The notes under the pieces: model-generated
The model's database searches: none
What the model saw: only the letters and a program-made list of their open reading frames with translations
What the model was told of the DNA's origin: nothing
DNA from: Hermatobates lingyangjiaoensis
Taxonomy: Eukaryota > Arthropoda > Insecta > Hemiptera > Hermatobatidae
Assembly: GCA_026182355.1 (NCBI GenBank)
Contig: JAPFBL010000047.1
Location: 1,054,001 to 1,118,000, forward strand
Direction: 5' to 3'
Length of the DNA stretch: 64,000 nucleotides
Translations under genes and position numbers: made by a program
Shown: in pieces, positions 1 through 64,000 of the stretch
How positions within the stretch are numbered: the stretch's first letter is position 1
Layout of the letters: each line of letters opens with the position of its first letter

Positions 1-1581
1 GGATGTGAAATAGATAGTGAGAGATCATGCCATGAAGTCCATATATTCAATCTTTTATATCATGGAGTCATTCTTTTATTTAATTAAAATTTATTATGAA
101 CTCATATTTACAATTCTATATATTTGTAAAATATGGGAGCAGTCCTTCTAGAATACAGATATTTAAAAAAGGATAGGTCTGCTTTGTTCTTAACTGGTTC
201 TTTCGAGGTTTTTCAAGTTTTCGAAAGAATTTTTTTTCAGATCAGGACTTCTTAACCCAAAAAGCAATTCACTAAAGTTCTTTTAAATTGGTATATTTGT
301 ATATCTTAATATTTTTCAGTGATTTCAATCACTATCTTCAGGATTAATTATATTGTATACTATCACAATTATAAACCAAACATAAAACATCAGGTTGGTA
401 TAAACAAGTTATATCAATATGATTTCTTTAAATTTGATATATTTAAAGAAATAGTAGTTTGAGCGATGACAAGTAAGTGTTGATGGGAGCGAGATGGCGG
501 GGTGGAATGAATCAAGCTATTGGTTTGGAATTGGCCGGAGCGCGATGAGTGAGAGCCCAGGCGGGCTGCAAGTTAAATTAGCCCATTCCTAACATACGGC
601 TCTGCACCAACTCGCACTTTATCACCAATTCGATTTCTATTGGGTCAATTCCATGTATCACACCAAATTCCATTATTACCTCTCGCATTTGATGAAATTT
701 TATTTTAGTTTTTATCAATGAAATCATTTTCTTTTTAAATTTTTATAAAACAGAATCATTAATAATTATTTCAGTAATAAATATTTGCATATGTTTACAC
801 TCAATTTTACCATCAGTAACCTTATCAAACTCTTTGAACATCAAATAATCAAATTGGACTTTTTCAGAATAAGTTTCTTATTATACTAACTTATTCAATG
901 GATTATTTTTCATACCTGATACAATTTTGTTCACAACATAAGATTCAATAAATCACTAACTTGGTTTGCTATAATTTGATAATAGGGTTATTTACAGCGA
1001 ATGAATGGCTATGTCATAAGGTTATTTTATTTCAACTGTCAATTTCATTATTAGATATGCTATCTCAAGTCACCAAAAAAACTAATGATTTTTATTACTT
1101 GTTTAGGGTCGATTAATTGAAGTATGTTGAAACAAATGATATATGCAGCCTGATAACAGAACAGAAAATATAAAGATGTAAGACAGTAAATGCTGTTCTG
1201 CGATTTATTTTAATTTCACCATGAAGTAGATATCATATTCTTAGGTAAAAAAATTATCAAAATTCTTGAGAATGAATTTTATGACTAATTTATTTTAATG
1301 TAGCTATTTCAATTGATCAATAATAACGAAACCTTGACGATTATACCACAGTCTGATAGTTCCTGCATATGAAACATAATAGTTATCTTTTATTTGTAAT
1401 ATTTCCTTTGCCAATAATCCACAATTTTGTCATACACTATTATTTTTATACTGTATTTAATAAAAAATAACATTTTTTGAATAACAAGACGAGAAAGGAT
1501 TTAGTTATCATTATTATGTGTAATTTTCATTTGTTAGTTTAGTAATCATTAATTAATGCTAACGTAAAAACAGACCTAGTA
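1..1581. other. AT-rich sequence, no gene seen
   Basis: No exon, RNA gene or recognisable element was found. A small patch at about 480-640 is clearly richer in G+C than its surroundings, but it has no long open frame and no match I can name. By position this should be DDR intron, because the next DDR exon lies further left. Confidence 0.4.
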
Positions 1582-2027
1582 CAGTAGAACCACATAGTAC
1601 AAATGCCTCATGGTACAAGCAATAGGCTTTATGAGCTATCTTTGTCGATGTACGACGAGTAAAACCTCGTAGTACGAGCGACTATCTTCCATACACCTAG
1701 ATGGTCTCTGTATTACGTTAATACATATTAGTCTGTATCTGTAGACTAATAAAACATGATTGTTTCCTTCATGAATTTTTGTTATTCATATTACATCTTT
1801 AGAATTATTTTTTTTTCTAATAGCAGCAATTTATATGTTTAAAAAATATACTAAAATCAAGCATTTTTGGGATGAAATGGGTTATTTATTGTCATATTGA
1901 TTTCAATGCGAAAAAATTGCTTTGTAATACGAGTAACTCGTATTACAAGTTTTCATTTACGAGTTTGTAAGCCGCAAAACAAGCTCGGTTTGGAAACGAA
2001 TCAAACTTACACTGCTAGATTCTACTG
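1582..2027 (-). mobile_element. pogo/Tigger-like MITE, copy 1
   Basis: A 446-bp element begins CAGTAGAACCACATAGTAC and ends with a near reverse complement of that (..GATTCTACTG), with TA directly outside both ends, as expected for a target duplication of the Tc1/mariner-pogo group. Read on the minus strand it matches the copies at 10337 and 56581, with the same internal CGAGTTACTCGTATTACAA and GCAATTTTTTCGCATTGAAA stretches. It has no transposase frame, so it is non-autonomous. Family assignment rests on TIR style, TA flanks and copy comparison. Confidence 0.75.
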
Positions 2028-3035
2028 TATTGTAAAAAAATTTCGCTCATCATTTAAATAAAAAAATAAATAAGCACTTTCTACAAATTTGAATAATAAT
2101 GGTAAATATATATAATCTGCATTTTGAAAGTACAACACAGTGCAGGATCTGCGAAACTGAAGACACTCGTAGGTACACCGAAACTAAAATTTAAAAGTAA
2201 AGTCACCCACAATGTACTAAAGTACTCTCAATCTTGATATAGTAAATGACAAAATATATCTAATACCATATTTTATAAGGGATGCTAGTTTTTTTTTTGG
2301 TAATTTAATAACTTTTACTATTATCAACAGTTTAAGAAACGGCTTTGTACAACTTTATACAAAGGAATTCACACGTTTGTGGCATAAAACACTCTGTATT
2401 CATTCCGTGTTATTTGCTTTAGTACAGCCAAGTGTAAAACACCCTCGACAGTTTTAATACGCCAACAGTAAGCAAGAATTATAGAGTTAAAACTGAAAGA
2501 GGAGAGAGAAGGATTGGAATGAGGCATGTAAGTTATTCAAGAGAGAAATTGTTGGTCGGGTCACGTTGGTGAGTTACAAGAGGTTATATCTAAACTTTGC
2601 TTCGCACAGGCATTCCTCAAGAAGACAATAAAATGAGAATCGACAACCTACCTTTGCCTACTGCTCTTTTTCTCGACACACTTTAATTAAATATGCTCTG
2701 AGAAAGCAGACAATTTTATGTTTAGAGCTTCAACTCATTTCATTGCTTGTGCCAACGTTTGAAAGCCACCTTATCTCAGCAGTACTCATTATAAACTTAT
2801 TTACATCACAGCTAGTTAACTGGAAGAAATAAAAAAAAAAACAATTCTAGTCACCTTTATTTAAAATTCATTTAGAAACATAAAATTTTATCTGAACTTC
2901 ATCCTATTTAATGAATAATGCATGAAACGCTTATCTCCATCAGTGGCATCACTAGTTTTAGAATACATTTTATTACAACATAGTTTATTAAAAAATAAAC
3001 CGACTTAAAATGATTGATAAATTTTAAATTCAGAA
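2028..3035. other. AT-rich intron sequence, nothing identified
   Basis: Read on both strands; only short runs of A/T and no supported feature. Confidence 0.35.
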
Positions 3036-3156
3036 ATATATATATATATATATATATATTCACTAATGAAACGAAATACGATCCAAACTGGACACAATAC
3101 GAGTTCGAGATTAACAAAGAGCAACACACAAAGTAGGGAAACACACTTACAGACTC

Positions 3157-3181
3157 AAATTTTCGGGTAATCCGTCTTCAG
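3157..3181 (-). ncRNA. Hammerhead-like core, F6 copy 1
   Basis: On the minus strand CTGAAGA is followed by a short GG/CC-type hairpin, then CGAAA and AATTT. Flanking bases CTC before the core and GAG after the cleavage position pair as a 3-bp stem I. Stem II is weak here, so activity is doubtful. Confidence 0.4.
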
Positions 3182-3390
3182 GAGAAAAGAGAATGGGAGA
3201 CCAAGCACGTTGTAGACGCAACGGCAAGTAACCCAACGGTTACTTTGTATGTATTTATATTGTGTGTGTTAATGTCTTTTGCTAACCTTCTTTGGAAGCT
3301 ACCAGAGTCTCACCGCAAAGTGATACGAAAACTAGAGAGTGTCAACAAGAAACTGGTCAATGCAGAAGCTGCTGCTTATTTTAATAATAT

Positions 3391-3431
<41 letters not shown>

Positions 3432-3526
3432 CTTGATAAACGGAAAGATGATCCAAACTAGACGCAATAACAGTTAAAAATTGAAGATAGGTAGCACACA
3501 AAGTAAAGAAACACACTTACAAACTC

Positions 3527-3551
3527 AAAGTTTCGGGCAATTCGTCTTCAG
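3527..3551 (-). ncRNA. Hammerhead-like core, F6 copy 2
   Basis: Same layout as the motif at 3157: CTGAAGA..CCCGAAAC on the minus strand. Stem I is TTC/GAG, where C has become U but still pairs with G as a wobble. The stem III palindrome is lost (ACTT). Confidence 0.35.
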
Positions 3552-3990
3552 GAAAAAAGAGAAAGGGAGACCAAGCACGTTGTAGACGCAGTGGCTTGTA
3601 ACCGACACGGCAACCGCCACTGCGGCCCCCCGTTCCCGGTCTTGAAGTAATAGAATTAAGAGAAAATATAAACAGATAAGCAATACAAGTTGGGAAAATA
3701 TAAATGATTCAGAGAGAATTGAGAAAATTTTAATAAAATTTAAAAAAATAAATACAATGCAACAAAATATATCTGCAATAATCAATAAAAGGTAAGGTTA
3801 GATAAAAAGATGTAAAAGGGAAAATAGTGAAGAATGAGTGTTTTAAAAAGTAAAATAAAATATAATGTATAATGTATAGCACAAACTGGAAGTAATGAAT
3901 AAGAATGAAATAAATAAATACGTACAGAAAATTTGAGTTTGTGAGTGTGTTTCTTTACTTTGTGTGCTACCTACCTTCAATTTTGAACTG

Positions 3991-4035
<45 letters not shown>

Positions 4036-4087
4036 TTAAAAAAAACTTTGACACATAGACAGAAACATAACGAAGACTCACTTTTCA

Positions 4088-4119
4088 ATATTTCGACTAT
4101 AATGGTGGTCGTCCTCAAG
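4088..4119 (-). ncRNA. Hammerhead-like core, family F5 (degenerate)
   Basis: The minus strand reads TTGAGGA, then C, then GACC..AGTC, then GAAATATT. It is the decayed sister of the motif at 18143, where stem II is a perfect GACC/GGTC. Stem III is the palindrome ATAT. The first core base is T instead of C, so this copy is probably inactive. Confidence 0.35.
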
Positions 4120-4179
4120 ATGTTTTAAAAGATTTGTAAGGTTATCAGTACTCTGAATCAAAACAGTACTTATCGAGAA

Positions 4180-4502
4180 AAAGAATTATTTGGTTTTTGG
4201 TACATATTGAATCATCAGGAAAGTATATGAAAATGCATCATGTCATTTTTGGTACTATTTGGTACTAATATTTCTTAGTGTGAAATTGGTAATGATTGAA
4301 TCTTTGCAAATGACAAGATAATATTTGATGTAAATTCTATTATTTTTCACCAGTAGTTACGCATCGGAGATCCTAACCTTATTGCTTTTTGTATGTCAAA
4401 AGCCAAAATAAGTATTATATTGCAACGAAATTTATTCCAAGCTATTTAATATATTTATTCATGTCAATTAGGAAGTCTTGTGATACATAAATAAATAATA
4501 TA
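4180..4502. other. AT-rich intron sequence, nothing identified
   Basis: No supported feature on either strand. Confidence 0.3.
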
Positions 4503-4850
4503 TTTCTTTTTCATCGAGGTTTGGTCTAGCGTCAAACAGTACAACGTGTTTAAATCAACGTTTCGTATGTATTTATGGTTATCTTCAGGACTACGTCAAT
4601 ACAGAATCTACATCTACATCACTACAGAAAATAAGGAATGTTATAAATTACATCAATTATATATTAATATAGGTAATAATCTTGGGATTTCCCTATTATT
4701 ATTAATTATGTTTATTGTTGTAAATAATGTAACTTATAACATATTTTTTCATGTTATTTTAATTACTTTTTGTATTGATGCAGCCCTGAAGATGTTTACA
4801 AATATAGATGAAACGTTGGATTAAAGGCGTTTTACTGTTGGCTAAAAAAG
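4503..4850. mobile_element. Inverted-repeat element, family F3
   Basis: The left end reads on the minus strand CCTGAAGATAACC..CGAAACGTTG, then a tail toward TTTGACGC. The right end reads on plus CCCTGAAGATGTTTAC..GAAACGTTGGATT, then a TTTTACTGTTGG tail. The two ends face outward as an inverted pair about 350 bp apart. The same family recurs at 41215-41515 (with the same tail and a TTTCTTTATTGAGGTTT end) and once at 46950. No protein is encoded. Confidence 0.55.
4786..4817 (+). ncRNA. Hammerhead-like core, F3
   Basis: CTGAAGA, spacer T, an imperfect stem II around an ACAAATA loop, then GAAACGTT. Stem III is the palindrome ACGT with cleavage base T. Two C bases before the core pair with GG after it. 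Stem II has mismatches that the family copy at 41273 does not have. Confidence 0.4.
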
Positions 4851-5157
4851 GAAAACACTGTTGAATATAGGTGGTTGAGATAAGAATAAATACAAATAAA
4901 TACATAATAGTTAAAATAAAATTTAGAGGGTAAATAATTATATTATAATTATTGTTTAAAGAGTAAACGATATATTAATTTGACAAAATACTGGTAACCT
5001 TTGATGGAAAGAAGATTCATTCAGTTGAATTTTAATTTAGTTATGTCTTGGAAATACTAGAAACATTGAAATGTAGTTAAATAGTCACCTGATTAGTGTA
5101 AATGATCTTGTAAATCACTGTTTAAGTCTACAGATGAAAATTATATCTAGTGTTTAC
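4851..5157. other. DDR intron next to the donor site, nothing else seen
   Basis: AT-rich. The 5' end of this intron on the minus strand is the GTAAAC donor just left of 5158. No next DDR exon was found from here to position 1. Confidence 0.35.
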
Positions 5158-5365
5158 CTGAATCAAAAGTTACTTCAGAGAGAAGGAGCCAACGAGATGA
5201 GAAGTGGAGTCTGATCCTGACATACCGGGCAAGTCTGTCGTGCAGTGGAATGGTGATGTTGTAGGCGGCTTGCTTTGGGTGTTCCATGAGCGGTACGAAC
5301 TTCACTGGAAGGCTTTGGTACTTTTCTCCATCCATGCTGAACACAACCATCGCAGAAGAGAACAC
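5158..5365 (-). CDS. Ddr: Discoidin domain receptor, exon D (end of DS-like domain)
   Basis: A 208-bp internal exon of a DDR-type collagen receptor tyrosine kinase on the minus strand. An AG acceptor (TTTTCAG) precedes GTGTTCTC and a GTAAAC donor follows GATTCAG. It enters in phase 0, matching exon C, and leaves after one base of a codon. It encodes 69 residues beginning VFSSAMVVFSMDGEKYQ and ending SRWLLLSEVTFDS. The ARY-VRIRLHF-S-RWLLLSE block matches the last strands of the membrane-proximal discoidin-like (DS-like) domain of DDR1/DDR2, and SE belongs to the region known in the family for calcium binding. An N-I-T glycosylation sequon lies at AAYNITIP. The protein is a single-pass plasma membrane receptor activated by collagen; transmembrane and kinase parts must be encoded left of this window. 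The short plus-strand frame over this exon is a shadow. Confidence 0.93.
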
Positions 5366-5396
5366 CTGAAAATATCATTGGGTTAAATCATATGGG

Positions 5397-5590
5397 CTCA
5401 TCTCCATATAAGAAGGTGTTTAGGATAAGTTGGGCCACCCAAACGAGAAATTACACATAAACCAAAGATTGACCCTTTGTAACATTGGACAATGAATATT
5501 GGGAGTCCAAAATGTTGACTAAATCATATCCATGGAGGGTCAGGATCATTAACGATTACCTCGCCCGACATAATGAAATTCGATTTGTCA
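5397..5590 (-). mobile_element. SINE fragment
   Basis: Matches the tail side of the SINE family seen complete at 37275-37512: TTGACCCTTTGTAACATTGGACA, ATGAATATTGGGAGTCC and an AACGA..TACC block are shared. The tRNA-like head is missing. Confidence 0.5.
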
Positions 5591-5599
5591 ATACATCAG

Positions 5600-6868
5600 G
5601 CAGTCAATCCATTTTGAATGGGTAAATCGCAGATTGATGCCACCATTGTTCTCAACTACTTTATTTAGGACTTCATGTCCTAAATGAACTTGAGGGCTAT
5701 CAAATTCATATTTTGTTCTTTTTCCTAAGAAATTAGATCTCGAGTTCTTTCAACTCGAGAAAGATTGCTGTTTTCTTTAAAGCAAGACGAAATTTTTTCT
5801 CAATTTAATGGGTAAACACAATATCAGCATTTGATCCAAAATAATTTATTTCTGCCTCATTTATATTTCTTCGCACTGCGTTATTAGCTCTGAAATGCTC
5901 ATGAGCTGAATATTACTTGTACCGCGTTTTACGTACTTGGTAAATACGATTTAGATTCCACCCAGTATTTTTTATAATTGACATTTTATAATTTGAATAA
6001 AAAATAACATTTTCATGAAAAAAGTTTACATTTGTGAATTTGTGATTTGTGACATGTTTTGTTAGTAGAAACTGGATTTAACTAGAACCTTCGATCTAGC
6101 TATACTAGCAATCATGAAGTAATGTCGACCTTTATTCTCATTTGTTTATTTCAATTTTCCTTTAAAACTCTACTCATGATGTTGTACAAAATCAGTTTAT
6201 ACACAGACAATTGAAATTGCCTCTGTCATAATGAAATGAGTATATTATTGTCTAAACCATAAAGGATTTCTTAAGCTACATATTGAACTCAAATTATCGA
6301 AAGAAAAAAAATACCAGTCTTATTATTGTTGATAATGGAATTATAAAAGCTATATATAGAGGACTATTGTTCTTATTTTGTTAAAATTTATCATCATAAT
6401 GTTTATCGTGATGCGATATCCAACACACCTTCAAAGTTTCTGGAAAGACGACCATACTACAATAACAATCAATGTGTGTCCAACACATTTGCGACTGTTC
6501 AAGGTACGATGATAGTAATTATGCAGGTATTAATATCCAATCAAAAAGCTCTGTTCTGTTAACATTATTTCACATCCTCACTGTCAATAGATTTTCCTTT
6601 TAAATTTGCTTACTTATGCTTTTATTACATGTTATACACATGTTGTTTTCCTGTAATGTATTTATTAGTTGATTGCTCTCTGATTTACTATATTAATTTG
6701 TTTTGTAAATCCTATACAAAGACGATTTCAAAAACACTAAAATTTAATGTTTAATTTGAACCAAAACTCAATATGTGTTTTGAATTGGTTAGAAGTACGT
6801 TTTCATTATGTAGTAAAGTCAAAAGTTTGCAAACAAAATTAATGAACTGTATTAACAGAAAGAACATA
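5600..6868. other. AT-rich intron sequence, nothing identified
   Basis: No exon-like or element-like signal that I can support. Confidence 0.3.
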
Positions 6869-7780
6869 CGAGGGTCGTCCAGAAAATAAGTTCCGTTTTG
6901 GTCTGTAGGGCGGTAGGAGTGGTTTTTCCCAAATCCGGCAACACCGCTCGAAAGAGGAGAGGTGGGGGAATAGAATGAGAGGTGGGGGACCTCAGTCGGT
7001 CAATTACCAACGTCAGGGCAGGTAGTTGAAATGGAGCCCTCCATGTCACGTCCCGCCACCTCGATCCCGCGTTTTGCGCGCAGTGATTCAATTTCTTTAT
7101 GCACAGGGTTTCAAATCAGTTCAAATTCACGAACAGCTCATTTCTGTTTATGGAGAAGGTGTAATGAGTGAATCAATGGTGAGGAGATGGGTACGTGAAT
7201 TTAAGGCGGGAAGACATTCACTTGAGGATGAAAGTGGGAGAGGCAGACCCTCAGTTGTGACGGACGAAATTGTCGCAGAAATCGACAATGCAATTCGCAA
7301 AGATCGTCGTTCAACCCTGGATGAACTCCACCTGAGTTTCCCAGACATCTCACGATCCCTCATCCATGAGATCGTCTCGGAAAAACTTGACTTTCGGAAA
7401 GTTTCCGCCCGGTGGGTCCCTAGAGAGCTGAATGTCTTCCCGCCTTAAATTCACGTACCCATCTCCTCACCATTGATTCACTCATTACACCTTCTCCATA
7501 AACAGAAATGAGCTGTTCGTGAATTTGAACTGATTTGAAACCCTGTGCATAAAGAAATTGAATCACTGCGCGCAAAACGCGGGATCGAGGTGGCGGGACG
7601 TGACATGGAGGGCTCCATTTCAACTACCTGCCCTGACGTTGGTAATTGACCGACTGAGGTCCCCCACCTCTCATTCTATTCCCCCACCTCTCCTCTTTCG
7701 AGCGGTGTTGCCGGATTTGGCAAAAACCACTCCTACCGCCCTTCAGACCAAAACGGAACTTATTTTCTGGACGACCCTCG
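6869..7780. mobile_element. Fold-back mariner element with TA flanks
   Basis: A 912-bp element whose two 352-bp arms (6869-7220 and 7429-7780) are inverted copies of each other, separated by a 208-bp loop. The coordinate sums of paired bases stay constant at 14649, so there are no indels between arms; only a few substitutions are visible, such as TAGGGC against AAGGGC and CCCAAA against GCCAAA. Outer ends read CGAGGGTCGTCCAGAAAATA and its complement, and TA lies outside both. Terminal sequence, TA target and the encoded helix-turn-helix region place it in the mariner group (Tc1/mariner). A normal mariner is about 1.3 kb with short TIRs; here the 5' half was duplicated in inverted orientation and the catalytic half was lost. 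Confidence 0.88.
7026..7448 (+). pseudogene. Truncated mariner transposase, N-terminal part
   Basis: A 140-codon frame, against about 340-350 residues for intact mariner transposases. Visible blocks: an HTH region RAVIQFLYAQGFKSVQIHEQ..SMVRRWVREFKAGR, the linker SGRGRPSVVTDE, and a second DNA-binding segment IRKDRRSTLDELHLSFPDIS. It stops in VSARWVPREL, just where the D,D34D catalytic domain should start; after this the frame enters the inverted arm. No catalytic Asp residues remain, so it cannot transpose by itself. A copy of the first 67 residues is encoded again on the minus strand at 7623-7420. Confidence 0.85.
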
Positions 7781-7795
7781 TATATAAAACAGATC

Positions 7796-7936
7796 ACAGA
7801 AACTCACCACTATATTTCGAAGTCGTCATCAGGTAGAGGGATGAAGAAGTGAGTCACCCATTAGTGGTTGCCTAATAGTCACTTCTTTATCTCTTTAGCT
7901 AATGACGATGTGGTCGAAATATAGTAGTGAGTTTCT
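7796..7936. mobile_element. Inverted-repeat element, family F2
   Basis: Left arm (minus) and right arm (plus) share TCGAAATATAGTRGTGAGTT followed by TCTG, facing away from each other over a short spacer. Each arm has a CTGATGA- or CTAATGA-type core. Related single copies are at 17717, 26372, 57941 and, as a tail only, about 61125-61195. The shared tail continues TTATTTT..TGTG..TCTAGTTTA. Confidence 0.55.
7810..7832 (-). ncRNA. Hammerhead-like core, F2
   Basis: The minus strand reads CTGATGA, spacer C, GAC..TC, GAAA, then the palindrome ATAT and cleavage base A. Bases CTAC before the core pair with GTGG after it (4 bp with one G-U), giving a type I layout. Confidence 0.45.
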
Positions 7937-7944
7937 GCAATTTA

Positions 7945-8789
7945 TTTTATTCGTGTTCCTCTGTAAATCTAGTTTATTTAGTTTGTCAAATCGATTGATT
8001 TAATTGGGAAACAAAATTAGTGATATACCAACCTTAAGTTTAATTATGGCATAATACGCTTTGACCAGTATATTTGTATTTTCTATTTAAGGAAACCTGA
8101 AATAATTATCAAATACAATCGTCATTTTACATGGTAGCACTCTCCATTTTTAAATGTGGCTGTGAGTATCAATGAATAAAACAGCTGCCAGTAATTCTCA
8201 CCAGATCGGAGCTCATTTTTTATTTTGTTGTAATCCAATTTCAACAAATTGTATGGTATAAATGAAATGCAATAGTTTTTATATCTACCATTAAAATAAA
8301 TGAACAAACTATTTCTTTTGCCTAAAAGAATTAATAAAATTAATGATGTGAAATGCACGGGGCTAGTGAGGGAAGGCACAGATGTGAAAACAGAACGGTG
8401 TGACTTACTGCACCAGCCACCCTCTACCCTCTGTGCAGTATCCATAACAACATTCTGCTAACACTATAACTATATTTCCCTATAAATTTCAGTTATGTGA
8501 AACTACCGTTAATTTATTCAATTAATATTATTAATAATTAAAGGATTATTAATATTTTTGTAATATAGTAAGTTATATCCTTTCTTAAATTATTATTTTG
8601 TTTAAAAAGTACATTACTATTTGAGCATTAAAATTCAATTATGTTATCAGTTATTTTTATGTTCTCTACAGAGTCTGTCAATTGAGTAAGACTATAATTG
8701 CATTGAATGATTCAATAAGATATCATTGTATAGATTTGTTTTCTTAGATGACTGGACAGCTCTTTATCAAGGGCTGGTGTAATGTCCTT
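7945..8789. other. Intron sequence, nothing identified
   Basis: An open minus-strand frame at 8122-8445 has no recognisable domain, a low-complexity composition and no splice or promoter support, so it is not called. Confidence 0.3.
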
Positions 8790-9160
8790 TATGATAGGTT
8801 CTGTTAGGTTGTAGTGGTCACCTCAAGAGAGAAAACCCAGAGGTCGAACATTAGCCCTTTTGATACTGAATGAATACTCTATTTTGGGAGTCCTACATTT
8901 TGCCTAACTCAAGGGAATTAAAAGTAGGACTACTTAACGAGTACCGGGTGTCCTGCGTGCTTAAAGGTTCCCAGACACGACACAGACACGGTCCTTCTGT
9001 TCCCAGACACGAAGTGCTCATATATGTTCACCCTTCGCGTGAGTAAATCGAGGGATAGAGTCAGTAACAAAAGTCAGATCTACCAGTCCAGAGGGGAGTA
9101 AGGAAGCTGCTGGCCTACCATGGCCTCTGCCTTGATGATATAGGCATGGGAGTCATCTCT
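8790..9160 (-). mobile_element. tRNA-derived SINE
   Basis: Shares the tail GTTAGGTTGTAGTGG, the ATTTTGCCTAACTCAAG block and the AGTAAATCGAGGGATAGAG block with the copy at 37275. At the right end the minus strand gives a tRNA-like head: GGCCAGCAGCTTCCTTACTC, then CTCTGGACTGGTAGATCTGA, which corresponds to the A/B-box region. Transcription would be right to left by RNA polymerase III. The core has an insertion with a repeated CCCAGACACGA. Confidence 0.65.
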
Positions 9161-10336
9161 TTAACATATCAAAAGCAATCCTCAAGTTCAGAAACAACTG
9201 CAAATATTAGCCCGACCATGATTTTTTCTTAGTATAGCAGGTAGTCAAGGGATAAACAAGTATGGTCTGCTTGTAGTCATTACGATCAAACCTTGTTGTG
9301 GGATTTCATCACCCTTTACCGATTGCAGTCAAGACTCAAGACTGTTTAGATGATTCTTCCGGCTGAAATAACTCAAACTTCTACTGAAAATGACCCTTCC
9401 ATTCTATACACACTGTCAGAACGACTTAACTACTAGCATATAGTACACTGAACATAAGCGTTAAGTATAATTGCAAACTTAACAAATGCAAGACAGAATT
9501 ACTCTTCGCTGGCAACTTCCTGTACAGCTTTATCTGAAATAATATCTCATACAACATATAAGTAATTTCTACCTTTTTAAATTGAGCTATTTAAAAACAT
9601 TATAACCAACTATATAATTAAGTATTCTTAAATTTGTTTAGTAATTACCTACGATATGGTATAGTACTAGGTAAACTGATTTCCGAAGTCTATCTCTCAT
9701 GATAGACACGATTTCTCTGAACCTAACGATTACACTGTAAACTATTTGAAATTTGAATAATTGTTGCAATTTAACTTTTCATACATAATATAAAAGGAGT
9801 GCTGAAAATGTTGGAATTTTGCGAGACAGTTCAAGTCATGTTCATTCATAGAATACTAAAGAGTTTCTGAAGTGTATTCTATATTGGAATTTCATATTTA
9901 ATGGAAAGTGTTTATTAATATATGAGCTATGGCTATCGATGTAGTTATGTAAAGTAACGGTTGTATCCATACCTCTTCAGACAAAAGAAAGGCAATGATT
10001 ATATGTTGAAACACAGTATAAACATCAAACAATCTAAAAGTTTATATGAGAGAGAAAAGAAAAGTGAGAAGAAATAAAGGAAAGCGATTTCTTGTCCGTG
10101 ATGAATGACGTGCCAAAAGTGACATTCACGTTTGAGAGAGACAGAGTGCCACTGAGGTTAACAAGCATTCCGCTCTTACTTCTTTATTTTAACACCTTTC
10201 TACCTGTCTTGACTGATATTCTATGCCTAGAAAATCTCACATAACTTCAATATTATGTGACACCACAGTACTCAGGACTTTTTCTTGGGGGATCAAATAT
10301 AACATTGATTAAACCAAGAAAAAACAAATGAAATTA
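9161..10336. other. Intron sequence, nothing identified
   Basis: No supported feature; AT-rich with no long open frames. Confidence 0.3.
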
Positions 10337-10625
10337 CTGTAGAACCTTGCAGTACGAGTTTAATTCGTCCCCAGACTGAGCTCCTATTGCGATTTACTCG
10401 TATTAGGAAGCAATTTTTTGCATTGAAATTCATATGAAAATAAATAATCCCTTCCATCCCCAAAATAATGGTTCAATTATTTAAACAGAAAAGGTGCAAT
10501 TAGCAAAAAGCAGTAGTCCCTTACATGTAATAAAAATGCATAAAAAAATAATCATGTTTTATTAATCTACTTAAACAGAGACCATCTAGGTGTAAGGAAG
10601 ACTGTGAGGCTGGGAATAATTCTGA
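10337..10625 (+). mobile_element. pogo/Tigger-like MITE, copy 2 (3' truncated)
   Basis: Starts after TA with CTGTAGAACCTTGCAGTACG and follows the 56581 copy through TTTAATTCG, CGATTTACTCGTATTA, GCAATTTTTTGCATTGAAAT and AGACCATCTAGGTG. The right TIR is missing, so the right boundary is approximate. Confidence 0.65.
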
Positions 10626-11329
10626 GTCTGACATAACAATTTCTATCAATAGAAACGTAGGTAGGGTAATTTCTGGTGCTCAAATATTTCTGTCATCTTC
10701 ACTTTGTTTGTTTTTGTCTTAATTCTGGTACTTTGAGCCCTTTCACATAAATTGTTCTTGATTTTAAAATGCCACAAAAATAGTTGAATACCATTGTCGT
10801 TGGACAAAGCGAGCTTCACTACATGCAATTAATTTTTGTCCATCTGAATATTTTTTTTTACTGCATTAAAATCTAAATGATTATTGCCATTGATAATAAT
10901 TTTTGCAAATGCAGCAGCATTAAGTTTATTGTTTTATTATGTTTATCTAAAGGAAGGAAGTTATTTTACCCAGAGTGTACATCCCATGATCACTCAGTGA
11001 GTGTTGACATTCCGTTACAAAGAAGATTAAATTTAAACCAATTTTCCACGGGTATCCAGTTCTACATCAAGGGATGTATACATCAAGGCATAGATATTTG
11101 TAATATATACAGCTTGTCATTTCACTTAACGGTTTATCCTTTTTATTTACTCGCACGTTTTGTAACATTTCTTAGAAAATCACAACTGTTGTAATAAATG
11201 TTTTTAAACCTACTTAACATAGGCTAAAAACATATAAAATGTTAAAACATTTTGTTTGTAAAGTAATTTTGAAATATATAAAATATAGTCAACTAACGGA
11301 GAGGTACCTTTTAATACTGTATGTTTTTT
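10626..11329. other. Intron sequence, nothing identified
   Basis: A 105-codon plus-strand frame at 10877-11194 shows no domain or splice signal and is left uncalled. Confidence 0.3.
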
Positions 11330-11530
11330 TTAGTATGTTTACTTAATTCGTGAAACGTGTTCATTAAGATTCATAAAGTGTTTTCTTTGTAAAAAAATCT
11401 CCAATGTAATACTTAGTTTTTCTGTTTCAAAATTTTATACTTCTACCTCTAAAAAATGCTTCGAAACGTAGGCAATGAGAGTTTAATTTACACCTCAAGA
11501 ACTGACTGAGTCCTGTTAAAAAATTTTTGT
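11330..11530 (+). mobile_element. Element fragment, family F12
   Basis: Shares AATACTTAGTTTTTCTGTTT with 58280-58380, then CGAAACGTAGGCAATGAGAG and a CTCAAGAACTGACTGAGTCC tail. Family F12 pieces also occur at 14650, 24140, 26762, 58280 and 60700. The GAAACGT element resembles the 3' half of a hammerhead core. Confidence 0.45.
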
Positions 11531-11827
11531 TTCTACTGCACGGTCGATACTTCAAAACTCAGAATAGGAAAGATAACAAAAATGTAACCTACTAGACACT
11601 GTGTAAAGTAACTTCCCCACAGTTTTTAAAGACGTAGCGTCAACAATTCAGAAGAAAAAAACAAAACATGGACACAAAACAGACTTCCCAGGTAAGAAAA
11701 TTTAGATTAGTGTAGTTATAAACATTGTAAAAGATAATCATACCTAAATATGTAAATCAATAGATTATCATTAGTGTACAAAACAGCCAACAATAGACCT
11801 AATTAATTGTAATAATAATAAAACAAC

Positions 11828-11975
11828 AATATGAAATGGGAAAAAAAGACTAAGATCTTTCAACCGCAACAAGCAGTCTTCGTTAGAGTCAAAAACCCAA
11901 CTGACGAAGACCACTTGTTACGTTTGAAAGACCTTAGTCTTTTTTCCCATTTCATATTGTGGTTTGATCATTGAT
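11828..11975. mobile_element. Inverted-repeat element, family F1
   Basis: Two arms with CAATATGAAATGGGAAAA and GACTAAGATCTTTCAACCG (plus strand) mirror each other around position 11894. The right arm carries a CTGACGA core at 11901 on the plus strand. The tail GGTTTGATCATTGATTGTTA is shared with 17840, 21866, 32255 and 58764. A (TA)n tract follows at about 12029-12070. Confidence 0.6.
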
Positions 11976-12025
11976 TGTTATTTTGCGTGTGTATGGGAAA
12001 TCTTGTTATCGACATCTAATAGTTT

Positions 12026-12070
<45 letters not shown>

Positions 12071-12075
<5 letters not shown>

Positions 12076-13094
12076 TATTTATATATGCTCGCCTTGTCCT
12101 TATAGCATTTTATATTCTATAATATTTTATTATTAACAAAATATTATATTGAATTGTACCTTATTTATATTAGTTTTTATTCAAAAAGTCAACAGTATCT
12201 AGTATACAGTTAATAATAGGTTATTATTTCATAGTATTTATTCAAATACCGATTGTGTTAGGAAATCATATTGAGTCTACATTTCGGTATATACATGATT
12301 TTTTTTAAATGATTTAATAGTAAGAAATAACATGTTTATACATTGCAATCTCTTGTTGGCTTGAGTTTGACTGGAAGGATGGCCTGAGTAACATTAATTC
12401 AATGTTACTCACTTAATTCAATTTAAGCTAACTTACCAGTTCATATAAATAACTAGATTTTTTAATCGCAATTTCTTTTACATTAAAGAAAATTTAAAGT
12501 TCCTTGATGATTTAGAATATTTAACTTTAATGAGTGAAAGAGTCATTTCCGTTGACTGTTTTTAATTTATGAGAAAAAACAATTTCAAATCTCAAACTTA
12601 AATATATTTTATTAATTTAAAAAATCAAAAATAGGTACCTAAATTGAAATATTACGAACAAATATGTGAAATCATGAAACTGTCTGTGTTTTTGATGAAA
12701 AATTTCCAAATTTTAGGCGAAATTTAAAAATCTCATAGAAGCTATAATCATGTATTTCAGGTGAGCTATTTATAGCTCACAAATTATTTTTTTCATGAAT
12801 TACTGTGGGCATTAACATGGTAATACCGTTGTAATAGCAAAACAACCAACTTTTTAAGGCTGTTATGTAATAATTCGATTGTTATCCCAGGTTTATAAAT
12901 TATTTCCTTTAGTTTTCGCTCAATGTCTAAAATATATTTTTATACAGGATTATTTCAGTTTTGTTAGTTTGTTTCAGAAAAATTAAAAACCGTGATACTT
13001 GATGAGGCCGTCAGAGCTCTTGTTATTCCACTGAAATTAACATTAATGCTAATTTGTTATAATGTGATATTTACTATGATTGGGAATTTAAAAA
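12071..13094. other. AT-rich intron sequence, nothing identified
   Basis: No supported feature. Confidence 0.3.
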
Positions 13095-13395
13095 TAATAC
13101 GGCCCCACACAAACGAGTTTTATGTTAAATCTAACAACGCGTTTCAAACACTTAGTGTTCTTCTCCAGGATTACATTTCTCTGAAATACCATTTCATACT
13201 ATTTCCCCTTGTTCAAAACATCAATAGTACTATTCACAATTCCATTGATTCAATTCAATTTTCAAGTAATTCATTATTATGTTATTATAGCCCATAGAAC
13301 GTTATGTTTTTTGGATGAAAACCTGAAGAAGAACACTAAGTGTTCGAAAAGCGTTGTTTGTTTGAACATAAAGCTCTATGTGTGGAGACGTATTT
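13095..13395. mobile_element. Inverted-repeat element, family F8
   Basis: About 300 bp with outward-facing arms. The left arm read on minus and the right arm read on plus both give GAAGAACACTAAGTGTT, then a CGAAA or TGAAA step, then CGTTGTT and a tail toward CTCTATGTGTGG. Core positions in the two arms are symmetric (coordinate sum 26491). Confidence 0.6.
13323..13355 (+). ncRNA. Hammerhead-like core with perfect 6-bp stem II, F8
   Basis: CTGAAGA, spacer A, stem II GAACAC/GTGTTC around a TAA loop, GAAA. Bases AAAC upstream pair with GTTT downstream as stem I. Stem III reads AGCGTT here but CGCGTT in the mirror copy (minus, 13168-13136), where ACGCGT is a perfect palindrome; the plus copy has one substitution. 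Confidence 0.55.
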
Positions 13396-14649
13396 TGTTT
13401 TAAAAATTTCCATAATTAGTTATTACTTACACCTCTACAAAGAATTGGCTACTGTCTCAATGTGAAGTCTAAAGAATATTTAGATTATAAACTGTTTATC
13501 ATTAGGATCTAATATAACTTTTCAGAATGCTAATTAAACATCCATGATTAATCAAATCCATCCTAACATGTTGCATCATTGATTAGATACGTATAAATGA
13601 CATAAAGTATCAGTCTAATGATATTTCACGCCATTTACATTCAATTGCGTATACAAATTTCTGTGAACATAACAAAACGAACAATAATCCCTTTATATTA
13701 GCCACTTATTGATCAAGTTTCTCTTGACATAAACGAAAATTCACAACGATCCAAATACTGCGCACGCCCAAATCCCCTTTCATTAAACCCACATCATTAA
13801 AAATGAATACTCAATTTCGAAGGGACATATTGGAAGGTTAATGTAAACATTAAAGGGCTATGCAATACTGTGCTATTATACTACAGCTGGCTAAACATAT
13901 GAAGCCCAGAGTGCCTTTCTCTCTGTTGCAATTGTCTCAAAGCTTTTATAATACTAATCAATTAAGCAGAAGTGTTAACTTATTTAATTCTTTTTTTTAA
14001 TAAAAATTTATTTTTCACATTTTAAATAAGTTTTAGTGTATAATAGGCAATCAAAATTAATTATGACTTGCTATTTTTCAGTGACATTTTTCATCGTAAG
14101 CAAAAGTATTAAAGCATTTTTCTGACAAGATTAAATCAGTTATACTCGTATCCAATCGGACTGAACATACCAGTCTTATGATTTATGAGTAGTAATGTAT
14201 TATATATGAGTAGTAACTAGTGAATTATTAGATGTGTCAAATATAAAAAGTAAATGTAACATTTCTTTACTATAATTACTATATTACTATAATATACGTG
14301 TTTACTATAACTAATTTACTACATTTCGAGGAGATAAATAAGATAAACAGGATATGGCTTACTCATAAGTTCTGGCAGTAATAATAAAAAAAAATAATTA
14401 ACAGTATAAATTAATTATAATAAAATATTAAAATAACAATTAATAAGCATTTCTTAGAGATTTTCTGTCGATATCAAGATCGTGATATATCTTTTGAACG
14501 AGAAAACGTGACCTAAACGTGTACATAAATGTGTAAACATGTTTTACACAGTATGTGTAAAAGATATATAATTTCATTTACACATATGAAGCGTAAAAAT
14601 GCCTCAATTTAGTAGTTTGAAGGGTTTACTATGAAACATTTTTTCCCAT
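13396..14649. other. AT-rich intron sequence, nothing identified
   Basis: No supported feature on either strand. Confidence 0.3.
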
Positions 14650-14740
14650 TTTTAGTATATATATATATATAAAACTAAAGTTTATCGGGACTAGGCCAGT
14701 TCTTCAGGTTCAAATTAAACTCTCATGGTAAACAAAATAT
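14650..14740 (-). mobile_element. Element fragment, family F12, beside (TA)n
   Basis: A short (TA)n run is followed, on the minus strand, by GAACCTGAAGAACTGGCCTA and GTCCCGATAAACTTTAGTTT. It matches the tails at 24240, 58500 and 60740. Confidence 0.45.
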
Positions 14741-15084
14741 TAACAAGTCAAGTCTGTGATTTGATGAATTCCATTCCATCTTTTAAATTATCCTTCCTTT
14801 TTACTTGAATCTTTTGACATTTTAATTGGATATCGCATAAAAGCATTTTTTCGATTCCCACTTATAATTTTCCATTTTTTTTTAAACATCTCTAGAGATG
14901 TTCAAGACTCTTGAAATTTGTAAGAGGGCCTTGTTGTAGCCCAATGATTGAGAGCTACCTTAATCGGCCGTATAGATTAAACCAATTATGAAGGGGAAAA
15001 AACTCTGAATTAAAGGACTTTCAACAAGTTCATTAATCTTCCCTTTGTATTGATGAAGAAAAATCATTCAATGATAATAGTCTA
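14741..15084. other. Intron sequence, nothing identified
   Basis: No supported feature. Confidence 0.25.
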
Positions 15085-15895
15085 AGTTGGATTAGGTTGT
15101 AGTGGCCGTCCTACGAGGGAAACAAACAGGTCAAAAATTGGTCCTTTGTGATACCACAATATGAATATTCCCACTGATATTTCGAGTTTTTAATTTTGTC
15201 TAAATCAAGTGCATTTAGAGTAAGGATCTTTAAGTTTAGGTACTAAACCTAAACGTTTTACCTGTTCTTAACATCTTACAGGTTTGGGATCGACGGTTTA
15301 ATCTGGCACATCCATTACCAAGACCTTGTATTATTTTCGAGTTGATGCTAGTTTAGGTTAGGTTACACTGCCCTCTCCAATAGAAAACATACATTGACCA
15401 ACGATTAATCATTTCTGATATCATTATTGCGTTGGGAGTCCTACATTTTGTCTGACTTAAGTGTATTTAGAATAGGAATCTTTAAGGAGTTCTTGACATC
15501 GCAGAGCTGTGAGACCAGTAACAGTAAAGTGAGTACGACTAGTTAACAGTGAGGCCTGTAACTAGGAAATCCTATCGTTACATTACAGTCCTTATTTCCA
15601 GAAAGAACACACACAGGCTGGACAAATTGGTTCTTTTTGAAATTGCACAGTGAACATTCTTATATCGGGAATTCTAAATTTTCCTAACTCAAGTGTATTT
15701 AGAGTATGGTTTTATAATGAATATTTGATATCGTACAGCCTCGGAAACGACTGTTTAAGGTCCTCTCTGATAGACGATGTGTTAAGATTTGTTTTTATCA
15801 TTGTCATGAATAAATCAAAGGTCACAGTGGGAATCAAACTTTGAATCTACCAGTCGGGAGGCGAGAACACATAGGCCACTGGTATACCCTCTCCC
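15085..15895 (-). mobile_element. Three SINE copies in a row
   Basis: Copies at about 15085-15330, 15352-15545 and 15600-15895 are all in one orientation and share a near-identical AACTCAAGTGTATTTAGAGTA block and a TTAGGTTGTAGTGG-type tail. Only the third keeps the tRNA-like head: read on minus, GGCCTATGTGTTCTCGCCTC, then CGACTGGTAGATTC and a degenerate B-box. The tight cluster suggests repeated insertion or tandem spread. Confidence 0.6.
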
Positions 15896-17014
15896 GTCTT
15901 CAACAACAAACATAGGAATTATTTTTTTTTCTGTTTCAAACAGCGTGCGGCACAGTATAAAACTGTGTGAAATATTATTTCTTTATTTAGTATGAAAATA
16001 TTTTATATTAGTTTTATTCGTGATAATTTTGATTTTTCTTAAACTACTTTGGAAAAAAATGCATAAACGCATATATTTCGCAATTCTTCCAGTGTTCTTT
16101 ATCTTTTCCTTGAACATAAAAATACGAAAAATAAAACTACAGTACAGTTATATATACAACAAATTTCTGTGTAATATGAATTATGTGAATTCATAGTCAT
16201 AAAGCCTATATTTCATTCTTTTGATATATCTATTTCAATAAAAAAGATAGAGTAAGACTCCCGATGCATCGAAAGGTACAGGAAAGTTTTAAATAAAACC
16301 AATTCTCTCTAAATTTAGGAGTTCAGGACTAACTGAATTGCCTGTAGAATGTCAGGAATTGACAACTTCTTCCAGTAGTCAAGAGAGGACCGGATGCTGA
16401 TATCTATAATGCTTGCATCAGTCTTAATTGTGGCGCAAATTTACTAAATTACATTTAACTAGCAATATGAAGGTTCAGGAAGAAAATGAAGAATACTCTA
16501 ACTTTCTCATAAATATTGGTGAAGACAGAGTTGAAAAGAATGAAAATAAAGAGATTATTACATAAGGAAACTTATGTCATTATGAGAAATACTGATCCAC
16601 CGAGCTTATTTAATGGAACAAGACTAATGTGGAGCTTTATGATGAAGTAATTGTTTTTAAAATTATCGCATATCGGTTTAAATGATAAATAATTTTAATT
16701 CCATGATTGAAAATTGTTTTATCTCAAGAGAACAACATTCCTTTTTCAAGGATTCAATTTCCAATTCTGTTAGCATTTGCCATGACTATTCATAAGTCTT
16801 AGCGACTCTACAGAAAGTTTTAGTTCGTTTATGTGAAACAGCATTTCAACATGACGAATTACATGTTGCTCTCTGTAGTGTTAAACAGAAAGAAGACACT
16901 TTCTCTTTAAAGTTTAAAATACGTGTCATTATATTTTTATTATTAAAAATTAATTAATTTAGAGTTTATCTGCATTTATATGAACATAATTGCATTAAAA
17001 AGGAACGTGTTGGA
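15896..17014. other. AT-rich sequence left of a Helitron-like 3' end
   Basis: No open frame of interest. Part of this stretch may be the body of the Helitron-like element that ends at 17041, but no 5' TC end could be fixed. Confidence 0.3.
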
Positions 17015-17042
17015 TGACCCATCGAGTCACGGGTAGTCTAGT
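17015..17042 (+). mobile_element. Helitron-like 3' terminus
   Basis: A short hairpin (TGAC..GTCA) is followed by CGGGTAGTCTAG and then T. A hairpin some 10 bases before a CTAG end next to T is the hallmark of Helitron 3' ends. The reverse end at 31115 has the same ACTAGACTACCCGTGAC sequence. Confidence 0.6.
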
Positions 17043-17700
17043 TTTATATAAAGCATGTTTAGGTACCAAAATACTCATTAAGTACTAGTTTTTTGGGGAA
17101 AATTGAAACATTTTGAAAGTTATAAATTCAGAATTGAATTGTGAATGTTTCAAATTTTGTTTATAAAAAGTAACTTATAAAAGTTACTATGTTATTAGGT
17201 TCATTTATTTGCAAAACTCTTGAAATATTCATAATGAATATAGTAGGATAATGTCATGTACAAAATTCGACATTCTAGGTACTAGAAATGTTACTATTTC
17301 TGGTATTATTAAAACAATGGAAGTTATCTGCATCCAATATTGGTACAAATTACATTAACTATTCTAATAAAGTACTGAAGTATATATATGAAATAATATG
17401 GCTCATTAGTAATAGGGGAGTACACATCTAACAAATTGTATTACGACTTGTACCTCTGGTAACTGTGCGTATAATTTTTTATTTATTTTAGTCTCTTAAT
17501 TAGTTTACTTACTTATTATAATTTTCAGTTTGGTTTTTTACATATTGTTAATAGTTTTTAATTAAACTTTCTCATTATCTTTTATTTATTTTGGTTGTTA
17601 TCTACATTAAATATACTTGTCTCCCATCCCTCTGTAAGTTGGTTACACTGACCGAGTACCTCTTCAAGGAGACCAGCCTCAGTCGCTACCTCTCTCCGGG
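17043..17700. other. AT-rich intron sequence, nothing identified
   Basis: No supported feature. Confidence 0.25.
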
Positions 17701-17716
17701 TGCACCATATATCTTT

Positions 17717-17790
17717 CTGATGACGAGGCCGTAGTAATATAGTAGTGAATATCTGCGATTTCTTTTCTGTGTTTTGTTTTTTTAAATCTT
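17717..17790 (+). mobile_element. F2 fragment with degenerate hammerhead-like core
   Basis: CTGATGACGAGGCC is followed by ATATAGTAGTGAATATCTG and the family tail. The GAAA element has changed to TAAT, so this copy is decayed. Confidence 0.4.
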
Positions 17791-17839
17791 GTTTATTTAG
17801 TTAGCGAAATTGTTTCATTTAATTGTATATATATATATA

Positions 17840-17995
17840 TAACAATGATCAAACCAATATATCAAATTGGGTATCAACTGACGACCCAACTGAGTCGTCA
17901 GTTGGGTTTTTGACTCTGACGAAGACCGCTTGTTACGGTTGAAAGATCTTAGTCTTGTTTTCCCATTTCATATTGTGGTTTGATCATTGATTATA
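17840..17995 (+). mobile_element. Family F1 element, best-preserved copy
   Basis: Begins AACAATGATCAAACC and ends GGTTTGATCATTGATTAT. The left arm has been partly replaced by a GACGACCCAACTGAGTCGTC palindrome. The right arm carries the intact hammerhead-like core at 17914. Confidence 0.6.
17914..17948 (+). ncRNA. Hammerhead-like ribozyme candidate, all three stems, F1
   Basis: CTGACGA (consensus CUGANGA), one spacer base A, stem II GACCG/CGGTT (5 bp with one G-U) around a CTTGTTA loop, GAAA, then self-complementary AGATCT as a stem III that would form between two molecules, and cleavage base T. GACT before the core pairs perfectly with AGTC after it (stem I, 4 bp). Known hammerheads normally have a G-C pair straight after the conserved GA; the spacer is the main departure. 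Self-cleavage is untested. Confidence 0.6.
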
Positions 17996-18082
17996 TAAAT
18001 ATATATAATATTTATTTATATTATATTATTTATTTATTTATAAATATATATAAATAAATAAATATATATATGTTATTTATAT

Positions 18083-18141
<59 letters not shown>

Positions 18142-18142
18142 G
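17996..18142. repeat. AT-rich and (TA)n/(CA)n low-complexity tract
   Basis: Runs of TTTATTTATA, a short ACACACACA stretch and a (TA)n tract from about 18098 to 18138. Confidence 0.8.
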
Positions 18143-18175
18143 GCGGAGGACGACCGCCATTACGGTCGAAATATT
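18143..18175 (+). ncRNA. Hammerhead-like core, F5
   Basis: CGGAGGA, spacer C, stem II GACC/GGTC around GCCATTAC, GAAA, palindrome ATAT and cleavage base T. The second core base is G instead of T. It directly abuts a (TA)n tract. Confidence 0.45.
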
Positions 18176-18362
18176 GAAAAGTATGTCTTTGTTATGTTTC
18201 AGTCTGTGTGTCACTATATATTTTAAGAGGTATATATATATATATATATCTTTATAAATAAAATAATGATTTTGTCTGTACATTGCTCAGAACTGACTCA
18301 TTTCAAGTGTTCTTTACGTTTCATACATTGGAGAAACCGAATCCACCCTTAGAAAAATTTCT

Positions 18363-18398
18363 GTCGGTTTGTCGGTTTGTCGGTTTGTCGGTTTGTCC
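18363..18398 (+). repeat. Octamer tandem repeat GTCGGTTT, about 4 copies
   Basis: A perfect run of GTCGGTTT followed by GTCCGC. The inverted copy at 20811-20890 has about eight copies, one interrupted. Confidence 0.85.
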
Positions 18399-18793
18399 GC
18401 AAAACTTTGTCACAGGTAAACTCAGCTACCATAAGACATATAAAGCTGAAACTTTTACAGTAGATTTGTGTAGGTCTAACTTAAAATATAGGCTATGAAT
18501 TGATTGGAAATTCAACGTAGAAGTGAAGTTATGGACGTTTAACGGAAAAATGTTTGTCACAAGTCAACTCAGCCACCATAAGACATAGCAAGCTGAAACA
18601 TTGACACTGGATTTGTGTGTGCCTAACTTAAAATATGGGCTCTAACTAGATTATTAATTCAATACAGAAGCGAAGTTATGGGGCTTTTAGCTGTATTTTC
18701 CTAACTTCACAGACAAGTTTGTTTTGAAAATACACAGGTGTGGCAAGTAGGTATTGTTAGTTGATTTTAATTTCAATTGAGCATATGAATATA

Positions 18794-18819
18794 CTAGCAA
18801 ACGTACCCGTCTTTGACGG
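18794..18819 (-). mobile_element. Helitron-like 3' terminus (minus)
   Basis: Read on minus: hairpin CCGTC-AAA-GACGG, then GTACGTTTG, then CTAG followed by T. This is the expected Helitron 3' layout. Confidence 0.7.
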
Positions 18820-19124
18820 AATCAAAAATTCTATTATACTTGGTATTCCAAAATATCAATTATAGTATTATACTAATACTACAATTAGAAGTTATAGAAT
18901 AGTAGAAAATACCATTATTAGTACAGTGCTAAAAAAAAGCCTCTGTATACAAAGATTAGATTTTAAGTTAGACATACACAAATCTACAATCAATGTTTCA
19001 GCTTTATATGTCTTATGGTAGCAATTTTTGTGGACAAACCTACAGACAGAAATTATTCTAAGGGTACATGTGGCTACTCTGAAGTATGAAACGTAAAGAA
19101 AACTTGAAATGAGTTAGTTCTAAT

Positions 19125-19510
19125 TAACGTGCTCCCAGTCAAAAGCTAGCACGCAAGCCACTGGGCTACTCTGGTTCCATACCTTACTTTATTACCAGTG
19201 TTTATATTACGCAAATATTAAATTAAAAAAAAATATTTTTGTTGTGTTTATTTATAATACATTTGCACTACTGTCATCGGCGAGCAAGCAAGCTACTGGC
19301 AACCCTGGCTAGATCCCTTTACTTTATTACCATCTTTTATATTATCCACATTTTAAATTCAAAAAAATATTTGTTTGTTACATTTATTTATAATACATTT
19401 GCACTACTGTCATCGGCGATCACGCAAGCCACTGGGCTACTCTGGTCCCATACCTTACATTATTACCAGTGTATTTATTAAGCAAATATTAAATTTAAAA
19501 AAAAGTTGAC
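19125..19510 (+). repeat. 132-136-bp tandem repeat, about 3 units
   Basis: Units repeat CATTTGCACTACTGTCATCG, a GCACGCAAGCCACTGGGCTA block and a TTTATTACCAGTGT..ATTAAATT block at 19125 (partial), 19260 and 19396. It lies between two Helitron-like 3' ends. The same repeat occurs at 31600-32095. Confidence 0.75.
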
Positions 19511-20810
19511 AGTTATATATAATACATAGCAAACGTACCCGTCTTTGACGGAATCAGAAGTTCCTGTTTTGGTTTATTGCCGTGTGCCTATTGCCTTTCG
19601 GCTATACCACGGAGGAATCAGAAGTTCCGTCATTTTTGGTATTTCAAAATGTCATTAGAAATTATAGAATAGTAGAAAATACCATTTATTACTACAGTGT
19701 TAAACAAATGCCTCCAGCTTATACACTACATTAGCTGTCTGTCCTTCAGGTTCATGGTAGAAGAAAGAGTTGAAACCTCTGACCGTTGAGCATGTAAATT
19801 ACATTTGACCATGTGAGAAAAACTTGGTTTCGCTACCTTGTATTCCTGCGTTAGATGAAGTCTCCGTTTGCGACTTAGTTAACGTCATTGCGAAATAGAC
19901 TCTGACAGGACTTTGCAATCATTTCAACGGAAACAGACAGTGGCTCGGAATAAATGCTATGTGTGGTATACACACAGACTCCCCAATACACATCCAGTCA
20001 TTATGTCCGCCTCTATGGCATATCTGTGTAGAGCACGAACTCAGAGTCATGTCCCGTTGCACAGTTTTTGGAGCACTCATGTTTCGTAACATGAAATTTG
20101 TTACTGCTATAAATTGCAGCATCATTGGTGCTCCTACTTTAAGTTTTTACTCATGAGCAGGCAGTCCAGGAGAAATAATTTCAGAGTCAAGAAATTCAAT
20201 TAGATAAAGAACTGCTTCTTCATCACTATCCAATCTCTTTACTGACTTGTAAGTTCTTTCCTCGGTATGATATAGCGTAAGAACTTGTTTGTTGATTTCT
20301 CCTGCCTGTTCATATTAAGGGCTCAGAATTGCTCGTTTACAAAAACATTTATTCTCAATAGATAGTACATCCTCAACTCTGTGAAACACCATTTGAATGA
20401 TGTCAAATACGCAATATATTCATATGCTCAATTGAAATTAAAATCAACTAACAATACCTACTTGCCACACCTGTGTATTTTCAAAACAAACTTGTCTGTG
20501 AAGTTAGGAAAATACAGCTAAAAGCCCCATAACTTCGCTTCTGTACTGAATTAATAATCTATTTAGAGCCCATATTTTAAGTTAGGCACACACAAATCCA
20601 GTGTCAATGTTTCAGCTCGCTATGTCTTATGGTGGCTGAGTTTACTTGTGACAAACATTTTTGCGTTAAACGTCCATAACTTCACTTCTACGTTGAATTT
20701 CCAATCAATTCATAGCCTATATTTTAAGTTAGACCTACACAAATCTACTGTAAAAGTTTCAGCTTTATATGTCTTATGGTAGCTGAGTTTACCTGTGACA
20801 AAGTTTTGCG

Positions 20811-20890
20811 GACAAACCGACAAACCGACAAACCGACAAACCGACAAACCGACAAAACAACGACAAACCGACAAACCGACAAACCGACAG
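20811..20890 (-). repeat. Octamer tandem repeat, about 8 copies
   Basis: AAACCGAC units, with one AAAACAACGAC interruption. The longer array relative to the sister copy at 18363 shows copy-number change since duplication. Confidence 0.85.
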
Positions 20891-21824
20891 AAATTTTTCT
20901 AAGGGTGGATTCGGTTTCTCCAATGTATGAAACGTAAAGAAAACTTGAAATGAGTCAGTTCTAAGCAATGTACAGACAAAATCATTATTTTATTTATAAA
21001 GATTGCGTATTTGACATCATTGAAATGGTGTTTCACAGAGTTAAGGATGTACTATCTATTGAGAATAAATCTTTTGTAAACGAGCAATTCTCAACCCTTA
21101 ATATGAACAGGCATGAGAAATCAACAAACAAGTTCTTACGCTATATGAAACCGAGGAAAGAACTTACAAGTCAGTAAAGAAATTGGATTAGTGATGAAGA
21201 AGCAGTTCATTATCTAATTGAATTTCTTGACTCTGAATTTATTTCTCCTGGACTGCCTGCTCATGAGTAAAAACTTAAAGTAGGAGAACCAATCATGCTG
21301 CAATTTAGTAGCAGTAACAAATTTCATGTTACGAAACATGAGTGCCCCAAAACTGTGCAACGGGACACGACTCTGAGTTTGTGCTCTACACAGGTATGCC
21401 ATAGAGGCGGACATAATGACTGGATGTGGTATTGGGGAGTCTGTGTGTATACTTCACATACCATTGATTCCGAGCCACTGTCTGTTTACGTTGAAATTAT
21501 TGCAAAGTCCGGTCAGAGTCTATTTCGCAATGACGTTAACTAAGTCGCAAAGGGAGACTTTATCTAACGCAGGAATTCAAGTTAGCAAAACCAAGTTTTT
21601 CTCACGTGGTCAACTGTAGTTTACTTGCTCAATAGTCAGAAGTTTCAACTGATTGTTCTTCCATGAACCTGAAGGACAGACAGCTAATGTAGTGTATACA
21701 GAGGCATTTGTTTAACACTGTACTAATAATGGTGTTTTCTACTATTCTACAATTTCTTATTATAGTATTAGTATAATACTATAATTGATATTTTGGAATA
21801 CCAAGTATAATAGAATTTTTGATT

Positions 21825-21851
21825 CCGTCAAAGACGGGTACATTTGCTAGT
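21825..21851 (+). mobile_element. Helitron-like 3' terminus (plus)
   Basis: Hairpin CCGTCAAAGACGG (21825-21837), nine bases, then CTAG (21847-21850) followed by T. The flanking sequence is (TA)n. Confidence 0.75.
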
Positions 21852-21865
21852 ATATATATAAATCA

Positions 21866-22045
21866 ATGATCAAACCACAATATGAAAAGGAAAACAAGAC
21901 TAAGATCTTTCAACCGTAAGAAGTGCTCTTCGTCAGAGTCAAAAACCCAACTGATGACTCAGTTTCAACCGCTTATTACGGTTGAAAGATCTTAACCTTG
22001 TTTTCCCATTTAATATTGTGGTTTGATCATTGATTGTTATTATAC
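21866..22045. mobile_element. Inverted-repeat element, family F1
   Basis: Both ends carry AATCAATGATCAAACCACAA or its complement, and both arms contain GACTAAGATCTTTCAACCG or its complement. The left arm (minus) has CTGACGAAGAGC..; the right arm has lost the CTGACGA piece. It is flanked by short TA-rich DNA. Confidence 0.6.
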
Positions 22046-23555
22046 CATACGTGTTTAAGTGAAATCTTTATATATATAAACAAATCACATTTATACGTCT
22101 CGGTCATGTAAGGAAGAAAGAATATTCATGAAATAAATATATTGATCCGTAGTTCTCTTTTAAGAAAATAAATGGAGGGGACCTAGTGGGAGAGATATTT
22201 CCATTAATGGGCATATCTGTAATTGTTTCTGAATGACTCCTTGGGATCTGATAAATAACAACTGATAGAATGTGAGTAAGTATGTAATAATGACAAAATA
22301 ATATTAATAATAATCATAATTATTATTACTATTATTATATACGTTCAATTTGAAGGAAGAAGACACAGAAGGGTACAACAAATACCATGTTTGTGTTGGA
22401 ATTCCTTTATGTTTGATGCCCCAGAATGTGAAACTTTTAGCTTCACTATTTCATCTATTAAGATCACTAGGCCCATGACACTTCAGTCAATTACACATCG
22501 CTAATCCAATTTGTACAGCAGGGATTGAAACAATACCAATTTCCGTAAAAGTCATTGTTCAGACAGGTTTAAAAACATTTCTCATTGAAGCCATTATTTA
22601 TATTTTTTTTTTTTTTTTTTTTTTGGACAGAGGCCTATTATCAGACTCCAGCGATTGATTGAGCTAATACGAATGAACATACTATTATAGAACAGATATG
22701 AACATAAAAACATGTTTCAATAAAAACAAAAAAAAATGATACAACGTGAAAGCAAAAGCTTAATTTTTAACAATAGCTGATAATGTAAACTGAAACCGAA
22801 TTGATGAATTTTTCGAACTAATTAAAGATTGGAGCTACAAGGGAAGCTGACGAATTGTTTGTTTTTGCACAATGCCGACGGAAGGGGAATTGTGTTTCAC
22901 AACTGGAATTCCCGTCCAATTAGATACCCTGAACAGAGACCTTTTCTTTCTATAATCACTACAAAAGCCAAATTAAAAAGGGAAAAATGTTCAGCTTATC
23001 AGAAATGACTACAAAGGATCAAAAAACATGGATATATAAAAAAATTTAAATAAAAAAATATAATAACAATGGGCTAATATATAATTTATTTACAATAATT
23101 TTATTCAGTAATTATATTTAATTATAAAAAAAATAGTAGAGATTAATTTATGTTACCACAACATCAAGAGCTATTTAATGAGGAAGTTTATGATTTTTTT
23201 TCTCGTATATACAATAGCAAACCACTCCAAGCACTGAATTGCTCCTGTAAGGCATAAAATATCTTCAAAAGAATTTAAAAAATGCTCTAAGGAAGGACAT
23301 ATATATTTCTTCTGGTATCAGGTATGTTTTGTGTTACATAACAAATTATATAACATAATTATGTAATTATATAAATATTATTAATATTATATAAAAATAT
23401 ATCAATTATACAACAATAAATTATATGTTAAATAATATATGTCTTTTGGAAGGAATACTATAAAACTTTACAAATAAGGGTTTTGCTCTCAACTGTTGCT
23501 GTTGTCCAACCGAGGAGAACACCCCTTCTTCTCCTAAAGATGACAAGGTCTAGAT
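22046..23555. other. AT-rich intron sequence with a poly-T run
   Basis: A T run of about 22 bases at 22603-22624 is the only distinct item. No gene signal. Confidence 0.35.
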
Positions 23556-23970
23556 CAGGGGTGTCAAACTCATTTTGGTCTGGGGGCCGAATACAACTTA
23601 GTTTGATCTCAAGCGGTCCGTGCCAACAAGCTAATTGGAAAGTTACATTGAGCTAACAATAAGTCTACCTTTTTTATTGTATCAGTCAGTAATACTAATA
23701 ATTTGTGCAGAGAAAAATAAGTCAATCATAAAAATCTTTATTAAAATCCGACACTCTGTATCCACTATTATCCATTTTGACACAGATATTTCGCTGGTCA
23801 AGGTGCGAGGTCAAAGGAAAAAAGGATAATACAACGCGTACTAGAACAATGGTCGATAATATAAGAACTGCAGGTTTTTCAGGAAATTAGAGTAAAGTGT
23901 TTTTTTTTTATAATAATGCAGATTTATCCCCCGGGCCGGTCGACGGCCAAGGCGGGCCGGATCCTTTCTC
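23556..23970 (+). mobile_element. hAT (Charlie-like) fragment
   Basis: Starts CAGGGGTGTCAAACTCATTT then GGGGGCCGAAT, the familiar terminal sequence of hAT/Charlie elements. Near 23930 there is a GGGCCGG..GGGCCGGATCC stretch typical of the opposite end, but the matching GACACCCCTG terminus is absent, so the right end is truncated. No transposase frame. Confidence 0.7.
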
Positions 23971-24080
23971 TGATGCCTTTCACTTTATGCCATCAGAGAG
24001 TAAACAAAATAAGAAGAAGACTTCTTTATGTGCTCTCTGATGACATAAAGTGATATGCCTCAGAGCCTTAATTTCTTCTT
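23962..24080. repeat. Short inverted repeat
   Basis: ACTTTATGCCATCAGAGAG on the left pairs with CTCTCTGATGACATAAAGT on the right, about 30 bases apart. Confidence 0.6.
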
Positions 24081-26371
24081 TTTTTATTTTCCCAGTGGTT
24101 TGGCTTTATGCATGTATATATATCTTGATAATAGTATCAACTGTAAATTAAAAACCAAATAAGATTTACCGTTGCTCAGTCAGTTTTTCAGGTAGGAATT
24201 AGGTTGAAATCAGAGAGAAACAGGCAACCTCACAAGACCTGTTTGAAGAACTGACCGAGTCTTGATAAATTTCTTTCATTTTCCGTATAGATATATCTTT
24301 ATATATGTATAAATTATAAATATAAATTTATATATTTGTAGGTGTATTATTTAATCATATATTTATATATAAGTTATTTTTTCCTGTGACTTCTGCATTG
24401 ACTAGCTTTTTGCTGATGACTTACAATTTACGTAATACTTGTCTTTGGGTTTGCTGTTATCTTCATTATTGCATTTTTATTATTGTAATTAATTTAAAAC
24501 AGACTTTTGGTTACACATAGAACACCACAAGATTTGAATTTAATTAATGGTGTAAATCTAAAATAAAAACAATAATGCATAATGCAAGCAATATGATGGC
24601 AAACTTAAATGGAGGTGGGAAGGTCGGAGAAGGGAGGCAGGGGGTGCCATAAGCTACGACCTCTCGGCTATTCGCCTCTCTGAACTAGCCAACATAATTC
24701 TAATTATCTAATAATCCTTAAGTCACTGGTAAAATTCTTACAGCTAGGCACTCTATAGAAATTACTACTCCAGATGTTAGAGTTCAGGTTCTGGTCTTTA
24801 ATATACAGACCCTCTAAAATTGATTGTCTTTTAGTGTCAAAATATTTAAATACTGTAGCACAATACTCCCTCCTGTCAGCAGTTGTCAGTTTATTTCCCG
24901 TGATAAACATCAGTATAACATTTATTAGCTCCTGAAGAATGATTGAGATTGGAAATTTTTAATAGAACAATAAACAAACTCAAACAGCTCTTTATATATA
25001 ATGGTTCCTGTAAAAAATTGAGAGATTATTTTATCAACCAAAGAAATCATCAGGGTAAAGAAGAAGATACTGAAAGCAGCAGTTACAGGATTTATTATAA
25101 AAATCAATTTTGAAACAATTATAAAATTTATGAAAGAGTGTTAAAGCGAATAATAACAAGAAATGTCAAGTGCAACCGACCAGCAGATTAACTAAAAATA
25201 TGTGTGTGTTATGAAAGTATGACCACAGCTCAGCAAATCATTACAAATAGAGTGCAGCCACTTCTCCAGCAAAACTAACCTAATATAAGTGTTTACTTGT
25301 CCTACTGGAAACTGCGAGTTCCTAATTCCCTTATACATTCGGTCCACAATAATAACCCATTCTAGACGCCTGATTATGCACCTTTCTGCGGGAGCCACTA
25401 AAGGAGCGCCTTTCTAAAGATTACATGAAACAATTCCACAGGGAAACTCTGGTAAAAAGCACAAAAGTTTTTGCTCACCAAAATTATGAAAAATGGCCCA
25501 GAATTCCTATTCATTTTAGAAAAATCTCCACAGATAATAGCCAAACATCGAAATTGAATAGAGTTGTAAAACTTTTCGCATATGTCCAGCCACCAATAGA
25601 TTAAAAAAAAAAAAAAAAAAAGAAGCAGAATTTAGGTAGAACTCACTCCCAGCAACGAGGGAGTATTTGAACATCCTTCCACCACGCATGCTGTCAGCTA
25701 CTCTCACAAAACCAATAGTGTACATCAACCTGATAATGGTCTTTTGAAGGACCAAATCTGTGGATTTACATAGTTATGTTAAATCAGAAATTATAAGATA
25801 AGGAAAGAAGTTTGTGTATGAATACTATATAAGTTTAATAGAATGAATTATTGACAGTTGCTGCATTTGCTACCTCAGACTACAAAAGAAGCAATAATAA
25901 AACTGGAAAATCTTTCCAAAAAACAAATGAAAGTAGAAATAAGAGGGGCATTTATTTATAAATATATATATAACAAGATTTAACATAAACACGTTAAATT
26001 GTAAACACATAACCATTGGAAATGGTTTCAATTGAAAAGTCACTCTGAGAGCTTCAGAAGAAGCACTTATCAGTCTTCTGAGAGCTATATCTGCTCCTTG
26101 TCTTAAACTCAATCGTTGATTATTCCTTTGATTTATTTTAGGCTGTTGATTAATCTTTTGTTTACTTATTTTTATGTTTAGTTGGGTTTTAATTATAATG
26201 TGTTAATAGTTTTTATTTAAATGTTTTCATTCGTTTATTATTTATTTTGCTTTTATTACTTCATCTATCCTTGTCCACCCTCCCTTTGTAAGTGGTCTAC
26301 ACTGTTTGAGTGCTTCTTCAAGTCCACCAGCCAGTCGTTGCTAGTATTCTGAGCGATTCACATCTATCTTC
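24081..26371. other. Intron sequence; F12 fragments at 24140-24290
   Basis: The piece 24140-24290 has inverted GCTCAGTCAGTTTTTCAGGT and CTGACCGAGTCTTGATAAAT ends of family F12. The rest holds no supported feature; an A run lies at about 25603-25621. Confidence 0.35.
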
Positions 26372-26430
26372 CTGATGACAATATAATCGAAATATAGCAG
26401 AGAGTTTCTGTTTCATTTCTGTGTGTTCGT
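26372..26430 (+). ncRNA. Hammerhead-like core, F2, intact CTGATGA
   Basis: CTGATGACAATATAATCGAAA then TATAG and the tail GAGAGTTTCTG. The core (26372-26397) keeps CTGATGA and GAAA with palindrome ATAT; stem II (GA..TC) is poor. Confidence 0.4.
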
Positions 26431-26761
26431 TTTGTCAATTTAGTTTTTATACATATCTGTATGACAAAATTATCACAATAGCTCGTGGTGTAAACATTGA
26501 AATAATTCACCACAAAAGATAACTCAACATAAGACTTTTTTTCGCTTATTAGTCTAGTCGATAGTTTTTTAAGGTTAAGACTGTTGTTCCTTTAAATAAT
26601 GTAAATTTCATTTTCTTAGTCAAAAAATTCTTACTTGTCTACGTTATATTGTTTTATGTATCTCTGTAATACTTCTGCTTATAATATTCATAAGCTGTAA
26701 CAATCCATTTTCATATTGCTTGTATGTTGGATGTTGATGTGTGATGTCTTATTATCCTTTG

Positions 26762-26868
26762 TTTGTAGGCCTATGAAAAAGGTTTTAAAATAAAACCAAA
26801 ACGTCGGCAATGAGAGTTTGATTTTTTAACCTGGAAAATTGACCAAATCCTGATTAGATAATTTGTTT
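26762..26868 (+). mobile_element. Element fragment, family F12
   Basis: A GGTTTT..AAAACC hairpin is followed by AAAACGTCGGCAATGAGAG, then CCTGGAAAATTGACC and AATCCTGATTAG. The order and sequence match 11466 and 58488. Confidence 0.45.
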
Positions 26869-26996
26869 GTATGCCTAGACCATAATATTCGATTACTTTT
26901 ATAATATATATACTCGTACATATATATATATATATATTCAATGTTTTGTTATTGAGGGCTAGGTCAAGTAAAAGAAAATAAACTCCTTTCTAGGCC

Positions 26997-27028
26997 GACG
27001 TTTCGATGTATTTGTACATCATCTTCAG
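26997..27028 (-). ncRNA. Hammerhead-like core, F7 left arm
   Basis: Exact mirror of the core at 27063; see that entry for stems. Confidence 0.5.
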
Positions 27029-27062
27029 GGCTAAAATTAGAGTATTTACTCTAATTTTAGCC

Positions 27063-27094
27063 CTGAAGATGATGTACAAATACATCGAAACGTC
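27063..27094 (+). ncRNA. Hammerhead-like core, F7 right arm
   Basis: CTGAAGA, spacer T, stem II GATGTA/TACATC (6 bp, loop CAAA), GAAA, palindrome ACGT, cleavage base C (GTC). GCC before the core pairs with GGC after it, and pairing resumes past one bulged base. Confidence 0.55.
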
Positions 27095-27183
27095 GGCCTA
27101 GAAAGGAGTTTATTTTCTTTTACTTGACCTAGCCCTCAATAACAAAACATTGAATAGAATAGAAGAGGTCAATAACAATTTTT

Positions 27184-27186
27184 TAG

Positions 27187-27217
<31 letters not shown>

Positions 27218-27243
27218 TATATATATAGTGGTCATACCATTCA

Positions 27244-27300
<57 letters not shown>
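27184..27300. repeat. (TA)n microsatellites
   Basis: Two long TA runs (about 27184-27214 and 27248-27300) separated by a short unique piece. Confidence 0.9.
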
Positions 27301-27301
<1 letters not shown>

Positions 27302-28353
27302 ATTCATACGATCACTATACTCGTATGACCAAATAGTAAGCATTAGGTTTTATTAATTTGTTTGTTAGTTTTTTTTAAAAAAAAAGAAAAAGAAAAAAGA
27401 TTAACAGAGGATTCTAGAGAAATTTTGAAAATGTTTGTTTTTGGTTGAATTGATGTGAGAACTTTACCTGTGAGTAATTCAAAAATTACCTCAGACTCAG
27501 CCGACTGATCCGTCTTAAAAGTTGGCTGGGATTAGTCCCTCCGTCCATTACTGGCTGTCCTCTCATCCTATCAAAGTATTTCTTAAGGATTAATTTTACC
27601 CTGATGACCACTCCTACTTTTATAAACAATAATACAGCTCTACCTCTAAGTCTGCATACAAAATTCATCTTCTTTCCCTTTTCATAATATTGAAAAATGT
27701 ATATAATATAATGGAAAAAAAATATTGGAAAAAAATCTTTTGCAGTCAATGTATTCAGTTAAAAATAATTTTTTTCTAAAAGTATATATTTTTAAATAAA
27801 TTTTTTTCATACAGTTTATTAAGTTTTTTTTTCTATTTACTTCTAATAAACTATAAAACCTACTCGTATAATCTTATTACAGACATTATTAGAATAGTTA
27901 TATGATACGAGTATTTCAAACGTTTTAAATATGGGTTTTCAAATAAAAAAGGAGAAAGTTATTTATAATTAGAATAAATTATTTAATTAGTTTTCAAATG
28001 TAACAAATTTTGAAGTAGAAACATTGGACTCATTGAATTAAAACCCGCTTAATTTATTTTACAAATAATTATATTGGAACGATTCTGTACTCAATGTTTT
28101 GAAATTATATAGAATTAATTTTAAAAAGTATGATTTTGACAAAAGATAATAATGAAATTACAGGTCCTAATATCACAAGTGGAATTCAGCAAAAATTTCT
28201 TTGTTATATATCATCTGAAGTTAGATTAAGATAAATAAAACCATTTCAGAGAGCCATGTTGTGTGGTATTTATATTTCTAAGAAAAAAAATGTTTATCTT
28301 TTAAATGTTGCGTGTCTTCATTTTTTTTTAAATCAATTCACGGCTATTTACAG
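27301..28353. other. AT-rich intron sequence, nothing identified
   Basis: An 87-codon minus-strand frame at 27486-27749 has no recognisable domain. Confidence 0.3.
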
Positions 28354-28435
28354 GAGCATCTATATTGTATCGGTATCGTGGCAGAACCATACTACCCACT
28401 GTGTGACACCAGTAACACCGGTCAGAGAGCTACAG
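28354..28435 (+). CDS. Possible unidentified exon, antisense to DDR
   Basis: An 82-bp segment with a T-rich tract and TTTACAG acceptor before it and ACAG/GTAAGT donor after it. The frame reads EHLYCIGIVAEPYYPLCDT then SNTGQRAT, which looks protein-like (two Cys, Pro-Tyr-Tyr-Pro) and is much less AT-biased than the flanks. I cannot name the family. It lies inside the large DDR intron on the opposite strand. It may be part of a nested gene, a processed piece of another gene, or chance. No neighbouring exon was found. Confidence 0.3.
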
Positions 28436-30149
28436 GTAAGTCCCTGTATATTTTACTAATAATCATACTTACTAATGATCATACTTTCCTCAGAGGTATT
28501 AATAATATGTATGAACCTTAAGAAGTGGCCTGCTCTAGTCATCAACAGAGGTCCACCTGATGATTTTTTGTATTACGCTGTCAAAAAGCTGATGACGGAA
28601 GCCTAATAATGCGATGGCGTAAATTAAAGAAAAAAAAAAAGGAAATTAAAAGTAATAAAAGTAGAATTCACTTGGTAGGATCATATTTCTCGTTTATTGA
28701 CTAAAGACGGTGGAATTCAAAACCTCACTCTGGTATATCATATTATTATTAAAGGCCATACCACTGATTCCTGCAATTAAGTTATAAACCATTTCATATA
28801 ATTCGGGTTGATAATTACCATTTGAAGAAAATAATGATACACTTTTTTTAGAAACAACTTTAATTATATAATTAAAAAAAAATAGAATTTCATTTTTACA
28901 GACAGCAAAAATGAAACCTCACCAATATTTTAGGAAAAAATTGATGAAATTATACCCATATCATTAACAGCATTCGATAAATTTGAAAAAGCCAAGGAAA
29001 ATACAGGGATGGAAGATTTTGACAGTATGACCCAAAGCACATACCACACAAAAAGGAAGGAAAGAGGATATATAATAGCAAAAAAAGTATAACAGCAGTG
29101 GTAAGAGCAAACACTAGCGTGTCACTCTATTGCATTAGAAAACAAAAAAAAACTCAAAACATAAACTAATTAATTGCTAATTGAATTAAATCTAACGAAA
29201 GAGATGATACGAAAATATTTACTGGCAATGTTAGAATAAGGCAACAGGTTAACCTCAAACGTATATTTCAAACAAAAATTGGGTTAACTGGTCATAGAAA
29301 AACAGAAATCTTATCCACATCATATCAAAATCATTAATTCACCGAAGTGATACCAAGCAGACATTTTGGCAAAACGTATCTGATATTTCCATTAAAATCT
29401 GATCTCATTTTTCACAATCATTTTGAATGCGAGTGAAAAATTTTATTTACAGTAATTTTTATCTCATTAAAATATTTCATAAATAAATGCTTTTATATTT
29501 AATTTAATTGAGATATATTTGCAAGTTATGATTTAGCATCATTGATTAGATGTTTTAACAACACCAAATGTAACGATATTAAACGATAACAATTGGGATT
29601 AATCGCTGGAACCCTTGTATTGAAGAGGTTAATCAATCCCTGCTTTACTTTGAAAAATAATCTCGACTGGAAAATAAACAATTGACAAGACTTCAGGGCT
29701 TGATAACTGACTTGATTTATTGAAAGTATACTTCACTGATTAGTTAAAGGTAAAAAGAAATTAGTGTCAGCAGATCGCTTTACTGTTGAATCAAAAGAAC
29801 AGTTTAAATTGTACCTACTTACTCTGTAAATTACCATTTCTTTTATTCTCATACAATATCTTTGGTAAAGTGGAAACAAATTTAACAGCAGGCATACATA
29901 TTTTGAACGACTTTTTACTATGCTCACTATGCATCACTTAACTAATGCCAGGATAAACATACTCATAGATTTCACCCCCCCATGTTTTTTTTTGCCCTAT
30001 ATGTGTTTGGTACAAATTCATAACTACTGCGTTATCGAAACATCAGTAATAATATCAACGACTCGTCGTGCTGCTTTTTTCATCTCACTAACCATTACTC
30101 TTATATATTTGTTCATTTATATACGGACCAAAATTCCTTTACACGTACA
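28436..30149. other. AT-rich intron sequence, nothing identified
   Basis: No supported feature. Confidence 0.3.
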
Positions 30150-30184
30150 TACGCACACACTCACACATACACACACACACACGC

Positions 30185-30255
<71 letters not shown>
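30150..30255. repeat. (CA)n microsatellite
   Basis: About 100 bp of CA repeats with a few CG interruptions at the left side. Confidence 0.95.
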
Positions 30256-30258
<3 letters not shown>

Positions 30259-31114
30259 GCTCTTTATTCAAGGTTTTTTTGGTAATGTCTTTTTTTCATT
30301 ATTATGTTATTATTATTTATATTATATTATATTATTATTATTATTTATTATTTACTTTTAATTATTTAGTTATAATAATACAATATTCATATATCATATA
30401 ATTCCTAGTAATAATTAATCCAAAGAAGGTTATGTCAGTAGCAATTAAGTAAACTATAATATAATAACGGATAACAATCCAGGAGGGATATTTTATTATA
30501 TAGTAAAATTTGTTACAAATATTACACTCTTTATATTTTGAAATTGACCCAATTATTTGAAATGCTAATAATTAATACTGAATTAATGATTTCATATTAA
30601 CCAATATATAAGTCATATATCGCTGAGATATTGCTGTTGAGATTATAAAAGTTTAAATGTACATGGAGTTATTTCTAAAAACAATATAAATAAAGTTCTT
30701 GATTTCTTTACCTCTATAACAGAATACTTGAGTATTAACGAGTTTAACTCAGACTAACTCATGAATAAGTTGATACACATAAGATGAAATGGAGGGTTGG
30801 AAAACACAACTAAAAGACACGTGTCTGAGGTGGCTACCCTCCACTGAACATGCCCTCCGAACCCTGACAACTCAACTCTACCCTCAGAGAAAACAATTTC
30901 TTTGCTTCAGCAATAACAACCAGAAGCCGAGCTGCTTTAAATCTTCGCGTAAAGTAAACAAAAACAAATATCCTTCCCGTGTTGTGTAACAGATGCTGTA
31001 CTTTTACCCCCTAGTTCATTTTCTCTGAAAAAGTAAAACCTTGTTCTTACATTCCATCCTTAGTAATCGCATTTACAGCATCTCTTCTTACCTGAGAGTA
31101 ATATTTATTATTTA
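30256..31114. other. AT-rich sequence, one less AT-rich patch
   Basis: At 30785-30990 the base composition rises and a 66-codon plus frame is open, but no domain or splice context supports a gene. Confidence 0.3.
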
Positions 31115-32095
31115 CTAGACTACCCGTGACCCTTTGTGTCACTCAGAAATTATAACATTAAGTATTGTCCTTAATTCACCGAACATGATTGACAGGGATA
31201 ATTTTAATTGTTCTTTCTTGTTATTAAGGCACAGAAACAGATTCTTATATGGCCCAAGCTATTGATATAGTATTGTTATATCATTTGATATGATTCAAGA
31301 TAAATACACAGTAAGTATATTTCCCAAAATGAAAATCATTTGAAAGTAAAAGAAACTAATTTATTTTATCATATAAATAAATAAACATGAATTGAAGTTA
31401 TATACACAATGAAATATTTTTAAAACAAACAAAACTTGTAAATTGAAATATTTCATTTATTTACCTAACATAAAATAACATTAATGAAAGAATTTGTCTT
31501 TATAATATTATCTTAGAGCATTCGTATTTTATCTGACAGTTGTGTTCAAGTTTGTTTCTAAAATTATTCATTTTTAACCTCTAAATAGTAGTTTATTACA
31601 TATTTATTACATTTATTTATAATACATTTGAACTACTGTCATCAGCGAGCACGCAAGCCTCTGGGCTAATCTGTCTCCATGCCTTTATTTTATTACCGGT
31701 GTTTATATTTCGCAAATTTTAAATTAAAATTCTTTTTTTTTGTTTTATTTATATATAATACATTTGAACTGCTGTCATCGGCGAGGACGCAAGCGACTGG
31801 CTACCCTGGGTCCATGCCTTTACTTTATTACCATTGTTTATATTATTCAAATTTTAAATTCAAAAAGTTTTTGCTACATTCATTTTTAATATATTTCTGC
31901 TCTTTTCGTCGAGCATGCAAGCCAGTGGGCTACCCTAGCTTCATGTCTTTAGTTTATTACCAGTGTTCATATTAAGCAAATTTTAAATTAAAAAAAAATT
32001 TTTGTTACATTTATATATAATACATTTGCACTACTGTTATCGGCGAGCACGCAAGACACTTGCTACCCTGCTTCCAATTTTGGGAATATAGTGAT
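31115..32095 (-). mobile_element. Helitron-like element with internal tandem array
   Basis: The plus-strand start ACTAGACTACCCGTGAC, with the hairpin GTGAC..GTCAC, is a Helitron-like 3' end in minus orientation (CTAG at 31118-31115, then T). To its right lie about four units of the 132-bp repeat also found at 19125. The far 5' end was not fixed; 32095 marks the end of the array. Confidence 0.55.
31600..32095 (+). repeat. 130-136-bp tandem repeat, about 4 units
   Basis: The CATTTG anchor recurs at 31625, 31761, about 31891 (mutated) and 32023. Each unit has a GCACGCAAG..TACCCTG block and a TTTATTACC..TTTATATT block. A frame through units 1-3 repeats SSARTQATGYPGSMPLLYYH-like residues about every 44 codons; this is likely a by-product of the unit length. 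Confidence 0.85.
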
Positions 32096-32212
32096 AATTT
32101 TTTTTATTTAACATTATTCAGGTAATAAAAAATATATATTTAATATCAGCTCTCCCTCTCTCTCCACGGTAAATGGGTGAACAAACAAACAAACAAACGA
32201 ACTAACAAACTT

Positions 32213-32217
<5 letters not shown>

Positions 32218-32252
<35 letters not shown>

Positions 32253-32368
32253 ATTTCACATAAACATGTGAAACAACAATCAATGATCAAACCACAATAA
32301 GAAATGGGAAAAGAAGACTAAGATCTTTCAACCGTAACAAGCGGTCTTCGTCAGAGTCAAAAACCCAA

Positions 32369-32402
<34 letters not shown>
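32218..32402 (-). mobile_element. Half element of family F1 between (TA)n tracts
   Basis: A TA run (about 32218-32250), then AAGATTTCACATAAACATGT and the F1 arm, then a second TA run (about 32372-32402). Only one arm is present. It shows an F1 boundary lying directly in TA repeats on both sides. Confidence 0.6.
32321..32354 (-). ncRNA. Hammerhead-like ribozyme candidate, F1
   Basis: On minus: CTGACGA, A, GACCG/CGGTT stem II, GAAA, AGATCT. Stem I is GACT before the core and AGTC after it. The sequence is essentially identical to the copy at 17914. Confidence 0.55.
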
Positions 32403-32404
<2 letters not shown>

Positions 32405-32710
32405 AAGATAAATTATCATTGCCAAAGGCAATGAAGGTTATAGTATCGAGGTAAAATGTGATTATTTTCTTCTATACATTTGCTAGTTGATAAAAAAATA
32501 TATGGATAAATACAACAAGATATCTCTACACAATATCTCTGAAAGCATCAAAAAAATGGCCCTCGTACAATAAAACAAAGATAAGATGAATTATACAACT
32601 TTTAGGATTTGTAGTAAAATAAATATCCATTAGTAAGTTCCACTTATACAATGAATTCAAAAACTCATATTGATGGGAAATTAAAATATAATATTGGCTA
32701 TGTACAATAC

Positions 32711-32844
32711 CTGGACCTCTCTAGATGGGAAGTGTGTGGTGTGTATGTGCATCGAACTGAAGTTTCTCACTGATTCAAAATCAAAATCCAACTCGAGATG
32801 GTCTGAGTTTCTTGACTCTCGGTCCCAGCCAACCCACCTATTAC
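32711..32844 (-). CDS. Ddr: Discoidin domain receptor, exon C (DS-like domain)
   Basis: A 134-bp exon. The acceptor TTATTTCAG precedes GTAATAGG and the donor CAG/GTATTG ends it. It completes the Gly codon begun in exon B (G+GT) and ends in phase 0 for exon D. It encodes NRWVGWDRESRNSDHLELDF followed by DFESVRNFSSMHIHTTHFPS and REVQ. WVGW aligns with the YVGW of human DDRs, and the L-DF-F--VR-F--M--H pattern is the core strand region of the DS-like domain. A sequon N-F-S is present. The intron to exon B is about 13.7 kb and that to exon D about 27.3 kb. A plus-strand frame across this exon is a shadow. Confidence 0.93.
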
Positions 32845-34173
32845 CTGAAATAATAAGCAGTAGTTATTTTTCATCAATACTGTTTATCATATATCTTACC
32901 TTAGACTGCAAACTTATTCATACCTTGATGCTGTTTCTAACAATCAGTATAGATAATCTAAACATTTAAATGGCATATGCTAATTTGAAATTTAAATTTT
33001 TTTGATCATTTCTGCATTGTTTTTGAATATTGTGTAACAAATGCTGGTTAATGTACCTATTCATTGAATTTAATATTAATATACATACGTGATACTTTAC
33101 TATGTTCAGAAGAACTTGTATCTCCACGGTCCAAACATTATAAAAATAACTGACTGCTGTTAACTTTAGTTTGTTCAATCGTTTTGTTAAGTAAAGAACA
33201 ACGTTATCTGAGAAGCAAATTACCATTACATAAAACTCTATTATATTTTAAAGAATTTCTTTATTTTAATATGCATTATTCAATTTATATGGAACGATAA
33301 AACTTTTCAATAAATAGAAAACAATTGAACTTTTTTCCTTTCTGCGTATTATTTGGAAATAAAATTATGGTGTTAGTTTTCGAACTACACTATTACTGCA
33401 TAGTGTTCTCAAAAGTATTTATTTTATTTTGAATTTTTATATGAATATTTTTTACTTATATGAATTTTTTACTATAGAAATGCTATCTTTCATACTACTA
33501 GATGCCAAACATTTAATTTAATTCATACAGGTTCCTAGACATTTTCCCATGCACTACTAAATAAGGTCTAACAAGTCGGGAATACTATACAATTAATGGC
33601 TTTTTTATTCAGAAAATAAACGTTTACAACCTCCTTAGAGGAGTTATAGAAGTTTATACTCTTCAAATAAGTACGCACCCAATGACATAACATCAGTGTC
33701 AGAAATGATGAAACTTGGGAAAAAAAACTGCTATTAAATAGTTCAAATTAAAATATCTAATTGTCATGAAAGATTAAAAACCGATGTTTTTAGTACTATG
33801 GATGGAAATTGTCGGTACAAAAATAATAACAATATCAAGTTTCCTTCCATCATGGATTGGTTTTAGACAGTCTCCATGTTCCAGAGTGTAAATCACTCAA
33901 GCTGGAAGATGATTAAGATTGGAAGACTGTCGAATGAGAGGTTTAGTAGGATTTAGTCTTCATTAATTGAATATAATTATATAACAAATCAACAAATGTA
34001 ATCTGATATATTTGGTAAAACTAATTTTTTTCAGTACTAAATTATTGGAAGTATGTCTATATACTACCCACGTATATACTATACTGACACACGTATACAC
34101 TATACATGCAGTTTTGAAGCAATAAATCTGTATATGAGGTCTGGGCTGTAACAGTGTTTTATACACAATATCC
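32845..34173. other. AT-rich intron sequence, nothing identified
   Basis: No supported feature. Confidence 0.3.

Positions 34174-34255
<82 letters not shown>
34174..34255. repeat. (CA)n microsatellite
   Basis: About 82 bp of uninterrupted CA repeats. Confidence 0.97.
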
Positions 34256-34256
<1 letters not shown>

Positions 34257-35934
34257 CGTATAAAATTAAAAATTTATAGTATAATATACCAAGTCTTATA
34301 CATGTTTCGTATTGTAAATAATATTATTATTGTAGATAATTAACTACCAACCAGCAGGGTTCGGCAGAAAAACACACACAAACGTACACAAACACCCGCA
34401 ACCACAAATTACAAACTGTTATAGTACACGTATATTGCGTAATAAAAAAATTGTAATTGTAATTTTTGGGTGATAACTTGATCCAGAATAATTTTCTTTA
34501 ATACGAAATGGTTTGCCACCATGAAGTAGACCTGTTTATTTAATATAAACAAGCTAATGGGGAGATGTTGAGACGCTGACGACGTTGATAATACGTACAT
34601 TCCAATGACTGAGTATTGAATTTACTCTTTGTCTTAGCCTTCTGAGTGTTTAAACAAATTAACAGTACTGTTTCTTGAAGCAATAAGAAAAAAATGAACG
34701 AAAAATAATTTCATAGTTATAAATTCCAATACCTTAAATATTAGAAACATTTACATAAATGCAGAACGTTATTGTTACTTCATTTTTTTTCTGGCACGAA
34801 TGAGTAAATAGTTCTTACAATTATTTGCAATATGAAAGAACATTTTTTTTATTAATTTATATTTTTTAAAATGAAGTTAATAATTTCATTGTACCTTTAA
34901 TAATAAAAATCCATTTATTGTTAAAAGTTGGGGGGAATGATCAAAAGGAGAGATAATGGAATAGAGCATAGGACAGGAGTAATTGGTAGGTATTAGAGTG
35001 AGGAAGAGAATGGTAGTTTTGTGAAGAGCAAGGGGGTAACAAAGCGGGTTAGACAGAGAGGAGACCTGTTGAAGACTGTTCTCTATTTCTCTTCTCTTGT
35101 TCTCCCTTAAGCCTCTCATGTCAGAGTGTTCTACCGTCAAGCTCACGGGAAATCATTTGAAAAAAAAAAAGAAGAAAGAGACAAGCGACATGTCTTCTGT
35201 CCATGCTGTTTAATAACGTTTATCATTCTTCTTTTGTCTAAACTTTAAACACTGACTCTATCCAATTATTTCGAGTTTGTAATAGGTTTTTTTAGGAAAT
35301 ATAAATAACACTAAAAAACTACATTTAAATTTTAACAGTCCTCTTAAGACACAAAATTATTTCAAATGCTGTTGGCAATAAATTATAGACTTCTCAAGCT
35401 TTTAAAATATATTACAAATAAAAATGGCATTACTTTCAGACTTTGTACCAAAGTCATAAGTACCAATTAATATTTATTATAATATAAAATTAGCCTTTTC
35501 ACAAGAAAAACATGTGTCTAATTCTCACAGAAAAACAAGTTTATTTCTTCTAGAATATTTCCCCTGAAAAAATGCATTGCTTGTTGAATGCTTTTATGTT
35601 AAAACCATGTTAATCACTTTTTTCCCCATTTTTCTGAATATCAAAAAAGTGCATGATGAGTACGCATGGGTATTACCAATGAAATATATGATGGGGATTA
35701 TAAGATTTAACAAATGTTTAGAATTAGAAAACAGAGTAAATATTTTAGATCTAAAATAAAAAGAAACAATTAATAGAAAAATTATTGAACTTTTTAATTA
35801 AGAAGGAATTTATTTACAAAAAAAATGGAAAAATTCTGGCGGACACTAGCAGTAATTCATTTTGGTTTTAATAAAAAAAGAAAACAAATAAAACAATGTA
35901 ACTAATAAATTTATTAATTACATATCCGTATAGT
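34256..35934. other. Intron sequence with a purine-rich island
   Basis: At about 34920-35120 the plus strand is strongly purine-rich (pyrimidine-rich on the DDR sense strand). Similar islands lie at about 45840, 49800, 52010 and 57480. No gene seen. Confidence 0.35.
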
Positions 35935-36215
35935 GTGATATCTAATCACACTGGGGTAAATGGTCTTCACACAAAAGGGGTTTTTCCTAGTTCAAACTAC
36001 CCGTTTCAAACACGTGTGCATAATCAAGTAAACATCTACAATACAAAGTACCAATTAAAAGTTGTAAAGATAAACCAGAATTTCATTTTTTTAATTTTAT
36101 TATTCCGGTTTATTTTTATAACTTTTAATTTGTAATTTGTATTTGATGTTTACCTGATGATGAACACAAAGTGGTCGAAACGCATAGTTTGAATTAAAAA
36201 AAAATTTCTTTTGTG
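35935..36215. mobile_element. Inverted-repeat element, family F9
   Basis: The left arm (minus) TTTGAAACGGGTAGTTTGAA and the right arm (plus) GTCGAAACGCATAGTTTGAA face outward, followed by tails toward TTTTGTG. About 280 bp; no coding. Confidence 0.5.
36154..36186 (+). ncRNA. Hammerhead-like core, F9
   Basis: CTGATGA, spacer T, stem II GAACAC/GTGGTC (one mismatch, loop AAA), GAAA, then CGCATA, an imperfect palindrome. Stem I is only about 2 bp. Confidence 0.4.
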
Positions 36216-37274
36216 CAGGTATTTTTTTTATCTATCCACTCCATTATGGATAACTAATAAAGTAATAAAAAAAAATTTTGATTATGAGAATTCTGAAAGC
36301 AAATATTATTTTAATTAAATTCATAATTTCATCCTTATTAATATTATAAAAAAATGATATAAATAAATAGTAGTATTCTTTTTTAATTATGTCACTAATT
36401 TACCTTTACTAGTAAATTAATTCAAAAAGTTTATGGAAATGAACTTTTCTATTACCTTACACTGTATAGTACATAAATTAAATGTTTGTAAACTACCCTA
36501 TTCTTAGTTTAGGATATTACATCACATTTATGTTATACTCAACATTTTGAGTGTTCTTCTCTCTGAATTTTCGGCGATTCTGAGTAGAGGGTTAATATCT
36601 CTGTAGTCATGGCATTGGGTTTGTATGTTGCGTGAACAGTAAATTAGCGTGTTTAGGACTGCTCTTTGAATTCTTAGGGAGTATAAACAAACTTCAGTAG
36701 CAGTGTTGATGTATATTCCCACAGACAGTTCCACACCTATTGATGGAATTCATAAAGAAGATAAACATGAACACTTACTTTGAAAAAGAAATCCTGAACT
36801 TCTTTTAATAAATCTACTTCATGATCCTTCCGTGGAAAGTTTAATTAATTTTTAATCCTTAAATAAAAAAAAAAATGATGGGTACTCTATGATGAAAAGT
36901 TGACAAAATTGTTTAGAGTTGGTGTTACGAAGTTTATAGCTGGGGATTAATACTTCAATACCAAAACCCTGGAAGATCTTTAGGTATAAATTGAAATCAT
37001 AAGAGATATGCTTTCTGAAGAACAGAGATTATAACCAGGGAGTCAACATTTTCTGAGGTTCTTCATATATCACTATCAAATATCCTTTTGAACTCAGTAA
37101 ACCTCGTGTATATTATTTGTGAGTTACAATGTATAATGAATATCGTTTAGTTTGAGTATAAATAAGAAGATGAATTACTCTTCTTTTTTTTTCTTTTTTT
37201 TTTTATTGTTTAAACCGATTCTCTAGTGGATGATGACGTCAGCCGTTTACCGGCTTTTTGTTTGATCAGTGATT
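36216..37274. other. AT-rich intron sequence, nothing identified
   Basis: No supported feature. Confidence 0.3.
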
Positions 37275-37512
37275 CTACAGATTCTACATTGGAATTCCTA
37301 AATTTTGCCTAACTCAAGTGCATTTCAAGTAGGAACCTTTAACGAATTCCTGACATCGTATAGGCTTCGGACCGACGGCTTAATGTCCTCTCTGAGGGAC
37401 GACGTACTCACATTTATTTAGCTCCCGCGTCAATAAATCGAGGACCAGATGGTGATCGAACCCCTGTTTACCAGCTCAGAGGCGAGAAAGTTAACCACTG
37501 ATAATTATTAAA
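37275..37512 (-). mobile_element. tRNA-derived SINE, most complete copy
   Basis: On minus, from the right: AGTGGTTAACTTTCTCGCCT, then TGAGCTGGTAAACAG and the B-box GGGGTTCGATCACC, giving an RNA polymerase III promoter. Then a core with GAGAGGACATTAAGCCGTCG and CCGAAGCCTATACGATGTC, then a tail GTTCCTACTTGAAATGCACT and TGAGTTAGGCAAAATTTAGG. Other copies lie at 5397, 8790, 15085-15895 and 43885, all in the same orientation. Confidence 0.75.
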
Positions 37513-37558
37513 CATATAATCTACCGTCATACCTCGTACATTACTGCCGTAGCTGTCG

Positions 37559-37587
37559 GACCGGTTTCGGGTGTCACCCATCTTCAA
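37559..37587 (-). ncRNA. Hammerhead-like core next to PLE endonuclease
   Basis: On minus: TTGAAGA, spacer T, stem II GGGT/ACCC (loop GAC), GAAA, palindrome ACCGGT, cleavage base C (GTC). The first core base is T instead of C. It lies 3' of the PLE endonuclease frame, as expected for a PLE terminal repeat. Confidence 0.5.
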
Positions 37588-37599
37588 CACGAACTGATC

Positions 37600-38280
37600 T
37601 ACTGAATCCTACCTATCTGTTTATATAACCTACCTACTACCCCAATGCTGCCTAGATTTTATTAGTTACTTAATTTACCACCACTTTATTTTTATTTATT
37701 TTATTATTATATTAGTTATTATTACTTAGTCTAATTCTTTTCCTATTATTTTCGTCTTTGTCATGTCTGTCAAGTCGTCGTTTTATTTTCATAAAGGGTT
37801 TAAATAGTGTGTCGCTTCGATGATTTACTTGTTCGTTTAGTAGATTTCCCGATTCTTTATGTTTATATATCTTTAATTCTTCATTTACGTTTAGTCTTTT
37901 TCCTTTCTGTACTGTTTTTATTAAGGTCATTGAATTTTCTAAACTGTCCGGTTCATGACCCTGTTCTGTTAAGTGGTTCGCGTAATTAGATTTGTTTGTA
38001 TTATTTAGATAATCTTTAATGTGTTCCTTACATCTTAGTTTTAGGGTCCTTCCCGTTTGTCCTATATATATATATGATTACAATTTTTACATTTTATTTT
38101 ATATACTCCGCTTTTTTCATATTTATTAGTTTTATCTTCCGTTGAGTTATCTAATCTATGGTTTATTGAGTTATTTGTTTTAAACCCTACATTTATACTA
38201 TATTGCTTTAGTAAGTTCGCGATTTTATGACTTATTTGACCTATAAATGTTTTAGGATAAATGTTTAAACGGATAGTTTA
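37600..38280 (-). pseudogene. Penelope-like element GIY-YIG endonuclease, frameshifted
   Basis: On minus the frame opens at about 38277 with IGQISHKIANLLKQYSINVG and continues FKTNNSINHRLDNSTEDKTN, then SGVYKIKCKNCNH (the GIY part with Cys pair), then YIGQTGRTLKLRCKEH, then NYANHLTEQGHE, and ends at 37712 with KGKRLNVNEELKIYKHK..NLLNEQ (conserved Glu and Asn). This is the usual order of a PLE endonuclease domain. The (TA) run encoding the Y-I of YIG has 13 bases where 11 keep the frame open, so one extra TA shifts the frame. The reverse transcriptase part is missing. Confidence 0.85.
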
Positions 38281-41214
38281 CAGCTTTCTAGAATATTAAA
38301 CGAAAAAAGTCAGTTTAAGAACAGTTTTAATTTTTTAATAAAATAAAAATTCAGCTGTATATGTTTTTCAAAGAAACTGTATTTATTTTAACAGGACAGA
38401 TTATTACATTTAAAAATTATCTGGGAAATGATAATGCAAAATTATATTTTAAGTTAAGGAATTATGAATACATAAAATTGATTATTCATAATTTTTTTTT
38501 GATACTGCATCGTTTTTTTAGAGTCCACAGTGAATTACGTAATTTTGATATTTTACATTATTAGAATTATTATGACTACATTTGTTGTTTTTTAACGAAT
38601 GTCTCAAATATTTGCATTTTATATAAAGTTGAATATATGATATTGCTTATTTAGTTATTGTTGAGTGTTAATCACAGTTGTTTTTTGCACAATGTGCATT
38701 TCATGCTAAAATTTTTGCTAATGTATTCAAAATGAAAATAAATTGGCCGACATGTGGTGATTGCGATGGTAACAGGTTGCCACTGCGTGCTTTGATGCAG
38801 GCCAGTGGTATTTTTATCAGGCCAGTAATTCACACGCCTGAGGACGCTCTGTTCACGGAGTCTCTGCCTTATCTCGACTCCTCCGCAGCTCATTTGTCCT
38901 GACCACACTCGTATTTCATCCCACTCATACTCTTCCACACTCCAGTCTATTTTCAGCCCCATTTCCTCTTCTTTTACCCTCACAATAGTAACCACTCTTT
39001 TTTTTTATATACATCTACGTGGATTTATTAGCAATATCCTTTTACAGAGGAAAGTTAATGGTGCCTTTTGATATTTAGTATTGTTTTTTAGGAAAACAGG
39101 ATCAAAGAGCAAGGTCATTATCTGCTATGACAACAGTGATTCTCGTTACAGATAAAACAGCCAGTGCTGAAATAAATGTTTAGTGCCCCAGATCTTATGA
39201 TTAAAAAAACTGATGATTGACTGCTGGCCAAATTATTAATGTTGAAGAAAATGTATCTTTTTTTTCCTAAGATGATTTTTGTGATAATAATTTTTCTGAT
39301 TATTCCTAATAATTTATGATTCGGTATAAGCCGTAATTTACAATGAAGAAATTGCTATTCCAAATACAATTATTTTCTACGGTTAGATGTATTAACAGTT
39401 ATGTTCAGGACTTTAACTTGTGTAATCTCTTATTATGTCAGAGCACACTAAACTTAATGCGTTCTAAAATTCTATATTAATGAAATATCGATAACATTGA
39501 AGAAATCGTTTAGTGAAAAAGGAATTCGATGAGTTACATGTGAGTATCATTGCCAAGTTAAAATGGATAGTTTTTATGAATAGCTACTCAGTAAACTGAC
39601 TAAAATGGATTATTATTTAATAGCGTTGCTTTGGTAGAATAACAACTATTAACTAGTCTACAATGAAGTACATTGCTTCCAAAGAAAGATTTGATTAATG
39701 TGGTGCAGTTAGGAATAGGTCGAAGCTTTAATACTCTGATCCTAATCACACAATTATCTCACGTCAAATATGAATAATGATGTTGTAAATAATCTATCCA
39801 GTTTACAAATATTAACAGTATCTTACTAACGATTTTATCTAGAAAATACATCTAAACCCATACAAGTACCTAGTCGGGCCACATATCCAGCCCTTGTCGG
39901 CGTTCTATGTTAAAAAAATGGTCTGATTTGTACATCCTAAGCACTATTTTCTATCATATTTTTATAACATTCCAAAATGAAATTCCTATTATTTGTATAA
40001 AAACACTCTGCAGTGGTTCAGTATTTAAATATAAATATTATGGCGGACATAATATCTCTTAGCCATTGAGAGACTCAATAGAGCCTCTACCATCTTTAAT
40101 GCGTCTACTGGCGCATTAAACTAAGCTTTTTTTCTTATCGATCTGATTGCTGATATAATAAGGTATAAGGTTCATGATTAGCTCATTAACATTTGACAAT
40201 GGCCTCCAGTAATCTCTGTCCACTGTGCTTCCATGAAAAACAGGAAGACACGATCACATTACATAGATGCATTGTTATTCTCACTGGAGGACATTCTACT
40301 CCCGTTCACTTGAATTCAAAATCAAATGTACAAATTAACTTCTAACAATCTTTGCAATACGCATACAATATGACAACTAGTTTATTGCTGGCATTCACAA
40401 CTTATTACTTGTTAACTCATTAAAGAATAAAGAACATTGTAACTGAATGGCCACAAGACGGAAAATAAAATTATGGATAAAACACTGGAGTTTCTCTACA
40501 ATTGTAGAAAAAGAGGCAAATAAAAATGTTCAAATAAAATGTTTGAATTTTAAAAATATTTCACAACCACAAATATTATTTCTATAAAAATTTATTTTGA
40601 CAACAGTACCGTTAACGTTCTGATAAGAGAGCTATTTACAATTTTTCTGCCTTCACAAACATCATAAATGTTGCATTACTTGAATAAACGTTGCCAGCTG
40701 GAAATATCAAATTTATTATTGCATATTATTTGCAATATTTTAAAGTCTTAGATTATAATGAATATATAACAGATTTCAAGATAATGACATAAAACAAAAA
40801 CAAGGTATATTAACGAATTTAGAACATTTGTATTGCTATAAATGTTTTACAGTTTCTAGGTAAACTGAATTGATTATACATACATTCATGATATATGTTA
40901 CCTCCTTTTCAATGCTGTACAGCGATTACGAATTTACAGATGTATATTTATTTGTGGAGGTTACAATATGTTAGGTTATATTCCTGAAGTCTTGCAGTAG
41001 GATAGTTTTTCTGGTCTTAGATCACCGAAGGAAGGAATAGGGATGAAAGGAGGTGGGAGGCATCGATAACACCCCCCGTCCATCCACAAGCTGTACAGCT
41101 GCGATAAGTTCAAAGAAAGGCAACTAGTTATCAGTTTCTTTTCTTTTTTTTCCAACAAGCCTCTTGTAGGAAATATTTCAAATCATGTTTCTTTTGGTTT
41201 AAATTTGAAAAATA
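38281..41214. other. Intron sequence, nothing identified
   Basis: Overlapping opposite-strand frames at 38672-38995 show no recognised domain; the less AT-rich patch there is pyrimidine-rich on plus at 38870-39000. No other feature. Confidence 0.3.
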
Positions 41215-41515
41215 ACTTTTTTTCTTTATTGAGGTTTCGTCCAGCGTCAAACAGTAAAACACTACTAAGCAAAAGTTTCGTCCATATTTGTAGACATCTT
41301 CAGGGCTATATATATACAGAAAGTAATTGCAGTAACATGAAATGATATATAAATTACATTATTTATATAAATATAAATTATTATTGTTTCTTTATGCTAC
41401 TGTAATTAATTTCTATATTGATGTAGTCCTTATGCTGTCTATAAATATAGATAAAATGTTAGCATTGTGGTGTTTTACTGTCTGACGTTGGACCAAACCT
41501 CAATAAAGAAAAATA
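41215..41515. mobile_element. Inverted-repeat element, family F3
   Basis: Ends TTTCTTTATTGAGGTTTCGT and its near complement face each other about 300 bp apart. Inner tails GTCAAACAGTAAAACAC and GTGTTTTACTGTCTGACG are mirrored. The left arm keeps the hammerhead-like core. Confidence 0.65.
41273..41303 (-). ncRNA. Hammerhead-like core, F3
   Basis: On minus: CTGAAGA, spacer T, stem II GTCTA/TGGAC (5 bp with one G-U, loop CAAATA), GAAA, then CTTTT where sister copies have the ACGT palindrome. Stem III is therefore lost in this copy. Confidence 0.4.
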
Positions 41516-41554
41516 GTGTTGAATATATGTGGTCGAGATAAAAAAAACAATATA

Positions 41555-42089
41555 CAGTGAAATCTCGGTTCTTGAACGATTCAGAATTCATACAATTCGG
41601 AATTAGAACTAAAATTTCCAGATTTTTTCGTTTTGATTGGTACATATTTCGATACTCGAACAAGTTTTGCATTCTATTAATGACATTATCATCTGTCACT
41701 TCCTCAAAGATCTGGTAAGAAGATAGAAACAAGTCAAATTAGATAATCTTTTCTCAAAAAGGCAATAACTTTTCTCCTTTAGGCAATAACCTTCCGCCCT
41801 CAATGTCCTGGACAAACACGTTCATAATGCCATCCACAAATCACCAGCAAGGTAAGAATATTCATGTATTTACGAAAAACTACGTGTATTTTAAATATAA
41901 ACTGCTTTCTTAATATATTTTTTTGTAAATTCATATTAAAATATTTTTAAAATAATCGCTTTCTAGTCTTGGAACGGATTAAATTTATATACATTATTTT
42001 TGATGAAAAAACTAGTTTCGGATCTCGTACAATTCGGTTTTCAAACAGCCTTCTGTAACGGATTATAGTCGAGAACTGAGGTATGACTG
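41555..42089 (+). mobile_element. pogo/Tigger-like MITE, divergent family
   Basis: 535 bp between TA dinucleotides. Left end CAGTGAAATCTCGGTTCTTG; right end reads inward as CAGTCATACCTCAGTTCTCG. Internal TACAATTCGGAATT and TACAATTCGGTTTTC pieces are mirrored. No transposase frame. Confidence 0.75.
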
Positions 42090-43884
42090 TATATGTAAAG
42101 TATAAATTTCATAAAATTTATTGATATATAATTTGTGAAAAAAAATTATTTTCTTGAATTATGATAATCCTAGTTGATGCACATGTCATAGTGTTGACAT
42201 AGTGGTTATAAGTAATGCTATAAGTCAATGGGAAGGCAGTTAACTAATGAGAGGGGGTGAATCGCATTCACTTAGTAGATCTGCTACCTCCTCAGATCAA
42301 TAGGCCAAATTTAACGAGCTGCCTCAAGGTAAGTAAGGCCAACGTTGACTTTGAAATCTGTCTTATTATAAAGAACACTTCATTAAAATGATCTACTTCC
42401 TCTCTTAGATACTCGTATTATGCCAAGCGTTCTTCTAAACTTTCCTCGCTGCACTTTTAAATAAATCGGGAAAAAAAATTGTGAAATATACCTAAATGAA
42501 ACACTAATATAATATATATATATACTACACTAAGGAATACAGGAACTACTCTTCTAAATATAGGATGATATTTCATCTTTTTGTAAAGAAATAGCATTAC
42601 TAATATTACTTTCATTCTGTTATTATCATTACATAATATTTATTACGACCATACAAATAACAATAATATTATTAATGAAGCGTTGACGACCTTCTTACAT
42701 CAAGAAATATCAATGAATTTACTTCAGAGTTTTGTATCAAAGTGATAGTGAAACATTGTTTTCTAATTTAAAGGAGATAATATCAAAGAAGTTGCAGCGT
42801 AGTCTTATTTATTCTGTTAAATGTTAAAAAGGTGAAAAACAAATATGGAGAAAAAAAGAGATAAAAGAGTTACATGTTGAAAGAATGAAAAACATAGGTA
42901 TTGAGTATAGACAATATTAATGCAATGGCATTAGCATTCCATACATTAAGGAAAGTCACATGTTAGTTTTTGAAGGAACAGTTTACTACAACTGAATATC
43001 AAATCAACAACGAAGGAAAACTCTTGAAATGTCAGTTACTCAAATATACCAAACTTTTTTTAATCATAGAAGTAATATAACAAATTTAAATAGTATATAT
43101 GGTACATTTATTGAGTTTGCATGTACTGACTAAAATGTCTCTCTTGTTTCTTGGTGTACAATGTGTGTTATATTTGGAAAATGATGATGTTATTCTGTTT
43201 TATGATTTTCAATTATTCACATTGTTAATCTTAAGTTTTCGACATACTCTCCCTCTAATGTAGTTTGAATAGTTTTTATTTTTATAAATTACTTCTCCCA
43301 AATGCTTACTTAGCTGTTTTTAAATTCCTTCGACATACTATATCCCATTGCAGATGAACTACTTTTCTAATATTTGTTTGAATATTTTGCAGTCTTATAT
43401 TTTTGTATGTTTTTTAGTACTATCAGAAATATTATAAATATAAATCCAAACATGGGCATTGAGAGGTAATTAAATTTTAAATTACTGTCCTAATAACTGA
43501 TTCGTTTAACTTCATTTTTTATTCTACCATAGGATTCATGTAATTTTAAAACATTTGTATTTTATCCAATACCAAAACAGTAAATATGGGTCTTTATAAA
43601 CTACGAGAAGTATGAGTGAATATTTGAAGAAACAGAAGAATAAAATCTTGAAATGAGCGAGAAGTTCAGCAGAATCATTCCTTTGCTGAATAAAAACTTC
43701 AACAGATTTTTTTTTCAATCATATCAGTAATTATTTTATTCTGCGCAAATTTAGTCTCTAGTGATTCAGCAACTAAGAAAAATGTTTGTTGTAGGAATTT
43801 ACTTTTGAAGGCTGCTATAGGGGCAGAAATTGTCACCAATTTGGCACCCTAGAAATGGGTGACCGATATTGCCGCATTGATATA
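42090..43884. other. AT-rich intron sequence, nothing identified
   Basis: No supported feature. Confidence 0.3.
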
Positions 43885-43995
43885 TATATTGATAATCCTA
43901 AATTTTGTTTAACTCAAGTGTATTTAGATTAGGGTTCTTTAACTAGTACCTGACATTGAGGACATGGTATAGGTTGAGGACCTATGAATAGCAGT
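43885..43995 (-). mobile_element. SINE tail fragment
   Basis: AATCCTAAATTTTGTTTAAC and TCAAGTGTATTTAGATTAGG match the tail half of the SINE at 37275. The head is missing. Confidence 0.55.
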
Positions 43996-46523
43996 TCAAA
44001 AGGGCTAGTGACGAAAAAAAAAAAAAAAATATCACTAAAATTTGAATTTACACTTCGAAATTAAATTATTTTAGTGGTCATCATTGAGAAAAGGGGTGAT
44101 ATATTGAGGAGATGATAATGATCTTGAGCACTCTGGCATATTGATAATGCCAAGCTTTGCTACGACACGAGATAAAGTCATTTAGATGAAGGAAATCGTG
44201 ATGAATCCTGTGTCGTGATTTTTCATTCCTATGGATTGGGAATTGCTTGATCCAGACAAACATAGACTTACATTTTAGCCTCCCACGCTGTAAAATTATG
44301 ACTACATTGTGTTCCTCACAGATTAATCAGTCATAAGATAGTATAAGTGATATAGTGTCAACAGAATTTAAGAAAATGAAACCAAATTTTATAAAGTGCT
44401 ATGCAGAGAATTGTTATTGGTGACAATACTGTGAGTGTTTCGAAGTACCCTGAAACTAAATGATTATCTCGCATTAAGGTAATAAATAATTAGTAGAAAC
44501 TGACAAGAATTATTGATCAATTTTGAAGTCGTCTACATTTTTTAACATGATACCCATGTTATCAAATAATTTGTTTGACTTAAATAAAATTATACAAAAT
44601 AATGTAGAAAATATTATAATACGAAAAACTATTTGTTTGAAGCAGTCAAATCCTTGGTCTGATGCACCATAGTACACCTCCAGACCACTACAGAACGCTT
44701 AATCTTGTCTTTTTGAAGCGTGAGAGATCACTTGCGTGGACAGCATTTCCTAAACCGAAAGTCTGTCGTTCCTTAACTGAAGAAAGAGGAGATAGCTAAC
44801 ATTGAGTGGCATTCATGATTTGAAATTGATATGAGTCAATAAAAATTGTATTTATTACAAAGGGCGATTAATTTGAAAACAATAATGACATTAGGTGAGT
44901 TTATATTAATCATGATGCTCTCCTTTCTGAAAACTTTCAGTGTCACCTTTATAACAGCATTATAAAAATTGAAGAGCTTATATAGTTTATTAATGAATCA
45001 CAGAAGAATTCTCCAGTTAAACATTGGCAAAACTCTCTTCAATTTTTTTTACAGTACTTGTGATCAAGCTTTCTCTACAAATGGATCTATCATATCTACT
45101 GATTACGACTGATGAGAAAATATTTAAGAGAGCTTTTGTTGATGTTTACTTGTACTTTGTTCTTACAGAGTAGATTGATATCATAGTCATCAGTAACGAT
45201 ATTACGGTATTAATTTACAAATAATACCTGTAATCAAGCGTAACATAACAAGTTTGAGTCTGAGACAATATTGCAACAGTGATGTTCTGGGAATTGCAGT
45301 TATGTAATAACAATACAAATTATGCTAATTATCCCCGTGAAAACTATTTTTCTATGCTTTATTACTATTTTTAGATTCTACTATTCTAAATAGTTTTTTA
45401 TAATCTCAGGAACTAAGCTTGCTTTTTACCAGTTCATTTCATCTTGTAAGTGCCATTTTTATAATAAATTACATGTATTATAGATATAACTGTGAGTCAT
45501 TCACATTACCGTCTAAATTGTACCTACTAATCCTAAACTTTCCTTTTTTCAAGTTGAATGGTAAATGAATAGGTTTTAAGCAATAGTTTATGATCATTTT
45601 TGAGAGTTTGAAATCATTTTTAAACCATACATACAAAAAAAAGCAACCTAATGACTAAATTTGTCTGAAACTTTAATAGTACTGGAAACGTTGCTCACCA
45701 CTACTTAGAAGATCGAACTAAGAAGAGATTAGTTGGTAGTCATTTCTGAAAGTTATCATAAAGGTTTAAAATTTGTGCCGTATATTAAAGAAAATAAATC
45801 TACCTTATAAGTTTCACCTTTAAGAGGAATATTGAGTAATGATTTGTTTTTGTATCTAGTGGAGGAGAGATGTAGCTGGGCAGTGGACATATGTATGCAT
45901 ATTGAATAGATGGTAATTGCTCGTGATATAGAAGAGTGGTTAGTATTGATTGTGTCGAAGAGAGGCTGCCTGGGAATGCGCACTCTGGGTTGAGGCTACG
46001 AGTGGATCTCAAACAGACACTGTGATATACACGACAACAGGACTCACCAGAGCCGCATGAATACAAATCGAGCTACCATTTAGCATCTCGGCTTTATTAA
46101 TCCACTGACATGGGCAAATACAACTGCCCATGCGACATCAAGCTATAAATCATCGCATCCAGATCACGAAAGTAGCTGTAACAAGGGGCGTGGCTTAGTG
46201 TCAGCATGATAACCACCTGTTGAATGCCAATACGAACAGAACAATAAACATTTCTTACTTAGCCTTAAGTAATACTTTCATTTCAGAAACTATTCTTACA
46301 AATTCCACTTCTAAATCAAGCATCATCAAAAAAATGATAAAAATAATGTTATGCCGTCATCTAAACGCAAAAGATTTTGAACTCTAAATGATGTTGATCA
46401 ATTCAAAATGACTATTTTATAGTTAAAAGCAATCAAAAATAATGTCTATAAAACATTATTCAAATTATCATTTTGCTCATTATTTTTCAAAAAAAAAAAA
46501 AAAACATGTATAAAAAAACATAC
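43996..46523. other. Intron sequence, nothing identified
   Basis: An 88-codon minus frame near 45800-46066 overlaps a purine-rich island and has no recognised domain. No other feature. Confidence 0.3.
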
Positions 46524-46688
46524 CTGAGGGTTGTCTTCTGGCCTCCTGTATAAAATCCTGAGTTCCAAAAATGCCATCAACCAATTGTCCCAAACCACCG
46601 ACCATCATATCACCCTCTACATATCCATCGTAACTAAGATCTTCGAACTCCTGGTCACCCCGAGGCGCTCGGTAACTAAGCATTCCCT
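46524..46688 (-). CDS. Ddr: Discoidin domain receptor, exon B (start of DS-like domain)
   Basis: A 165-bp exon, acceptor ATGGTTTCAG, donor CAG/GTATGT. Its first two bases AG join the C left by exon A to make Gln; it ends with the G of a Gly codon finished in exon C. Encodes GMLSYRAPRGDQEFEDLSYD, GYVEGDMMVGGLGQLVDGIF and GTQDFIQEARRQPS. The series G-LSY-AP-G, SYDG, GGLGQL-DG and DF is diagnostic for the first part of the DDR DS-like domain; the Gln and Asp of GLGQLVDG are in the region that binds calcium in DDR1. Reading further upstream in frame is intron. Confidence 0.95.
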
Positions 46689-46861
46689 CTGAAACCATAA
46701 ACAGCTCTGTATTCACAGCACTAGTAAATGAATATTGAACAATTTGAGCTTTTCTAGCTCTCATTACTTTTTAAAACGTTAAATAATTTACACTTATATT
46801 TCTCATTAAGTAGATCAAGATATATATATCTGCTATCAGATAGACATTCACAGACACATAC

Positions 46862-46866
<5 letters not shown>

Positions 46867-46944
<78 letters not shown>

Positions 46945-46945
46945 T
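46867..46945. repeat. (CA)n then (TA)n microsatellites
   Basis: CA repeats at about 46870-46904, then TA repeats at about 46910-46940. Confidence 0.9.
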
Positions 46946-46949
46946 TTGG

Positions 46950-47010
46950 TCTATCTTCAATAATACAATACCTTTAAGCCGACGTTCCGTCTATATTTGT
47001 AGATATCTTC
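46950..47010 (-). mobile_element. F3 fragment with hammerhead-like core beside (TA)n
   Basis: On minus: CTGAAGA, T, ATCTACAAATATAGAC (4-bp stem II TCTA/TAGA, loop CAAA), GGAACGTCGG. The GAAA is GGAA and the flanking stem I is weak, so this copy is decayed. It abuts the TA tract ending near 46940. Confidence 0.45.
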
Positions 47011-48954
47011 AGGTATACATAAATACAGAATTTAATTACAATTACATAAAAAATAATTATATTCGTTATTTAATTAATATACATAATTACCTTGCTATTT
47101 TTCTATTGTGAGGAAGCAACTAGATAACGGTTTTTGTTCAAATCAGTTCGTGTGCTACACTAGTGACCTTTTTTAAACCTTCTATATCAGATTTGGTAAC
47201 TCAAAACTACCGTAAAAACTCATTAAAACTATATCAAAAAAGAACCAGGAACATTCAAAAAAGAAGGAAAACATTCAAATATATATATATATATATATAT
47301 GCATATTGCAAAAAAGTAAAGTAGCAACATTAATGAACAGTACAGATGGAATGCATTCCTTATGGTTACGACTATCACAGAGGGTATCATAAGCAGTGTC
47401 TAGTGATGTGCGAGGAAACTGTACTCAGATCTAAGTTGATTTCAGTTTAGCTGGTGATTTTCTTCATTTTTGTTTGTTTTTTATTCTGTGTAGTTCTGAT
47501 AAACCACATTGCATTGGATGCTCATATTTATGATATATATTGGTGTTGATTGTCAACGAGATTTACATTTAACATTCTTGATTGAAGCTCATGGCAGTTT
47601 CATGACCTTTGAGCTTATATTCTTCACAAGTTTTACCTTTGACGGTGAAACATTGGCAGAGCATTGTCTCAAATATATTGAAAATACAATATTCAGTCAT
47701 AATAGGTTTTTTTTTCTTTCAGTGTAATATAAAAAATATTGATATCACACGCTTTATGAAATCTTTATTATTCAATTCATTCCTAAGAAACTTGGGTGAT
47801 TTTTTAGCCTATAAATTAAAAAATACCAATTAAAACATAAACTGCTAAAAACAATTAAAGAAATAAACAAACAGTATGTAGGGAGGGAAAAGAGGAAAAC
47901 ATTTTTTATCTTTTCAGAAGCTAAATGTGTGCTGCTCTAGTGTTTTACAAAGTAGGGTTCTTTTATTCAAAAAGACTATGTCCGAGATTCTGAAGAAAAA
48001 TTCAAACAAATGTATAATAAATAATGTGGATGCTAACGAATGAACTGAGGTATTTTTTTAAAAATAATGTTCTATCTGAGTCATGTAAGACCTGAGCACA
48101 GTGGAGTAAAGTCAGCGTTGAATCACATCCAACCACTATCAATCGCTAAGGATTGTTCTATGAATTTAATACTTCGAAACTTGATAAAGATTGTTCTAGA
48201 AAGAGTTTTTTATGTGGCTGAGATAAAACAAAATCATTATCATTGGATTTTTGTTCTCACAGATGACAAGTATCACTCTTGGAGACAATTTTTCTGTATC
48301 TGTGAGGAATGAGATTACGAAGTTGGATAAATGTCTCTAACAAAAGGGTAGACCATGCAGACATATTTTGGTTGTATTTTGGGTTAATAGCAAATTTGAT
48401 GAAAAGGGGTTTTCACAAAGGGAACTAAGAATAGTTTTATTAGTGTATGCAGGATCGCAACTGATGTAGTGGTGCACATTTAAAAGTTTGGAGAGGAGCT
48501 TAACTTAAGTTATTCTTAAGTAGAAGAATAACTGAGTTCAGTTGAGAAATCAGAAAGGACAGAAAGGATCTCTGTAAAATGTAGGCTGGAGACAAATAAG
48601 GAATGCATAGGAAATCAAGCTCTATGAAAGCAGAGATCTATTTACTAGGTAACCAGAAGTAGACAACTAGTAATGGGATTGCCAGGTATTTCAAAGAGTT
48701 TAAGATTTTTTTAAATAGAACACAACATGCAAGGTCGAATGGTATCACAACTTCTCGACTGTGACTATCAATATGAGTATAGGAGTCTGGAATATCAACA
48801 AATGTTTGATGTCATTGAAAGTAGAATGATAGGAAAACAGTTTGTGCAAATAATGGTTACCTAGTAATTCAACCCTTAATAGTGCTGATCATAACACCAT
48901 AATCAATCATAACTAAAACTGGATTGGAATTGACAAAACTTATACGCGAGTACT
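47011..48954. other. Intron sequence, nothing identified
   Basis: A short (TA)n run at about 47280-47300; no other feature. Confidence 0.3.
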
Positions 48955-48966
48955 TCGCACTTCTTC

Positions 48967-48993
48967 CCGATGACGACGGATGTCGAAATATCG
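48967..48993 (+). ncRNA. Hammerhead-like core, family F4
   Basis: CCGATGA, spacer C, stem II GAC/GTC (loop GGAT), GAAA, palindrome ATAT, cleavage base C. CTTC before the core pairs perfectly with GAAG after it (stem I). The second core base is C instead of T. The tail TGAGTTCTGTAGTGTCTTTC matches 61355-61480. Confidence 0.5.
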
Positions 48994-49019
48994 AAGTGAG
49001 TTCTGTAGTGTCTTTCTGT

Positions 49020-51253
49020 GTTCTTTTCTATGTAAATGAAAGATATATAAATGAAATGAATCATCATTTCATTTATATATATATTTTTAATTAATTAGTC
49101 CTTTTAATAAAGATAAAAAGTTTCCGTATTCAGGTTTTGCCTTTTCATCTTGTTGGAATATGAGTAACATATACCACTCGGTTGAAATATATATTTTTTC
49201 TCATTCTTTGTCAACATTTCTATTTCAATTACAAGATTTGTGTTAATCATTTTGATAAGATATCAAGCTGATGATATCTGAAAATTATCAAAAATGTGCC
49301 TAAATAACTGGACATAAGAGAGACAACTTTATAATTAACTGTTCCATCAAACTGATATCAAATTGTTCAATCTTTTAACAATCTAAAACTTAGTAATTAA
49401 TTATGAAATATATTTAGTTTTAACTGTTTTCTTGAATAAGTCTACAATCAACTAAGCTAATTATATATTATTAATAAAACTTGAAGATGAGAAAAACGGT
49501 GATCGTTATTAGCGTTTTTTTTAATGAAGATAAAAAATACACTCATAAACCTTAATCATTTAGTCATTAAATTATAAATTTGCTGGTTGAGCAAAATTGC
49601 GTTATATCTATATTTATGGTAAATTGACAAGTAAGAATACATGACGAGTAATGGAAAAATGTTAGCGGTTGTTGTATAATACAATGAGTTTGAAATTGAA
49701 GCATTGTTGACGAACGCGAGCTCAGTGCATGAAATATTCAAGACTTTCTAATGGAAGAGCCTACACACAAGGGTTGCATTAGGATGGAATATTTAATTAA
49801 TAGAATACTGGGTAAACAGCAAGGGATATGATTGGAAAAGGGTGGGCTTCCATTATGAATGGGTAATGAATCCAAAATCGGCAGCAAAGAGACAAAGAGC
49901 AGGGGAAGTTAGATAGGAGCATGATTAATATAAGGGTCGTGAGAGAAGCCAGCCGAGCACCTAATCTTACAGCCAATCGGCAGTGTTGGCCCACTTCTTG
50001 GAGAACCATGTCGGGGAGGTTGGCGCAGACCTCTCGACCGATATCTCATTTATCTTATCACTTTGTCTTTGCCATTATAGTGTAATAGTGAGAATTGATT
50101 GTTTGCTTTTACTATTGTCACCGTATTACTATTCACTAACTGAATTCACATTAAACTTCAACATTAGTGCATATGTTTGTTTTACCATCATCATGATGGT
50201 ACGTTCCAATCTTGACCGATTAATGAACTGGAGTCAACAACCACAATGTCCTCTAACTTTTGCAAAAATCTGCATTATTTTTAGTAGTTTCCAACCTCGC
50301 TATTACGACAGCCTCTTGTACTAAGTGGTGGTATATAGTAAAGTTAAAAAAAAAATCCTTATAGGATTAACTCTATAATTTTCTGCCGAACTACATAGTT
50401 GATATTTGCTGATCTCTAATATGGTAATCTTACAGTTGTCAAGGTTCCAAAATTTACTAACACCAAATTTTTTTTTTAAATTTCTTTTTCAAAACATTAA
50501 CTGCTTATGTTTCCATTGAAATTGAAATTAATTTCAAATTTATCACAATAATGTACAAGAGGGATTGTTTTAATGTTCATTTAGAAATGAAATACCTAAG
50601 TGTACAACTTAATTTATTTACAATCTGAACGACAAGCCAGTAAAGAATCTTAAAAACTCACAATTATGAAGAAATCATTAACTCTAAAACTCATGATTAA
50701 ATGGATGTTGGTATGCAGGGAATAAATAATTCAACAGTTCCATTTCTTGATTTAAAAAAAAAAACTAAAAAAAAAATTTTAACCATTAATGGATTAGTAG
50801 AAATTACTAGCAGAGCAAAAATAAATTCCAAAGCATTTTAAATTGTGATGTATTTGTGAAAAGAAAATGGTGTTACAAGTAATTATAAAAAAAATAATAG
50901 TAATTTTTTGATAGTTTTTTCAAGAGTACAAATACTTGTATAATAAAACTTGTAAATAATCCTTTAAAATAGTTCCAATATAGAAAATCAGCAACGATTT
51001 TTTTTAAATTATTTTTTTGAATAATTCATGAATTTTAATATTTCTTTATTTAATTTTTTTATTTTAATAAAGTTGGAAATTTATTTTGGTGTTACTATTG
51101 CTTTATTCTTCCCCTTATTTTCTGTTCCTACCTCAATATGGGGATTCCCATCTACTATACAGTGATTCCTGCCAAACCATCATAACAAGGAACAACTAAA
51201 ATTGTTTGCTTACTACTGTCAATAGTGGTTCTTACTTTTAATTACTTACTTCT
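49020..51253. other. Intron sequence, nothing identified
   Basis: A purine-rich island at about 49790-49940 and a mixed-composition patch to 50040; no supported gene. Confidence 0.3.
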
Positions 51254-51580
51254 TACTTGCTACTGCGACTACTACTTCTAATATTTGTGATATTATCCAT
51301 AAATAGAATTTAAATAAAGCAATTGTCGTTACGTTAGTATATTTGTTCTTGTTGGAGACATCAATTGGAGTGTCAAGTCTTTTACTGTGATAAGCAGCAT
51401 CATGCTGAATTTTGAATACATCAATTAGGGTGTCATATCTTTTACTGCGATAATTAGCATCATACTCAATTTTGAAGACATCAATTGGGGTTTCAAGTCT
51501 TTTACTGCGATAAGCAGCATCATGCTGAATTTTGAATACATCAATTAGGGTGTCAAATCTTTTACTGTGATAATTACCAT
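51254..51580 (-). other. Open frame across a 20-residue repeat, no start codon
   Basis: On minus, after a TAG at about 51583, the frame stays open for about 108 codons: HDGNYHSKRFDTLIDV, then FKIQHDAAYRSKRLETPIDV, FKIEYDANYRSKRYDTLIDV, FKIQHDAAYHSKRLDTPIDV and a non-repeat end to a stop at 51254. The unit length of exactly 60 bp keeps the frame. There is no Met near the start and no clear splice site, so it may be a minisatellite or a coding relic. I do not recognise the repeat. Confidence 0.35.
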
Positions 51581-51596
51581 CATGCTAATTTTTTCT
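51357..51596. repeat. 60-bp tandem repeat, four units, 120-bp higher-order pattern
   Basis: Units are exactly 60 bp. Units 1 and 3 share TGATAAGCAGCATCATGCTG-type sequence (with GCGA/GTGA variation) and units 2 and 4 share ATCAATTAGGGTGTCA and GATAATTA. Units 1/3 and 2/4 resemble each other more than neighbours do, so an AB pair was duplicated as a block. Confidence 0.92.
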
Positions 51597-51599
51597 ATA

Positions 51600-52715
51600 T
51601 TGACGCCTGTAGATAATTCTGTAGGTTGAATGTTCATTTTATTTATTTTTTAGTATGTTTTATAGAATAGAATAAAATTGTGTGCAGAAGTATGTTATAT
51701 CTATCCTTCTTTGGTAGGAGTCATCTCATACCTGAGAAATAGGGTAGGAATCACGCTATTGATACATAATAATTTGTTGTTTATTAAGAAACTTGATAAA
51801 TGTTTGGCTTTATAAATTCGTAGACAAATATTTGCAGGAGATTATTTTTAAAATTGAATATGGCCATGAGTTAAATTGCAAAGATTGACATTGTCAATGG
51901 ACTGGTCAGCGTTGAGCGGCTAGCCTAATTTAATTGTATACTGTGGACTGAGATTAATTTCAACTTTAGTCGATTGAATAAAACATAAAGATTGGAAGAA
52001 ACAATTATATTGGGGACAAGTGTGAGTAGAGGTTGGAGAAAGTGTTAGTATTGTGCGGACTAATGGATGGTGGGGGAGAGATTTAAGGAAGGAAACAGGT
52101 TTAGAGGGGAGGCGGCGGGTTCTTTCCAATATATTGGGTTGAGTGGCAGCCCTTGGCCCTTATCCGCAGTCTCATTACCACTACACTCGCCACTTCTGCC
52201 AACTGGCCCTTTCTTCTAACCACCGACTCCTGCTAAACCACTCATGCAAAATTAAACCACTACAGCACTAACATTAGCAGCAACCTTTCAAACTCAATGC
52301 TAATTAAATAAAGTACCTAATACTTTAAATAATATTACACTTTTTTATGTAGTTTGCAAAAAAAAATGGTTACACCTAGAGTCACAAGATAATTAATTTA
52401 GTACAATGCCACTTAAGACTATTCATTTACAATGACATTGATCTGATTTAGTGACGACTAAACCGAAATTTAAAAATAAAACTAAACATTTTACAATTCA
52501 TCATTTACTGCTTTGGATACAGCTTTAAAAAAAATACTCATCACTCTTCCATTTTAAAAAAGTGTTTTTTCTATCAAGGTTTCGGTAATGTAACAAATAA
52601 TACGTGAATGACTGCTATATATCCAAGAAAATGTAGATTTTTCTTGTCTTTTATAGATTTTTTTGTTTACTTTAATTTTTACATTTTTATGATATTTAAA
52701 GGTATTATGACATCC
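51600..52715. other. Intron sequence, nothing identified
   Basis: A purine-rich island at about 52000-52120; no supported gene. Confidence 0.3.
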
Positions 52716-52748
52716 CTGAGGATGTCATAAAAAATAAAACGAAACGTT
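52716..52748 (+). ncRNA. Hammerhead-like core, family F11
   Basis: CTGAGGA, spacer T, GTC..AAC region with poor stem II, GAAA, palindrome ACGT, cleavage base T. CUGANGA is intact. Confidence 0.35.
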
Positions 52749-53028
52749 GACAAAAAAAAGATGATTTCAAATAAGCAACCCTGACTAAATTCCGAGAAGA
52801 AGAAAAGTATTTTTTCGTTATATATTATATATATATATATATTGGTATACTTTGGGAGCAGACCTTCTTTTAAACATACCTCATTAAAGATCTTGCCAAC
52901 ATTAAGTTTAGTATGTTTCCTACATACCTTTTCAAGGTTTCGAATGCTACCTTTCCATCTCTGTGGTACCATATAAATTAACTCACCGATTTTTTTATCT
53001 TTCATTGTATTTTTCATATTACATTTCC

Positions 53029-53058
53029 GACGTTTCGGTCTACGTTGACCATTTTCAA
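53029..53058 (-). ncRNA. Hammerhead-like core in left PLE arm
   Basis: Mirror of the core at 54698. See that entry. Confidence 0.45.
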
Positions 53059-53261
53059 GGATTCTATATACAAGGTTTTTTTAAACAATTCTAATAAATA
53101 CTTATTTACAATGACAATTACCTCACTTCTATCAAACATAACTAATAATAAAATATTCTTTTAAAAAACACTACCTTAATAAACATGAGTAACAGGTTTG
53201 CTACAAAATTCCCTACATGAACATTTACACAACATTATTTAAATCACTATATAGTTATTTT

Positions 53262-53782
53262 TCACGAATGTAACTTTAAAATTCTGGAAAAACAACAGGA
53301 CTGATCATTAATGTTCGGCTTCTTTTCCTTTATGCATAATGATTCAATTATATGCAGCCTCGTGTGATTATTTTCTGCATATAATACTTCAATGTTGTCT
53401 TCCAGCATTTTTCTACTTAGCCTGCTTTTATGTATGTTCATTGTGTGTTCTTTTGGTCCTCCAGCTGCGAGATGCATCGTAAGTCTGCGTGAAAGTGTTG
53501 TCGTCGTAGAACCAATGTAGCTCGATTTTAGGAGCTCACAGTCTCCTATAGTGCAATTATATCTGTACACTACATTGGTTTTTTGTAGTTGTGTTTTTTG
53601 TTGTAGGTTGTTCCTAATTATCATATTTGCTGTGCAGGAACTCTTGTAGTAAATACTAATATTTAGCTTGTCTGCCGAGTTAACACATGTTGTATTTCTT
53701 TTAATTATGGCCTTTAAAATTCTTTCATCCTTTTTATATTCATTAGAGAATTGATTCTTATAATACACCGTTTGTATTCTTC
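53262..53782 (-). pseudogene. PLE endonuclease (GIY-YIG), left copy
   Basis: About 168 codons in one open frame, 5' truncated at the palindrome centre. Order: YYKNQFSNEYKKDERILKAI, CVNSADKLNISIYYKS, VVYRYNCTIGDCELLKSSYI, then GSTTTTLSRRLTMHL, and HIIESLCIKEKKPNIND at the end with the catalytic Glu and a conserved Asn. One residue (YYKSS against YYKSF) separates it from the right copy in the part I compared. Reverse transcriptase is missing, so it is a 5'-truncated insertion. Confidence 0.85.
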
Positions 53783-54494
53783 AATTAAGGCACTTATACA
53801 TAGAGCATTCAAGACATCGTCTGACTGGCTTCTCTTCGACCAAGCAGTAGAAAGGATTAAACAAGTATTGGTCAACAATGGTTATAGTAACCAACACTTC
53901 GACAATATTTTAAGGAAATATATGAAGAATATAAATTCAAACAATAATCAAGAGCATCAGCTGGGTGAAGAAGGAAGAATACAAACGGTGTATTATAAGA
54001 ATCAATTCTCTAATGAATATAAAAAGGATGAAAGAATTTTGAAGGCCATAATTAAAAGAAATACAACATGTGTTAACTCGGCAGACAAGCTAAATATTAG
54101 TATTTACTACAAGAGTTTCTGCACAGCAAATATGATAATTAGGAACAACCTACAACAAAAAACACAACTACAAAAAACCAATGTAGTGTACAGATATAAT
54201 TGCACTATAGGAGACTGTGAGCTCCTAAAATCGAGCTACATTGGTTCTACGACGACAACACTTTCACGCAGACTTACGATGCATCTCGCAGCTGGAGGAC
54301 CGAAAGAACACACAATGAACATACATAAAAGCAGGCTAAGTAGAAAAATGCTGGAAGACAACATTGAAGTATTATATGCAGAAAATAATCACACGAGGCT
54401 GCATATAATTGAATCATTATGCATAAAGGAAAAGAAGCCGAACATTAATGATCAGTCTTGTTGTTTTTCCAGAATTTTAAAGTTACATTCGTGA
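53783..54494 (+). pseudogene. PLE reverse transcriptase tail and GIY-YIG endonuclease, right copy
   Basis: Same endonuclease as the left copy, with about 60 more codons upstream: HRAFKTSSDWLLFDQAVERI, KQVLVNNGYSNQHF, ILRKYMKNINSN, which resembles the segment after the reverse transcriptase core of Penelope elements. VYRY/YIG, Arg of LSRRL, and Glu and Asn of ESLCIKEKKPNIND are present, so the nuclease fold could be intact. The Met at the start of the open frame belongs to the left arm read in reverse and is not a real start. The stop is at 54494. Confidence 0.85.
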
Positions 54495-54697
54495 AAAATA
54501 ACTATATAGTGATTTAAATAATGTTGTGTAAATGTTCATGTAGGGAATTTTGTAGCAAACCTGTTACTCATGTTTATTAAGGTAGTGTTTTTTAAAAGAA
54601 TATTTTATTATTAGTTATGTTTGATAGAAGTGAGGTAATTGTCATTGTAAATAAGTATTTATTAGAATTGTTTAAAAAAACCTTGTATATAGAATCC

Positions 54698-54727
54698 TTG
54701 AAAATGGTCAACGTAGACCGAAACGTC
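54698..54727 (+). ncRNA. Hammerhead-like core in right PLE arm
   Basis: TTGAAAA (two changes from CUGANGA), spacer T, perfect stem II GGTC/GACC (loop AACGTA), GAAA, palindrome ACGT, cleavage base C (GTC). TCC before the core pairs with GGA after it. Placement 3' of the endonuclease frame fits a PLE terminal ribozyme; core changes suggest reduced activity. Confidence 0.5.
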
Positions 54728-54908
54728 GGAAATGTAATATGAAAAATACAATGAAAGATAAAAAAATCGGTGAGTTAATTTATATGGTACCACAGAGATG
54801 GAAAGGTAGCATTCGAAACCTTGAAAAGGTATGTAGGAAACACTAAAAATAGAAATTTTTTTTTCTATAGTAGAAATACTAAACTTAATGTTGGCAAGAT
54901 CTTTAATG

Positions 54909-54910
<2 letters not shown>

Positions 54911-54957
<47 letters not shown>
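54911..54957. repeat. (TA)n microsatellite at PLE boundary
   Basis: About 46 bp of TA directly at the end of the PLE arm. Confidence 0.92.
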
Positions 54958-54959
<2 letters not shown>

Positions 54960-55142
54960 AAATTGTAAGACACTGTAAGAATTTTTAAAATATCACTAAT
55001 ATGTTGAGTTGACAATGCGGAAACTGAAAATTTCGTATCATATCAAGTAGAATATGACTTTGAAAAAGATAGCCAATTGACTGTAGGCTCTTAGTCCTTT
55101 TTTAGAATGATTTAGTGTGAGTTTTAATTTTTTTTTTTTTAG

Positions 55143-55230
55143 AACAGATTCACCCGATATAACGAATGTTAATAACTACCACACCATCCTGCTTGCTTGC
55201 GCACTGTATCATCCCACTCTTGCACCTGAG
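55143..55230 (+). CDS. Possible unidentified exon, antisense to DDR
   Basis: An 88-bp segment after a strong T tract and TAG acceptor, before GAG/GTATAT. The open frame reads TDSPDITNVNNYHTILLACA then LYHPTLAPE. Composition is less AT-rich than its flanks. I cannot assign it; its phases do not join directly to the candidate at 28354. Chance remains likely. Confidence 0.2.
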
Positions 55231-55993
55231 GTATATTACCAAAATGGTAAACTATCAGAGTACTTTTGTATTCCATGTTGTCTTTTAGGTTATTTATTTT
55301 TTACTTTTCTTACCCATTTTGGGTTGATGTTTTGGTTATTTTACAAATTTTTTTATAGGAATATATGTATATACATTGTCAACAGGAAAACCATCCACAA
55401 AGGACAACAAACATTCGACTTTAAACTATACACACAGAGTAAAAATACGAACACTTTGACAATTGACGAGCTATTTATGGTTAATAACTCATTTTTATTA
55501 TAAAGCAATTTTAACGTTTTTCTTGTTTACTCACCTAGATAGATAATTTTTGCTACAGTAAATCGACATTATGACCTTGACTAATGTTATGCACTGCCAA
55601 TAATGCTATAGCATTATTGTTATTCATCCTTATGGTGTATAAATATTACTGTTACACTCGTTTTAATAAACGGCTTTTTGCTACAAAACAAATTTATTAC
55701 TGTCTTGCCACATTATTGGAAATATAAATTTCTTTTAGAATCCTCTAGGATAAAATACCAATTTAAAGTGACATTTTAAGATTGATGATACCATTCAAAT
55801 TTTAAAATTACAGAAAAATAAATATTATCAATAAAAATAATTATTTGATCAAAAAAATGTTTGAGGCAAGTACATTGTAATTATGTATATTCTTCTTTTA
55901 TAATAATAATAACGAAGCTAGTATAGTCGATATAATAACAATTTATCTTTAATAATTTAGTTGAATCTATTTCAAAAATGATTTTCAACTTAC
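55231..55993. other. AT-rich intron sequence, nothing identified
   Basis: The plus frame from 55117 runs on to 55503 but this part is low complexity and not exon-like. Confidence 0.3.
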
Positions 55994-56141
55994 GAGTCCA
56001 AGCACAGCCGTATATCTCCACTCTCATACAAACAGTACGGGGATGCTCGCTGTAGGGAATGAAGCGTACTCTGCTGGATATGAAAGGTAGTTCAAGTTCC
56101 TGTCGAGCCACCAGGTAAGTGTTAGTGTTCCCGTTAAGTAC
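55994..56141 (-). CDS. Ddr: Discoidin domain receptor, exon A (end of discoidin domain)
   Basis: A 148-bp exon, the most 5' one found. Acceptor GTGATTGCAG precedes GTACTTAACG; donor GACTC/GTAAGT. It enters in phase 0 and leaves one base (C) for exon B. Encodes VLNGNTNTYLVARQELELPF, ISSRVRFIPYSEHPRTVCMR and VEIYGCAWT. RVRFIPYSEHPRTVCMRVEIYGC is the C-terminal strand pair of the collagen-binding F5/8-type discoidin domain in DDRs; the last Cys is the conserved one that closes the domain disulfide. Upstream coding for the start of this domain, the signal peptide and first exons was not found between 56142 and 64000, so the next intron is over 7.8 kb or an exon was missed. Confidence 0.94.
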
Positions 56142-56329
56142 CTGCAATCACACAGCACTTTATTAGTTTGCGTCTGCCAAATAGACTGCATTAACACTAT
56201 GTCATGTGTTTACAAAACCCTGAAATTTTAAAATAAAATTGAAGAATTTGCCCACTACCTATTATTTTTTACTTTAACTAAAGTATAGTGATTGTGAAAA
56301 AAATCGATCTCGATATTTTGACGGAATTA

Positions 56330-56530
56330 CATGTTTTGAGGTCCTAGAAGTCGTTTTATGATGTTTTTGCGAGGGTTGTGCGTGGGTGGGTGGGTGGGTA
56401 AGTGTGTTAGCATTGCTTGTTACCACGCTACGGTCCAGAATCTTTCATGGATCAAGTTGATATTTAACACAAAAATTGGCCCATAGTGTAGATGATCCCT
56501 ATTGTTTGGGGAGAATTATACATAACGGGA
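56330..56530. repeat. Possible unclassified interspersed repeat with a GGGT run
   Basis: A stretch of higher complexity with a GTGGGTGGGTGGGTGGGTAA run and AATTTAAC-free unique sequence around it. The CTTTCATGGATCAAGTTGAT and AAAAATTGGCCCATAGTG parts look like an interspersed repeat I have seen in invertebrate DNA but cannot name. Confidence 0.25.
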
Positions 56531-56580
56531 AAGTCACCTTTTTTTTTTATTTACATGTTGAACGAAATCCTCTTACAATA

Positions 56581-56982
56581 CAGTGGAATTTCGTAATGTA
56601 AGTTTAATTCGCTTCTAGAACGAGCTTTTCTTGTGATTTAACGTATAACAATGCAATTTTCTGCATTTAAATTAATATGAATATAAAAAATGAGTTCCAC
56701 CCCCAAAAATGCCTGTTTTTTTGTTTATTTTTTAATCAGAAAAGGACAAATTGAAAATATAAACAATACTGTAGATGTTATATTAATAATAAAAATGCAT
56801 GCAAGAAGTAATCACGTTTAATTAATCTACTAAATTTAAATCGGAGACAATCTAGGTGAGAGGAAGACGGTCGCTTGAACGGTGAAATTTTACTCGTCGT
56901 ACGAGGAAAAAATTCTCACAAATGGATGCTGGTAAAGTGAGTTACTCGTAAAATGAAGCACTCGTACTACAATGTTCTACTG
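56581..56982 (+). mobile_element. pogo/Tigger-like MITE, copy 3
   Basis: 402 bp between TA dinucleotides. Starts CAGTGGAATTTCGTAATGTA and ends ACTACAATGTTCTACTG. Internal sequence matches copies at 1582 and 10337 (ATGCAATTTTCTGCATTTAA, ACAATCTAGGTGAGAGGAAG). No coding. Confidence 0.8.
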
Positions 56983-57779
56983 TATGCAATAGACACAAGG
57001 GATAGCTATAGTGAAAAAGTTAAATGAAGGCCTACTATGATTCTGAACCTAAACCACTTAAATTCATCCTCCATTTTAATAGATTTGACAGTAGACTGAA
57101 TCTGAGTTGACTCATATTTAATCACAAGGGATTTTTTATCATTTAATTTATAAAATAATTAGGTTAATGTTTAAAGTATTAAACTAAACTAATTTGTTGT
57201 TGGTTTAGTAACAAAACCAATTCTAAGATGGAACGAAGTTTTCAAAGAATCACCCTTAATTAAAATGTAGCTGGCATAAATTTGTTGAGAAGCATTAACT
57301 AGACCCAACTGTTTTAACCAAAACCATGTCAATCTTCTTTCTCAGAGTCCATTTTAGGGTTGGAAAAATATGAAGGAAAAAGAAAAAAAGAAAATGGAAA
57401 ACTGGGTTTAGACGGGATTGTTGCCAACTATGTTGCGGGATTAACAGGATGATTATGATAACGAGTTTTATTAAAAAGTTTTAGAGAAGGGGTTGGGAGG
57501 GGGGGGGTGAGATAAGTTAGAGGGAGTGGAGGGTGAGGAATGTTGAACTCTCTCAAGAAACTTATAAAATAAGAATGATGGGGGGAAGGGTTGTGGCTTG
57601 AATGCTTCAAACTGGCGACTTACCTGAACCCTGCTTTAAACATCCCCCTTAATAATGACTTAGCAGACCCTCTCGCTATACTAATAAACAAATATAATTT
57701 AAACAATAGCAGGGCTTTGCTTGGAAAATATGATAAATCATGGTGGGTGAATAATTCTATTTGATTTACAGATGATATT
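56983..57779. other. Intron sequence with a purine-rich island
   Basis: Plus strand 57470-57560 is almost all purine, with a run of nine G. No gene seen. Confidence 0.35.
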
Positions 57780-57800
57780 AAACAGTATATATAATATATA

Positions 57801-57846
<46 letters not shown>

Positions 57847-58015
57847 AAATTAAATAAAACAATACCAAGAATTATGTAACCTAAATTCACAGAAAGTACA
57901 CACATTAATGAGAACACAACAACAATTAATATACATCTATCTGATGATGAGGTAGTCAAAATATGGTAGTCAATTTCTATAATTTATATTATATGTGTAT
58001 ATTATGTGATTATAG

Positions 58016-58046
<31 letters not shown>
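57780..58046. repeat. (TA)n tracts around an F2 fragment
   Basis: TA runs at about 57780-57842 and 58018-58046. Between them, 57941-57990 is an F2 piece: CTGATGATGAGGTAGTCAAA then ATATGGTAGTCAATTTCT. The GAAA has become AAAA. Confidence 0.75.
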
Positions 58047-58050
<4 letters not shown>

Positions 58051-58279
58051 AATCTAATTATATTCTAATATTCTAATTATATATATATTCATTTCTAATT
58101 GTAGAAGTGACATTTCAATTTTAAATAGTATTTATTCGGGTGTGTTATGTTAAACATTGTTGATAGATGAAAAATTGTGTTAATGTCTTTTTGGTTGTCT
58201 GGTGAAATTTGGTTACCTTGTTTGGTTATTTCAGTTCAGTGTCACGTGTTCATTCAGACTACAGTTGTTGTTAAAATCC

Positions 58280-58545
58280 ACATACTGTTTTTCTTTGTAA
58301 AAGAATTTGTAGTGTAATACTTAGTTTTTCTGTTTCAAAATTTATACTTCTGTAAGTTTTCTCAGTAACCTTTAGTCAAAATTTCTTTTGTAATTTCTTA
58401 ATTGCAACTAATTGCACTTTTATATATGTTTGATTTTTGAATTATTGTACTATTTCTTATATTTCCTCTGTTTTTGTAGGTCTATGAAAAAGGTGAGAGT
58501 TCAATTTGAACCTGAAGAACTGGCCGAGTCCTGATAAACTATAGT
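58280..58545 (+). mobile_element. Element fragment, family F12, ending at (TA)n
   Basis: AATACTTAGTTTTTCTGTTT is shared with 11400; the end AACCTGAAGAACTGGCCGAG then TCCTGATAAACTATAG runs into TA repeats at 58550-58573. Confidence 0.5.
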
Positions 58546-58609
58546 TTTGTATATATATATATATATATATATACACAATTAAAAGAAACGGTCCAGCGGA
58601 CTTTTTTAC

Positions 58610-58721
58610 AATAAAATAAAAAACGAAGGAAACACACAGAAAGACACAGACATAACTCACATCGATATTTCGATGTGAGTTATGTCTGTGTCTTTCTGTG
58701 TGTTTCCTTCGTTTTTTATTT

Positions 58722-58725
<4 letters not shown>
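58610..58725. repeat. 116-bp palindrome, F4-related
   Basis: Arms AATAAAATAAAAAACGAAGG..CTCACATCG and their complement meet at about 58667. The centre contains CGAAATATCGATG on minus, the 3' half of an F4 core. TA runs flank both sides. Confidence 0.8.
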
Positions 58726-58763
<38 letters not shown>

Positions 58764-58766
<3 letters not shown>

Positions 58767-58970
58767 CAAACCACAATACGAAAAGTTGAAAACAAGACTA
58801 AGATCTTCCAACCGTAACAAGCGGTCTTCATCAGAGTCAAAAACCCAAATGATTTGACTCAGACGAAGACCGCTTGTTACAGTCGAAAGATCTTAATCTT
58901 GTTTTCCAATTTCATATTGTGGTTTGATCATTGATTGTTATTTCAAGTGTTTATGTGAAATCTTATATAT
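58764..58970. mobile_element. Inverted-repeat element, family F1
   Basis: Begins GATCAAACCACAATACGAAA straight after (TA)n and ends GGTTTGATCATTGATTGTTA. The left arm (minus) reads CTGATGAAGACCGCTTGTTA; the right arm (plus) reads CAGACGAAGACCGCTTGTTA. Each arm is slightly decayed. Confidence 0.6.
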
Positions 58971-59144
58971 ATATTAACATCTAACCCACAGTAATAAAAT
59001 CATTATATGAAGACCACTTGTTTCGTTGAAAGATCATAGTCATATTTCTGGTTTACTTTCTGTAGTTTATTTCTGGTCTGGTTTATTTATTTTGGTGAAT
59101 ATTGATCCTAGATTTTAATTGCTGTTATTTTATCTGTTTAAGTT

Positions 59145-59297
59145 TATTTACGTTGGTACATTTACCTAGAAATTTTTTGAGTGAACCTACTGAAATAAAA
59201 TTGACTTTTAGAGGTTTAATAAACATTCTTAAAACAATTAAACAACTATATATATATCACTCAAAAAATTTCTAGGTAAATGTACCAATGTAAATAT
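59145..59297. repeat. Inverted repeat
   Basis: TTGGTACATTTACCTAGAAA and TTTCTAGGTAAATGTACCAA are exact complements about 70 bases apart; short TA runs lie inside and after. Confidence 0.75.
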
Positions 59298-59635
59298 ATA
59301 TATATATATATATATACCTAAACTACCAGGGCAAATAGAAAAATCAATAAGTATAAATATTCATAAGTTGAATATTGGAGATGGTATGTACACAAAAATC
59401 TTTATCCTTGCAGATAATCGTTTGGAAGCTGGCTTCAGACATTAATGGTGAAATGCAGGCTATATTCCGGGCATTTACCAAAATTATGAGAAAGTGTTGA
59501 ACATTGGGAAAGATTGCACTCTTTTTTGATTCCAGGGCTGCAATATTGTTGATGGATATCTACAAATTCTGCGAAAATTTGAAAATTATTCATTGTATAA
59601 AATTCCATCGTATTGCAATAGATCCCTGGAAGCGA
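59298..59635. other. Sequence of mixed composition, nothing identified
   Basis: Possibly part of the degraded coding piece that follows; no motif seen. Confidence 0.25.
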
Positions 59636-59842
59636 TGATATCTATGTTAATGAGGAAACGGATAACCTGGAAAAAATAGAAGCTACCATGGACAATAACC
59701 CTATCCCATTGACTCTAACTGAGTGTAAGAGGCATATCGGGAATCTTACTAGGCGAAGTGAACAGCAGCCCAAAGGACTGACGCAGTCAGGAAACTCAAA
59801 AAACTTCTATAGACACCAGAGTGTGGCATAATTTTGATTGAT
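59636..59842 (+). pseudogene. Unidentified coding relic
   Basis: An open frame without Met reads PGSDDIYVNEETDNLEKIEA, then TMDNNPIPLTLTECKRHIGN and LTRRSEQQPKGLTQSGNSKN, ending at a TAA. Composition is coding-like (rich in E, D, T, N and K, low in AT-run residues) and stops follow in quick order. It may be a remnant of a transposase or other domesticated sequence; I do not recognise the family. Confidence 0.3.
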
Positions 59843-61299
59843 AACCGGTTCGACTGTCTGCCGAACACCTTCACAGCACAGAAGCGGCGATAGATCCAAA
59901 CGAAAGGGGATTGACACACACCACCACTCTTGCCGTCTGCAGGGGGTTGCCGGACCATCAACTACACTGGGATGGATGGAATTATACTAGGACTGTTAAC
60001 TTCTTTGCATCACGAACATTTAGGATTATAATACTGAAAATTTTGCATTTCAAACTAAATATTATTTTTTCTATATATTTAACATATATCAGGTAACATC
60101 AAAGTTTAAACCACAGTGAGAAATTTAGTAATGAGATTATAACCTTTTGATGAAAGTTATGGTCCTTGTCATGGTCAAATGATTAATTGATTTTGAATTA
60201 CATAGTTTGATTACGACGAGAAATTATTTTTTTGTAAGATCTTACTTCTATGTTTAATTTATTGCATAAGTTTTAGTTTTCCTTTGAACGGTTTTGCGGT
60301 AAAATCTCATTATATACATTACATTTACAAAAAATATATGTATAAATTACATATTGTAACATTTAGCTAAAGTTTAATATAACTGCATTATTAATATGAA
60401 TGTGACGTCCGTTTGAAACAAGAAAGAGAAAAGTAATACAAGTTTGTCTTATTTAAGTTGAATTGGGTAATGTAGTTTTTAACTCGTCAAAAGTTGATGT
60501 GCCGCTCTCAAGGGTGTTTTATTCGGGAAGCAGATCGTTAGTGTAGCTTAACATCACCCAAAACTACCAACTTCTCAATCCCCTTTCTATCATTTGTTTC
60601 GATAACCACTTCTCTTACATACACTTGCCTTATCTTTATTCACTTATTGAATGTTTCAGTAAATTACTTAGGAATTCCAATACATATATTTTGTTTTTTA
60701 TATATATATATATAACTTACATAAAACAAACTTAAATTGTATCAGAACAAGGTCAGTTCTTCAGGTATATATTACATAGCAATACCAATTGTTATAAAAA
60801 CATTTCTGCTTTTTTGCTAATAAATTTTAATTTTCTCACTATCTACAGTCACCCACTATCTGGTAGGATCATCGACAGAAGCACTGGGTTAACAAACCCT
60901 ACACAATTAAAAGGTAATGGTTTATATTTATAGCATGTAAATGTACATTTTAATTATACGCTTGTATAATTAATTATAGTTAAAACATTTGTAATACAGT
61001 TATTTATGAGAATATTATTCATAAATATATATGTATGCATTGAATAGAAACAAAAACATGAATGGAACCTGACACGAGGATTCATTTCAAAATGTTGGCC
61101 CTTTTAATGCGCACCCTCAACCAGCAGTAGTGAATTTCTGTGATTTATTTTATGTGTGCTCTTAATTAAATCTAGTTTATGTAAAAACTAGATTTTATAT
61201 AAATAAAACACACTCATTCTTTGTGTTTTTTTATATATCTTTGTGGCTTATGCTTTAATATACATATACTTCAAATAAAATGAAAGGTCCGTGTGGACA
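59843..61299. other. AT-rich sequence with F12 and F2 fragments
   Basis: At 60700-60770 a (TA)n run and an F12 end (minus: TATACCTGAAGAACTGACCT). At 61125-61195 an F2 tail. No gene, and no upstream DDR exon, was found. Confidence 0.35.
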
Positions 61300-61480
61300 T
61301 AGAAAACTTTAACAAATAGGAAACAACACAGAAAGTTACTACAGAACTCAATTCGATATTTCGACATCTGTCGTCATCGGGAAGAAGTTTGCACAGTAGC
61401 AGTTTGCGCGTCAACCCGAGTACTTCACACTTCTCCCCGATGACGACGGATGTCGAAATATCGAAGTGAGTTCTGTAGTT
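61300..61480. mobile_element. Inverted-repeat element, family F4
   Basis: Left arm (minus 61380-61355) and right arm (plus 61437-61463) each carry CCGATGACGAC..GATGTCGAAATATCGAA and the tail GAGTTCTGTAGT. Arms face away from a central block of about 55 bp. It abuts the (TA)n tract at 61488. Confidence 0.6.
61437..61463 (+). ncRNA. Hammerhead-like core, F4
   Basis: Same layout as 48967: CCGATGA, C, GAC/GTC, GAAA, ATAT, C. Stem I has one mismatch here (CTCC against GAAG). Confidence 0.45.
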
Positions 61481-61483
61481 AAA

Positions 61484-61487
<4 letters not shown>

Positions 61488-61516
<29 letters not shown>
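61488..61516. repeat. (TA)n microsatellite
   Basis: About 28 bp of TA between an F4 element and a PLE fragment. Confidence 0.9.
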
Positions 61517-61549
61517 GTTTTGTTAAAAATTATGCCAATTTGTATTCTT

Positions 61550-61860
61550 GTCGTTTTGCAAGGACAATGTTCTACAGCAACAACATTATCCAGGAGATTA
61601 ACATTGCACCTGACTGCAGGTGCCCCGAAAGACCACACTCAGAGCACTCATAGTCTCAAACTAACCAGGGAAAAAGTGAATCAAAATATTCTTGTACTTT
61701 ATCAAGAGAATGACCAGAGAAGACTACAAAATTTTGGAAGCACTCTTCATAAGAGAGAAGAAGCCGAACCTGAACAATCAGACCACGAGCTTCACAAGAA
61801 TATTAAAACTGCACGCAGGGACGTAAGGTGTTAAGTTCAAGCCCTGATTAAGTTCAAAGT
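61550..61860 (+). pseudogene. PLE endonuclease fragment (GIY-YIG, C-terminal part)
   Basis: Starts at GQCSTATTLSRRLTLHLTAG, close to the YIG motif, then APKDHTQSTHSLKLTREKVN and ILVLYQENDQRRLQ. At about 61733 a frameshift moves the remainder to another frame, ILEALFIREKKPNLNNQTTS then FTRILKLHAGT, with the catalytic Glu and the conserved Asn. The upstream part is replaced by (TA)n. It is a relative of the 53-54 kb family (LSRRLTMHLAAGGPKEHT), clearly diverged. Confidence 0.8.
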
Positions 61861-62041
61861 GTTAGTGCTTTTAGTTAATAACATCCATGGACACAAGAAC
61901 CTATCATAACCTGTGTAAAACTCCCACTCAATTTATGTAAACATTTCTTATTCAGATAGTATGTTCAACAATTTAGATAGTTTTCATTAGTATTTGAGTT
62001 AAGTTATTATCTAGTTAAAAACTCTCTAAAGACTCCCTTCC

Positions 62042-62071
62042 CTGATGATAGTCAAAGCTGACCGAAACGTT
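62042..62071 (+). ncRNA. Hammerhead-like ribozyme candidate downstream of PLE endonuclease
   Basis: CTGATGA intact, spacer T, stem II with GTC/GAC, GAAA, palindrome ACGT, cleavage base T. TTCC before the core pairs perfectly with GGAA after it (stem I, 4 bp). It lies about 190 bp after the endonuclease end, the same order as in the 54 kb copy. Confidence 0.55.
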
Positions 62072-62104
62072 GGAATCCTTCAGAATATTTATTATTTATT
62101 GTGA

Positions 62105-62385
62105 GTTTGTAAAAAAAAAATGGATATGAACAATAAAACATTTGGCGAATAAAACAGGTGAGGCAACCTCGACGTCGGGGCAAACGGTTTGCCCTCGTGG
62201 AGGTTAGATTCCTCTGTGAGAGAAAATTGCTAAGGGTAGGCGGGCGTCTGAAGGATAGCCGTGGGGGATTAGGAAAGGTTCTGGAGGTGGCGGGGGAAGA
62301 AGTTAAGATTGCGAAAAGTTCAGTGATGATGGTACCCAGCCTGTGGATACCTGTGAAGTTGGTGGTGATAAGTTAGGGAGACCTA
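62105..62385 (-). pseudogene. Probable PLE linker-domain fragment
   Basis: On minus an open frame reads HRLGTIITELFAILTSSPAT (approximate left part), SRTFPNPPRLSFRRPPTLSN, FLSHRGNLTSTRANR and LPRRRGCLTC. The SP..F-NPP-LSFRRP--L--FL and later RGCLTC pattern resembles the segment between reverse transcriptase and GIY-YIG in many Penelope-like elements, where a FRRP block precedes a Cys pair. It is oriented opposite to the endonuclease fragment at 61550. G+C content is well above the window mean. Confidence 0.5.
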
Positions 62386-62479
62386 GAGGGAGAGGAAGAG
62401 GAGTCCAATGTAGGATTGTGTTAGATTAGAGACTGTAAGTGTGTGCTTTTAATTTCTCTATGTTTCTTTTTGTACATTG

Positions 62480-62520
62480 AACTATACGATCCCGTTTGGG
62501 ATCGTGTTTCCAACGAAATA

Positions 62521-62560
<40 letters not shown>
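62480..62560. repeat. Hairpin next to (TA)n
   Basis: ACGATCCCGTTTGGGATCGT is an 8-bp-stem hairpin with a four-base loop, followed by GTTTCCAACGAAATAG and a TA run (62521-62560). Confidence 0.7.
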
Positions 62561-62564
<4 letters not shown>

Positions 62565-63629
62565 CAAAATGTCTTGAAGGCGTTTTTTGGAGAATTCTTT
62601 GATGCTAGAACACACTTTGGTAAAGGTGAGGTTTGTTTTCAGAACTTCGGAAGTGATAAAAAGTCCTTATCACTCGCCAACACTTTCCTACATCTGCTCC
62701 ATGGATTATATTTTTTTCATTCACATTTTCATACACAGTATAAAGTGTATACCCAATGGTTCACACAAGTATGGCTATAACTTATTTGAAATATGTATGG
62801 CTTACAATGTAACGTATAATTACACCATTTTGCAAGTTACATGTCTACTGTTATTTTATTCTTTTTTATTGAAGTATATTTTTTTAAATAAATGTCTACT
62901 TCACTAATTTAGAGGGTTTTTGTTTTTAACGCGGAGGTGACTATATTTATTTCTGCTGATATTTTAGAAATAATCCTTTAGCATACATGACTGTTCAGGC
63001 GCAAACATCTTCTGGATCTTCAGTGAAAAGACTTCTTACGCGTTCTCTTTTCTTGTTCAATATACACTTCTTTTAAAAATTTCACTACTGATGATTTAAT
63101 TGATTGTATCTTCCTAAGGAACTGGAAGTCGAATAAATGGACTTACTTATCCAGCATCAACTTAAGAGGTACAACGGTTTCTAATACTAATAATGTAACT
63201 CTAATACATGAGACCAAATTTATATAATAGGAGTCACAATTCGAAGTGAGCTACACTCACTTCTTTTCATTGATAAGAACTTATTTAATTTTACGAAATT
63301 TTATTTATGGATTTGACAACTTCAACTTTTCATATAATATATCCGATTATAAATTATTTTTGTGAGTCAATAAGTTTTAGTTTTCCTTGATAATTTTGTT
63401 ACTAAAGGTTTTAATTATTTATTAATAATTAAAATTATTTTACAACTATTGCACATAAAAAGAATTATTATACAAGTATTGCACATGAAAATAATTATTT
63501 TATTGAAATAACGAATTGCAGTGACATTCTTTTAGTTTTTTTGACTTATAATTTTTATTTCTGTGCAACTTTTTCTTTTTATGAATTCTCAGTTTATGAC
63601 TTGTTTATTCACTTTGTTAATTGAGGCCT
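62561..63629. other. AT-rich sequence, nothing identified
   Basis: No supported feature. No upstream DDR exon recognised. Confidence 0.3.
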
Positions 63630-63862
63630 AGATAGTCCAGCGGCTTGTAAATCAATATATTCCGGATTCGGTGATTACTCTGGCCTTATACATCATTCAA
63701 GAGGTCAAAATACAAGTGAGCACTTTGTTCTTCGGAGAGGACGTTAAACTCCGGAGCAGGTTATAGTTAAAATCGGTGCTCCAAATACAGTCGAGTTGGG
63801 TAAAATTTCGAACTCCCAATGTATAATCAACCAGGTAATGTGGCTCAAGCATTACTAAAATG
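63630..63862 (+). mobile_element. tRNA-derived SINE, second family, plus orientation
   Basis: Head GGCCTAGATAGTCCAGCGG (A-box-like) and CCGGATTCGGTGATTAC (B-box-like), core TTCGGAGAGGACGTTAAACT, tail TCGAGTTGGGTAAAATTTCG then AACTCCCAATGTATAATC. The GAGAGGACGTTAA core and the GAGTTRGG-AAAATTT tail are shared with the minus-strand SINE family at 37275. Confidence 0.6.
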
Positions 63863-64000
63863 GGTGTAAATTAATAAATGAGCCACATATTCTGCCCTTA
63901 AAAAGCTCTAATGGTGAAAGTATATTTGTGTGGCATTAGAATACAAAACAAAGTTTGTAAACTAGATGTAGCGTTCAAACTGAAGACTGCATGCTACATA

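Follow-up and report, generated by a model that had tools for sequence, protein, structure and literature searches.

Minimal hammerhead motifs and head-to-head arms of probable Penelope-like origin in Hermatobates lingyangjiaoensis

The hammerhead-like sites in a 64,000-nucleotide stretch of the Hermatobates lingyangjiaoensis genome (contig JAPFBL010000047.1, positions 1,054,001 to 1,118,000; the window) are likely to be minimal type I hammerheads in the pseudo-LTRs of several GIY-YIG Penelope-like element (PLE) lineages that were inserted two-ended, in head-to-head orientation. Minimal type I hammerheads of GIY-YIG PLEs are an already known class. The original prediction had described a shared hammerhead-like RNA plan in about a dozen element families. 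The plan is real, as indicated by descriptor sites far above shuffled sequence and by covariance-model matches, and the suggested likeness to the dimer-type hammerheads of PLEs is borne out by several observations, including PLE remnants in the window. The prediction missed the anatomy: truncated PLE copies, paired and inverted, supply the arms in which many of the sites lie.

Hammerhead motifs, covariation and core variants

With 54 copies of CTGANGA the window exceeds the 19.9 expected, and 0 of 100 shuffles contained that many. A strict descriptor (stem I and stem II of at least 3, GAAA, a palindromic stem III and a non-G base) found 4 window sites with the exact core and 7 in total when one core mismatch was permitted, where 60 shuffles averaged 0.0 and 0.12, respectively; a scored version found 8 sites, compared to 0.1 in 100 shuffles. 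Well-formed hammerhead sites are therefore few and confined to three families (A, B and C). A covariance model (R1) built from six window sites yielded 24 matches in the window below E 0.1, rising to 28 below E 0.25, in agreement with the predicted 20 or more sites; the E-values are rough, 6 of the 24 matches are the training sites and several others are near copies of these. One of the 24 (302-345) has no supporting context. The seven stem-I examples cited in the prediction were all recovered: five are training sites, and those at 3157 (E 0.004) and 7810 (E 0.003) are independent of training. The type I core CUGANGA..GAAA with stems I and II is thus present, and many window sites are decayed. 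Labels assigned by eye to hammerheads or their remnants number about 12 (A, B, B', C, D, J, E, F, G, G2, I, plus a poor site at 37557). The dozen families proposed make most sense as pseudo-LTRs belonging to several PLE lineages and not as an independent RNA family.

Matches to CTGAAGA at 14707, 58512 and 60764 were rejected, being sequence that lies downstream of the hammerhead when compared with family H arms, and other CTGANGA matches (e.g. 17878, 22847, 24413, 34576) do not follow the plan. An Rfam scan of the window, at the gathering threshold and at E<=10, returned no hammerhead family; its strong sub-threshold matches were microRNA hairpin models, located on the palindromes. Rfam hammerhead models may miss minimal PLE-type forms that lack a stem-III loop. 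Viral contigs, scanned by motif pattern and by PLE alignment, gave no match.

The predicted covariation of the stems is supported by 45 distinct sequences, in which 90.9% of stem cells are paired versus 64.0% after shuffling and the covariation score is 0.695 versus 0.213 (each reached by 0 of 500 shuffles; slid controls <=0.095), in an alignment that was fitted to the model and whose 45 rows are related sequences. Two measures are weak: pairs changing on both sides (8/8) were also reached by 27 of 500 shuffles, and further pair types by 64 of 500. Genome-wide, the core pair 3-8, which is absent from the model, covaries, with C-G in 11,679 matches, U-A in 4,412, U-G in 474 and C-A in 511. Exact matches with an ACGT-type stem III alone amount to 11,679 + 4,412 in 910 Mb (reversed-pattern controls were used), so that the high density, first taken as a trait of one intron, is a genome-wide property. 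At 48967, 61351 and 61433 the core is CCGATGA, in which U4 is replaced by C. Both the U3-A8 covariation and the U4C variant have already been reported among natural hammerheads (PMC3088659), whereas here they are carried by high-copy families.

Penelope-like sequence and paired arms

Reverse transcriptase/endonuclease remnants of PLEs are found in the window, in two places with a hammerhead directly downstream. A total of 154 PLE protein homologues was collected (best E 6.9e-66); among the best 120 of the 154, 7 carry PF00078 and 18 carry PF01541. In the closest homologue (P0001) a reverse transcriptase is followed by a GIY-YIG segment (E 3e-6 and 3e-4, each falling slightly short of the curated threshold). 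P0011, among the PLE matches listed, is from a barnacle. A Pfam search of the PLE pieces in the window matched no PLE domain. The pieces and their hammerheads are as follows.

24958..25484, plus strand: decayed PLE remnant (tblastn E 1e-18)
52876..53782, minus strand: inverted partner PLE copy, 96% alike to 53974..54914, with a hammerhead at 53025-53062 (minus); compared to its partner, the outer end is about 35-40 nt longer and the inner end about 190 nt shorter
53974..54914, plus strand: PLE copy (extent is the part common to its partner) with endonuclease end, 3' UTR and a hammerhead at 54694-54731 (training site; core TTGAAAA, U3-A8), terminating at (TA)n with a short end
61571..61814, plus strand: PLE endonuclease fragment (tblastn with PLE homologues, E 1e-15)
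62038..62075, plus strand: family G hammerhead (training site), about 200 nt past the end of the PLE endonuclease piece on the same strand

The last of these hammerheads is likely the 3' pseudo-LTR of the adjoining endonuclease piece, and the copy at 53974..54914 probably contains, past its hammerhead, the beginning of the following ORF. In family I the arms belong to PLE copies, and family B arms grade into longer 3' ends. Families A and B are represented by the following elements and hammerheads; here and below, head-to-head and palindromic elements are given without a strand.

11814..11972: family A head-to-head element with hammerheads at 11848-11890 (minus) and 11897-11937 (plus), both decayed; left end labelled short, right end long
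17912..17954, plus strand: family A hammerhead (GACT/AGTC, GACCG/CGGTT, AGATCT; training site); both ends of its element are short, contrary to the rule of one short and one long terminus
21850..22045: family A head-to-head element, hammerhead at 21898-21940 (minus); left tail short, right long
26935..27156: family B palindromic element of 222 bp, an inverted self-match with arms 99.1% alike and a 4-nt centre; its right arm extends as a long tail to about 27187
26993..27032, minus strand: family B hammerhead of the left arm (descriptor and covariance model)
27059..27098, plus strand: family B hammerhead (stem I GCC/GGC, stem II GATGTA/TACATC, stem III ACGT; training site), which folds as stems I and II alone; predicted cut after C, before GGCC
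32316..32358, minus strand: family A hammerhead in a single arm with a long tail (descriptor and covariance model); the inner end abuts (TA)n directly
58762..58931: family A head-to-head element with hammerheads at 58796-58838 (minus) and 58856-58898 (plus); left tail short, right long

The remaining families contribute further elements and single arms.

3153..3185, minus strand: family E hammerhead (CTC/GAG, AATT), stem II just 2 bp, (AT)n 93 nt downstream
3523..3555, minus strand: second family E copy, oriented like the first and 84% alike to it
4083..4122, minus strand: family J hammerhead-like site (GAAATAT type, E 0.09), (TA)n downstream
4535..4839: family B' (GTCTA/TATAGAC type) head-to-head element, hammerheads at 4553-4592 (minus) and 4782-4821 (plus)
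7784..7950: family D head-to-head element, 73% alike, hammerhead at 7807-7836 (minus) and a weak one at 7895-7927 (plus, E 7)
13087..13404: family F head-to-head element, arms 70% alike, hammerheads at 13132-13172 (minus) and 13319-13359 (plus)
18140..18179, plus strand: second family J copy (E 1.3), surroundings matching those of 4083..4122 at 83%
26368..26400, plus strand: family D hammerhead (covariance model E 0.008)
35981..36203: family F-like head-to-head element, decayed hammerheads at 36150-36190 (plus, E 0.24) and 35997-36031 (minus, E 2.4)
37557..37591, minus strand: hammerhead-like site (TTGAAGA, GGGT/ACCC, ACCGGT, poor stem I; E 3.9)
41215..41517: family B' head-to-head element, hammerhead at 41268-41307 (minus)
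46963..47016, minus strand: decayed family B' hammerhead (E 0.23), (TA)n downstream
48963..48996, plus strand: family C hammerhead in a single arm (48944-49031; training site)
52712..52751, plus strand: decayed family G2 arm (CTGAGGATGTCATAAA..GAAACGTTG; E 2), resembling G2 arms
57937..57969, plus strand: decayed family D hammerhead (covariance model E 0.18)
61338..61479: family C head-to-head element, hammerheads at 61351-61384 (minus) and 61433-61466 (plus) with the U4C core; outer ends unequal

The site at 37557 is downstream of a frame (37712-38077, minus) that is PLE-like by eye only and for which neither tblastn nor Pfam gave support for a PLE. Some details of the original prediction need correction. 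Stem II at 62042 is AGTC/GACC with an A.C mismatch at its base, and the GGTC/GACC listed in the prediction is found at 54694 and 53025; stem III at 13323 is the imperfect AAGCGTT, the palindrome ACGCGT belonging to the partner at 13132. Families C and D have common downstream sequence, and the description of the outer sequences as otherwise unrelated was therefore too strong.

In many cases the hammerhead lies in an arm of a truncated PLE copy that is fused head to head with another, and the outer ends lie in (TA)n. Among the matches listed, neighbours are oriented -+ in 20 cases, ++ in 2 and +- in none, and further listed sets contain 35 -+ only and 21 -+ with 1 --. Head-to-head inverted pseudo-LTRs, a trait of PLEs, are thus found here. 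A (TA) run borders both ends in 55 of 58 pairs (duplications are unreadable inside (TA)n), and (TA)n lies downstream of 22 of the 38 window sites. The inner ends of the arms vary and the outer ends are mostly unequal. Arms of the same element are not on average closer to each other than arms of different elements (means 0.069 vs 0.063, medians 0.026 vs 0.041); arm extents from alignments running through palindromic centres were left out as confounded. Many window sites are unpaired or decayed, and most loci in the analysis were selected for an intact hammerhead.

Unequal termini and the hammerhead cut

One short terminus and one that is about 36 nt longer were counted in 33 of 34 family B pairs, with a reference arm that comes from one of the counted pairs, and one short and one long terminus in 23 of 25 labelled family A pairs. 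The exceptions are one short-short pair in family B and, in family A, one long-long pair and one short-short pair, the latter in this window. A motif-based count gave 46 of 58 pairs with short and long ends, 9 short-short and 0 long-long, and a reference-free count found asymmetric ends in 47 of 58. An optional tail of 30-40 nt at one end, another PLE trait, is therefore present. The short-tailed arm of family B extends farther in 26 pairs and the long-tailed arm in 3 (23 versus 3 for differences >3 nt only); in family A this tendency is weak (13 versus 7, 3 equal). Mixed ends at such frequencies are in keeping with the two reverse transcription start sites known in vitro, and self-priming accounts for them less well than two-ended target-primed reverse transcription does.

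The ends of the copies were examined for clustering at the site of hammerhead cleavage, and none was found: 1 of 90 arms, and 1 of 83 labelled family A arms, ends within 2 nt of it. Among 1,219 family B anchors, 1,053 keep the 9 nt before the cut and 1,138 keep 9 nt on the other side. It follows that most templates had not been cut at the hammerhead by the time they were copied. The ribozyme therefore probably has its role at another point of the cycle, where it could for example process tandem transcripts. Against this, two arms of family H in the window begin near the place where the cut is expected. Given the palindromic stem III, cleavage presumably needs a dimer.

Insertion mechanism, alternatives and known systems

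The two-ended reading can be put as a sequence of steps. The PLE protein would nick both strands of an AT-rich target; reverse transcription primed by one strand would begin at an inner start site and yield the short end, and that primed by the other, on this RNA or one closely similar to it, would begin at an outer start site some 36 nt beyond and yield the long end. Both cDNAs would be extended toward the RNA 5' end, halt at variable points and be joined by their 3' ends, which would leave the two halves head to head, one with a short and the other with a long terminus. Within a completed palindromic insertion the hammerhead would be hidden inside a long hairpin. Both target strands are indeed cleaved and extended in vitro by PAc, the Poseidon element of Anolis carolinensis (PMC11167929), likewise a GIY-YIG PLE with a hammerhead at the ORF start and AT-rich targets, for which two start sites bound a tail of 30-40 nt. 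With PAc the start site did not differ between the strands in vitro, whereas the two ends of an insertion in H. lingyangjiaoensis nearly always use different ones, and this counts against the proposed mechanism, as do the weak reach tendency in family A, the exceptions to the rule of unequal ends and the lack of greater likeness between arms of one element.

The same head-to-head inverted pseudo-LTRs and palindromic junctions occur in the Penelope families of Adineta vaga, with a 31-bp tail that is likewise optional at one inverted pseudo-LTR (PMC3846280); these families have a low copy number, the word hammerhead does not appear in that paper, and the rule of one short and one long end is counted here. 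For A. vaga self-priming was proposed, and the published hypothesis applied to the present elements, in which a single cDNA (or an antisense template) folds back at the palindrome and copies itself, is improbable but deserves consideration. In its favour, many centres resemble hairpins with few nucleotides between the arms, and some long elements have nearly identical arms. However, one copied cDNA does not readily yield two different recurring outer ends (33/34, 23/25), an objection that a second-strand stop at a fixed place could meet; moreover, fold-back predicts that the first strand is both long-tailed and farther-reaching, whereas among the 29 unequal pairs of family B it is the short-tailed arm that extends farther in 26. 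Somewhat less probable again are non-autonomous retrozymes or SINE-like elements that run their own hammerhead cycle via circular RNA and use the PLE machinery in trans. The type I hammerheads and small size of the present elements resemble those of metazoan non-LTR retrozymes (PMC7229834), and a non-systematic look tied no PLE frame to the arms of families such as A and K. Retrozymes are tandem direct repeats with hammerheads and a circular RNA, though, while the copies here, mostly inverted pairs from uncleaved templates, seldom end at the cut site. No hammerhead-delimited tandem direct repeats were found, -+ dominating over a few ++ neighbours, and the gradation of B arms into longer 3' ends and the place of family I arms in PLE copies also speak against this origin.

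Inverted arms and TA flanks would also suit DNA transposons of the foldback type, or MITEs, that had inserted at TA and whose terminal inverted repeats gave rise to the hammerhead likeness as a by-product. Precise equal terminal inverted repeats are lacking, and variable inner ends, a one-sided tail, PLE sequence in one member and covariation of the hammerhead core largely contradict this very improbable origin. Chance pattern-matching in AT-rich repeats can be set aside almost entirely: several single CTGANGA sites are chance or tail sequence, but the shuffle and reversed-pattern controls and the covariation contradict it as a general explanation. With the minimal PLE hammerheads that "cleave RNA as dimers" (Lunse, Weinberg and Breaker 2017, via PMC7761336 and PMC11620745) the sites share the core, a very short or palindromic stem III, the pseudo-LTR location and thousands of dispersed motifs. 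Different from these, many motifs here are paired head-to-head arms, the U3-A8 core is found at 4,412 sites and one family is U4C.

A broader proposal seems to us about equally apt to hold or to fail. PLE integration would be two-ended and asymmetric as a rule, each event using both reverse transcription start sites, one per target strand, and joining two cDNAs head to head; many "dispersed" minimal hammerheads of animals would be its products; and the ribozyme would be conserved, as its core pair covaries, although most insertion templates are uncleaved, so that its selected role would lie outside the trimming of templates before copying. Further steps of PLE insertion are described as "yet to be validated experimentally" (PMC11167929), and the in vivo activity and role of PLE hammerheads as "still a mystery" (PMC7761336). 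More than 10,000 hammerhead-bearing PLE-type sites in one genome provide a fossil record in which insertion and ribozyme role can be tested by counting ends. This record is unusually informative and so far opposes both simple self-priming and hammerhead trimming of templates, and the unequal ends of the two halves hint at the insertion route of the poorly understood PLEs.

Hammerhead sites, stems and core variants

The motif CTGANGA is 2.7-fold enriched in the window (54 observed versus 19.9 expected). A strict descriptor recovered four sites with exact core and seven with one core mismatch permitted, a scored descriptor recovered eight, and both gave 0-0.12 in shuffled sequence. A covariance model, R1 (36 positions, 8 pairs), was built on six window sites, with the loops trimmed in five, and detected 24 window sites at E<0.1 including the six training sites, in line with the original count of 20 or more. 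Sites outside the training families (by-eye labels of the hammerhead-bearing arms) include 7807 and 26368 of family D, 3153 and 3523 of E and 4083 of J; the site at 302-345 (E<0.1) stands without supporting context. No Rfam hammerhead model matched in the window, even at E<=10. Exact matches to the pattern CTGANGA-N(8-20)-CGAAACGTHGG number 11,679 in the 910 Mb assembly (1,629 contigs); the reversed pattern, run as a control, gave no match.

Application of R1 to the window and 74 loci yielded 225 matches at E<=0.02, of which the best 150 (45 distinct) were used. Paired cells amounted to 90.9% versus 64.0% after shuffling, a value reached in 0 of 500 shuffles. The predicted covariation of the stems is borne out by a score of 0.695 versus 0.213 shuffled (0 of 500 reach it; slid alignments at most 0.095), in an alignment of related copies that was fitted to the R1 structure. 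Both-sided change in 8 of 8 pairs and 22 further pair types were equalled by 27 and 64 of 500 shuffles, respectively. The core pair 3-8, which lies outside R1's pairs, is C-G in 11,679 genomic sites, U-A in 4,412, U-G in 474 (reversed control 4) and C-A in 511. Over these four states, 16,091 sites have a Watson-Crick pair and 985 a wobble or mismatch; they are copies and do not represent independent events. Ten displayed U-A sequences comprise at least three stem-II types. The U-A form (U3-A8) occurs in both window copies of the Penelope-like retroelement (PLE), and the core CCGATGA (U4C) forms a family at 48963, 61351 and 61433. Both are described as natural hammerhead variants in a published account, which also reports that the U4-to-C change slows in vitro cleavage (PMC3088659).

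Head-to-head Penelope-like copies

The following features link the hammerheads to PLEs:

53763-54491, open frame for which a search at E<=0.001 gave 154 homologues, the best at 6.9e-66 with 50% identity; PF00078 (reverse transcriptase) in 7 and PF01541 (GIY-YIG) in 18 of the 120 listed
54694-54731, hammerhead that follows the stop of this frame and a 3' UTR, with (TA)n at the end
53782-52876, inverted partner of this copy, 96% alike
62038, hammerhead downstream of another PLE endonuclease piece
24958-25484, further PLE remnant

The closest homologue of the frame carries a reverse transcriptase followed by a GIY-YIG segment, each slightly below the Pfam cut-off; this combination is the mark of canonical PLEs (PMC11167929). 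The start of the next open reading frame probably lies between the hammerhead at 54694-54731 and (TA)n. Earlier work has already described minimal hammerheads in PLEs and their activity as dimers, as well as tails and pseudo-LTRs in head-to-head orientation.

Self-comparison placed many window hammerheads within short palindromes. The best, at 26935-27156, has a 4-nt centre flanked by arms of 109 bp each, with a predicted folding energy of -191 kcal/mol, and its single motif is predicted to fold into hammerhead stems I and II; such a plain two-stem fold was predicted for two of five motifs folded, this one and 54694. Sub-threshold matches to Rfam microRNA models at 26992-27099 and 58630-58705 fall on both strands and are produced by the palindromes.

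Neighbouring hammerheads are arranged mostly in minus-plus (-+) strand order. Among the first 100 of the 11,679 pattern matches, neighbours within 600 bp were 20 -+, 2 ++ and 0 +-, and the first 100 matches with U3-A8 gave 21 -+ and 1 -- within 2.5 kb. Family A loci gave 32 -+, 6 +-, 3 ++ and 1 -- within 500 bp. With a hammerhead-independent anchor for family B, the first 100 of 1,219 sites contained 35 -+ neighbours within 1 kb and no other order, so that 70 of 100 are paired. Since the centres of family B elements vary from 45 to 590 nt (searched to 800 nt) and their break points differ, these elements look like separate events and not one transposed unit.

Other repeats also populate the window. 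A 355-bp inverted repeat (6866-7220 and 7429-7783, 99.4% identical) contains a Mos1-type HTH frame (7026-7448; Pfam HTH_48, 1.6e-11) that begins in the left arm and crosses the centre. Large nested inverted duplications occupy 18248-21760 (18248-18793 with 20415-21003, 91.5%; 19654-20415 with 21002-21760, 92.8%) and enclose 147-bp and 8-bp tandem repeats. Tandem repeats of 129-136 bp at 19148-19504 and 31645-32069 are about 80% alike between both places, and a 60-bp repeat (51352-51592, 3.9 copies) lies within a minus-strand open frame of 112 codons.

Short and long ends within one insertion

Arms terminate in a short or a long end, about 36 nt apart, which probably correspond to an inner and an outer reverse-transcription start site separated by the tail. 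One short and one long end were found in 33 of 34 head-to-head pairs of family B, none being long-long (binomial versus one half, 4e-9), and in 23 of 25 labelled pairs of family A (1 long-long, 1 short-short; 2e-5), where 7 additional pairs could not be labelled. A motif rule for ACGT-type families classified 46 of 58 listed pairs as mixed, 9 as short-short and 0 as long-long, leaving 3 unclassified; of these nine, at least four (L003, L009, L010, L011) belong to families in which the tail lacks the motif and the (TA)n starts are still 32-36 nt apart. A reference-free method, whose family B pairs overlap with those of the labelled-pair and motif-rule counts, found 47 of 58 asymmetric, 8 symmetric and 3 without (TA)n on one side; the motif rule assigns one long and one short end to four of the eight (L046, L064, L066, L071). 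That every insertion has one end of each kind was found nowhere stated in our literature search, most subscription papers lying outside its reach. In the published in vitro system two start sites bound the tail and both strands are cleaved and extended, the choice of start site being the same for either strand (PMC11167929). The account of Adineta places a tail on one member of the inverted pseudo-LTR pair (PMC3846280).

A motif resembling GGTCAAGAA/GGTCAATAA, located between both start sites, is common to the long tails of several ACGT-type families, B, B2, G2 and their relatives (L001-L081), and was not seen in families A, H and K. It is possibly the protein-binding site.

The arms also differ in their upstream reach. 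With a single genuine long copy, L025, as the reference (its own pair is among those counted), the short-tailed arm of family B extends farther in 26 pairs and the long-tailed arm in 3, while 4 pairs are equal (23 versus 3 for differences above 3 nt). Family A gave 13, 7 and 3, respectively, and the window PLE pair shows the polarity of family B. Self-priming by fold-back of a single cDNA predicts neither the unequal outer ends nor the farther-reaching short-tailed arm. Five long symmetric elements chosen after the fact (L010, L017, L078, L031, L036) differ between their arms by 1 substitution and 4 indels over 1,017 nt, against a between-element median of 4.1%; L014 and L060, of comparable length, carry 5 and 12 between-arm substitutions. 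Over 25 elements, the within-element mean difference (6.9%, raised by the asymmetric junctions of L024, L025, L033 and L071) is no lower than the between-element mean (6.3%). A common template for both arms is thus likely for some elements, and is not shown in general.

Copy ends and the hammerhead cut

With an anchor downstream of the hammerhead cut, 95 family A arms were collected (window 17912, 32316 and many loci) and 5 with short upstream sequence dropped. One of 90 arms (1 of 83 labelled) ends no more than 2 nt from the cut, and 42 of 90 end 49-54 nt upstream, near TCAGTTGGG; among labelled arms 41 of 83 end 49-55 nt upstream. Another eight, out of 41 arms with a long tail, stop beside stem II, 11-17 nt upstream. 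TCAGT at the 49-54 nt end point resembles the arthropod initiator, so this point may be the RNA 5' end.

Of the 1,219 family B anchors, 1,053 retain the 9 nt that precede the cut and 1,138 retain 9 nt (two degenerate) beyond it, a 7% gap that includes both copies ending at the cut or slightly ahead of it and unequal decay (e.g. of CpG). Family H and K arms hint at the opposite of the main result: window arms 14707 and 58512 (H) start at most a few nt from where the cut is expected, and pre-cut sequence is absent in 2 of the 11 arms of family H and in 2 of the 16 of family K. No cut-site test on genomic copies was found in the literature within our reach, most subscription papers lying beyond it. 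Published RNA-seq contains no reads starting or stopping at the hammerhead cut (PMC11167929), and the rarity of copy ends at the cut agrees with unprocessed RNA being the main substrate in vitro (PMC11167929).
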